The translations under genes and the position numbers were made by a program. Shown here piece by piece: positions 1 through 64,000 of a stretch of DNA of 64,000 nt (the first letter of the stretch is position 1; every line of letters begins with the position of its first letter). A model generated the notes under the pieces. That model did not search any database. It was not told the origin of the DNA and saw only the letters and a program-made list of their open reading frames with translations. The DNA comes from Chamaelirium japonicum. Its lineage: Eukaryota > Streptophyta > Magnoliopsida > Liliales > Melanthiaceae. The stretch spans positions 47,756,999-47,820,998 of the forward strand of contig OX393552.1 in NCBI GenBank assembly GCA_947650365.1. Direction: 5' to 3'.

Positions 1-167
1 CTGAGAGGGCGAGCTCCTGGCGGGCTGGAGGGCGATTTCCTTGCGAGCTGAAAAGGCGAGCTCCTTGCGAGATGGGGGGTAAGCTCCTTGCGAGCTGGAA
101 AGGCGAGCTCCTTGCGAGCTGGAGGGCGAGCTCCTTGCGAGCTGGAAAGGCGAGCTCCTTGCGAGGG
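1..167. repeat. GC-rich 23-24 bp minisatellite
   Basis: About seven tandem copies of a unit near GCGAGCTCCTTG + CGAGCTGGAAAG are visible. GAGCTCC-like cores recur every 23 or 24 bases, and the unit varies between a GGAAAG and a GGAGG end. It is GC-rich and shares no motif with the AT-rich array that follows. The repeat is cut by the left edge of the window, so its full length is unknown. No coding potential is evident. Confidence is high that it is a tandem repeat and nil on function. Confidence 0.9.
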
Positions 168-220
168 TTCCAACTCCTGGACGGGCTATCCAAGATATGT
201 GGTTTTTGACTACCCCCGAC
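168..220. other. non-repetitive linker at the satellite array edge
   Basis: About 53 bases match neither the GC-rich minisatellite nor the 23/28 bp satellite. They include a T-run and a C-run (GTTTTTGACTACCCCC). This is the only apparently unique sequence in the window. It marks the boundary where the satellite was added or where it decays. I recognise no gene or mobile-element end here. Confidence 0.7.
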
Positions 221-1065
221 AGGATACATTCAAGTGTATGAATTAGAATGGATCGTGCGAATGGATTAGAATGGATCGTATGAATGGATTAGAATGGATC
301 GTACGAATGGATTAGAATAGATCGTATGAATGGATTAGAATGGATCGTACGAATGGATTAGAATGGATCGTGCAAAAGAATTAGAATGGATCGTACAAAT
401 GAATTAGAATGGATCGTATGAATGGATTAGAATGGATCGTACGAATGGATTAGAATAGATCGTACGAATGAATTAGAATGGATCGTGCGAATGAATTAGA
501 ATGGATTGTACGAATGAATTAGAATGGATATATTCGTGCGAATGAATTAGAATGGATCTTACGAATGAATTAGAATGGATCGGACGAATTAATTAGAATG
601 GATCGTACGAATGAATTACAATGGATACATTCGAGCGAATGAATTAGAATGGATCGTTTGAATGCATTAGAATGGATACATTCGTGCGAATGAATTAGAA
701 TGGATCATACGAATTAATTAGAATGGATACATTTGTGCGAATGAATTTGAATGGATTGCACGAGTTGAATTAGAATGGATCGTATGAATGGATTAGAATG
801 GATCGTACGAATGAATTAGAATGGATCATACAAATGAATTAGAAAGGTTACATTCGTGAGAATGAATTAGAATGGATCGTGTGAATGAATTAGAATTGAT
901 CATACGAATGGATTAGAATGGATCGTACGAATGAATTAGAATAGATCGTGTGAATGAATTAGAATGGATCATACAAATGAATTAGAAAGGTTACATTCGT
1001 GAGAATGAATTAGAATGGATCGTACGAATGAATTAGAATGGATCATGCGAATGAATTTGAATGGA
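221..1065 (+). repeat. F-oriented satellite block, left edge of array
   Basis: The first recognisable monomer is a degraded 28 bp type (GGATACATTCAAGTGTATGAA), after which clean 23 bp monomers run in F orientation. Early copies mostly carry the GAATGGATTA end variant; later copies carry GAATGAATTA. Degeneracy concentrated at the very edge is usual for satellite margins. The block ends at a perfect GGATCC-centred palindrome. Confidence 0.9.
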
Positions 1066-1084
1066 TCCATTCAAATTCATTCGC
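1047..1084. repeat. perfect 38 bp palindrome at an F-to-R switch
   Basis: Nineteen-base arms (GCGAATGAATTTGAATGGA and its exact complement) meet without spacer at GGATCC, positions 1063-1068. Both arms contain the GAATTTGAATGG variant, so the two monomers flanking the switch are copies of one another read on opposite strands. Symmetry breaks at 1046/1085. Confidence 0.95.
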
Positions 1085-2639
1085 TCGAATGTATCCTTTG
1101 TAATTCATTTGTATGATCCATTCTAATTCATTCGTACGATCCATTATAATCCATTTATACGATCCATTCTAATCCATTCGTACGATCCATTCTAATTCAT
1201 TCGTATGAATGTATCCATTCTAATTTATTCGTACGATCTAGTCTAATTCGTTCGTACAATCCATTCTAATTCATTCGCACAAATGTATCCATTCAAATTC
1301 ATTCGTTCAAACCATTCTAATTAATTCGCACGATCCATTCTAATTCAGTCGTATGATCCATTCTAATTCGTTCGTACGATCCATTCTAATTCATTCGTAT
1401 GATCCATTCTAATTCATTCCTACGATCCATTCTAATTCATTCGTATGATCCATTCTAATTCATTCCTACAATCTATTCTAATTCATTCGCTCGAATGTAT
1501 CCATTCTAATTCATTCGTTCGATCCATTCTAATTCATTCGTACGATCCATTCGAATTCATTCGCTCGAATGTATCCATTCTAATTCATTCGTACGAACCA
1601 TTCTAATTCACTCGCATGAATGTAACCATTCTAATTCATTCGCACGATCCATTCTAATTCATTCATACGATCCATTCTAATTCATTCTCACAAATGTAAC
1701 CTTTCTAATTCATTTGTACGATCCATTCTAATTCATTCGTACAATCCATTCTAATTCATTCGTACGATCCATTCTAATTCATTCGCACAATCCATTCTAA
1801 TTCATTCGCACGAATGTATCCATTCTAATTCATTCGTACGATCCATTCTAATTTATTCGTACGATCCATTCTAATTCATTTGCATGGTCCATTAGTATGA
1901 TCCATTCTAATCCATTCGTACGATCCATTCTAATTCATTCGCACGAATGTATCCATTCTAATTCATTCGTACAATCCATTCTAATTCATTCGCACGATCC
2001 ATTTTAATTCATTCGTATGATCCATTCTAATTTATTCGTACGATCCATTCTAATTCGTTCGTACGATCCATTCTAATTCGTTCATACGATCCATTCTAAT
2101 TCATTCACATAATCCATTCTAATTCATTCGTATGATCCATTCTAACTCATTCGGATCCATTCGTACGATCCATTCTAATTCATTCGTATGATCCATTCGT
2201 ACGATCCATTCTAATTCATTCGTACAATGCGTTCAAATCCATTCGTACGATCCATTCTAATTCATTCGTATGATCTATTCTAATTCATTCGCACGAATGT
2301 ATCCATTCTAATTCATTTGCACGATCCATTCTAATTCATTCCTATGATCCATTCTAATTCATTCGTACGATCCATTCTAATTCATTTGCTCGAATGTATC
2401 CATTCTAATTCATTCGTACGATCCATTCTAATTCGTTCGTACGATCCATTCTAATTCGTTCGTACGATCCATTCTAATTCATTCGTATGATCCATTCTAA
2501 TGCATTCGTACGATCCATTCTAATTCATTCGTACGATCCATTCTAATTCATTCGTACGATCCATTCTAATTCATTCGTACGATCCATTCTAATTCATTCG
2601 CACGATCCATTCTAATTCATTTGTACGATCTAATTCTAA
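1066..2639 (-). repeat. R-oriented satellite block
   Basis: Tandem monomers read as the reverse complement (CCATTCTAATTC... on +). 23 bp units predominate, with 28 bp units (ATTCGCACGAATGTATCC or ATTCGCTCGAATGTATCC) scattered through. Near 2150-2250 phase is locally disturbed (CATTCGGATCCATTCG), showing small deletions. The block ends at the 14 bp palindrome ATTCTAATTAGAAT (2633-2646). Confidence 0.9.
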
Positions 2640-2830
2640 TTAGAATAGATACATTTGTGCGAATGAATTAGATTGCATCGTACGAATGAATTTGAATGCA
2701 TTCCAATTCATTCGTATGTTCTAATTCTAATTCATTCGCACTATCCATTCTAATTAGAAAGGTTACATTCGAGCGAATAAAATAGAATAGATCGTAGGAA
2801 TGAATTAGAATGGATCATATGAATGAATTA
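2390..2830. repeat. dispersed duplication, copy 1 (mate at 14020-14450)
   Basis: Contains a distinctive R-F-R-F run of tiny inverted islands: R to F at ATTCTAATTAGAAT (2633-2646), F to R at GAATGCATTC near 2695, then R to F at CTAATTAGAAAGG near 2750. The same series with the same variant bases recurs 11,634 bp downstream. Island lengths are about 55 bp, only two monomers each. Confidence 0.85.
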
Positions 2831-3453
2831 GAATGGATCGTGCGAATAAATTAGAATGAATCGTACGAATGCATTAGAATGGATCGTACGAACGAATTAG
2901 AATGGATCGTACGAACGAATTAGAATGGATCGTACGAATGAATTAGAATGGATACATTCGAGTGAATGAATTAGAATGGATCGTACGAATGAATTAGAAT
3001 GGATCATAGGAATTAATTAGAATGGATCGTGCAAATGAATTAGAATGGATACATTCGTGCGAATGAATTAGAATAGATCATACGAATGAATTAGAATGTA
3101 TCGTACGAATGGATTAGAATGCATTGTACGAATGAATTAGAATAGATCGTACGAATGGATCAAACGAATGAATTAGAATGGATCGTACGAATGGATCCGA
3201 ATGAGTTAGAATGGATCATACGAATGAAATAGAATGGATCGTACGAATGAATTAGAATGGATTGTGCGAATGAGTTAGAATGGATCGTATGAACGAATTA
3301 GAATGGATCGTACGAATGAATTAGAATGGATACATTTGTGCGAATGCATTAGAATGGATCATATGAAAGAATTAGAATGGATCGTACGAATGAATTAGAA
3401 TGGATCATATGAACGAATTAGAATGGATCGTACGAATGAATTAGAATGGATAC
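2750..3453 (+). repeat. F-oriented satellite block
   Basis: Opens with the GAAAGGTTACATTCG 28 bp subtype and continues as mixed 23/28 bp monomers. It includes one copy of the GAGCG/ATAGG/GCAAATG cassette (about 2890-3070). It switches to R where a 28 bp monomer (GGATACATTCG) runs into TACGATCC, inside the TCGTACGA-like core. Confidence 0.88.
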
Positions 3454-5379
3454 ATTCGTACGATCCATTCTAATTCATTCGTACAATCCATTCTAATTCA
3501 TTCATACGGTCCATTCTAATTCATTCGCACGTACGATCCATTCTAATTCATTCGTACGATCCATTCTAATTTATTTGCACGATCCATTCTAATTCATTCA
3601 TATGATCCATTCTAATTTATTCGTATCCATTCTAATTCATTCGCACGATCCATTCTAATTCATTCGTACAATCCATTCAAATTCATTCGTACAAATGTAT
3701 CCATTCTAATTCATTCGTATGATCCATTCTAATCCATTCGTACGATCCATTCTAATTCATTTGTATGATCCATTCTAATTCATTCGTATGATCAATTCTA
3801 ATTCATTCGCACGATCCATTCTAATTCATTCGTATGATCCATTCTAATTCAATTTGTGCAATCCATTCAAATTCATTCGCACAAATATATCCATTCTAAT
3901 TTATTCGTATGATCCATTCTAATTCATTCGCTCGAATGTATCCATTATAATTCATTCGTACGATCCATTCTAATTCATTCGCACGATCCATTCTAATTCA
4001 CTTGTACGATCCTTTCAAATTCATTCGTACGATCCATTCTAATCCATTCGTACGATCCATTCTAATTCATTCATATGATCCATTCAAATCCATTCGTACG
4101 ATCCATTTTAATTCATTCTCATGAATGAAACCTTTATAATTCATTTGTATGATCCATTCTAATTCATTCGTACGATCCATTCTAATCCATTCGTACGATC
4201 CATTCTAATTCATTCGTACGATCTATTCTAATTCATTCGTACGCTCCATTCTTATCCATTCGTACGATCCATTTTAATTCATTCGTACGATCCATTCTAA
4301 TTCATTCGTACGATCCATTCTAATCCATTCGTACGATCCATTCTAATTCATTCCTACTATCTATTCTAATTCATTCGCTCGAATGTATCCATTCTAATTC
4401 ATTTGTACGATCCATTCTTATTCATTCGTACGATCCATTCAAATTCATTCGCATGATCCATTCTAATTCATTCGTACGATCGATTCTAATTCATTCTCAC
4501 GAATGTAACCTTTTTAATTCATTTGTATGATCCATTCTAATTCATTCGTACGATCCATTCTAATCCATTTGCATGATCTATTCTAATTCATTCATACGAT
4601 CCATTCTAATTCATTCGTACGATCCATTCTAATTTATTCGCACGCATGTATCCATTCTGATCCATTCTAATTCATTCGCTCGAATGTATCCATTCTAATT
4701 CATTCGTACGATCCATTCTAATTAATTTGTCCAATCCATTCTAAGTCATTCGCACGAATGTATCCATTCTTATTCATTCTAATTCATTAGTACGACCCAT
4801 TCTAGTTCATTCGCATGATCCTTTCTAATTCATTCGTACCATTTATTCTAATTCATTCGTACGATCCATTCTAATTCATTCGCACAATCCATTCTAATTC
4901 ATTCGCACGAATGTATCCATTCTAATTCATTTGCACGATCCATTCTAATTCATTCGTACGATCCATTCTAATTCATTCGCTCGAATGTATCCATTCTAAT
5001 TCATTCGTATGATCCATTCTAATTCGTTCATACGATCCATTCTAATTCGTTCGTACGATCCATTCTAATTCATTCGTACGACCCATTCTAATTCATTCGT
5101 ATGATCCATTCTAATTCATTCGCACGATCCATTCTAATTCATTCGCTCGAATGTATCCATTCTAATTCATTCGTACGATCCATTCTAATTCATTCGTACG
5201 ATCCATTCTAATTCATTCGCTCGAATGTATCCACTCTAATTCATTCGTACGATCCATTCTAATTCGTTCATACGATCCATTCTAATACGTTCATACGATC
5301 CATTCTAATTCATTCCAATGATCCATTCTAGTTCATTCGTACGATCCATTCTAATCCATTCGTACGATCCATTCTAATG
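3454..5379 (-). repeat. R-oriented satellite block
   Basis: About 1.9 kb of reverse-oriented monomers. Contains a copy of cassette K at about 4345-4545 (ATTCCTAC..., ATTCGCTCG, CATTCAAATTC, ATTCTCACGAATG, ATTTGTATG in order). Several short or phase-shifted monomers occur near 3625, 4645-4680 and 4760-4790, which mark local indels. Ends at the palindrome 5364-5395. Confidence 0.9.
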
Positions 5380-5395
5380 AATTAGAATGGATCGT
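5364..5395. repeat. 32 bp inverted repeat at an R-to-F switch
   Basis: Fifteen-base perfect arms (5364-5378 and 5381-5395; inner arm CCATTCTAAT / ATTAGAATGG) surround a 2 bp centre GA. The switch falls at the AATTA junction between adjacent monomers. Symmetry ends at 5363/5396. Confidence 0.93.
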
Positions 5396-6918
5396 GTGAA
5401 TGAATTAGAATGAATCGTACGAATGAATTAGAATGGATACATTCGAGCGAATAAATTAGAATGGATCGTACGAATGAATTAGAATGGATCATAGGAATGA
5501 ATTAGAATGGATCGTGCAAATGAATTAGAATGGATACATTCGTGCGAATGAATTAGAATGGATCATAGGAATGAATTAGAATGGATCATACGAATGAATT
5601 AGAATGGTTACATTCGTGCGAATGAATTAGAATGGATCGTACGAATGAATTAGAATGGATCGTGCGAATGAATTAGAATGGATCGTACGAATGAATTAGA
5701 ATGGATCGTACGAACGAATTAGAATGGATCGTATGAACGAATTAGAATGGATCGTACGAATGAATTAGAATGGATCGTACGAATGAATTAGAATGGATAC
5801 ATTCGAGCGAATGATTTAGAATGGATCGTACGAATGAATTAGAATGTATCATAGGAATGAATTAGAATGGATCATGCAAATGAATTAGAATGAATACATT
5901 CATGCGAATGAATTAGAATGGATCGTAGGAATGAATTAGAATGGATCGTACGAATGAATTAGAATGGTTACATTTGTGCGAATGAATTAGAATGGATCGT
6001 ACGAATGGATTAGAATGGATCGTACGAATGGATTAGAATGGATCGTACGAATTAGAATGGATCGTACGAATGAATTAAAATGGATACATTCATACGACTG
6101 AGTTAGAATGGATAATGCGAATTAATTAGAATGGATCGTACGAAAGAATTTGAATGCATACATTTGTGCGAATGAATCTAAATTGATTGTATGAATGAAT
6201 TATAATGGATCATACGAATAGATTAGAATGGATCGTACGAATGAATTAGAATGGATCATACAAATGAATTAGAAAGGTTACATTCGTGAGAATTAAATAG
6301 AACGGATCGTACGAATGAATTAGAATGAATAGTGCGAATGAATTAGAATGGATCGTAGGAATGAATAAGAATGGATCGTACGAATGAATTAGAATGGATC
6401 GTGCAAATGAATTAAAATGGATACATTCGTGCGAATGAATTAGAATGGATCGTGCGAAAGAATTAAAATGGATCGTACGAATGAATTAGAATGGATATAT
6501 TTGAACGAATAAATTAGAATGGATCATACGAATGAATTAGATTGGATCGTACGAATGAATTAGAATGGATCATACGAATGAATTAGAATGGATCGTGCGA
6601 ATGAATTAGAAATCGTACGAATGAATTAGAATGGATCATACGAATGAATTAGATTGTACGAATGAATTAGAATGGATCGTACGATTGAATTAAAATGGAT
6701 CGTACAAATGAATTAGAATAGATCATAGGAATGAATTAGAATGGATTGTGTGAATGAATTAGAATAGATTGTACGAATGAATTGGAATGGATCGTACGAA
6801 TGAATTAGAATGGATCGTGCGAATGAATTAGAATGGATACATCCGTGCGAATGAATTAGAATGGATTGTGCGAATGAATTAGAATGGATACATTCGAGCG
6901 AATGAATTAGAATGGATC
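5380..6918 (+). repeat. F-oriented satellite block with two cassette copies
   Basis: Two copies of the CATTCGAGCG ... ATAGG ... GTGCAAATG ... CATTCGTGCG ... GGTTACATTCG monomer series start near 5434 and 5802, about 368 bp apart. Between them lie GAACGAATTA-variant monomers. A few truncated monomers (for example near 6610 and 6655) break the phase. Turns over at ATCGTACGAT near 6917. Confidence 0.9.
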
Positions 6919-8512
6919 GTACGATGCAATCTAATTCATTCGCACGATCTATTCTAATTCATTCGTACGATCCATTCTAATTCATTCGTATGATCCATTC
7001 TAATTTATTCGTTCAAATATATCCATTCTAATTTATTCGTACGATCCGTTCTAATTCATTCGCACGTACGATCCACTCTAATTCATTCGCACGAATGTAT
7101 CCATTCTAAATCATTTGCACGATCCATTCTAATTCATTCCTATGATCCATTCTAATTCATTCGTACGATCCATTCTAATTCATTCGTCCGATCCATTCAA
7201 ATTCATTCGTACGATGCAATATAATTCATTCGCACAAATGTATCTATTCTAATTCATTCGTACAATGCGTTCTAATCCATTCGTACGATCCATTCTAATC
7301 CATTCGTACGATCCATTCTAATTCATTCGTACGATCCATTCTAATTCATTCGTACGATCCATTCTAATTTATTTGCATGAATGTATCCATTCTAATTCAT
7401 TCGTACAATCCATTCTAATTCTTTCGCACGATCCATTCTAATTCATTCGTATGATCCATTCTAATTCATTCCTACGATCTATTCTAATTCATTCGCTCGA
7501 ATGTATCTATTCTAATTCATTCGTTCGATCCATTCTAATTCATTCGTACGATCCATTCAAATTCATTCGCATGATTCATTCTAATTCATTCGTACGATCC
7601 ATTCTAATTCATTCTCACGAATGTAACCTTTCTAATTCATTTGTATGATTCATTCTAATCTATTCGTACGATCCGTTCTAATCCATTCGTACGATCCATT
7701 CTAATCCATTCGTACGATCCATTCTAATTCATTCTCACAAATGTAACCTTTCTAATTCATTAGTACGATCCATTCTAATTCATTTGCACAAATGTATTCA
7801 TTCTAATTCATTCATACGATCCATTCTAATTCATTCGCACGATCCATTCTAATTCATTCGCAGGATCCATTCTAATTTATTCGTACGATCCATTCTAATT
7901 CATTCGCACGAATGTATTTATTCTAATGCATTCGTACGATCCATTCTAATTTATTCGTACGATCCATTCTAATCCATTCCTACGATCCATTCTAATTCAT
8001 TCATACGATCCATTCTAATTCATTCTCACAAATGTAACCTTTCTAATTCATTTGTACGATCCATTCTAATTCATTCGTACGATCCATTCTAAGCCATTCG
8101 TACGATCCATTCTAATCCATTCGTACGATCCATTCTAATTCATTCGCACGAATCTAACCATTCTAATTCATTCGTACGATCCATTCTAATTCATTCCAAC
8201 GATCCATTCTAATTCATTCGCACGAATGTATCCATTCTAATTCATTTGCACGATCCATTCTAATTCATTCCTATGATCCATTCTAATTAATTCGTACGAT
8301 CCATTCTAATTCATTCGCTCGAATGTATCCATTCTAATTCATTCGTACGATCCATTCTAATTCGTTCATAAGATCCATTCTAATTCGTTCGTACGATCCA
8401 TTCTAATTCGTTCGTACGATCCATTCTATCTCATTCGCACGATCCATTCTAATTCATTTGTACGATCCATTTTAATTCATTCGCATGATCCATTCTAATT
8501 CATTCGTATGAT
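6919..8512 (-). repeat. R-oriented satellite block
   Basis: Reverse-oriented monomers, mostly 23 bp. Carries one R copy of cassette K (about 7440-7660) and one R copy of the GAGCG/ATAGG cassette (about 8260-8420). The open frame at 7451-7648 lies in cassette K and is a by-product of repeat variants, not a gene. Confidence 0.9.
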
Positions 8513-10250
8513 ACATTCGTGCGAATGAGTTAGAATGGATCATACGAATGAATTAGAATGGATCGTACGAATGAATTAGAATGGATTGTGCGAATGAATT
8601 AGAATGGATACATTCGTGCGAATGACTTAGAATGGAATGTAAGAATGAATTAGAATGGATCGTACCAATGAATTAGAATGGATCCATTCGTACAAATGAA
8701 TTAGAATGGATCGTACGAATGAATTAGAATGGATCGTACGAATAGATTAGAACGCATTGTACGAATGAATTAGAATGGATCGTACGAATGGATTAGAATG
8801 GATCGTACGAATGAATTAGAATGGATCGTACGAATGAATTAGAATGGATACATTCGAGCGAATGAATTAGAATGGATCGTACGAATGAATTAGAATGGAT
8901 CATAGGAATGAATTAGAATGGATCGTGCAAATGAATTAGAATGGATACATTCGTGCAAATGAATTAGAATGGATCGTAGGAATGAATTAGAATGGATCGT
9001 ACGAATGAATTAGAATGGTTACATTCGTGCGAATGAATTAGAATGTATCGTACGAATGGATTAGAATGGATCATATGAATGGATTAGAATGGATCGTACG
9101 AATGAATTAGAATGGATCGTACAAATGAATTAGAAAGGTTACATTTGTGAGAATGAATTAGAATGGATCATACGAATGAATTAGAATGGACCGTACGAAT
9201 GGATTAGAATGGATCGTACGAATGAATTAGAATGGATCGTACGAATGCATTAGAATGGATACATTCGTGTGAATGAATTAGAATGAATCGTACGAATGAA
9301 TTAGAATGGATCGTGCGAATAAATTAGAATGGATCGTATGAATGAATTAGAATGGATCGTGCGAATGAATTAGAATGGATCGTACGAATGAATTAGAATG
9401 GATACATTTGTGCGAATGAATTAGAATGGATCGTACGAATGAATTAGAATGGATTGTACGAATGTATTAGAATAGATAGATTCGTGCGAATGAATTTGAA
9501 TGAATCGTACGAATGAATTAGAATGGATCGTATGAATGAATTAGAATGGATTATGCGAATGAATTAGAATGGATCGTAAGAATGAATTAGAATGGATCCA
9601 TTCGTGCGAATGAATTAGAATGAATCGTACGAATGAATTAGAATGGATCGTAGGAATGAATGAGAATGGATCGTACGAATGAATTAGAATGGTTACATTC
9701 GTGCGAATGAATTAGAATGGATCATAGGAATGAATTAGAATGGATACATTTGAGTGAATGAATTAGAATAGATCGTAGGAATTAATTAGAATGGATCATA
9801 CGAATGAATTAGAATGGATTGTGCGAATGAATTAGAATGGATTGTACGAATGAATTAGAATGGATACATTCGTGCGAATGAATTAAAATGGATCGTACGA
9901 ATGAATTAGAATGGATCGTGCGAATGAATTAGAATAGTTCGTAGGAATGAATTAGAATGGATCATACGAATGAATTAGAATGGATCGTACGAACGAATTA
10001 GAATGGATCGTACGAACGAATTAGAATGGATGATACGAATGAATTAGAATGGATCGTACGAATGAATTAGAATGGATACATTCGTGCGAATGAATTAGAA
10101 TGGATCGTACGAATGAATTAGACTGGATCGTACGAATAAATTAGAATGGATACATTCATACGAATGAATTAGAATGGATCGTACGAATGAATTATAATGG
10201 ATCGTGCGAATGAATTAGAATGGATCGTACGAATGAATTAGAATGGATCG
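8513..10250 (+). repeat. F-oriented satellite block
   Basis: About 1.7 kb of F monomers. Includes the complete CATTCGAGCG-to-GGTTACATTCG cassette at about 8846-9045 and a GAACGCATTG marker monomer near 8750. Ends at GAATGGATC-GT-GATCCATTC (12 bp arms, 10238-10263), where the block flips to R. Confidence 0.9.
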
Positions 10251-10263
10251 TGATCCATTCTAA
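10238..10263. repeat. 26 bp inverted repeat at an F-to-R switch
   Basis: Twelve-base arms (TTAGAATGGATC and complement) flank a 2 bp GT centre. The switch occurs within GGATCGT, the first half of the monomer, so half a monomer is missing compared with a full F/R pair. Confidence 0.92.
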
Positions 10264-11530
10264 ATCGTTCCTACGATCCATTCTAATTCGTTCGTACGAT
10301 CCATTCTAATTCATTCGCACGATCCATTCTAATTCATTCGCACGATCCATTCTAATCTAATTCATTCATACGATCCATTCTAACTTATTCATACGATCCA
10401 TTCTAATTCATTCGCATGAAAACTCATTCATGCGATCCATTCTAATTCATTCGCACGATCCATTCTAATTCGTTTGTACGATCCATTCTAATTCATTCGC
10501 ACGATCCATTCTAATTCATTCGCACGATCCATTCTAATTCATTCGCACGATCCATTCTAATTCATTCGCACGATCCATTCTAATCTAATTCATTCAAACG
10601 ATCCATTCTAACTTATTCATACGATCCATTCTAATTCATTTGCATGAATGTATGTATCCATTCTAGTTCATTCGCACGAATGTATCCATTCTAATTCATT
10701 CGTACGGTCTATTCTAATTCAATCGCAAGATCCATTCTAATTCATTCGTACGATCCATTATAATTCATTCGTTCGATCCATTCTAATTCATTCACACGAT
10801 CCATTCTAATTCATTCTCACAAATGTAACCTTTCTAATTCATTTGCACGATCCATTCTAATTCATTCGCACTATCCATTCTAATTCATTTGTATGATCCA
10901 TTCTAATTCATTCGTACGATCCATTCTAATCTATTCGTACGATCCATTCTAATCCATTTGTATGATCCATTCTAATTCATTGATACGATCCATTCTAATT
11001 CATTCGTACAATCTATTCTAATTCATTCGCACGAATATATCCATTCTAATTCATTCGTACGATCTATTCTAATTCATTCACACTATCCATTCTAATTCAT
11101 TCGCACGATCCATTCAAATTCATTCGTACGATCCATTCTAATTCATTCGCACGAATGTATCCATTCTAATTCATTTGTACGATCCATTATAATTCATTCG
11201 TATGTCAATTCTAATTCATTCGCACGATCCACTCTAATTCATTCGTATGATCCATTCTAATTCAATTCGTGCAATCCATTCAAATTCATTCGCACAAATA
11301 TATCCATTCTAATTCATTCGCTCGAATGTATCCATTCTAATTCATTCGTACGATCCATTCTATTCCATTCGTACGATCCATTCTAATTCATTCGTACGAT
11401 CCTTTCTAATTCATTCTCACAAATGTAACCTTTCTAATTTATTTGTACGATCCATTCTAATTCATTCGTACGCTCCATTCTAATCCATTCGTACGATCCA
11501 TTCTAATTCATTCGTATAATCCATTCGTCC
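10251..11530 (-). repeat. R-oriented satellite block with a 228 bp local duplication
   Basis: The oddity CATTCTAATCTAATTCATTC (a partial monomer insertion) occurs at about 10347 and again at about 10575. The second copy is 228 bp later and has the same downstream CTAACTTATTCATACG run, so this is a local tandem duplication. The first copy also contains a rearranged monomer at 10412-10435 with 9 bp arms (TCGCATGAA / TTCATGCGA) around AACTCA. A 32 bp monomer with GAATGTATGTATCC follows the second copy. Confidence 0.87.
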
Positions 11531-11782
11531 GAATAAATTAGAATGGATCGTACGAATGGATTAGAATAGATCATACAAATAAATTAGAAAGGTTACATTC
11601 ATGAGAATGAATTAGAATGGATCATGCGAATGAATTAGAATGGATCATACGAATGAATTAGAATGGATCGTACGAATAAATTAGAATGGATCGTGCGAAT
11701 GAATTAGAATGGATCGTGTAAATGAATTAGAATGGATCGCGTGAATGAATTAGAATGGATCGTACGAATGAATTAGAACGGA
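11531..11782 (+). repeat. short F-oriented satellite block
   Basis: Eleven or so F monomers between two R blocks. Entry is at CATTCGTCCGAAT; exit is at GGATCC (11780-11785) with near-symmetric arms carrying one C/T mismatch (AGAACGGATCCATTCT). Confidence 0.87.
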
Positions 11783-12019
11783 TCCATTCTAATTCATTCT
11801 CACAAATGTATCCATTCTAATTCATTCGTATGATCCATTCTAATTCATTCGCACGATCCATTCTAATTCATTCGCACGAATATATTGGTTCTAATTCATT
11901 CGTACGATCCATTCTAATTCATTCTAACAAATGTATCCATTCTAATTCATTCGTATGATCCATTCTAATTCATTCGCACGATCCATTCTAATTCATTCGC
12001 ACGAATATATTGGTTCTAA
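11770..12019 (-). repeat. 125 bp tandem duplication (two copies)
   Basis: The unusual TATATTGGTTC monomer end occurs at 11881 and 12006, exactly 125 bp apart. The five monomers in each copy (28+23+23+23+28) have the same variants in the same order, except ATTCTCACAAATG versus ATTCTAACAAATG. TTGGTTC is not seen elsewhere in the window, so the duplication is young relative to this mutation. Confidence 0.9.
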
Positions 12020-12828
12020 TTCATTCGTACGATCCATTCTAATTCATTCGTATGATCCATTCTAATTCGTTCGTACGATCCATTCTAATTCGTTCGTACG
12101 ATCCATTCTAATTCATTCGCACGATCCATACTAATTCATTCATCCGATCCATTCTAATTCATTCGCACGAATGTATCCATTCTAATTAATTCGTACAATC
12201 CATTCTAATTCATTCGCACGATCCATTCTAATTCATTCGTATGATCCATTCTAATTCATTCCTACGATCTATTCTAATTCATTCGCTCGAATGTATCCAT
12301 TCTAATTCATTCGCATGATCCACTCTTATTCATTCGTACGATCCATTTAAATCCATTCTAATTCATTTGTAATTCATTCATACAATCCATTCAGATTCAT
12401 TCGCACAAATGTATCCATTCAAATTCATTCATACGATCCATTCAAATTAATTCGCACGATCTATTCTAATTCAGTCGTATGAATGTATCCATTTTAATTC
12501 ATTCATACGATCCATTCTAATTCATTCGTACGATCTAATTCATTCGTTCGATCCATTCTAATTCATTCGTACGATCGATTCTAATTCATTCGCACGATCC
12601 ATTCTAATTCATTCGTACGATTCATTCTAATTCATTCCTATGATCCATTCTAATTCATTCGTACGATCCATTCTAATTCATTCGCTCGAATGTATCCATT
12701 CTAATTCATTCGTACGATCCATTCTAATTCGTTCATATGATCCATTCTAATTCGTTCGTACAATCCATACTAATTCATTCGCACGATCCATTCTAATCCA
12801 TTCGTACGATCCATTCTAATTCATTCGT
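11783..12828 (-). repeat. R-oriented satellite block
   Basis: Reverse-oriented monomers. After the 125 bp duplication they include the ATTCCTACG/ATTCGCTCG series and, at about 12640-12770, an R copy of the ATAGG/GAGCG cassette. Phase slips occur near 12355-12380 and 12530. Confidence 0.88.
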
Positions 12829-14640
12829 ACAAATGAATTTGAATGGATCGTATGAATGAATAAGAATGGATCGTACGAATGAATTAGAATGGATCGTACG
12901 AATGAATTAGAATGGATCGTACGAACGAATTAGAATGGATCGTATGAACGAATTAGAATGGATCGTACGAATGAATTAGAATGGATACATTCGAGCGAAT
13001 GAATTAGAATGGATCGTACGATTGAATTAGAATGGATCATAGGAATGAATTAGAATGGATCGTGCAAATGAATTAGAATGGATACATTCGTGCGAATGAA
13101 TTAGAATGGATCGTAGGAATGAATTACAATGGATCGTGCGAATGAATTAGAATGGATCGTCCGAATGAATTAGAATTGATCATACGAATGAATTAGAAAG
13201 GTTACATTCGTACGATCCATTCTAATTCATTCGCTCGAATGTATCCATTCTAATTCATTCGTACGATCCATTCTAATTCGTTCGTACGATCCATTCTAAT
13301 TCGTTCGTACGATCCATTCTAATTCGTTCGTACGATCCATTCTAATTCGTTCGTACGATCCATTCTAATCCATTCGTACAATCCATTCTAATTCATTCGC
13401 ACGATCCATTCTAATTAATTTGTATGATACATTCGTGCGAATGAATTAGAATGGATCGTACGAATGAATTAGAATAGATCGTGCGAATAAATTAGAATGG
13501 ATCATACAAATGAATTAGAATAGATATATTCATGCGAATGAATTAGAATGGATCGTACGGATGAATTAGAATGGATCGTACAATCCATTCTAATGCATTC
13601 TAATTCATTCCTACGATCTATTCTAATTCATTCGCTCGAATATATCCATTCTAATTCATTCGTATGATCCATTCTAATTCATTCGTACGATCCATTCTAA
13701 TTCATTCCTACGATCCATTCTAATTCTTTCGCACGAATGTATCCATTCTAATTCATTTGCACGATCCATTCTAATTCATTCGTTCGATCCATTGTAATTC
13801 ATTCATACGATCCATTCTAATTCATTCGTATGATCCATTCTAATGCATTAGTATGATTCATTCTAATTCTTTCATATGATCCATTCTAATTCATTCGCAC
13901 GAATGTATCCATTCTAATTCATTCGTACAATCCATTCTAATTCATTCGTACGATCCATTCTAATTCATTCGCTCGAATGTATCCATTCTAATTCATTCGT
14001 ACGATCCATTCTAATTCATTCGCTCGAATGTATCCATTCTAATTCATTCGTACGATCCATTCTAATTCGTTCGTACGATCCATTCTAATTCGTTCGTACG
14101 ATCCATTCTAATTCGTTCGTACAATTCATTCTAATTCATTCGTACGATCCATTCTAATGCATTCGTACGATCCATTCTAATTCATTCGTACGATCTATTC
14201 TAATTCATTCGTACGATCCATTCTAATTCATTCGCACGATCCATTCTAATTCATTTGTACGATCTAATTCTAATTAGAATAGATATATTTGTGCGAATGA
14301 ATTAGATTGCATCGTACGAATGAATTTGAATGCATTCCAATTCATTCGTATGATCTAATTCTAATTCATTCGCACGATCTATTCTAATTAGAAAGGTTAC
14401 ATTCGAGCGAATGAAATAGAATAGATCGTAGGAATGAATTAGAATGGATCATACGATGGATCATACGAATGAATTAATATGGATCGTGCGAATGAATTAG
14501 AATGGATCATACGAATGAATTAGAATGGATACATTCGAGCGAATGAATTAGAATGGATACATTTGTACGAATAAATTAGAATGGATCGTACGAATGGATT
14601 AGAATGGATACATTCGTGCGAATGAATTAGAATGGTTACA
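12829..14640. repeat. rapidly alternating F/R satellite segment
   Basis: Blocks alternate: F 12829-13211, R 13212-13425, F 13426-13580, R 13581-14274, F 14275-14335, R 14336-14390, F 14391-14640. Switches lie in TCGTACGA-like cores, ATTCTAATTAGAAT, GAATGCATTC or CATTCGTGCGAATG. The F part at 12905-13120 contains the GAGCG/ATAGG cassette. Confidence 0.85.
14020..14450. repeat. dispersed duplication, copy 2 (mate at 2390-2830)
   Basis: Repeats the two-monomer F and R islands of 2633-2830 with the same AGATTGCATCG and GAATGCATTCC variants. TAGAATAGAT lies at 14275 versus 2641, a spacing of 11,634 bp. Differences are few (for example GATATATTT versus GATACATTT). Flanking ATTCGTTCGTACG runs upstream also agree. 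Confidence 0.85.
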
Positions 14641-15313
14641 TTCTAATTCATTTGTACGAATGTATCCATTCTAATTCATTCGCACGATCCATTTAATTCA
14701 TTCGTACGATCCATTCCAATTCATTCGTATGATCCATTCTAATTCATTCGTACGATCCATTCTAATTCATTTGCATGAATGTATCCATTCTAATTCATTC
14801 GTCTGATCCATTCCAATTTATTCGTATGATCCATTCTAATTCATTCATGCAATCCATTCTAATTCATTCATACGATCCATTCTAACTCATTCATACGATC
14901 CATTCTAATTCATTCGCATGAATGTATATATCCATTCTAGCTCATTCGTACGAATGTATTCATTCGTACGATCCATTCTAATTCATTCGCACGAATGTAT
15001 CCATTCTAATTCATTCGCACGATCCATTCTAATTCATTCATATGATCCATTCTAATTCGTTCGTACGATCCATTCCAATTCGTTTGTACGATCCATTCTA
15101 ATTCATTCGTACGATCCATTCTAATCCATTCGTACGATTCATTCTAATTTATTCGTACGATCCATTCTAATCCATTCGTACGATCCATTCTAATTCATTT
15201 GCACGAATGTATCCATTCTAATTCATTCGTACAATCCATTCTAATTCATTCGCACGATCCATTCTAATTCATTCGTATGATCCATTCTAATTCATTTGCA
15301 CGATCCATTCGTA
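14641..15313 (-). repeat. R-oriented satellite block
   Basis: Reverse-oriented monomers. Includes a 32 bp monomer with GAATGTATATATCC and CTAGCTCATTCG near 14930, resembling the one at about 10640. Ends at the perfect 14 bp palindrome CATTCGTACGAATG (15307-15320). Confidence 0.87.
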
Positions 15314-16443
15314 CGAATGAATTAGAATGGATCATATGAATAAATTAGAATGGATACATTTGTGCGAATGAATTAGAATGGATCATGGAAATGAATTAGA
15401 ATGGATCATAGGAATGAATTAGAATGGATAGTGCGAATGAATTAGAATGGATCGTACGAATGAATTAGAATGGATCGTGCGAATAAATTAGAATAGATCG
15501 TCCGAATGAATTAGAATGGATACATTTGTGCGATGAATAAGAATGGAGCATACGAATGAATTAGAATGGATCATACGAATGGATTAGAATGGATCGTATG
15601 AATGGATTAGAATGGATCGTGCAAATGAATTAGAATGGATACATTCATGTGAATGAATTAGAATGGATCGTAGGAATGAATTAGAATGGATCGTACGAAT
15701 GAATTAGAATGGTTATATTCGTGCGAATGAATTAGAATGGATCGTACGAATGAATTAGAATGGATCGAACAAATGAATTAGAATGGATACATTCGAGCGA
15801 ATGAATTAGAATGGATCATACGAATGAATTAGAATGGATCATACGAATGAATTAGAATGGATCATGCGAATGAATTAGAATGGATTGTACGAATAAATTA
15901 GAATGGATACATTCGTGCGAATGAATTAAAATGGATCGTACGAATGGATTAGAATGGATCGTACGAATGAATTAGAATGGATCGTACGAATGGATTAGAA
16001 TGGATCGTACGAATGAATTAGAATGGATCGTACGAACGTATTAGAATGGATCGTACAAACGAATTAGAATGGATCATACGAATGAATTTGAATGGATCGT
16101 ACAAATGAATTAGAATGGATACATTCGTGCGAATGAATTAGAATGGATCGTACGAATGAATTAGAATGGATACATTCGTGTGAAGGAATTAGAATGGATC
16201 GTACGAATGAATTAGACTGGATCGTACGAATAAATTAGAATGGATACATTCGTGCGAATGAATTAGAATGGATTGTGCGAATGAATTAGAACGGATTGTG
16301 CGAATGAATTAGAATGGATCGTGCGAATGTATTAGAATGGATCGTACGAATGAATTAGAATGGATACATTCATGCGAATGAATTAGAATGGATCGTACGA
16401 ATGGATTAGAATGGATCGTACGAATGAATTAGAATGGTTACAT
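15314..16443 (+). repeat. F-oriented satellite block
   Basis: About 1.1 kb of F monomers, including CATTCGAGCG, CATTCGTGCG and GGTTATATTCG 28 bp types and GAACGAATTA-variant 23 bp types. It ends where GGTTACATTTATTCTAATTC joins opposite strands within a truncated monomer. Confidence 0.87.
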
Positions 16444-17133
16444 TTATTCTAATTCATTCGTACAATCCATTCTAATTTATTCGTACTAATGTATCCATTC
16501 TAATTCATTCGTACGATCCATTCTAATTCATTCGTACGAATGTATCCATTCTAATTCATTCGTACGATCCATTCTAATTCATTTATATGATCCATTCTAA
16601 TTCGTTCGTACGATCCATTCTAATTCGTTCGTACGATCCCTTCTAATTCGTTCGTACGATCCATTCTAATCCATTCGTACGATCCATTCTAATCAATTCG
16701 TACGATCCATTCTAATTCATTCGTACGATCCATTCTAATCCATTCGTACGATCCATTCTAATTTATTCGCACGAATGTATCCATTCTAATTCATTTGCAC
16801 GATCCGTTCTAATTCATTCCTATGATCCATTCTAATTCATTCGTACGATCCATTCTAATTCATTCGCTCGAATGTATCCATTCTAATTCATTCGTACGAT
16901 CCATTCTAATTCGTTCATACGATCCATTCTAATTCGTTCGTACGATCCACTCTAGTTCGTTCGTACGATCCATTCTAATTCGTTCGTACGATCCATTCTA
17001 ATTCATTCGCACGAATGTAACCATTCTAATTTATTCGTACGATCCATTCTAATTCATTCGTATGATCCATTCAAATTCATTCGCACAAATGTATCTATTC
17101 TAATTCATTCGCACAATCCATTCTAATCCATTC
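16444..17133 (-). repeat. R-oriented satellite block
   Basis: Reverse-oriented monomers with an R copy of the ATAGG/GAGCG cassette (about 16790-16990), followed by ATTCGTTCGTACG variants. Exits through CATTCACCGAATG, an imperfect dyad. Confidence 0.87.
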
Positions 17134-17643
17134 ACCGAATGAATTAGATTGGATCGTAGGAATGAATTAGAATGGATCGTACGAATGAATAAGAATGGTT
17201 ACATTCGTGCGAATGAATTAGAATGGATCGTACGAATGGATTAGAATGGATCGTACGAATGGATTAGAATGGATCGTACGAATGAATTTGAATGAATTTG
17301 AATGGATCGTACGAATGAATTAGAATGGATCGAACGAATGAATTAGAATGAATCGTATGAACGAATTAGAATGGATCGTACGAATGAATTAGAATGGATA
17401 CATTCGAGCGAATGAATTAGAATGGATCATACGAATGAATTAGAATTGATCATACGAATGTATTAGAATGGATCGTACGAATGAATTAGAATGAATCATA
17501 TGAAAGAATTAGAATGGATCGTGTGAATGAATTAGAAAGGATCGTACGAATGAATTAGAATGGATATATTCATTCGAATGAATTAGATTGCATCGTACGA
17601 ATGAATTGGAATGGATTGTACGAATGAATTAGAATGGATCTCG
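17134..17643 (+). repeat. F-oriented satellite block
   Basis: F monomers. The stretch at about 17490-17640 (CATATGAAAG, GGATATATTCATTCG, AGATTGCATCG) recurs at about 63718-63830, a dispersed duplication some 46 kb away. Confidence 0.86.
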
Positions 17644-19390
17644 TACGATCCATTCAAATTCATTCGCATGATCCATTCTAATTCATTTGTACGATCCATT
17701 CTAATTCATTCTCACGAATGTAACCTTTCTAATTCATTTGTATGATCCATTCTAATTCATTCGTACGATCCATTCTAATCCATTCGTACGATCCATTCTA
17801 ATCCATTCGTACGATCCATTCTAATCCATTCGTACGATCCATTCTAATGCATTAGTAGGATTTATTCTAATTCATTAGTACGATCCATTCTAATTCATTC
17901 GTATGATCTAATTCGAATCCATTCGTACGATCCATTCTAATTTGCACAAATGTATCCATTTTAATTCGTTCGTACGATCCATTCTAATTTATTCATACGA
18001 TCCATTCTAATTCATTCGCACGATCCATTCTAATTCATTCGTACGATCCATTCTAATTCATTCGCATGAATATATCTATTCTAATTCATTCATATGATCC
18101 ATTCTAATTTATTCGCACGATCTATTCTAATTCATTCGTACGATTCATTCTAATTCATTCGCACGATCCATTCTAATTCATTCGTACGATCCATTCTAAT
18201 TCATTCGCACGAATGTATCCATTCTAATTCATTCGTGCAATCCATTCTAATTCATTCGCACGAATGTATCCATTCTAGCTCATTCGTACGCTCCATTCTA
18301 ATTCATTCGAACGCTTCATTCTTATTCATCGCACAAATGTATCCGTTCTATTTCATTCGTACGATCCATTCTAATTCATTCCTACGATCCATTCTAATTC
18401 ATTCGTACGATCCATTCTAATTCATTTGTATGATCTATTCTAATTCATTAGCACGAATGTATCCATTCTAATTCATTCGCACGATCCATTCTAATTCATT
18501 CGTTCGATCTATTCTAATTCATTCGTATGATCCATTTAAATTCATTCGCATGATCCATTCTAATTCATTCGTACGATCCTTTCTAATTTATTCCTACGAT
18601 CCATTCTAATTCATTCGCACGAATGTATCCATTCTAATTCATTTGCACGATCCATTCTAATCCATTCGTATGATCCATTCTAATTCATTCGTACAAATGT
18701 ATCTATTATAATTCATTCGTACAATGCGTTCTAATCCATTCGTACGATCCATTCTAATCCATTCGTACGATCCATTCTAATCCATTCGTATGATCCATTC
18801 TAATTCATTCGTACGATCCATTCTAATTCATTTGCATGAATGTATCCATTCTAATTCATTCATTCGATCCATTCTAATTCATTCGTACAATCCATTCTAA
18901 TTCATTCGCATGATCCATTCTAATTCATTCGTACGATTCATTCTAATCCATTCGTACGATCCATTCTAATTTATTCGCACGATCCATTCTAATTCATTCG
19001 CACAAATCTATCCATTCTAATTCATTCATTCGATCCATTCTAATTCATTCGTACGATCCATTCAAATTCATTCGCACGATCCATTCTAATTCATTCGTAC
19101 GATCCATTCTAATTCATTCGCACGATCCATTCTAATTCATTTGTACGATCCATTCTAATTCATTCCTACGATCTATTCTAATTCATTCGCTCGAATGTAT
19201 CCATTCTAATTCATTCGTATGATCCATTCTAATTCATTCGTACGATCCATTCTAATTCATTCCTACGATCCATTCTAATTCATTCACACGAATGTATCCA
19301 TTCTAATTCATTTGCACGATCCATTCTAATTCATTCCTATGATCCATTCTAATTCATTCGTACGATCCATTCTAATTCATTCGCTCGTAC
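17644..19390 (-). repeat. R-oriented satellite block
   Basis: About 1.75 kb of reverse-oriented monomers. Contains an AATGCGTTC marker monomer near 18725, several ATTCGCATGAATG 28 bp units, and an R cassette near 19160-19390. The open frame at 18235-18420 is an artefact of the repeat. Confidence 0.89.
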
Positions 19391-19434
19391 GAATGCATTA
19401 GAATGGATCGTACGAATAAATTAGAATGAATCGT
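19391..19434 (+). repeat. two-monomer F island
   Basis: About 44 bases in F orientation (GAATGCATTAGAATGG through GAATGAATCGTACG) inside R sequence. It shows that an inverted insert can be as small as two monomers. Confidence 0.85.
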
Positions 19435-19724
19435 ACGATCCATTCTAATTCATTCGTCTGATCCATTCTAATTCATTTGTACGATCCATTCTAATTCATT
19501 CGCACGAATGTATCCATTCTAATTCATTCGTACGATCCATTCTAATTCATTCGTATGATCAATTCTAATTCATTCACACGATCCATTCTAATTCATTCGT
19601 ACGATCCATTCTAATTCATTCGCACGAATGTATCCATTCTAATTCATTCGTACGATCCGTTCTAATTCATTCGTACGATCCATTCTAATTCATTCGCACG
19701 AATGTATCCATTCTAATTCATTCA
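19435..19724 (-). repeat. R-oriented satellite block
   Basis: About twelve reverse-oriented monomers alternating 23 and 28 bp (ATTCGCACGAATG every few units). Exits at ATTCATTCATGCGAATGAAT. Confidence 0.86.
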
Positions 19725-22394
19725 TGCGAATGAATTAGAATGGATCGTACAAATGAATTAGAATGGATCGTACGAATGAATTAGAATGAATTAGAATAGA
19801 TCGTAGGAATGAATTAGAATAGATCGAGCGAATGAATTAGAATAGATCGTAGGAATGAATTAGAATGGATCGTACGAATGAATTAGAATGGATCATGCGA
19901 ATGAATTAGAATAGATCGTACGAATGAATTAGAATGGATCGTGCGAATGAATTTGAATGGATTGTACGAATGAATTAGAATGGATCGAACGAATGAATTA
20001 GAATGGATACATTCATGCAAATGAATTAGAATGGATCGTACGAATGAATTAGAATAGATCATACGAATGAATTAGAATGGATCGTACGAATGGATTAGAA
20101 TGGATCGTACGAATGGATTAGAACGCATTGTACGAATGAATTAGAATAGATACATTTGTACGAATGAATTAGAATGGATCGTACGAATGGATTAGAATGG
20201 ATCGTGCAAATGAATTAGAATGGATACATTCGTCCGAATGAATTAGAATGGATCGTAGGAATAAATTAGAAAGGATCGTACGAATGAATTAGAATGGATC
20301 ATGCGAATGAATTTGAATGGATCATACGAATGAATTAGAATGGATCGAACGAATGGATTAGAATGGATCGTGCGAATGAATTAGAATGGATACATTCGTG
20401 CGAATGAATTAGAATGGATCATACAAATGAAATAGAATGGATCGTACGAATGAATTAGAATGGATCGTAGGAATGAATTAGAATGGATCGTACGAATGAA
20501 TTAGAATGGTTACATTCGTGCGAATGAATTAGAATGGATCGTACGAATGGATTAGAATGGATCGTACGAATGAATTAGAATGGATCGTACAAATGAATTA
20601 GAAAGATTACATTTGTGAGAATGAATTAGAATGGATCATACGAATGAATTAGAATGGATCGTACAAATGAATTAGAATGGATCGTACAAATGAATTAGCA
20701 AGGTTACATTTGTGAGAATGAATTAGAATGGATCGTACGAATGAATTAGAATGGATTGTACGAATGGATTAGAATGGATCGTACGAATGAATTAGAATGG
20801 ATCGTACGAATGCATTAGAATGGATACATTCGTGCGAATGAATTAGAATGGATCGTACGAATGAATTAGAATGGATCGTGCGAATAAATTAGAACGGATC
20901 GTACGAATGAAATAGAATGGATCGTGCGAATGAATTAGAATGGATCGTACGAATGTAGAATGAATCATATGAATGCATTAGAATGGATACATTCGTACAA
21001 ATGAATTAGAATGGATCGTACGAATGAATTAGAATGGATCGTGCGAATGAATTAGAATGGATCGTACAAATGAATTAGAATGGATACATTTGTGCGATGA
21101 ATGGATTAGAATGGATCGTGCGAATGAATTAGAATGGATTATACGAATGAATTAGAATGGATACATTCATGCGAATGAATTAGAATGGATCATATGAAAG
21201 AATTAGAATGGATCGTGCAAATGAATTAGAATGGATACATTCGTGCGAATGAATTAGAATGGATTGTAGGAATGAATTAGAATGGATCGTACGAATGAAT
21301 TAGAATGGTTACATTCGTGCGAATGAATTAGAATGGATCGTACGAATGGATTAGAATGGATCGTACGAATGAATTAGAATGGATCGTACAAATGAATTAG
21401 AAAGGTTACATTTGTGAGAATGAATTAGAATGGATCGTACGAATGGATTAGAATGGATCGTACGAATGGATTAGAATGGTTACATTTGTGAGAATGAATT
21501 AGAATGGATCGTACGAATGAATTAGAATGGATCGTACGAATGGATAAGAATGGAGCGTACGAATGAATTAGAATGGATCGTACGAATGGATTAGAATGAA
21601 TCGTACGAATGGATTAGAATGGATCGTACGAATGAATTAGAATGGATCATACAAATGAATTAGAAAGATTTTATTCGTGAGAATGAATTAGAATGGATCA
21701 TACGAATGAATTTGAATGGATCATTCGAATGAATTAGAATGGATATATTTTTGCGAATGAATTTGAATGTATTGCACGATTTGAATTAGAATGGATCATA
21801 CGAATGAATTAGAATATATCGTGCGAATGAATTAGAATTGATCGTACGAATGAATTAGAATGGATCGTACAAATTAATTAGAATGGATACATTCGTGCGA
21901 ATGAATTAGAATGGATCGTACGAATGAATTTGAATGGATCGTGCGAATGAATTAGAATGGATAGTGCGAATGAATTAGAATGGATCGTACGAATGAATTA
22001 GAATGGATACATTCGTGCGAATGAATTAGAATGGATCGTACGAATGAATTAGAATGGATCGTACGAATGAATTAGAATGGATCGTACAAATGGATTAGAA
22101 TGGATCATACGAATGAATAAGAATAGATCGTACGAATGAATTAGAATGGATAGTACGAATAAATTAGAATGGATCGTGCGAATGAATTAGAATGGTTCGT
22201 ACGAATGAATTAGAATGGATCCACCAAATGAATTAGATTGGATCGTACGAATGAATTAGAATGAATCATCCGAATGAATTAGAATGGATCATACGAATGA
22301 ATTAGAATAGATCATACGAATGACTTAGAATGGATCGTGCGAATGAATTAGAATGAATCGTACGAATGAATTAGAATGGATCGTACGAATGAAT
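19725..22394 (+). repeat. longest F-oriented satellite run before the 2.86 kb HOR
   Basis: About 2.7 kb of uninterrupted F monomers, one of the longest single-orientation stretches in the window. Includes repeated GAAAGGTTACATTTGTGAG subtype units at about 20590, 20700 and 21390, each preceded by a GTACAAATG monomer. One GATGAATGGATTAG phase slip lies near 21095. F orientation continues into the HOR until about 22995. Confidence 0.9.
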
Positions 22395-23035
22395 TAGAAT
22401 AGATACATTTGTACGAATAAATTTGAATGGATCGTATGAATGGATTAGAATGGATTGTACGTGCGAATGAATTAGAATGTATCGTACGAATGGATTACAA
22501 TGGATCGTACGAATGGATTTGAATAGATCGTACGAATGAATTAGAATGGATCGTAAGAATGAATTAGAATGGATCGTACGAATGAATTAGAATGGATACA
22601 TTCGAGCGAATGATTTAGAATGGATCATACGAATGAATTAGAATGGATACATTTGTGCGAATGAATTTGAATGGATTGCACAAATTGAATTACAATGGAT
22701 CATACGAATGAATTAGAATGGATCGTGCGAATGAATTAGAATTGATCATACGAATGAATTAGAATGGATCGTTCGAATGAATTAGAATGGATCGTACGAA
22801 TGGATTAGAATGGATCGTACGAATGAATTAGCATGGATCGTGCAAATGAATTAGAATGGATACATTCATGCGAATGAATTAGAATTGATCGTAGGAATGA
22901 ATTAGAATGGATCGTGCAAATGAATTAGAATGGTTACATTCGTGCGAATGAATTAGAATGGAACATAGGAATGAATTAGAATGGATTAGAATGGATATAT
23001 TCTAATTCATTCATACGATCCATTCTAATTCATTT

Positions 23036-23980
23036 GTACGAATGAATTAGAATGGATCGTACGAATGGATTAGAATGGATCGTACGAATGAATTAGAATG
23101 GATCGTACGAACAAATTAGAATGGATCGTACGAACGAATTAGAATGGATCATATGAATGAATTAGAATGGATCGTACGAATTAATTAGAATGGATACACT
23201 CGTGCGAATTAATTAGAATGGATCGTACGAATGAATTAGACTGGATCGTACGAATAAATTAGAATGGATACATTCGTGCGAATGAATTAGAATGGATTGT
23301 GCGAATGAACTAGAACGGATTGTGCGAATGAATTAGAATGGATCGTGCGAATGAATTAGAATGGATCGTACGAATGAATTAGAATGGATCATAGGAATGA
23401 ATTAGAATGGATCGTGCAAATGAATTAGAATGGATCGTACGAATGAATTAGAATGGATCGTACGATCCATTCTAATTCATGCTCACAAATATATCCATTC
23501 TAATTCATTCGTATGATCCATTCTAATTCATTCGCACGATCCATTCTAATTCATTCGCATGAACATATCGATTCTAATTCATTCGTACGATCCATTCTAA
23601 TTCATTCGTACGATCCATTCTAATTCATTCGTACGATCCATTCTAATTCGTTCGTACGATCCATTCTAATTCATTTGCACGATCCATTCTAATTCATTTG
23701 TACGATCCATTTTAATTCATTCACATGATCCATTCTAATTCAATCGTACAATGCGTTCTAATTCATTCGCTCGAATGTATCCATTCTAATTCATTCGCAC
23801 GAATGAATTAGAATGGACCGGATGAATAAATTAGAATGGATCGTACGATTCATTCTAATTCATTCGTACGATCCATTCTAATGCATTCGTACGATTCATT
23901 CTAATTCATTCGCACGATCCATTCTAATTCATTCGTACGATCCATTCTTATTCATTCATACGATCCATTCTAATTCATTC
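23036..23980. repeat. segment G, copy 1 of 4
   Basis: An F-R-F-R segment: F monomers with GAACAAATTA/GAACGAATTA, then R from about 23463 with a CATATCGATTC monomer, then an F island GGACCGGATGAATAAATTAG at about 23803-23845, then R. Related copies lie at about 25880-26870, 57744-58720 and (partial) 62560-63020. Confidence 0.83.
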
Positions 23981-24239
23981 GCACAATCCATTCTAATTCA
24001 TTCGTACGATCTATTCTAATTCATTCGTATGATCTATTCTAACTCATTTTAGAATGGATCGTACGAATGAATTAGAATGGATCGTATGAACGAATTAGAA
24101 TGGATCGTACGAATGAATTAGAATAGATACATTCGAGCGAATGAATTAGAATGGATCCTACGAATGAATTAGAATAGATCGTACGAATGGATTAGAATGG
24201 ATCGTACGAATGGATTAGAATGGATCGTACGAATGAATT

Positions 24240-24440
24240 AGAATGGATCATACAAATGAATTAGAAAGGTTACATTCGTGAGAATGAATTAGAATGGATC
24301 GTACGAATGAATTAGATAGGATCATGCGAATGAATTTGAATGGATCGTACGAATGAATTAGAATGGATCGAACGAATGAATTAGAATGGATACATTCGAG
24401 CGAATGAATTAGAATAGATCGTAGGAATGAATTAGAATGG
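24240..24440 (+). repeat. cassette K (F), multi-monomer block
   Basis: Fixed series in F: CATACAAATG, GAAAGGTTACATTCGTGAG (28), a standard 23-mer, GCATGCGAATGAATTTG-like variant, a standard 23-mer, GAACGAATG, CATTCGAGCG (28), GTAGG. The same order of variants occurs in F near 27104-27304, 31365-31545, 37860-38055, 38825-39015, 45300-45490, 47995-48185 and 54485-54675. In R it occurs near 4345-4545, 7440-7660, 28690-28830 (partial) and 29010-29170. Confidence 0.82.
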
Positions 24441-25258
24441 ATCATACGAATGAATTAGAATGGATTGTACGAATGAATTAGAATGGATACATTCGTGCGA
24501 ATGAATTAAAATGGATCGTACGAATGAATTAGAATGGATCGTACGAATGAATTAGAATAGTTCGTAGGAATGAATTAGAATGGATCATACGAATGAATTA
24601 GAATGGATTGTATGAACGAATTAGAATGGATCGTACGAACGAATTACAATGGATCATACGAATGAATTAGAATGGATCGTACGAATGAATTAGAATGGAT
24701 ACATTCGTGCGAATGAATTAGAATGGATCGTACGAATGAATTAGAATGGATACATTCGTGCGAATGAATTAGAATGGATCGTACGAATGAATTAGACTGG
24801 ATCGTACGAATAAATTAGAATGGATACATTCATACGAATGAATTAGAATGGATCGTATGAATGAATTAGAATGGATCGTGCGAATGAATTAGAATGGATC
24901 GTAGGAATGAATTAGAATGGATCGTACGAATGAATTAGAATGAATCGTGCGAATGAATTAGAATGGATCGTGCGAATGAATTAAAATGGATCGTGCGAAT
25001 GAATTAGAATGGATCGTGCGAATGAAATAGAATGGATCGTGCGAATGAATTAGAATGGACCGTGCGAATTAATTAGAATGGATCGTATGAACGAATTAGA
25101 ATGGATCGTACGAACGAATTAGAATGGATCGTATGAACGAATTAGAATGGATCGTACGAATGAATTAGAATGGATACATTCGAGCAAATGAATTAGAATG
25201 AATCGTACGAATGAATTAGAATGGATGAAAGGAATGAATTAGATTGGATTGTGCGAAT

Positions 25259-28139
25259 TAGAATAGATACATTTGTACGAATAAATTTGAATGGATCGTA
25301 TGAATGGATTAGAATGGATTGTACGTGCGAATGAATTAGAATGGATCGTACGAATGGATTACAATGGATCGTACGAATGGATTAGAATAGATCGTACGAA
25401 TGAATTAGAATGGATCGTAAGAATGAATTAGAATGGATCGTACGAATGAATTAGAATGGATACATTCGCGCGAATGATTTAGAATGGATCATACGAATGA
25501 ATTAGAATGGATACATTTGTGCGAATGTATTCGAATGGATTGCACAAATTGAATTACAATGGATCATACGAATGAATTAGAATGGATCGTGCGAATGAAT
25601 TAGAATTGATCATACGAATGAATTAGAATGGATCGTTCGAATGAATTAGAATGGATCGTACGAATGGATTAGAATGGATCGTACGAATGAATTAGAATGG
25701 ATACATTCGTGCGAATGAATTAGAATTGATCGTAGGAATGAATTAGAATGGATCGTGCAAATGAATTAGAATGGTTACATTCGTGCGAATGAATTAGAAT
25801 GGAACATAGGAATGAATTAGAATGGATTAGAATGGATATATTCTAATTCATTCATACGATCCATTCTAATCTATTTGTACGAATGAATTAGAATGGATCG
25901 TACGAATGGATTAGAATGGATCGTACGAATGAATTAGAATGGATCGTACGAACAAATTAGAATGGATCGTACGAACGAATTAGAATGGATCATATGAATG
26001 AATTAGAATGGATCGTACGAATTAATTAGAATGGATACATTCGTGCGAATTAATTAGAATGGATCGTACGAATGAATTAGACTGGATCGTACGAATAAAT
26101 TAGAATGGATACATTCGTGCGAATGAATTAGAATGGATTGTGCGAATGAACTAGAACGGATTGTGCGAATGAATTAGAATGGATCGTGCGAATGAATTAG
26201 AATGGATCGTACGAATGAATTAGAATGGATCATAGGAATGAATTAGAATGGATCGTGCAAATGAATTAGAATGGATCGTACGAATGAATTAGAATGGATC
26301 GTACGATCCATTCTAATTCATTCTCACAAATATATCCATTCTAATTCATTCGTATGATCCATTCTAATTCATTCGCACGATCCATTCTAATTCATTCGCA
26401 TGAACATATCGATTCTAATTCATTCGTACGATCCATTCTAATTCATTCGTACGATCCATTCTAATTCATTCGTACGATCCATTCTAATTCGTTCGTACGA
26501 TCCATTCTAATTCGTTCGTACGATCCATTCTAATTCATTTGCACGATCCATTCTAATTCATTTGTACGATCCATTTTAATTCATTCACATGATCCATTCT
26601 AATTCATTCGTACAATGCGTTCTAATTCATTCGCTCGAATGTATCCATTCTAATTCAATCGCTCGAATAAATTAGAATGGATCGGATGAATAAATTAGAA
26701 TGGATCGTACGATTCATTCTAATTCATTCGTACGATCCATTCTAATGCATTCGTACGATTCATTCTAATTCATTCGCACGATCCATTCTAATTCATTCGT
26801 ACGATCCATTCTTATTCATTCATACGATCCATTCTAATTCATTCGCACAATCCATTCTAATTCATTCGTACGATCCATTCTAATTCATTCGTATGATCCA
26901 TTCTAACTCATTTTAGAATGGATCGTACGAATGAATTAGAATGGATCGTATGAACGAATTAGAATGGATCGTACGAATGAATTAGAATAGATACATTCGA
27001 GCGAATGAATTAGAATGGATCCTACGAATGAATTAGAATAGATCGTACGAATGGATTAGAATGGATCGTACGAATGGATTAGAATGGATCGTACGAATGA
27101 ATTAGAATGGATCATACAAATGAATTAGAAAGGTTACATTCGTGAGAATGAATTAGAATGGATCGTACGAATGAATTAGATAGGATCATGCGAATGAATT
27201 TGAATGGATCGTACGAATGAATTAGAATGGATCGAACGAATGAATTAGAATGGATACATTCGAGCGAATGAATTAGAATAGATCGTAGGAATGAATTAGA
27301 ATGGATCATACGAATGAATTAGAATGGATCGTGCGAATGAATTAGAATGGATTGTACGAATGAATTAGAATGGATACATTCGTGCGAATGAATTAAAATG
27401 GATCGTACGAATGAATTAGAATGGATCGTAAGAATGAATTAGAATAGTTCGTAGGAATGAATTAGAATGGATCATACGAATGAATTAGAATGGATTGTAC
27501 GAACGAATTAGAATGGATCGTACGAACAAATTAGAATGGATCATACGAATGAATTAGAATGGATCGTACGAATGAATTAGAATGGATACATTCGTGCGAA
27601 TGAATTAGAATGGATCGTACGAATGAATTAGAATGGATACATTCGTGCGAATGAATTAGAATGGATCGTACGAATAAATTAGACTGGATCGTACGAATAA
27701 ATTAGAATGGATACATTCATACGAATGAATTAGAATGGATCGTATGAATGAATTAGAATGGATCGTGCGAATGAATTAGAATGGATCGTAGGAATGAATT
27801 AGAATGGATCGTACGAATGAATTAGAATGAATCGTGCGAATGAATTAGAATGGATCGTGCGAATGAATTAAAATGGATCGTGCGAATGAATTAGAATGGA
27901 TCGGGCGAATGAAATAGAATGGATCGTGCGAATGAATTAGAATGGATCGTGCGAATTAATTAGAATGGATCGTATGAACGAATTAGAATGGATCGTACGA
28001 ACGAATTAGAATGGATCGTATGAACGAATTAGAATGGATCGTACGAATGAATTAGAATGGATACATTCGAGCAAATGAATTAGAATGAATCGTACGAATG
28101 AATTAGAATGGATGAAAGGAATGAATTAGATTGGATTGT
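25259..28139. repeat. 2,864 bp higher-order repeat, copy 2
   Basis: AGATACATTTGTACGAATAA recurs at 25265, 2,864 bp after copy 1, and cassette K recurs at the same offset (27112 versus 24248). The junction between copies reads GTGCGAATTAG; the corresponding site after copy 2 (near 28139) reads GTGCGAATGAATTAG. Four bases are therefore missing at the copy 1/2 junction and the duplication join falls inside a monomer. One additional GTTCGTACG monomer (near 26510) and one GTGCGAATG monomer (near 27330) distinguish copy 2. Confidence 0.92.
25880..26870. repeat. segment G, copy 2 of 4
   Basis: Copy within the second 2,864 bp HOR. It has the same CATATCGATTC monomer and the same small F island (GGATCGGATGAATAAATTAG, about 26663-26710). 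Confidence 0.83.
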
Positions 28140-28604
28140 GCGAATGAATTAGAATAGATAGTACGAATGAATTAGAATGGATTGTACGAATGAATTAGAA
28201 TGGATCGTACGAATGAATTAGAATGGATCATGCGAATGAATTAGAATAGATCGTACGAATGAATTAGAATGGATCGTATGAATGAATTAGAATGGATTGT
28301 GCGAAGGAATTAGAATGGATCGTACGAATGAATTAGAATGGATACATTTGTGCGAATGAATTAGAATGGATCGTACGAATGAATTAGAAAGGATTGTACG
28401 AATGAATTAGAATGGATACATTTGTATGAATGAATTAAAATGGATCGTGCGAATGAATTAGAATGGATCGTACGAATGAATTAGAATAGATCGTACGAAT
28501 GGATTAGAATGGATCGTACGAATGGATTTGAATGGATCTTACGAATGGATTAGAATGGATCGTACGAATGAATTAGAATGGATCGTACAAATGAATTAGA
28601 AAGG
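28140..28604 (+). repeat. F-oriented satellite block after the 2.86 kb HOR
   Basis: F orientation started near 26912 inside HOR copy 2 and continues to about 28604. It ends in GAAAGG joined directly to CATTCGTACGATCC, with the TTA of GGTTACATTCG missing. Confidence 0.86.
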
Positions 28605-29240
28605 CATTCGTACGATCCATTCTAATTCGTTCGTACAATCCATTCTAATTCATTCGCACGATCCATTCTAATTCATTCGTATGATCCATTCTAATTCATT
28701 CCTACGATCTATTCTAATTCATTCGCTCGAATGTATCCATTCTAATTTATTCGTTCGATCCATTCGAATTCATTCGTACGATCCATTCAAATTCATTCGC
28801 ATGATCCAATCTAATTCATTCATACAATCCATTCTAATCCATTCGTACGATCCATTCTAATCTATTCGTACGATCCATTCTAATCCATTCGTAGGATCCA
28901 TTCTAATTCATTCGTACGATCCATTCTAATTCATTCGCACGAATGTATCCATTCTAATTCATTCGTACGATCCATTCTAATCCATTCGTATGATCCATTC
29001 TAATTCATTTGTATGATCTATTCTAATTCATTCGCTCGAATGTATCCATTCTAATTCATTCGTTCGATCCTATCTAATTCATTCGTACGATCCATTCAAA
29101 TTCATTCGCATGATCCATTCTAATTCATTCTCACGAATGTAACCTTTCTAATCTATTTGTATGATCCATTGTAATTCATTCGTACGATTCATTCTAATCC
29201 TTTCGTACGATCCTTTCTAATTCATTCGTACGATCCATTC
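28605..29240 (-). repeat. R-oriented satellite block
   Basis: Reverse-oriented monomers with two partial R copies of cassette K. It ends at ATCCATTC-ATTA-GAATGGAT near 29240, an inverted repeat with 8 bp arms and a 4 bp centre. Confidence 0.87.
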
Positions 29241-30352
29241 ATTAGAATGGATACATTTGTACGAATAAATTAGAATGGATTGTACGAATGAATTAGAATG
29301 GATACATTCTTGCGAATAAATTAGAATGGATCATATATTTGTGCAAATAAATTAGAATGGATCATACGAATGAATTAGAATGAATTGTACTAATGAATTA
29401 GAATGGATATATTCGAGCGAATGAATTAGAATGGATCGTACGAATGAATTAGAATGGATCATAGGAATGAATTAGAATAGATCGTGCAAATAAATTAGAA
29501 TGGATACATTCGTGCAAATGAATTAGAATGGATCGTAGGAATGAATTAGAATGGATCATACGAATGAATTAGAATGGTTACATTCGTGCGAATGAATTAG
29601 AATGGATCGTATGACTGGATTAGAATAGATCGTACGAATGAATTAGAATGGATCGTACAAATGAATTAGAAAGGTTACATTTGTGAGAATGGATTAGAAT
29701 GGATCGTACGAATGGATTAGAATGGATCGTACGAATGAATTAGAATGGATCGTACGAATGCATTAGAATGGATACATTCGTGCGAATGAATTAGAATGGA
29801 TTGTACGAATGAATTAGAATGGATCGTGCGAATGAATTAGAATGGATCGTACGAATGAATTAGAATGGATCGTGCGAATGAATTAGAATGGATCGTACGA
29901 ATGAATTAGAATGGATACATTGGTGCGAATGAATTAGAATGGATCGTACGAATGAATTAGAATGGATCGTACGAATGAATTAGAATGGATCGTGCGAATG
30001 ATTTAGAATGGATCGTACGAATGAATTAGAATGGATACATTTGTGCGAATGAGTTAGAATGGATCATACGAATGAATTAGAATGGATCGTATGAATGAAT
30101 TAGAATGGATCATACGAATGAATTAGAATGGATCGTGCGAATGAATTAGAATGGATTGTACGAATGAATTAGAATGGATACATTCGAGCGAATGAATTAG
30201 AATAGATCGTAGGAATGAATTAGAATGGATCATACGAATGAATTAGAATGGATCATGCGAATGAATTAGAATGGATTGTACGAATGAATTAGAATGGATA
30301 CATTCGTGCGAATGAATTAGAATGGATCAGACGAATGAATTAGAATGGATCG
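29241..30352 (+). repeat. F-oriented satellite block
   Basis: F monomers with the GAGCG/ATAGG/GCAAAT/GGTTACATTCG cassette at about 29405-29600 and repeated CATTCGAGCG ... GTAGG series near 30180. One rearranged monomer near 29335 (GGATCATATATTTGTGC) fuses 23 and 28 bp types. Confidence 0.87.
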
Positions 30353-30916
30353 TACGATTCTTTCTAATTCATTCATACGATCCATTCTAATACATTCGTA
30401 CGATCCATTCTAATTTATTCGTACGATCCATTCTAACTCATTCGGTGGATCCATTCTAATTCATTCGTACGATCCATTCTAATTCATTCGCACAATCCAT
30501 TCTAATTTATTCGTACGATCCATTCTAGTTCATTCATACGATCTATTCTAATTCATTCGCACGAATGTAACCATTCTAATTCATTCGTACGATTCATTCT
30601 AATTCATTCGTATAAGCTATTCTAATTCATTTGTACGATCCATTCTAATTCATTCGTACGATCTATTCTAATTCATTCGTACGATCCATTCTAATTCATT
30701 CGCACAAATGTATCCATTCTAATTCATTCGTACGATCCATTCTAATTCATTCGCACGATCCATTCTAATTCATTCGTACGATCCATTCAAATTCATTCGT
30801 ACGATCCATTCTAATTCATTCGTACGATCCATTCTAATTCATTCGTACGATCCATTCTAATTCATTCGCACGATCCATTCTAATCTATTTGTACGATCCA
30901 TTCTAATTCATTCATA
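30353..30916 (-). repeat. R-oriented block leading into the large HOR
   Basis: Shares the GTATAAGCTATTC and ATTCGGTGGATCC variants with the R blocks inside the large HOR (near 37190 and 32150). It is therefore probably a fourth, partial relative of that unit. Confidence 0.82.
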
Positions 30917-33900
30917 CAAATGAATTAGAATGGATCGTATGAATGAATAAGAATAGATCGTACGAATGAATTCGAATGGATCGTGCGAATGAATTAGAAT
31001 GAATCGTACGAATGCATTAGAATGGATACATTCGTGCGAATGAATTAGAATGGATCGTACGAATGAATTAAAATGGATCAAACAAATGAATTAGAAAGGT
31101 TACATTCGTGAGATTGAATTAGAATGGATCGTACGAATGAATTAGAATGGATCGTACGAATGAATTAGAATGGATACATTCAAGCGAATGAATTAGAATG
31201 GATCGTACGAACGAATTAGAATGGATCATAGGCATGAATTAGAATGGATCGTGCAAATGAATTAGAATTTATCGTGCGAATGAATTAGAATGAATCGTAC
31301 AAATGAATTAGAACGGATTCGTGCGAATGAATTAGAATGGATCGTACGAATGAATTAGAATGGATCATACAAATGAATTAGAAAGGTTACATTCGTGAGA
31401 ATGAATTAGAATGGATCGTACGAATGAATTAGAATGGATCATGCGAATGAATTTGAATGGATCGTACGAATGAATTAGAATGGATCAAACTAATGAATTA
31501 GAATGGATACATTCGAACGAATGAATTAGAATAGATCGTAGGAATGAATTAGAATGGTTACTTTCGTTCGATCCATTATAATTCATTCGCATAATCCATT
31601 CTAATTCATTCATACGATCCTTTCTAATTCATTCGTTCGATCCATTCTAATTCATTCATACGATCCATTCTAATTCATTCGTACGATCCATTCTAATTCT
31701 TTCGCACGATCCATTCTAATTTATTCGTACGATCCATTCTAATTCATTCGTAATATCTATTCTAATTCATTCGCATGATCCATTCTAATTGATTCGTACG
31801 ATCCATTCTAATTCATTCGTACAATCCATTCAAATTCATTCGTACGATGCAATCTAATTCATTCGTATGATCCATTCTAATCCATTCGTACGATCCATTC
31901 TAATCCATTCGTATGATCCATTCTAATTCATTCGTACGATCCATTCTAATTCATTCGCACAAATATATCCATTCTAATTTATATGATCCATTCTAATTCG
32001 TTCATACGATCCATTCTAATTCATTCGTACGAATGTATCCATTCTAATTTATTTGTATGATCCATTCTAATTCATTCGTACGAATGTATCCATTCTAATT
32101 CATTTGTATGATCCATTCTAATTTATTCGTACGATTCATTCTAATTCATTCGGTGGATCCATTCTAATTCATTCGTACGATCCATTCTAATTCATTCGCA
32201 CGATCCATTCTAATTTATTCGTACGATCCATTCTAATTCATTCGTACGATCTATTCTAATTCATTCGCATGATCCATTCTAATTCATTCCTACGATCTAT
32301 TCTAATTCATTCGCTCGAACGAATGAATTAGAATGGATCATAGGAATAAATTAGAATGGATCGTGCAAATGAATTAGAATTGATACATTCGAGCGAATGA
32401 ATTAGAATAGATCCTAGGAATGAATTAGAATGGATCATACGAATGAATTAGAATGGATCGTGCGAATGAATTAGAATGGATTGTACGAATGAATTAGAAT
32501 GGATACATTCGTGCGAAAGAATTAGAATGGATCGGACGAATGAATTAGTATGGATCGTGCGAATGAATTAGAATGGATCGTACGAATGAATTAAAATGGA
32601 TCGTGCGAATGAATTAGAATTGATCATACGAATGAATTAGAATGGATCGTACGAATGAATTAGAATGGATCGTACGAATAAATTAGAATGGATCGTGCGA
32701 ATGGATTAGAATGGATCGTATGAATGAATTAGAATGGATCCACCGAATGAGTTAGAATGGATAATACGAATGAATTAGAATGGATCGTACGAACGATTTA
32801 GAATGGATACATTCGTGCGAATGAATTACAATGGATCGTACGAATGAATTAGACTGGATCGTACGAATAAATTAGAATGGATACATTCATACGAATGAAT
32901 TAGAATGGATCGTACGAATGTATTAGAATTGATCGTATGAATGGATTAGAATGGATCGTACGAATGGATTAGAATGGATCGTACGAATGAATTAGAATGG
33001 ATCATACAAATGAATTAGAAAGGTTACATTCGTGAGAATGAATTAGAATGGATCGTGCGAATGAATTAGAATGGATCGTGCGAATGAATTAGAATGGATC
33101 GTACGAATGAATTAGAATGGATCGTGCGAATGAATTAGAATGGATCGTACGAATGAATTAGAATGGATCCACCGAATGAGTTAGAATGGATCATACGAAT
33201 GAATTAGAATGGATTGTACGAATGGATTAGAATGGATTGTACGAATGAATTAGAATGGATCGTACGAATGGATTAGAATGGATCGTACGAATGAATTAGA
33301 ATGGATACATTCGTACGATCCATTCTAATTCATTCTCACAAATGTATCCATTCTAATCCATTCGTACGATCCATTCTAATTCATTCGTACGATCCATTCT
33401 AATTCATTCGCACAAATGTACCCATTTTAATTCATTTGCACGATCCATTCTAATTCATTCCTATGATCCATTCTAATCCATTCGTACGATCCATTCTAAT
33501 TCATTCGTACGATCCTTTCTAATTCATTCGCACGATCCATTCTAATTCGTTCGTATGATCCTTTCTAATTCATTCATATGATACATTCGTGAGAATGAAT
33601 TAGAATGGATCGTACGAATAAATTAGAATGGATACATTTGTGCGAATGAATTAGAATGGATCGTACAAATGAATTAGAATGGATCGTACGAATGAATTAG
33701 AATGGATCATGCGAATGAATTAGAATGGATTGTACGAATGAATTAGAATGGATACATTTGTGCGAATGAATTAGAATGGATCAGGCGAATGAATTAGAAT
33801 GGATCGTACAAATGGATTAGAATGGATCGTACGAACGAATTAGAATGGATCGTACAAACGAATTAGAATGGTTACATTCGTGCGAATGAATTTGAATGGA

Positions 33901-36211
33901 TCGTATGAATGGATTAGAATGGATCGTACGAATGGAATAGAATGGATCGTACGAATGAATTAGAAAGGTTACATTTGTGAGAATGAATTAGAATGGATCA
34001 TACGAATGAATTAGAATGGATTGTGCGAATGAATTAGAATGGATCGTATGAGTGAATAAGAATGGATCGTACGAATGAATTAGAATGGATCGTGCGAATG
34101 AATTAGAATGAATCGTACGAATGCATTAGAATGGATCGTACGAATGAATTAGAATGAATCGTATGATCCATTCTAATTTATTCGTCCGATCCATTCTAAT
34201 TCATTCGTGCGAATGAATTAGAATGGATACATTCGAGCGAATGAATTAGAACGCATTGTACGAATGAATTAGAATGGATCATGTGAATGAATTAAAATGG
34301 ATCGTACAAATGAATTAGAATGGATCGTGCGAATGAATTAGAATGGATCGTACGAACGAATTAGAATGGATCGTACGAACAAATTAGAATGGATCATACG
34401 AACGAATTATTCATACAAATGGATTAGAATGGATCGTACTAATTCATTAGAATGGATCGTACAATGCGTTCTAATCCATTCGCATGATCGTACGATCCAT
34501 TCTAATTTATTCATACGATCCATTCTAATTCATTCGCACGATCCATTCTAATTTATTCGTATGATCCATTCTAATTCATTCGCATGAATATATCTATTCT
34601 AATTCATTCGTATGATCCATTCTAATTTATTCACACGATCTATTCTAATTCATTCGTACGATCCATTCTAATTCATTCGTACGATCCATTCTAATTCATT
34701 CGCACGAATGTATCATACGAATGAATTAGAATGGATCATGCGAATGAATTAAAATGGATCGTACAAATGAATTAGAATGGATCGTACGAATGAATTAGAA
34801 TAAATCATGCGAATAAATTAGAATGGATCATACGAATGAATTAGAATAGATATATTCATGCGAATGAACTAGAATGGATCGTATGAATGAATTAGAATGG
34901 ATCGTACGAATGAATTAGAATGGATACATTCGTACGATCATTCGTATGATCCATTCTAATTCATTCGTATGATCCATTCTAATTCATTCGCACGATCTAG
35001 TCTAATTCATTCGTACGATCCATTCTAATTCACTCGCACGATCCATTCTAATTCATTCGTATGATCCATTCTAATTCATTCGCACGAATGTAACCATTCT
35101 AATTCATTCGTACGATCCATTCAAATTCATTCATACGATCCTATCTAATTCATTCGCACGATCCATTCTAATTCATTCGTATAATCCATTCTAATTCATT
35201 CCTACGATCTATTCTATTTCATTCGCTCGAATGTAACCTTTCTAATTAGAATGGAACGTGCGAATGAATTAGAATGGATCATAGGAATGAATTAGAATGG
35301 ATCGTGCAAATAAATTAGAATGCATTCGCACAAATGAATTAGAAAGGTTACATTCGTACAATCTAATTCATTTGAATGAATATATCCATTCTAATTCATT
35401 CGTACGATCCGTTCTAATTCATTCGTACGATCCATTCTAATTCGTTCATACGATCCATTCTAATTGATTCGTATGATCCATTCTAATTCATTCGTATGAT
35501 CCATTCTAATTCATTCGCACGATCCATTCTAATTCATTCGTACGATCCATTCTAATTCATTCGCACGAATGTAACCATTCTAATTCATTCGTACGATCCA
35601 TTCTAATTTATTCCTACGATCCATTCTAATTCATTCGCACAAATGTATCTATTCTAATTCATTCGTACGATCCATTCTAATTCATTTGTACAATCCATTC
35701 TAATTCTTTCTCACAAATGTAACCTTTCAAATTCATTCGTACGATGCAATCTAATTCATTCGCACAAATGTATCTATTCTAATTCATTCGTACAATACGT
35801 TCTAATCTATTCATACGATCCATTATAATCCATTCGTACGATCCATTCTAATTCATTCGCACGAATGTAACCATTCTAATTCATACGCTCGATCCATTCT
35901 AATTTATTCGTACGATCCATTCTAATTCATTCCTACGACCTATTCTAATTCATACGCTCGAATGTATCCATTCTAATTCATTCGTTCGATCCATTCTAAT
36001 TCATTCGTACGATCCATTCTAATTCATTCGCACGATCCATTCTAATCCATTCGTACGATCCATTCTAATCCATTCGTACGATCCATTCTAATCTATTCGT
36101 ATGATCCATTCTAATTCAATCGCACGAATGTAACCAGAATGTATCCATTCTAATTCATTCGTACGATCCATTCTAATTCGTTCGTACGATCCATTCTAAT
36201 TCATTCATATG

Positions 36212-36229
36212 ATCCATTCTAGAATGGAT
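36212..36229. repeat. 18 bp perfect palindrome at an R-to-F switch
   Basis: ATCCATTCT / AGAATGGAT without spacer, centred on CTAG. It opens a 104 bp F island whose other end is the 50 bp palindrome. The same opener occurs near 43655, 59752 and 61303; the copy near 52835 is degraded (CTATTTTAGAATGG). Confidence 0.93.
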
Positions 36230-36299
36230 AGTACGAATGAATTAGAATGGATCGTACGAATGGATTAGAATGGATCGTACGAATGGATTAGAACGCATT

Positions 36300-36349
36300 G
36301 TACGAATGAATTAGAATGGATCGTACGATCCATTCTAATTCATTCGTAC
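36300..36349. repeat. perfect 50 bp spacer-free palindrome at an F-to-R switch (copy 1)
   Basis: Twenty-five-base arms meet at TCGTACGA (36321-36328). I compared each pair outward and all 25 match; the first mismatch is 36299/36350. The arms comprise one full monomer plus two bases. TCGTACGA is the palindromic core of the ordinary 23 bp monomer, so the switch loses no sequence there. Confidence 0.96.
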
Positions 36350-36949
36350 GATCCATTCTAATCCATTCGTACGATCCATTCTAATTCATTCGTATGATTC
36401 ATTCTAATTCATTCTCACAAATGTAACCTTTCTAATTCATTTGTACGATCTATTCTAATTCATTCGTACGATCCATTCTAATCCATTCGTATGATCCATT
36501 CTAATCCATTCGTACGATCCATTCTAATTCATTCATTCAATCCATTCTAATTCATTCGTACGATCCATTATAAATCATTCGTATGATCCATTCTAATTCA
36601 TTCCTAAGATCCATTCTAATTCATTCGCACGAATGTATCCATTCTAATTCATTCGTACGATCCATTCTAATTCATTCGTACGATCCATTCTAATTCATTC
36701 GTACAAATGAATTAGAATGGATCGTATGAATGAATAAGAATGGATCGTACGAATGAATTAGAATGGATCGTGCGAATGAATTAGAATGAATCGTACGAAT
36801 GAATTAGAATGGATACATTCGTGCGAATGAATTAGAATGGATCGTACGAATGGATTAGAATGGATCGTTTCAATGGATTAGAATGGATCGTACGAATGAA
36901 TAAGAAATGATTGTACAAATGAATTAGAAAGGTTACATTTGTGAGAATG

Positions 36950-36973
36950 AATTAGAATGGATCCATTCTAATT
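36950..36973. repeat. 24 bp perfect palindrome at an F-to-R switch
   Basis: AATTAGAATGGA and its complement joined at GGATCC (36959-36964). Identical switches are found at 44359-44382 and 53566-53589 in the other large HOR copies. Confidence 0.94.
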
Positions 36974-39900
36974 TATTCATATAATCCATTCTAATTCATT
37001 CGTTCGATCCAATCTAATTCATTCGTACGATCCATTCTAATTCATTCGTACGATCCATTCTAATTCATTCGCACGATCCATTTTAATTTATTCGTACGAA
37101 CTATTCTAATTCATTCATACGATCTATTCTAATTCATTCGCACGAATGTAACCATTCTAATTCATTCGTACGATTCATTCTAATTCATTCGTATAAGCTA
37201 TTCTAATTCATTCGTACAATCCATTCTAAGTCATTCGTACGATCCATTCTAATTCATTCGTACGATCAATTCTAATTCATTCGCACCAATGTATCCATTC
37301 TAATTCATTCGTACGATCCATTCTAAATCATTCGCACGATCCATTCTAATTCATTCGTACGATCCATTCTAATTCATTCGCACGATCCATTCTAATCCAT
37401 TCGTACGATCCATTCTAATTCATTCGTACAAATGAATTAGAATGGATCGTATGAATGAATAAGAATGTATCGTACGAATGAATTCGAATGGATCGTGCGA
37501 ATGAATTAGAATGAATCGTACGAATGCATTAGAATCGATACATTCGTGCGAATGAATTAGAATGGATCGTACGAATGAATTAGAATGGATCATACAAATG
37601 AATTACAAGGGTTACATTCGTGAGAATTAATTAGAATGGATCGTACGAATGAATTAGAATGGATCGTACGAATGAATTAGAATGGATACATTCAAGCGAA
37701 TGAATTAGAATGGATCGTACGAACCAATTAGAATGGATCAAAGGAATGAATTAGAATGGATCGTGCAAATGAATTAGAATTTATCGTGCGAATGAATTAG
37801 AATGAATCGTACGAATGAATTAGAACGGATTCGTGCGAATGAATTAGAATGGATCGTACGAATGAATTAGAATGGATCATACAAATGAATTTGAAAGGTT
37901 ACATTCGTGAGAATGAATTAGAATGAATCGTACGAATGAATTAGAATGGATCATGCGAATGAATTTGAATGGATCGTACGAATGAATTAGAATTGATCAA
38001 ACTAATGAATTAGATTGGATACATTCGAGCGAATGAATTAGAATAGATCATAGGAATGAATTAGAATGGTTACATTCGTTCGATCCATTCTAATTCATTC
38101 GCACAATCCATTCTAATTCATTCATACGATCCATTCTAATTCATTCGTTCGATCCATTGTAATTCATTCATACGATCCATTCTAATTCATTCGTACGATC
38201 CATTCTAATTCATTCGCACTATCCATTCTAATTTATTCATACGATCCATTCTAATTCATTCGCATGATCCATTCTAATTCATTCGTACGATCCATTCTAA
38301 TTCATTCGTATGATCCATTCTAATTCATTCGCATGATCCATTCTAATCCATTTGTACGATCCATTCTAATTCATTCATACAAATGAATTAGAATGGATCG
38401 TATGAATGAATAAGAATAGATCGTACGAATGAATTAGAATGGATCGTGCGAATGAATTAGAATGAATCGTACGAATGCATTAGAATGGATACATTCGTGC
38501 GAATGAATTAGAATGGATCGTACGAATAAATTAAAATGGATCATACAAATGAATTAGAAAGGTTACATTCGTGAGAATGAATTAGAATGGATCGTACGAA
38601 TGAATTAGAATGGATCGTACGAATGAATTAGAATGGATACATTCAAGCGAATGAATTAGAATGGATCATACGAACGAATTAGAATGGATCATAGGCATGA
38701 ATTAGAATGGATCATGCAAATGAATTAGAATTTATCGTGCGAATGAATTAGAATGAATCGTACGAATGAATTAGAACGGATTCGTGCGAATGAATTAGAA
38801 TGGATCGTACGAATGAATTAGAATGGATCATACAAATGAATTAGAAAGGTTACATTCGTGAGAATGAATTAGAATGGATCGTACGAATGAATTAGAATGG
38901 ATCATGCGAATGAATTTGAATGGATCGTACGAATGAATTAGAATGGATCAAACTAATGAATTAGAATGGATACATTCAAACGAATGAATGAGAATAGATC
39001 GTAGGAATGAATTAGAATGGTTACTTTCGTTCGATCCATTATAATTCATTCGCATAATCCATTCTAATTCATTCATACGATCCTTTCTAATTCATTCGTT
39101 CGATCCATTTTAATTCATTCATACGATCCATTCTAATTCATTCGTACGATCCATTCTAATTCATTCGCACGATCCATTCTAATTTATTCGTACGATCCAT
39201 TCTAATTCATTCGTAATATCTATTCTAATTCATTCGCATGATCCATTCTAATTGATTTGTACGATCCATTCTAATTCATTCGTACAATCCATTCAAATTC
39301 ATTCGTACGATGCAATCTAATTCATTCGTATGATCCATTCTAATCCATTCGTACGATCCATTCTAATCCATTCGTATGATCCATTCTAATTCATTCGTAC
39401 GATCCATTCTAATTCATTCGCACAAATATATCCATTCTAATTTATATGATCAATTCTAATTCGTTCATACGATCCATTCTAATTCATTCGTACGAATGTA
39501 TCCATTCTAATTCATTTGTATGATCCATTCTAATTCATTCGTACGAATGTATCCATTCTAATTCATTTGTATGATCCATTCTAATTCATTCGTACGATTC
39601 ATTCTAATCCATTCGGTGGATCCATTCTAATTCATTCGTACGATCCATTCTAATTCATTCGCACGATCCATTCTAATTTATTCGTACGATCCATTCTAAT
39701 TCATTCGTACGATCTATTCTAATTCATTCGCATGATCCATTCTAATTCATTCCTACGATCTATTCTAATTCATTCGCTCGAACAAATGAATTAGAATGGA
39801 TCATAGGAATGAATTAGAATGGATCGTGCAAATGAATTAGAATGGATACATTCGAGCGAATGAATTAGAATAGATCTTAGGAATGAATTAGAATGGATCA

Positions 39901-42900
39901 TACGAATGAATTAGAATGGATCGTGCGAATGAATTAGAATGGATTGTACGAATGAATTAGAATGGATACATTCGTGCGAATAAATTAGAATGGATCGGAC
40001 GAATGAATTAGTATGGATCGTGCAAATGAATTAGAATGGATCGTACGAATGAATTAGAATGGATCGTGCGAATGAATTAGAATTGATCATACGAATGAAT
40101 TAGAATGGATCGTACGAATGAATTAGAATGGATCGTACGAATAAATTAGAATGGATCGTGCGAATGAATTAGAATGGATCGTATGAATGGATTAGAATGG
40201 ATCCACCGAATGAGTTAGAATGGATAATACGAATGAATTAGAATGGATCGTACGAATGATTTAGAATGGATACATTCGTGCGAATGAATTACAATGGATC
40301 GTACGAATGAATTAGACTGGATCGTACGAATAAATTAGAATGGATACATTCATACGAATAAATTAGAATGGATCGTACGAATGTATTAGAATTGATCGTA
40401 TGAATGAATTAGAATGGATCGTACGAATGGATTAGAATGGATCGTACGAATGAATTAGAATGGATCATACAAATGAATTAGAAAGGTTACATTCGTGAGA
40501 ACGAATTAGAATGGATCGTGCGAATGAATTAGAATGGATCATGTGAATGAATTAGAATGGATCGTACGAATGAATTAGAATGGATCGTGCGAATGAATTA
40601 GAATGGATCGTACGAATGAATTAGAATGGATGCACTGAATGAGTTAGAATGGATCATACGAATGAATTAGAATGGATTGTACGAATGGATTAGAATGGAT
40701 CGTACGAATGAATTAGAATGGATCGTACGAATAGATTAAAATGGATTGTACGAATGAATTAGAAAGTATACATTCGTACGATCCATTCTAATTCATTCTC
40801 ACAAATGTATCCATTCTAATCCATTCGTACGATCCATTCTAATTCATTCGTACGATCCATTCTAATTCATTCGCACAAATGTATCCATTTTAATTCATTT
40901 GCACGATCCATTCTAATTCATTCCTATGATCCATTCTAATCCATTCGTACGATCCATTCTAATTCATTCGTACGATCCTTTCTAATTCATTCGCACGATC
41001 CATTCTAATTCGTTCGTATGATCCTTTCTAATTTATTCGTATGATACATTCGTGAGAATGAATTAGAATGGATCGTACGAATAAATTAGAATGGATACAT
41101 TTATGCGAATGAATTAGAATGGATCGTACAAATGAATTAGAATGGATCGTACGAATGAATTAGAATGGATCATGCGAATGAATTAGAATGGCTTGTACGA
41201 ATGAATTAGAATGGATACATTTGTGCGAATGAATTAGAATGGATCAGGCGAATGAATTAGAATGGATCGTACGAATGGATTAGAATGGATCGTACGAACG
41301 AATTAGAATGGATCGTACGAACGAATTAGAATGGTTACATTCGTGCGAATCAATTTGAATGGATCGTATGAATGGATTAGAATAGATCGTACGAATGGAT
41401 TAGAATGGATCGGACGAATGAATTAGAAAGGTTACATTTGTGAGAATGAATTAGAATGGATCATACGAATGAATTAGAATGGATTGTGCGAATGAATTAG
41501 AATGGATCGTATGAGTGAATAAGAATGGATCGTACGAATGAATTAGAATGGATCGTGCGAATGAATTAGAATGAATCGTACGAATGCATTAGAATGGATC
41601 GTACGAATGAATTAGAATGAATCGTATGATCCATTCTAATTTATTCGTCCGATCCATTCTAATTCATTCGTGCGAATGAATTAGAATGGATACATTCGAG
41701 CGAATGAATTAGAACGCATTGTACGAATGAATTAGAATGGATCATGTGAATGAATTAAAATGGATCGTACAAATGAATTAGAAGGGATCGTGCGAATGAA
41801 TTAGAATGGATCGTACGAACGAATTAGAATGGATCGTACGAACAAATTAGAATGGATCGTACGAACGAATTATTCATACAAATGGATTAGAATGGATCGT
41901 ACTAATTCATTAGAATGGATCATACAATGCGTTCTAATCCATTCGCATGATCGTACGATCCATTCTAATTTATTCATACGATCCATTCTAATTCATTCGC
42001 ACGATCCATTCTAATTTATTCGTACGATCCATTCTAATTCATTCGCATGAATATATCTATTCTAATTTATTCGTATGATCCATTCTAATTTATTCACACG
42101 ATCTATTCTAATTCATTCATACGATCCATTCTAATTTATTCGTACGATCCATTCTAATTCATTCGCACGAATGTATCATACGAATGAATTAGAATGGATC
42201 ATGCGAATGAATTAAAATGGATCGTACAAATGAATTAGAATGGATCGTACGAATAAATTAGAATAAATCATGCGAATAAATTAGAATGGATCATACGAAT
42301 GAATTAGAATAGATATATTCATGCGAATGAACTAGAATGGATCATATGAATGAATTAGAATGGATCGTACGAATGAATTAGAATGGATACATTCGTACGA
42401 TCATTCGTATGATCCATTCTAATTCATTTGTATGATCCATTCTAATTCATTCGCACGATCTAGTCTAATTCATTCGTACGATCCATTCTAATTCACTCGC
42501 ACGATCCATTCTAATTCATTCGTACGATCCATTCTAATTCATTCGCACGAATGTAACCATTCTAATTCATTCGTACGATCTATTCAAATTCATCCATACG
42601 ATCCATTCTAATTCCTTCGCACGATCCATTCTAATTCATTCGTATGATCCATTCTAATTCATTCCTACGATCTATTCTATTTCATTCGCTCGAATGTAAC
42701 CTTTCTAATTAGAATGGAACGTGCGAATGAATTAGAATGGATCATAGGAGAATTAGAATGCATTCGCACAAATAAATTAGAAAGGTTACATTCGTACAAT
42801 CTAATTCATTCGAATGAATATATCCATTCTAATTCATTCGTACGATCCTTTCTAATTCATTCGTACGATCCATTCTAATTCGTTCATACGATCCATTCTA

Positions 42901-43731
42901 ATTGATTCGTATGATCCATTCTAATTCATTCGTATGATCTATTCTAATTTATTCGCACGATCCATTCTAATTCATTCGTACGATCCATTCTAATTCATTC
43001 GCACGAATGTAACCATTCTAATTCATTCGTACGATCCATTCTAATTTATTCCTACGATCCATTCTAATTCATTCGCACAAATGTATCCATTCTAATTCAT
43101 TCGTACGATCCATTCTAATTCATTTGTACAATCCATTCTAATTCATTCTCACAAATGTAACCTTTCAAATTCATTCGTACGATGCAATCTAATTCATTCG
43201 CACAAATGTATCTATTCTAATTCATTCGTACAATGCGTTCTAATCCATTCATACGATCCATTATAATCCATTCGTACGATCCATTCTAATTCATTCGCAC
43301 GAATGTAACCATTCTAATTCATACGCTCGATCCATTCTAATTTATTTGTACGATCCATTCTAATTCATTCCTACGACCTATTCTAATTCATACGCTCGAA
43401 TGTATCCATTCTAATTCATTCGTTCGATCTATTCTAATTCATTCGTACGATCCATTCTAATTCATTCGCACGATCCATTCTAATCCATTCGTATGATCCA
43501 TTCTAATCCATTCGTACGATCCATTCTAATCTATTCGTATGATCCATTCAATCGCACGAATGTAACCAGAATGTATCCATTCTAATTCATTCGTACGATC
43601 CATTCTAATTCGTTCGTACGATCCATTCTAATTCATTCGTATGATCTATTCTAGAATGGATAGTACGAATGAATTAGAATGGATCGTACGAATGGATTAG
43701 AATGGATCGTACGAATGGATTAGAACGCATT

Positions 43732-43781
43732 GTACGAATGAATTAGAATGGATCGTACGATCCATTCTAATTCATTCGTAC
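43732..43781. repeat. perfect 50 bp palindrome (copy 2)
   Basis: Positional counterpart of 36300-36349 in the second large HOR, with identical arms and centre at 43756/43757. Confidence 0.95.
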
Positions 43782-45900
43782 GATCCATTCTAATCCATTC
43801 ATACGATCCATTCTAATTCATTCGTATGATCCATTCTAATTCATTCTCACAAATGTAACCTTTCTAATTCATTTGTACGATCCATTCTAATTCATTCGTA
43901 CGATCCATTCTAATCCATTCGTATGATCCATTCTAATCCATTCGTACGATCCATTCTAATTCATTCGTTCGATCCATTCTAATTCATTCGTACGATCCAT
44001 TATAAATCATTCGTATGATCCATTCTAATTCATTCCTAAGATCCATTCTAATTCATTCGCACGAATGTATCCATTCTAATTCATTCGTACGATCCATTCT
44101 AATTCATTCGTACAAATGAATTAGAATGGATCGTATGAATGAATAAGAATGGATCGTACGAATGAATTAGAATAGATCGTGCGAATGAATTAGAATGAAT
44201 CGTACGAATGAATTAGAATGGATACATTCGTGCGAATGAATTAGAATGGATCGTACGAATGGATTAGAATGGATCGTACTAATGGATTAGAATGGATCGT
44301 ACGAATGAATAAGAAATGATCGTACAAATGAATTAGAAACGTTACATTTGTGAGAATGAATTAGAATGGATCCATTCTAATTTATTCATACAATCCATTC
44401 TAATTCATTCGTTCGATCCAATCTAATTCATTCGTACGATCCATTCTAATTCATTCATACGATCCATTCTAATTCATTCGCACGATCCATTCTAATTTAT
44501 TCGTACGATCTTTTCTAATTCATTCATACGATCTATTCTAATTCATTCGCACGAATGTAACCATTCTAATTCATTCGTACGATTCATTCTAATTCATTCG
44601 TATAAGCTATTCTAATTCATTCGTACAATCCATTCTAAGTCATTCGTACGATCCATTCTAATTCATTCGTACGATCCATTCTAATTCATTCGCACCAATG
44701 TATCCATTTTAATTCATTCGTACGATCCATTCTAATTCATTCGCACGATCCATTCTAATTCATTCGTACGATCCATTCTAATTCATTCGTACGATCCATT
44801 CTAATTCATTCGCACGATCCATTCTAATCCATTCGTACGATCCATTCTAATTCATTCGTACAAATGAATTAGAATGGGTCGTATGAATGAATAAGAATGT
44901 ATCGTACGAATGAATTCGAAAGGATCGTGCGAATGAATTAGAATTAATCGTACGAATGCATTAGAATCGATACATTCGTGCGAATGAATTAGAATGGATC
45001 GTACGAATGAATTAGAATGGATCATACAAATGAATTACAAAGGTTACATTCGTGAGAATGAATTAGAATGGATCGTACGAATGAATTAGAATGGATCGTA
45101 CGAATGAATTAGAATGGATACATTCAAGCGAATGAATTAGAATGGATCGTACGAACGAATTAGAATGGATCATAGGAATGAATTAGAATGGATCGTGCAA
45201 ATGAATTAGAATTTATCGTGCGAATGAATTAGAATGAATCGTACGAATGAATTAGAACGGATTCGTGCGAATGAATTAGAATGGATCGTACGAATGAATT
45301 AGAATGGATCATACAAATGAATTTGAAAGGTTACATTCGTGAGAATGAATTAGAATGAATCGTACGAATGAATTAGAATGGATCATGCGAATGAATTTGA
45401 ATGGATCGTACGAATGAATTAGAATGGATCAAACTAATGAATTAGAATGGATACATTCGAGCGAATGAATTAGAATAGATCGTAGGAATGAATTAGAATG
45501 GTTAGATTCGTTCGATCCATTCTAATTCATTCGCACAATCCATTCTAATTCATTCATACGATCCATTCTAATTCATTCGTTCGATCCATTCTAATTCATT
45601 CATACGATCCATTCTAATTCATTCGTACGATCCATTCTAATTCATTGACACGATCCATTCTAATTTATTCATACGATCCATTCTAATTCATTCGTACGAT
45701 CTATTCTAATTCATTCGCATGATTCATTCTAATTCATTCGTACGATCCATTCTAATTCATTTGTACAATCCATTCAAATTCATTCGTACGATGCAATCTA
45801 ATTTATTCGTATGATCCATTCTAATCCATTCGTACGATCCATTCTAATTCATTCGTATGATCCATTCTAATTCATTCGCACAAATATATCCATTCTAATT

Positions 45901-45984
45901 CATATAATCCATTCTAACTCATTCATACAATCCATTCTAATTCATATAATCCATTCTAACTCATTCATACAATCCATTCTAATT
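45901..45984 (-). repeat. 42 bp sub-repeat with 19 bp monomers
   Basis: CATATAATCCATTCTAACTC starts at 45901 and again at 45943, a 42 bp period made of one 23 bp and one 19 bp monomer. The 19-mer lacks four bases of ATTCGTATG. The same doubled structure is at about 55085-55168 in copy 3. P segments (near 31978, 39440 and 48615) have a single 19-mer only. Confidence 0.88.
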
Positions 45985-47850
45985 CATTCGTACGAATGTA
46001 TCCATTCTAATTCATTTGTACGATCAATTCTAATTCATTCGTACGATTCATTCTAATTCATTCGGTGGATCCATTCTAATTCATTCGTACGATCCATTCT
46101 AATTCATTCGCACGATCCATTCTAATTTATTCGTACGATCCATTCTAATTCATTCGTACGATCTATTCTAATAAATTCACAGGATCCATTCTAATTCATT
46201 CCTACGATCTATTCTAATTCATTCGCTCGAACGAATGAATTAGAATGGATCATAGGAATGAATTAGAATGGATCGTGCAAATGAATTAGAATGGATACAG
46301 TCGAGCGAATGAATTAGAATAGATCCTAGGAATGAATTAGAATGGATCATACGAATGAATTAGAACGGATCGTGCGAATGAATTAGAATGGATATTTCGA
46401 ATGAATTAGAATGGATACATTCGTGCGAATGAATTAGAATGGATCGGACGAATGAATTAGTATGGATCGTGCGAATGAATTAGAATGGATCGTACGAATG
46501 AATTAGAATGGATCGTGCGAATGAATTAGAATTGATCATACGAATGAATTAGAATGGATTGTACGAATGAATTAGAATCGATCGTACGAATAAATTAGAA
46601 TGGATCGTGCAAATGAATTAGAATGGATCGTACGAATGAATTAGAATGGATCCACCGAATGAGTTAGAATGGATAATGCGAATGAATTAGAATGGATCGT
46701 ACGAATGAATTAGAATGGATACATTCATGCGAATGAATTACAATGGATCGTACGAATGAATTAGACTGGAACGTACGAATAAATTAGAATGGATACATTC
46801 ATACGAATGAATTAGAATGGATCGTACGAATGTATTAGAATGGATCGTACGAATGGATTAGAATGGATCGTACGAATGGATTAGAATGGATCGTACGAAT
46901 GAATTAGAATGGATCATACAAATGAATTAGAAAGGTTACATTCGTGAGAATGAATTAGAATGGATCGTGCGAATGAATTAGAATGGATCGTACGAATGAA
47001 TTAGAATGGATCGTGCGAATGAATTAGAATGGATCGTACGAATGAATTAGAATGGATCCACCGAATGAGTTAGAATGGATCATACGAATGAATTAGAATG
47101 GATCGTACGAATGGATTAGAATGGATCGTACGAATGAATTAGAATGGATCGTACGAATGAATTAGAATGGATACATTCGTACGATCCATTCTAATTCATT
47201 CTCACAAATGTATCCATTCTAATCCATTCGTACGATCCATTCTAATTCATTCGTAAGATCCATTCTAATTCATTCGCACGAATGTATCTATTCTAATTCA
47301 TTTGCACGATCCATTCTAATTCATTCCTATGATCTATTCTAATCCATTCGTACGATCCATTCTAATTCATTCGTACGATCCTTCCTAATTCATTCGCACG
47401 GTCCATTCTAATTCGTTCGTATGATCCTTTCTAATTCATTCGTATGATACATTCGTGAGAATGAATTAGAATGGATCGTACGAATAAATTAGAATGGATA
47501 CATTTGTGCGAATGAATTAGAATGGATCGTACAAATGAATTAGAATAGATCGTACGAATGAATTATAATGGATCATGCGAATGAATTAGAATGGATTGTA
47601 CGAATGAATTAGAATGGATACATTTGTACGAATGAATTAGAATGGATCAGGCGAATGAATTAGAATGGATTGTACGAATGGATTAGAATGGATCGTACGA
47701 ACGAATTAGAATGGATCGTACGAACGAATTAGAATGGTTACATTCGTGCGAATCAATTTGAATGGATCGTATGAATGGATTAGAATGGATCGTACGAATG
47801 GATTAGAATGGATCGGACGAATGAATTAGAAAGGTTACATTTGTGAGAAT

Positions 47851-50800
47851 GAATTAGAATGGATCATAGGCATGAATTAGAATGGATCGTGCAAATGAAT
47901 TAGAATTTATCGTGCGAATGAATTAGAATGAATCGTACGAATGAATTAGAACGGATTCGTGCGAATGAATTAGAATGGATCGTACGAATGAATTAGAATG
48001 GATCATACAAATGAATTAGAAAGGTTACATTCGTGAGAATGAATTAGAATGGATCGTACGAATGAATTAGAATGGATCATGCGAATGAATTTGAATGGAT
48101 CGTACGAATGAATTAGAATGGATCAAACTAATGAATTAGAATGGATACATTCAAACGAATGAATTAGAATAGATCGTAGGAATGAATTAGAATGGTTACT
48201 TTCGTTCGATCCATTATAATTCATTCGCATAATCCATTCTAATTCATTCATACGATCCTTTCTAATTCATTCGTTCGATCCATTCTAATTCATTCATACG
48301 ATCCATTCTAATTCATTCGTACGATCCATTCTAATTCATTCGCACGATCCATTCTAATTTATTCGTACGATCCATTCTAATTCATTCGTAATATCTATTC
48401 TAATTCATTCGCATGATCCATTCTAATTGATTCGTACGATCCATTCTAATTCATTCGTACAATCCATTCAAATTCATTCGTACGATGCAATCTAATTCAT
48501 TCGTATGATCCATTCTAATCCATTCGTACGATCCATTCTAATCCATTCATATGATCCATTCTAATTCATTCATACGATCCATTCTAATTCATTCGCACAA
48601 ATATATCCATTCTAATTTATATGATCCATTCTAATTCGTTCATACGATCCATTCTAATTCATTCGTACGAATGTATCCATTCTAATTCATTTGTATGATC
48701 CATTCTAATTCATTCGTATGAATGTATCCATTCTAATTCATTTGTATGATCCATTCTAATTCATTCGTACGATTCATTCTAATTCATTCGGTGGATCCAT
48801 TCTAATTCATTCGTACGATCCATTCTAATTCATTCGCACGATCCATTCTAATTTATTCGTACGATCCATTCTAATTCATTCGTACGATCTATTCTAATTC
48901 ATTCGCATGATCCATTCTAATTCATTCCTACGATCTATTCTAATTCATTCGCTCGAACAAATGAATTAGAATGGATTTTAGGAATGAATTAGAATGGATC
49001 GTGCAAATGAATTAGAATGGATACATTCGAGCGAATGAATTAGAATAGATCTTAGGAATGAATTAGAATGGATCGTGCGAATGAATTAGAATGGATTATA
49101 CGAATGAATTAGAATGGATACATTCGTGCGAATGAATTAGAATGGATCGGACGAATGAATTAGTATGGATCGTGCGAATGAATTAGAATGGATCGTACGA
49201 ATGAATTAGAATGGATCGTGCGAATGAATTAGAATTGATCATACGAATGAATTAGAATGGATCGTACGAATGAATTAGAATGGATCGTACGAATAAATTA
49301 GAATAGATCGTGCGAATGAATTAGAATGGATCGTATGAATGGATTAGAATGGATCCACCGAATGAGTTAGAATGGATAATACGAATGAATTAGAATGGAT
49401 CGTACGAATGATTTAGAATGGATACATTCGTGCGAATGAATTACAATGGATCGTACGAATGAATTAGACTGGATCGTACGAATAAATTAGAATGGATACA
49501 TTCATACGAATAAATTAGAATGGATCGTACGAATGTATTAGAATTGATCGTATGAATGAATTAGAATGGATCGTACGAATGGATTAGAATGGATCGTACG
49601 AATGAATTTGAATGGATCATACAAATGAATTAGAAAGGTTACATTCGTGAGAATGAATTAGAATGGATCGTGCGAATGAATTAGAATGGATCGTGCGAAT
49701 GAATTAGAATGGATCGTACGAATGAATTTGAATGGATCGTGCGAATGAATTAGAATGGATCGTACGAATGAATTAGAATGGATGCACCGAATGAGTTAGA
49801 ATGGATCATACGAATGAATTAGAATGGATTGTACGAATGGATTAGAATGGATCGTACGAATGAATTAGAATGGATCGTACGAATGGATTAAAATGGATTG
49901 TACGAATGAATTAGAAAGTATACATTCGTACGATCCATTCTAATTCATTCTCACAAATGTATCCATTCTAATCCATTCGTACGATCCATTCTAATTCATT
50001 CGTACGATCCATTCTAATTCATTCGCACAAATGTATCCATTTTAATTCATTTGCATGATCCATTCTAATTCATTCCTATGATCCATTCTAATCCATTCGT
50101 ACGATCCATTCTAATTCATTCGTACGATCCTTTCTAATTCATTAGCACGATCCATTCTAATTCGTTCGTATGATCCTTTCTAATTTATTCGTATGATACA
50201 TTCGTGAGAATGAATTAGAATAGATCGTACGAATAAATTAGAATGGATACATTTGTGCGAATGAATTAGAATGGATCGTACAAATGAATTAGAATGGATC
50301 GTACGAATGAATTAGAATGGATCATGCGAATGAATTAGAATGGATTGTACAAATGAATTAGAATGGATACATTTGTGCGAATGAATTAGAATGGATCAAG
50401 CAAATGAATTAGAATGGATCGTACGAATGGATTAGAATGGATCGTACGAACGAATTAGAATGGATCGTACGAACGAATTAGAATGGTTACATTCGTGCGA
50501 ATCAATTTGAATGGATCGTATGAATGGATTAGAATGGATCGTACGAATGGATTAGAATGGATCGGACGAATGAATTAGAAAGGTTACATTTGTGAGAATG
50601 AATTAGAATGGATCATACGAATGAATTAGAATGGATTGTGCGAATGAATTAGAATGGATCGTATGAGTGAATAAGAATGGATCGTACGAATGAATTAGAA
50701 TGGATCGTGCGAATGAATTAGAATGAATCGTACGAATGCATTAGAATGGATCGTACGAATGAATTAGAATGAATCGTATGATCCATTCTAATTTATTCGT

Positions 50801-53800
50801 CCGATCCATTCTAATTCATTCGTGCGAATGAATTAGAATGGATACATTCGAGCGAATGAATTAGAACGCATTGTACGAATGAATTAGAATGGATCATGTG
50901 AATGAATTAAAATGGATCGTACAAATGAATTAGAAGGGATCGTGCGAATGAATTAGAATGGATCGTACGAACGAATTAGAATGGATCATACGAACAAATT
51001 AGAATGGATCGTACGAACGAATTATTCATACAAATGGATTAGAATGGATCGTACTAATTCATTAGAATGGATCATACAATGCGTTCTAATCCATTCGCAT
51101 GATCGTACGATCCATTCTAATTTATTCATACGATCCATTCTAATTCATTCGCACGATCCATTCTAATTTATTCGTACGATCCATTCTAATTCATTCGCAT
51201 GAATATATCTATTCTAATTCATTCGTATGATCCATTCTAATTTATTCACACGATCTATTCTAATTCATTCATACGATCCATTCTAATTCATTCGTACGAT
51301 CCATTCTAATTCATTCGCACGAATGTATCATACGAATGAATTAGAATGGATCATGCGAATGAATTAAAATGGATCGTACAAATGAATTAGAATGGATCGT
51401 ACGAATGAATTAGAATAAATCATGCGAATAAATTAGAATGGATCATACGAATGAATTAGAATAGATATATTCATGCGAATGAACTAGAATGGATCGTATG
51501 AATGAATAAGAATGGATCGTATGAATGAATTAGAATGGATACATTCGTACGATCATTCGTATGATCCATTCTAATTCATTTGTATGATCCATTCTAATTC
51601 ATTCGCACGATCTAGTCTAATTCATTCGTACGATCCATTCTAATTCACTCGCACGATCCATTCTAATTCATTCGTACGATCCATTCTAATTCATTCGCAC
51701 GAATGTAACCATTCTAATTCATTCGTACGATCCATTCAAATTCATTCGTACGATCCATTCTAATTCATTCGCACGATCCATTCTAATTCATTCGTATGAT
51801 CCATTCTAATTCATTCCTACGATCTATTCTATTTCATTCGCTCGAATGTAACCTTTCTAATTAGAATGGAACGTGCAAATGAATTAGAATGGATCATAGG
51901 AATGAATTAGAATGGATCGTGCAAATGAATTAGAATGCATTCGCACAAATGAATTAGAAAGGTTACATTCGTACAATCTAATTCATTCGAATGAATATAT
52001 CCATTCTAATTCATTCGTACGATCCTTTCTAATTCATTTGTACGATCCATTCTAATTCGTTCATACGATCCATTCTAATTGATTCGTATGATCCATTCTA
52101 ATTCATTCGTATGATCCATTCTAATTCATTCGCACGATCCATTCTAATTCATTCGTACGATCCATTCTAATTCATTCGCACGAATGTAACCATTCTAATT
52201 CATTCGTACGATCCATTCTAATTTATTCCTACGATCCATTCTAATTCATTCGCACAAATGTATCCATTCTAATTCATTCGTACGATCCATTCTAATTCAT
52301 TTGTACAATCCATTCTAATTCATTCTCACAAATGTAACCTTTCAAATTCATTCGTACGATGCAATATAATTCATTCGCACAAATGTATCTATTCTAATTC
52401 ATTCGTACAATGCGTTCTAATCCATTCATACGATCCATTATAATCCATTCGTACGATCCATTCTAATTCATTCGCACGAATGTAAACCATTCTAATTCAT
52501 ACGCTCGATCCATTCTAATTTATTCGTACGATCCATTCTAATTCATTCCTATAACCTATTCTAATTCATACGCTCGAATGTATCCATTCTAAATCATTCG
52601 TTCGATCTATTCTAATTCATTCGTACGATCCATTCTAATTCATTCGCACGATCCATTCTAATCCATTCGTATGATCCATTCTAATCCATTCGTACGATCC
52701 ATTCTAATCTATTCGTATGATCCATTCTAATTCAATCGCACGAATGTAACCAGAATGTATCCATTCTAATTCATTCGTACGATCCATTCTAATTCGTTTG
52801 TACGATCCATTCTAATTCATTCGTATGATCTATTTTAGAATGGATAGTACGAATGAATTAGAATGGATCGTACGAATGGATTAGAATGGATCGTACGAAT
52901 GGATTAGAACGCATTGTACGAATGAATTAGAATGGATCGTACGATCCATTCTAATTCATTCGTACGATCCATTCTAATCCATTCATACGATCCATTCTAA
53001 TTCATTCGTATGATCCATTCTAATTCATTCTCACAAATGTAACTTTTCTAATTTATTTGTACGATCCATTCTAATTCATTCGTACGATCCATTCTAATCC
53101 ATTCGTATGATCCATTCTAATCCATTCGTACGATCCATTCTAATTCATTCGTTCGATCCATTCTAATTCATTCGTACGATCCATTATAAATCATTCGTAT
53201 GATCCATTCTAATTCATTCCTAAGATCCATTCTAATTCATTCGCACGAATGTATCCATTCTAATTCATTCGTACGATCCATTCTAATTCATTCGTACGAT
53301 CCATTCTAATTCATTCGTACAAATGAATTAGAATGGATCGTATGAATGAATAAGAATGGATCGTACGAATGAATTAGAATGGATCGTGCGAATGAATTAG
53401 AATGAATCGTACGAATGAATTAGAATGGATACATTCGTGCGAATGAATTAGAATGGATCGTACGAATGGATTAGAATGGATCGTACTAATGGATTAGAAT
53501 GGATCGTACGAATGAATAAGAAATGATCGTACAAATGAATTAGAAAGGTTACATTTGTGAGAATGAATTAGAATGGATCCATTCTAATTTATTCATACAA
53601 TCCATTCTAATTCATTCGTTCGATCCAATCTAATTCATTCGTACGATCCATTCTAATTCATTCGCACGATCCATTCTAATTTATTCGTACGATCTTTTCT
53701 AATTCATTCATACGATCTATTCTAATTCATTTGCACGAATGTAACCATTCTAATTCATTCGTACGATTCATTCTAATTCATTCGTATAAGCTATTCTAAT

Positions 53801-56120
53801 ACATTCGTACAATCCATTCTAAGTCATTCGTACGATCCATTCTAATTCATTCGTACGATCCATTCTAATTCATTCGCACCAATGTATCCATTTTAATTCA
53901 TTCGTACGATCCATTCTAATTCATTCGCACGATCCATTCTAATTCATTCGTACGATCCATTCTAATTCATTCGTACGATCCATTCTAATTCATTCGCACG
54001 ATCCATTCTAATCCATTCGTACGATCCATTCTAATTCATTCGTACAAATGAATTAGAATGGATCGTATGAATGAATAAGAATGTATCGTACGAATGAATT
54101 CGAATGTATCGTGCGAATGAATTAGAATTAATCGTACGAATGCATTAGAGTCGATACATTCGTGCGAATGAATTAGAATGGATCGTACGAATGAATTAGA
54201 ATGGATCATACAAATGAATTACAAAGGTTACATTCGTGAGAATAAATTAGAATGGATCGTACGAATGAATTAGAATGGATCGTACGAATGAATTAGAATG
54301 GATACATTCAAGCGAATGAATTAGAATGGATCGTACGAACGAATTAGAATGGATCATAGGAATGAATTAGAATGGATCGTGCAAATGAATTAGAATTTAT
54401 CGTGCGAATGAATTAGAATGAATCGTACGAATGAATTAGAACGGATTCGTGCGAATGAATTAGAATGGATCGTACGAATGAATTAGAATGGATCATACAA
54501 ATGAATTTGAAAGGTTACATTCGTGAGAATGAATTAGAATGAATCGTACGAATGAATTAGAATGGATCATGCGAATGAATTTGAATGGATCGTACGAATG
54601 AATTAGAATGGATCAAACTAATGAATTAGAATGGATACATTCGAGCGAATGAATTAGAATAGATCGTAGGAATGAATTAGAATGGTTACATTCGTTCGAT
54701 CCATTCTAATTCATTCGCACAATCCATTCTAATTCATTCATACGATCCATTCTAATTCATTCGTTCGATCCATTCTAATTCATTCATACGATCCATTCTA
54801 ATTCATTCGTACGATCCATTCTAATTCATTCGCACGATCCATTCTAATTTATTCATACGATCCATTCTAATTCATTCGTACGATCTATTCTAATTCATTC
54901 GCATGATCCATTCTAATTCATTCGTACGATCCATTCTAATTCATTCGTACAATCCATTCAAATTCATTCGTACGATGCAATCTAATTTATTCGTATGATC
55001 CATTCTAATCCATTCGTACGATCCATTCTAATTCATTCGTATGATCCATTCTAATTCATTCGCACAAATATATCCATTCTAATTCATATAATCCATTCTA
55101 ACTCATTCATACAATCCATTCTAATTCATATAATCCATTCTAACTCATTCATACAATCCATTCTAATTCATTCGTACGAATGTATCCATTCTAATTCATT
55201 TGTACGATCCATTCTAATTCATTCGTACGATTCATTCTAATTCATTCGGTGGATCCATTCTAATTCATTCGTACGATCCATTCTAATTCATTCGCACGAT
55301 CCATTCTAATTTATTCGTACGATCCATTCTAATTCATTCGTACGATCTATTCTAATTCATTCGCAGGATCCATTCTAATTCATTCCTACGATCTATTCTA
55401 ATTCATTCGCTCGAACGAATGAATTAGAATGGATCATAGGAATGAATTAGAATGGATCGTGCAAATGAATTAGAATGGATACAGTCGAGCGAATGAATTA
55501 GAATAGATCCTAGGAATGAATTAGAATGGATCATACGAATGAATTAGAATGGATCGTGCGAACGAATTAGAATGGATATTTCGAATGAATTAGAATGGAT
55601 ACATTCGTGCGAATGAATTAGAATGGATCGGACGAATGAATTAGTATGGATCGTGCGAATGAATTAGAATGGATCGTACGAATGAATTAGAATGGATCGT
55701 GCGAATGAATTAGAATTGATCATACGAATGAATTAGAATGGATTGTACGAATGAATTAGAATGGATCGTACGAATAAATTAGAATGGATCGTGCAAATGA
55801 ATTAGAATGGATCGTACGAATAAATTAGAATGGATACATTTGTGCGAATGAATTAGAATGGATCGTACAAATGAATTAGAATGGATCGTACGAATGAATT
55901 ATAATGGATCATGCGAATGAATTAGAATGGATTGTACGAATGAATTAGAATGGATACATTTGTGCGAATGAATTAGAATGGATCAGGCGAATGAATTAGA
56001 ATGGATCATACAAATGGATTAGAATGGATCGTACGAACGAATTAGAATGAATCGTACGAACGAATTAGAATGGATCGTACGAACGAATTAGAATGGATCG
56101 TACGAACGAATTAGAATGGA
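47851..56120. repeat. nested higher-order repeat (P-Q-P'), copy 3, truncated
   Basis: Starts mid-F block, where CATTTGTGAGAATG joins the CATAGGCATG monomer (47865), and parallels copy 2 with a period of 9,152-9,183 bp (ATTCGGTGGATCC at 48788 and 55247). P' is shortened: near 55800-55830 the sequence jumps from the GTGCAAATG stretch (46610-like) to the AAATTAGAATGGATACATTTG stretch (47485-like), a deletion of about 0.86 kb relative to copy 2. Copy 3 shares with copy 2, against copy 1, the ATCTTAGG (P) and ACAGTCGAGCG and GGATATTTCG (P') variants. The open frame at 50981-51166 is not a gene. Confidence 0.88.
52916..52965. repeat. perfect 50 bp palindrome (copy 3)
   Basis: Counterpart in the third large HOR, 9,184 bp after copy 2, with identical arms and centre at 52940/52941. 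The 18 bp palindrome on the other side of its F island has decayed. Confidence 0.95.
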
Positions 56121-57743
56121 TCGCACAAATGTATCTATTCTAATTCGTTCATACAATGCGTTCTAATCCATTCGTACGATCCATTCTAATCCCTTCGTAC
56201 GATTCATTCTAATTCATTCGCAAAATCCATTCTAATTTATTCATACGATCCATTCTAATTCATTCGTACGATCCATTCTAATCCAATCGTCTGATCAATT
56301 CTAATTCATTCGCACGATCCATTCTAATTCATTCTCACGAATGTAACCTTTCAAATTCATTTGTATGATCCATTCTAATCCATTCGTACGATCCATTCTA
56401 ATCCATTCGTACGATCCATTCTAATTCATTCGTACGATCCATTCTAATTCATTCGTATGAATGTATCCATTCTAATTTATTCGTACGATCCAGTCTAATT
56501 CATTCGTACGATCCATTCTAATTCATTCACTCGAATATATCCATTCTAATTCATTCGTACGATCCATTCTGATCCATTCGTACGATCCATTCTAAACCAT
56601 TCGTACGATCCATTCTAATTCGTTCGCACGAATGTAACTATTCTAATTCATTCATACGATCCATTCTAATTCATTCGCACAATCCATTCTAATTCATTCG
56701 TACGATCCATTCTAATCCATTTGTACGATCCATTCCAATTCATTCGTACGATCCATTCAAATTCATGCTCACAAATATAACCTTTCTAATTCATTTGTAC
56801 GATCCATTCTAACTCATTCGTACGATCCATTCTAATCCATTTGTACGATCCATTCTAATTCATTCGCACGAATATAACCATTCAAATTCATTCGTACGAT
56901 CCATTCTAATTCATTCCGACGATCCATTCTAATTCATTCGCACAAATATATCCATTCTAATTCATTTGCACGATCCATTCTAATTCATTACTATGATCCA
57001 TTCTAATTTATTCGTACGATCCATTCTAATTCATTCGCTCGAATGTATCCATTCTAATTCATTCGTAGGATCCATTCTAATTCGTTCGTACGATCCATTC
57101 TAATTCATTCGTACGATCCATTCTAATTCATTCGCAGGATCCATTCTAATTCATTCGCACAAATGTATCCATTCTAATTTATTCGTACGATCTATTCTAA
57201 TTCATTCGTACGATCCATTCTAATTCATTCGCACAAATGTAACCTTTCTAATTCATTTGTATGATCCATTCTAATTCATTTGTACGATCCATTCTAATCC
57301 ATTCGTACGACCTATTCTAATCCATTCGTACGATCCATTCTAATTCATTCGTACGATTCATTCTAATTCATTCGCACGATCAATTCTAATTCATTCGTAC
57401 GATCCATTCTAATTCATTCGTATGATCCATTCTAATTCATTCGGATGATTCATTCTAATTCATTCGTACGATCCATTCTAATTCATTCGGTGGATCCATT
57501 CTAATTCATTCGTACGATCCATTCTAATTCATTCGCACGATCCATTCTAATTTATTCGTACTATCCATTCTAATTCATTCGTACGATCTATTCTAATTCA
57601 TTCGCATGATCCATTCTAATTCATTCGTACGATCCATTCTTATTCATTCATACGATCCATTCTAATTCATTCGCACGATCCATTCTAATTCATTCGCACA
57701 ATCCATTCTAATTCATTCGTACGATCCATTCTAATTCATTTGT
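56121..57743 (-). repeat. R-oriented satellite block right of the large HOR
   Basis: About 1.6 kb of reverse-oriented monomers following a run of GAACGAATTA monomers. Contains an AATGCGTTC marker near 56155 and an ATTCGGTGGATCC marker at 57488 that links it to the large HOR family. Includes an R cassette near 56970-57080. Confidence 0.87.
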
Positions 57744-58720
57744 ACGAATGAATTAGAATGGATCGTACGAATGGATTAGAATGGATCGTACGAATGAATT
57801 AGAATGGATCGTACGAACGAATTAGAATAGATCGTACGAACGAATTAGAATGGATCATATGAATGAATCAGAATGGATCGTACGAGTGAATTAGAATGGA
57901 TACATTCGTGCGAATGAATTAGAATGGATCGTACGAATGAATTAGACTGGATCGTACGAATAAATTAGAAAGGATACATTCGTGCGAATGAATTAGAATG
58001 GATTGTGTGAATGAATTAGAACGGATTGTGCGAATGAATTAGAATGGATCGTGCGAATAAATTAGAATGGATCGTACGAATGAATTAGAATGGATCGTAC
58101 GAATGAATTAGAATGGATCATAGGAATAAATTAGAATGGATCGTGCAAATGAATTAGAATGGATCGTACGAATGAATTAGAATGGATCGTATGATCCATT
58201 CTAATTCATTCTCACAAATGTATCCATTCTAATTCATTCGTATGATCCATTCTAATTCATTCGCACGATCCATTCTAATTCATTCACACGAATATATCTA
58301 TTCTAATTCATTCGTACGATCCATTCTAATTCGTTTGTACGATCCATTCTAATTCGTTCGTACGATCCATTCTAATTTGTTCGTACGATCCATTCTAATT
58401 CATTCGCACGATCCATTCTAATTCATTTGTACGATCCATTTTAATTCATTCACATGATCCATTCTAATTCATTCGTACAATGCATTCTAATTCATTCGCT
58501 CGAATGTATCCATTCTAATTCATTCGCACGAATGAATTAGAATGGATCAGACGAATAAATTAGAATGGATCGTACGATTCATTCTAATTCATTCGTACGA
58601 TCCATTCAAATGCATTCGTACGATTCATTCTAATTCATTCGCACGATCCATTCTAATTCATTCGTACGATCCATTCTTATTCATTCATACGATACATGCT
58701 AATTCATTCGCACAATCCAT
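57744..58720. repeat. segment G, copy 3 of 4
   Basis: F 57744-58191 with GAACGAATTA and GGATTGTGTGAATG variants, R 58192-58527, F island 58528-58576 (GGATCAGACGAATAAATTAG), then R. It matches 23036-23980 and 25880-26870 in order and orientation, about 31-35 kb away. The open frame at 58542-58748 is repeat-derived. Confidence 0.83.
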
Positions 58721-59280
58721 TCTAATTCATTCGTACGATCCATTCTAATTCATTCGTACGATCCATTCTAATTCATTCTCACAAATGTAACCATTCTAAT
58801 TCATTCGTACGATCCATTCTAATTTATTCTTATGATCCATTCTAATTCATTCGCACGAATGTATCCATTCTTATTCATTTGCACTATCCATTCTAATTCA
58901 TTCCTATGATCCATTCTAATTCATTTGTATGATCCATTCTAATTCATTCGCTCAAATGTATCCATTCTAATTCATTCGTACGATCCATTCAAATTCGTTC
59001 GTACGATCCATTCTAATTCGTTCGTACGATCAATTCTAATCCATTCGTACGATCCATTCTAATCCATTCATAACATTCTAATCCAATAGTATGATCCATT
59101 CTAATCCATTCATACGATCCATTCTAATTCATTGTCATAAATGTAACCTTTCTAATTCATTTGTACGATCCATTCTAATTCATTCGTATGATCCATTCTA
59201 ATCCATTCGTACGATCCATTCTAATTCATTCGTACGATCCATTCTAATTCATTCGCACGAATGTAACCATTCTAATTCAT
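58577..59280 (-). repeat. R-oriented satellite block between segment G and the 1.55 kb units
   Basis: Reverse-oriented monomers with a disrupted unit near 59070 (ATTCATAACATTCTAATCC), where part of a monomer is missing, and ATTGTCATAAATGTAACC, a decayed form of the GAAAGGTTACATTTGTGAG subtype. Confidence 0.85.
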
Positions 59281-60836
59281 TCGTACGATCCATTCTAATT
59301 CATTCCTACGATCAATTCTAATTCATTCGCACGAATGTATCCATTCTAATTCATTCGTACGATCCATTCTAATTCATTCTCACAAATGTAACCTTTCAAA
59401 TTCATTCGTACGATGCAATCTAATTCATTCGCACAAATGTATCTATTCTAATTCATTCATACAATGCGTTCTAATCCATTCATACGATCCATTCTAATCC
59501 ATTCGTACGATCCATTCTAATTCATTCGCACGAATGTAACCATTCTAATTCATACGCTCGATCCATTCTAATTCATTCGTACGATCCATTCTAATTTATT
59601 CCTACGATCTATTCTAATTCATACGCTCGAATGTATCCATTCTAATTCAATCGCACGAATGTAACCAGAATGTGTCCATTCTAATTCATTCGTACGATCC
59701 ATTCTAATTCGTTCATACGATCCATTCTAATTCATTCGTATGATCCATTCTAGAATGGATAGTATGAATGAATTAGAATGGATCGTACGAATGGATTAGA
59801 ATGGATCGTACGAATGGATTAGAATGGATCGTACGAATGGATTAGAAAGCATTGTACGAATGAATTAGAATGGATCGTACGATCCATTCTAATTCATTTG
59901 TACGATCCATTCTAATCCATTCGTACGATCCATTCTAATTCATTCGTATGATCCATTCTAATTCATTCTCACAAATGTAACCTTTCTAATTCATTTGTAC
60001 GATCCATTCTAATTCATTCGTACGATCCATTCTAATCCATTCGTATGATGCATTCCAATCCATTCGTACGATCCATTCTAATTCATTCGCACGAATGTAA
60101 CCATTCTAATTCATTCGTACGATCCATTCTAATTCATTCCTACGATCCATTCTAATTCATTCGCACGAATGTATCCATTCTAATTCATTTGCACGATCCA
60201 TTCTAATTCATTCCTATGATCCATTCTAATTCATTTATACGATCCATTCTAATTCATTCGCTCGAATGTATCCATTCTAATTCATTCATACGATCCATTC
60301 TAATTCGTTCATACGATCCATTCTAATTCATTTGTACGATCCATTTAAATTCAATCGTATGATCCATTCTAATTCATTCGCACAAATGTATCGTACGAAT
60401 AAATTAGAATGGATCATACAAATGAATTAGATGGATACATTCGAGCGAATGAAATAGAATGGATCGTACGAATGAATTAGAATGGATCTTACAAATGGAT
60501 TAGAATGGATCGTACGAATGGATTAGAATGGATCATGCGAATGAATTAGAATGGATCGTACGAATGAATTGGAATGGATTGTACGAATGAATTAGAATAG
60601 ATCGTGCGAATAAATTAGAATGGAGCGAATGAATTAGAATGGATCGTACGAATGAATTAGAATGAATCATACGAATGAATTAGAATGGATCATACAAATG
60701 AATTAGAATACATCATCTGAATGTATCCATTCTAATTCATTCGTACGATCCATTCTAATTCATTCGTACGATCCATTCTAATTCATTCGTACGATCCATT
60801 CTAATTCATTCGCATGATCCATTCTAATTCATTCGT
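59281..60836. repeat. 1.55 kb tandem unit, copy 1
   Basis: CACAAATGTAACCTTTCAAA occurs at 59381 and 60933, 1,552 bp apart. Layout: R to 59751, F island 59752-59878 closed by a 50 bp palindrome, R to 60393, F to 60720, R onward. The first half, including AATGTAACCAGAATGTGTCC and the F island, matches 35700-36400 of the large HOR, so the two families share ancestry. Confidence 0.9.
59854..59903. repeat. 50 bp palindrome with one mismatch (copy 4)
   Basis: Same construction, centred at 59878/59879, in the first 1.55 kb unit. The right arm has ATTTGTAC where the others have ATTCGTAC, a C-to-T change at a CpG. Confidence 0.92.
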
Positions 60837-62380
60837 ACGATCCATTCTAATTCATTCCTACGATCCATTCTAATTCCTTCGCACGAATGTATCCATTCTA
60901 ATTCATTCGTACGATCCATTCTAATTCATTCTCACAAATGTAACCTTTCAAATTCATTCGTACGATGCAATCTAATTCATTCGCACAAATGTATCTATTC
61001 TAATTCATTCGTACAATGCGTTCTAATCCATTCATACGATCCATTCTAATCCATTCGTACGATCCATTCTAATTCATTCGCACGAATGTAACCATTCTAA
61101 TTCATACGCTCGATCCATTCTAATTCATTCGTACGATCCATTCTAATTCATTCCTATGATCTATTCTAATTCATACGCTCGAATGTATCCATTCTAATTC
61201 AATCACACGAATGTAACCAGAATGTATCCATTCTAATTCATTCGTACGATCCATTCTAATTCGTTCGTACGATCCATTCTAATTCATTCGTATGATCCAT
61301 TCTAGAATGGATAGTATGAATGAATTAGAATGGATCGTACGAATGGATTAGAATGGATCGTACGAATGGATTAGAACGCATTGTACGAATGAATTAGAAT
61401 GGATCGTACGATCCATTCTAATTCATTCGTACGATCCATTCTAATCCATTCGTACGATCCATTCTAATTCATTCGTATGATCCATTCTAATTCATTCTCA
61501 CAAATGTAACCTTTCTAATTCATTTGTACGATCCATTCTAATTCATTCGTACGATCCATTCTAATCCATTCGTATGATGCATTCTAATCCATTCGTACGA
61601 TCCATTCTAATTCATTCGCATGAATGTACCCATTCTAATTCATTCGTACGATCCATTCTAATTCATTCGCACGAATGTACCCATTCTAATTCATTCGTAC
61701 GATCCATTCTAATTCATTCCTACGATCCATTCTAATTCATTCGCACGAATGTATCCATTCTAATTCATTTGCACGATCCATTCTAATTCATTCCTATGAT
61801 CCATTCTAATTCATTTATACGATCCATTCTAATTCATTCGCTCGAATGTATCCATTCTAATTCATTCGTACGATCCATTCTAATTCGTTCAGACGATCCA
61901 TTCTAATTCATTTGTACGATCCATTTAAATTCAATCGTATGATCCATTCTAATTCATTCGCACAAATGTATCATACGAATAAATTAGAATGAATCATACA
62001 AATGAATTAGATGGATACATTCGAGCGAATGAAATAGAATGGATCGTACGAATGAATTAGAATGGATCGTACGAATGGATTAGAATGGATCGTACGAATG
62101 GATTAGAATGGATCGTACGAATGAATTGGAATGGATTGTACGAATGAATTAGAATAGATCGTGCGAATAAATTAGAATGGAGCGAATGAATTAGAATGGA
62201 TCGTACGAATGAATTAGAATGAATCATACGAATGAATTTGAATGGATCATACAAATGAATTAGAATACATCATGTGAATGTATCCATTCTAATTCATTCG
62301 TACGATCCATTCTAATTCATTCGTACGATCCATTCTAATTCATTCGCATGATCCATTCTAATTCATTCGTACGATCGATT
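60837..62380. repeat. 1.55 kb tandem unit, copy 2
   Basis: Follows copy 1 directly with the same strand map: F island 61304-61407, R to 61970, F to 62279, then R. CATCATGTGAATG at 62268 corresponds to CATCATCTGAATG at 60711. An extra 28+23 bp monomer pair lies near 61620-61680, and the F island is one monomer shorter. The open frame at 62057-62254 is an artefact. Confidence 0.9.
61383..61432. repeat. perfect 50 bp palindrome (copy 5)
   Basis: Counterpart in the second 1.55 kb unit, centre at 61407/61408, with all 25 pairs matching. Confidence 0.95.
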
Positions 62381-63027
62381 CTAATTCGTTCGCACGATCC
62401 ATTCTAATTCATTCGTACAATCCATTCTAATTCATTCGTACGATCCATTCTAACTCATTCGTACGATCCATTCTAATTCATTCGCACGATCCGTTCTAAT
62501 TCATTCCTATGATCCATTCTAATTCATTCGCACGAATGTATCCATTCTAATTCATTCGTATGATCCATTCTAATTCATTCGCATGATCCATTATAATTCA
62601 TTCGCACGAATATATCGATTCTAATTCATTCGTACGATCCATTCTAATTCGTTCGTACGATCCATTCTAATTCGTTCGTACGATCCATTCTAATTCGTTC
62701 GTACGATTTATTCTAATTCGTTCGTATGATCTATTCTAATTCATTCTCACGATCCATTCTAATTCATTTGTACGATCCATTTTAATTCATTCATATGATC
62801 CATTCTAATTCATTCGTACAATGCGTTCTAATTCATTCGCTCGAATGTATCCATTCTAATTCATTCGCACGAATGAATTAGAATGGATCGGACGAATAAA
62901 TTAGATTGGATCGTACGATTCATTCTAATTCATTTGTATGATCCATTCTAATGCATTCGTACGATTCATTCTAATTCATTCGCACGATCCATTCTAGTTC
63001 ATTCGTACGATCCATTCTTATTCATTC
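62381..63027. repeat. R block with partial segment G, copy 4 of 4
   Basis: R monomers to about 62867, a two-monomer F island 62868-62918 (GGATCGGACGAATAAATTAG), then R to 63027. The CATATCGATTC monomer near 62610 and the GTACAATGCGTTC marker near 62818 identify it as segment G. Confidence 0.83.
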
Positions 63028-64000
63028 GTACAAATGAATTAGAATGGATCGTATGAATGAATAAGAATGGATCGTACGAATGAATTAGAATGGATCGTGC
63101 GAATGAATTAGAATGAATCATACGAATGCATTAGAATGGATACATTCGTGCGAATGAATTAGAATGGATACATTCGAGCAAATGAATTAGAATGGATCAG
63201 AATGGATACATGCGTGCGAATAAATTAGAATGGATCGTACGAACGAATTAGAATGGATCGTACGAATGAATTAGAATGGATACATTCGAGCGAATGAATT
63301 AGAATGGATCGTACAAATGAATTAGAATGGATCATAGGAATGAATTAGAATGGATCATGCAAATGAATTAGAATGGATACATTCGTGCGAATGAATTAGA
63401 ATGGATTGTACGAATGGATCGTACGAATGAATTAGAATGGTTACATTCGTGCGAATGAATTAGAATGGATCGTACGAATGAATTAGAATGGCTCATGCGA
63501 ATGAATTAGAATTGATCATACGAATGAATTAGAATGGATCATACGAATCAATTAGAATGGATCGTATGAACGAATTAGAATGGATCGTACGAATGGATTA
63601 GAATGGATCGTACGAATGGATTAGAATGGATTGTACGAATGAATTAGAATGGATCGTGCGAATGAATTAGAATTGATCATACGAATAAATTAGAATGGAT
63701 CGTATGAATGAATTAGAATGAATCATATGAAAGAATTAGAATGGATCGTACGAATGAATTAGAATGGATATATTCATTCGAATGAATTAGATTGCATCAT
63801 ACGAATGAATTTGAATGGATTGTACGAATGAATTAGAATGGATCGTACGAATGAATTAGAATGGATCATGCGAATGAATTAGAATGGTTACATTCGTGCG
63901 AATGAATTAGAATGGATCGTAGGAATGAATTAGAATGGATCGTACGAATGAATTAGAATGGTTACATTCGTGCGATTGAATTAGAATGGATCATACGAAT
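63028..64000 (+). repeat. F-oriented satellite block running off the right edge
   Basis: About 1 kb of F monomers. Contains the GAACGAATTA / CATTCGAGCG / ATAGG / GCAAATG cassette at about 63236-63400 and the duplicate of 17490-17640 at about 63718-63830. The array is not terminated within the window. Confidence 0.9.

Follow-up and report, generated by a model that had tools for sequence, protein, structure and literature searches.

Strand switches in a Chio1/Chio2 satellite array of Chionographis japonica: frequent placement at short palindromes and copying within multi-kilobase units

The register of the junctions between oppositely oriented repeats provides a direct test of how satellite arrays in holocentromeres break, flip and spread. 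The window analysed here, a stretch of 64,000 nucleotides, is filled by a short satellite that changes strand 114 times. This alternation is an inherited mosaic: the junctions between forward (F) and reverse (R) blocks have been copied together with multi-kilobase pieces of the array that have since diverged. The switches are not located at random registers of the monomer, but tend to fall on short palindromes within the repeat. Strand alternation itself is already known for this satellite; what is added is where the flips fall and their copying within larger units. Taken as a whole, the locus is probably best explained by a combination of Chio1/Chio2 identity, an inherited mosaic, inverted joining at palindromes and subsequent amplification.

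Identity and architecture of the array

The satellite starts at position 222, directly after the end of a solo LTR:

1..221, minus strand: right-hand end of a solo LTR, 1231 bp in total, with TG...CA ends and the target-site duplication GGATA on both sides
222..64000, no single strand: Chio1/Chio2 satellite mosaic, 2669 monomers, 487 of which carry a 5-bp ACATT insertion; 58 F and 57 R blocks, 114 switches

The remaining 1010 bp of the LTR lie upstream (L012:8990-9999), and its minus orientation is inferred from an element in L016/L017, whose LTRs it matches piecewise at 68–90% on the minus strand. The satellite has a period of 23 bp, and a 28-bp form is distinguished by the insertion and one linked A-to-G substitution, G being present in 84% of the monomers with the insertion and in 19% of those without. 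The motif TTCGTACGA occurs 456 times in the window and its reverse complement 445 times; TCGTACGA, which appears to be the published 8-bp dyad of the Chio repeat, is found 909 times. The satellite is almost certainly Chio1 (23 bp) and Chio2 (28 bp), described as the CENH3-bound holocentromere repeat of Chionographis japonica, a holocentric relative of the lilies (Kuo et al. 2023, PMC10264360; Kuo et al. 2025, PMC12722358); a review summarizes the 2023 paper (PMC12295485). The assembly also contains a plastid-type matK, whose locus gave no match in a plasmid collection. The window probably belongs to one of the holocentromere units of chromosome 4, CENH3 binding being a published property of Chio arrays in general.

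A preliminary description of this DNA had counted about 90–100 strand alternations, in blocks of 40 bp to 3 kb present throughout and with a GC skew that reverses at each block. The alternation and the behaviour of the skew are borne out, and the number was a mild undercount. When 16 or more of the 23 monomer positions are required to agree, 1285 F and 1269 R matches are returned, the strands being counted separately, arranged in 115 runs with 114 switches, and two hidden-Markov segmentations of the window give 114 switches each. Blocks extend over 39–3268 bp (median 371, mean 558); F blocks make up 50.5% of the window, R blocks 49.2% and non-satellite DNA 0.35%. Over the 184 kb surrounding and including the window, blocks of at least 100 bp have a mean GC skew of +0.47 (0.33 to 0.70) when they are F (138 blocks) and of −0.49 (−0.66 to −0.38) when they are R (135 blocks), so that the sign of the skew tracks the block.

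The pattern continues past the window: C4:47.717-47.901 Mb, of which the window is a part, holds 334 junctions, and 38 kb taken from contigs C7, C11, C37, C78 and C253 hold 54. The pool of junctions considered below comprises 359 junctions in 204 kb, of which 184 kb are a single locus containing the window. Chance and segmentation noise are ruled out as the source of the switches: when 168 kb of satellite from the surrounding stretch were turned one way, no switch was called, against 334 in the real sequence, and one shuffled copy of the window was assigned to background in its entirety (100%).

Copying of the switches within larger units

Junction families were built by single linkage of 200-bp stretches, leaving out one junction that lay no more than 100 bp from where its sequence ends, and the outcome depends on the threshold. 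At 86, 88, 90 and 92% identity the window junctions form 9, 13, 29 and 44 families, and 113, 112, 106 and 101 of the 114, respectively, belong to families with multiple copies. Thus, even at 92% or more, 101 junctions recur elsewhere in the 204 kb, the window included. Part of this recurrence is organized in tandem macro-units 7.5–9.2 kb apart, which argues that the switches are inherited and not assembly noise. The segments concerned, and a junction that was used as a probe, are as follows:

30619..35320, plus strand: macro-unit segment, repeated at 38087-42782 (97.9%, 7.47 kb apart), junctions shared 11/11
32418..38376, plus strand: macro-unit segment, repeated at 49033-54992 (97.3%, 16.6 kb apart), junctions shared 15/16
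39881..42760, plus strand: macro-unit segment, repeated at 49033-51914 (98.7%, 9.15 kb apart), junctions shared 8/8
44393..46932, plus strand: macro-unit segment, repeated at 53577-56116 (97.1%, 9.18 kb apart), junctions shared 3/3, with one more in the second copy
1000..1300, plus strand: F-to-R junction probe (GGATCC class), switch near 1067

When the probe was compared with the genome, 40 of 2885 candidate places were scored, the window among them, and these match at 95–100% over the whole or nearly the whole probe. The 39 other scored places are distributed over C4, C7, C11 and smaller contigs.

These observations bear on the possibility that the switches are assembly joins between separate single-orientation arrays, a reading that is scarcely credible. 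Satellites are hard to assemble, and the assembly comprises 3253 contigs, with only 12 of chromosome size among the first 20. However, a switch occurs every ∼0.5 kb, an interval far shorter than the usual HiFi read, and the 12 neighbouring loci L009-L020 contain no N. The assembly was built from HiFi reads (PMC10264360). Furthermore, identical switches are present in copies within the window that have diverged by 1–3% and, for the probe junction, at the 39 other scored places with divergence up to 5%; an assembly artefact is rejected on the basis of these junctions common to diverged copies. The preliminary description had named switches confined to assembly joins as the finding that would count against it: as judged from the assembly, the same switches are instead found in diverged copies.

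Switch sites, their possible origin and function

An exact word of at least 6 bp common to both strands is present at 34 of the 114 window junctions, invariably within CATTCGTACGAATG, and at 92 of the 359 junctions in the pool. In a random-breakpoint control, consisting of joins of real blocks, such words appear in 17 of 1500 cases, and words of at least 4 bp in 61 of 1500. Outside C4, the corresponding figures are 6 and 22 of 54 junctions, 25 of these 54 being also in the pool. With a single random member per family, words of at least 6 bp are found at 27/163 junctions (families at 92%), 17/120 (90%), 5/67 (88%, p = 0.001) and 5/41 (86%). The class with its axis on CGTACG accounts for 54 of 181 F-to-R junctions (null 2.9%) and 70 of 180 R-to-F junctions (null 7.2%), whereas other axis classes are only about twofold over the random-join control: 26.0% against 13.7% for F-to-R class 22, 13.3% against 6.1% for F-to-R class 9 and 14.4% against 8.3% for R-to-F class 6. 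Microhomology was scored as an exact match to the consensus, so that decayed words are missed; by this measure 32 of the 114 window junctions and 94 of the 359 in the pool have no shared word, and other routes or later decay are needed for them. The window holds 14 perfect palindromes of at least 18 bp, each of them no more than 15 bp away from a junction. The longest is the following:

36300..36349, no single strand: perfect palindrome of 50 bp with CGTACG at its centre, at an F-to-R switch

This palindrome recurs, centred near 43756, 52940 and 61407. Among the titles and abstract openings listed, none reports palindrome-centred strand switches in any satellite, which is weak evidence of absence.

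The best mechanism, advanced with somewhat less than even confidence, is palindrome- or microhomology-mediated inverted joining followed by amplification. Words that read alike on both strands, chiefly TCGTACGA and the Chio2 extension CATTCGTRCGAATG, less often GATC or AATT, would serve as the sites at which a broken or stalled DNA end is joined to the opposite strand or primed on it; as these words are built into the monomer and the register of the satellite is kept, the join would be seamless. Multi-kilobase pieces already holding many switches would then be multiplied by tandem duplication and by exchanges from one centromere unit to another, in either orientation. The enzymology would be that of microhomology-mediated template switching or end joining, and the palindrome would have a causal role. 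The palindrome alone is not sufficient: Chamaelirium luteum has TTCGTACGA and yet its arrays run one way.

A more tentative extension is that a site for strand switching is built into the centromeric repeat itself, the palindrome common to the centromere repeats of both sister species serving as recurrent microhomology for reverse joining. Chio2 may then be a frozen micro-switch, in which the additional ACATT gives rise to CATTCGTGCGAATG, as though a few bases had been copied back from the adjacent GAATG. If this is true, the scrambling of orientation would be a mutational by-product, legible in sequencing reads by themselves, that marks the repair pathway active in holocentromere arrays. Hairpins, breakage and ectopic exchange at the motif common to both species have been put forward in the 2025 paper (PMC12722358); in the accessible portions of PMC10264360 and PMC12722358 no junction data were found, nor any account of switch placement at dyad words, switch counts or the inheritance of switches in multi-kilobase macro-units.

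In-place inversion, whereby breaks at two palindromic sites (or sticky ends GTAC/GATC) are followed by religation of the piece in reverse, is unlikely. Under this reading junction classes should come in pairs that share a dyad, which is the case for CGTACG (F-to-R class 17, R-to-F class 19), and F-to-R and R-to-F switches should be roughly equal in number. At larger distances, inverted long copies are almost as numerous as direct ones, with 33 versus 34 pairs at 20–50 kb, 48 versus 48 at 50–100 kb and, beyond 100 kb, 17 versus 25 in the same set. However, direct pairs of at least 450 bp outnumber inverted ones, 63 versus 38 at 30–80 kb and 41 versus 28 at 80–180 kb. Among 91 collinear gap pairs tested, the inverted middle is the better match in 53, but in the best 25 of these 53 its identity is only 0.68–0.79, except for two cases at 0.93–0.95, and the other 28 are all lower in inverted-minus-direct difference. 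The two exceptions are taken to reflect a macro-unit with inverted repeats at its borders, so that no clean inversion is seen among the 91 pairs, as judged from these best 25, in a search confined to recent events in the 204 kb.

Fold-back, by a nearby inverted template switch or ODIRA-like closed forks, is a still less probable origin for most switches. It is favoured by seven local inverted duplications (at least 450 bp, spacer below 1 kb), a lower bound, against ∼1 expected from the rate at 12–180 kb (Poisson p ∼8e-5), and by the location of the switch 1–34 bp from one arm in 5/5 single-switch spacers (post hoc, Fisher p ∼0.001). At least two more lie outside the seven, at 7799-9377 and 18268-20585. 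Arms of 90–97% identity characterize the seven and these additional cases, of which three are given here:

1900..3451, no single strand: local inverted duplication, arms 1900-2577 / 2774-3451 (91.9%), 196-bp spacer with three switches
29596..30884, no single strand: local inverted duplication, arms 29596-30128 / 30362-30884 (90.1%), sole spacer switch at 30353 (TCGTACGA), 9 bp from one arm
7799..9377, no single strand: local inverted duplication, arms 7799-8518 / 8653-9377 (93.5%), switch at 8516

These few duplications look like fold-backs. Nevertheless, the rate of inverted pairs per 1000 kb^2, 38 under 1 kb and 5–6 far away, is already raised to 8–13 at 1–12 kb; against that background the expectation rises to ∼2, which weakens the excess; moreover, fold-back-like cases represent only a few percent of the junctions. 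Junction arms are no more alike than controls, 77.1% versus 77.5% over 150 bp at 199 junctions (352 of the 359 have both blocks without contact to non-satellite DNA, and in 199 both blocks reach 150 bp), and local inverted matches are not enriched at junctions, with 30/641 tests against 43/850 at non-junction sites. The source of most inverted pieces is consequently not seen.

The preliminary description had further suggested that the DNA could extrude cruciforms and that transcription from either side would give self-complementary RNA able to form dsRNA and small RNAs. The 14 perfect palindromes at junctions, up to 50 bp, are in keeping with the former idea, but with only ∼77% identity between 150-bp arms at the 199 junctions, long cruciforms would be imperfect. 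As to RNA, the mean folding energy of 400-nt stretches with a junction at their centre is −238 kcal/mol, compared with −69 kcal/mol for single-orientation stretches (40 each): the potential for self-complementary RNA is real, and by folding energy dsRNA is possible, though the idea that such RNA is made is unsupported. The published data lean against it: the correlation between transcriptome signal and CENH3 chromatin is negative (r = −0.50), Chio repeats have low mCHH levels that resemble those of genes, and the term 'small RNA' is absent from the main text of the same paper (PMC10264360). That the alternation exists to produce dsRNA or small RNAs that silence the array is, despite the strong folding of any junction-spanning RNA, highly improbable.

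It is also very unlikely, if slightly less so, that selection maintains the alternation because inverted blocks or dyads aid CENH3 loading or chromatin folding. Non-B DNA and dyads have been proposed to favour CENH3 (PMC12722358), and macro-dyads are recurrent in Tribolium satellites (PMC13081366). On the other hand, the one-way arrays of the sister species are also centromeric (PMC12722358), block lengths are irregular (39–3268 bp) and dyad positions are no more conserved than the rest of the monomer. Those of CGTACG even rank with the least conserved, an observation that speaks against selection acting on the dyad as such.

Comparison with known systems

The array itself does not differ from the published Chio1/Chio2 system, with which it shares genome and chromosome set, the 23/28-bp monomers (5-bp indel and one substitution), the 8-bp dyad, TTCGTACGA and the mixture of forward and reverse repeats, described as "frequently alternating" (PMC10264360, PMC12722358); higher-order repeats are also mentioned there (CL73). 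Fold-back and ODIRA resemble the present case in that inverted junctions are made at short pre-existing inverted repeats. They differ in that matching arms would be expected at birth, whereas here only a handful of junctions have them.

Chama, the 60-bp repeat of Chamaelirium luteum, belongs to the sister genus, is centromeric and has TTCGTACGA in common with Chio; in contrast to the alternating Chio arrays, its arrays are, as published, consistently oriented over hundreds of kilobases (PMC12722358). In Tribolium madens, TmSat1 and TmSat2 are similarly putative (peri)centromere satellites with hairpin potential that change orientation at conserved inversion sites, but there mostly two subarrays of several kilobases meet, and the repeats derive from a ∼110-bp element (PMC13081366). 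Compared by description, the 64 kb of 23-bp repeat in the Chio window are instead divided into 115 irregular blocks (median 371 bp), not predominantly into two inverted subarrays; the inversion sites are likewise conserved, with 101 of 114 recurring at 92% or more, but they belong to 44 families and not to a few.

Array layout and identity of the satellite

The sequence, from contig C4 of Chamaelirium japonicum (the Chionographis japonica of the papers cited), comprises the following features:

Window: C4:47756999-47820998, in a genome of 1.52 Gb and 3253 contigs
Solo LTR end: window 1-221
23-bp satellite: window 222 to end, without other sequence

Read in one orientation, the satellite has the consensus GAATGAATTAGAATGGATCGTAC, with a period of 23 bp and 94.2% of bases in agreement. 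Its blocks lie in two orientations, F and R, which occupy 50.5% and 49.2% of the window and measure 39-3268 bp (median 371). The preliminary description had put the strand alternations at about 90-100 in 64 kb: the alternation stands, and the number is a mild undercount. Simple monomer matching divides the satellite into 115 runs separated by 114 switches, and a two-strand hidden-Markov model that includes the 28-bp form likewise yields 114. The GC skew profile follows block orientation, bearing out the described reversal at each block. With all blocks of the 184-kb stretch containing the window set to one orientation, the same model found no switch over 168 kb, whereas the actual arrangement gave 334.

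According to the accessible text of Kuo et al. 2023 (PMC10264360), the centromere satellite of Chionographis japonica consists of Chio1 and Chio2, monomers of 23 and 28 bp that are 5 bp and one substitution apart, and the repeat binds CENH3. The accessible text of Kuo et al. 2025 (PMC12722358) describes Chio as of "frequently alternating orientation", the Chama arrays of the sister species Chamaelirium luteum as consistently oriented, and TTCGTACGA as common to both satellites. The insertion ACATT is present in 487 of the 2669 window monomers, and the linked substitution is G in 84% of monomers with it and 19% of those without. Since the published monomers, their 5-bp and substitution difference and the alternating orientation all correspond, both the window satellite and its strand alternation are already known.

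The LTR end belongs to a solo LTR of 1231 bp (positions 8990-9999 of the upstream locus L012 plus window 1-221), which lies inside satellite, is flanked by a 5-bp target duplication, GGATA, and would imply LTR-LTR recombination within a centromere unit. Its tail (window 1-165) carries a minisatellite of its own (GAGGGCGAGCTCCTTGCGAGCTG), with the 23-bp period of Chio and a sequence without evident resemblance to it. Within the array, downstream of the window, stands a Ty3-type LTR retrotransposon of ~11 kb (L016:385 to L017:1407), with open frames of 838 and 1042 aa and gag, reverse transcriptase, RNase H-like and integrase domains. Elsewhere in the assembly, full-profile MatK_N matches free of stops were scored at 121 places. 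Every one lies on an unplaced contig (numbered C288 or above), which suggests that many contigs outside the 12 chromosomes are plastid DNA.

Switch points within the repeat

Each switch was assigned a symmetry axis within the repeat. The axis through the centre of CGTACG accounts for 54 of the 181 F-to-R switches and for 70 of the 180 R-to-F ones; when real blocks are joined at random, its shares are 2.9% and 7.2%, respectively. The next axis classes are about twofold above this control. The shared word, defined as the longest exact stretch that reads on both strands where they switch, with the 28-bp form included, averages 3.66 bp at switches and 0.76 bp in the control. It reaches at least 6 bp at 92 of 359 junctions in a 204-kb satellite pool (window included), compared with 17 of 1500 control joins. 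Among the 114 window switches, 34 share such a word and 32 have no exact shared word; the commonest words of at least four letters are TCGTACGA (14), CATTCGTAC (8), CATTCGTACGA (6), CATTC (6), GATC (5) and AATT (5). The window contains 14 perfect palindromes of 18 bp or more, the longest of 50 bp, and each is no more than 15 bp from a switch.

As many switches are copies, junction families were collapsed to one random member each, after which words of at least 6 bp are found in 27/163, 17/120, 5/67 and 5/41 junctions with families defined at 92, 90, 88 and 86%, respectively. Samples from contigs C7, C11, C37, C78 and C253 show such words in 6 of 54 junctions and words of at least 4 bp in 22; 25 of the 54 also occur in the pool. 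A local preference for joining where the two strands share a word is thus well supported.

Within the monomer, conservation is close to its lowest at the CGTACG positions (consensus 67.5-92.5%), with transitions prevailing at most of them. The accessible text of PMC10264360 reports mCpG on Chio, and the low conservation fits decay of methylated CpG better than strong selection. The two CpG sites of the CGTAC/G part have undergone changes of the CG-to-TG/CA type (8-19% per position), which leaves the dyad less well conserved than the AATTAGAATG part.

Copying and origin of the switches

Direct self-copies of 400 bp or more, at 92% or better, cover 58% of the window. Long copies shifted by ~7.5, 9.2 and 16.6 kb keep their switches, with 15/16, 11/11, 8/8 and 3/3 in common; the second copy of the 3/3 pair has one additional switch. 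In the pool, 101 of the 114 window switches recur at 92% or more, and the window switches fall into 44 families, three of which are also present in the C7 or C253 samples. For the switch near 1067, a surrounding probe gave matches of 95-100% at each of the 40 places scored, its own among them, out of 2885 candidates; these places are on C4, C7, C11 and some smaller contigs, in both strand orientations. Inverted and direct copies more than 20 kb apart are near parity (33 vs 34, 48 vs 48, 17 vs 25); among long-distance copies of at least 450 bp, inverted ones are somewhat rarer (38 vs 63, 28 vs 41). Shared switches and copies in both orientations are what amplification of a ready-made mosaic, with exchange in either orientation, would give. 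The recurrence of the switches in copies and the copy orientation pattern count against an assembly artefact.

Seven inverted duplications have a spacer below 1 kb, whereas the 12-180 kb rate predicts ~1 and the higher 1-12 kb rate ~2; in the five with one switch, it lies 1-34 bp from one arm, and the self-copy screen adds at least two further cases. Such an arrangement is what a template switch returning on the opposite strand ~0.1-0.7 kb away would leave, and a few switch events look fold-back-like. Arms flanking 199 junctions resemble each other no more than unrelated arms do (77.1% vs 77.5%), local inverted matches are not enriched at junctions (30/641 tests vs 43/850 at non-junction sites), and no clean in-place inversion was seen in 91 collinear pairs tested, among the 25 listed of 53 candidate rows.

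Folding potential and comparison with other systems

The self-complementary RNA proposed in the preliminary description would fold strongly: 400-nt stretches (n=40 each) have an average predicted energy of -238 kcal/mol across a switch and -69 in a single orientation. Against it, transcription and CHH methylation, as given in the accessible text of PMC10264360, offer no sign of switch-spanning RNA from Chio. Among the entries listed by a literature search, with most subscription papers and all supplements outside its range, none describes satellite strand switches centred on palindromes. In Tribolium madens, conserved inversion sites occur in macro-dyads, arrays stated to be documented only in Tribolium; the name Chionographis is absent from that paper (PMC13081366). 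As far as its accessible passages go, the Tribolium macro-dyads and the window satellite are alike in kind but unlike in scale and regularity.
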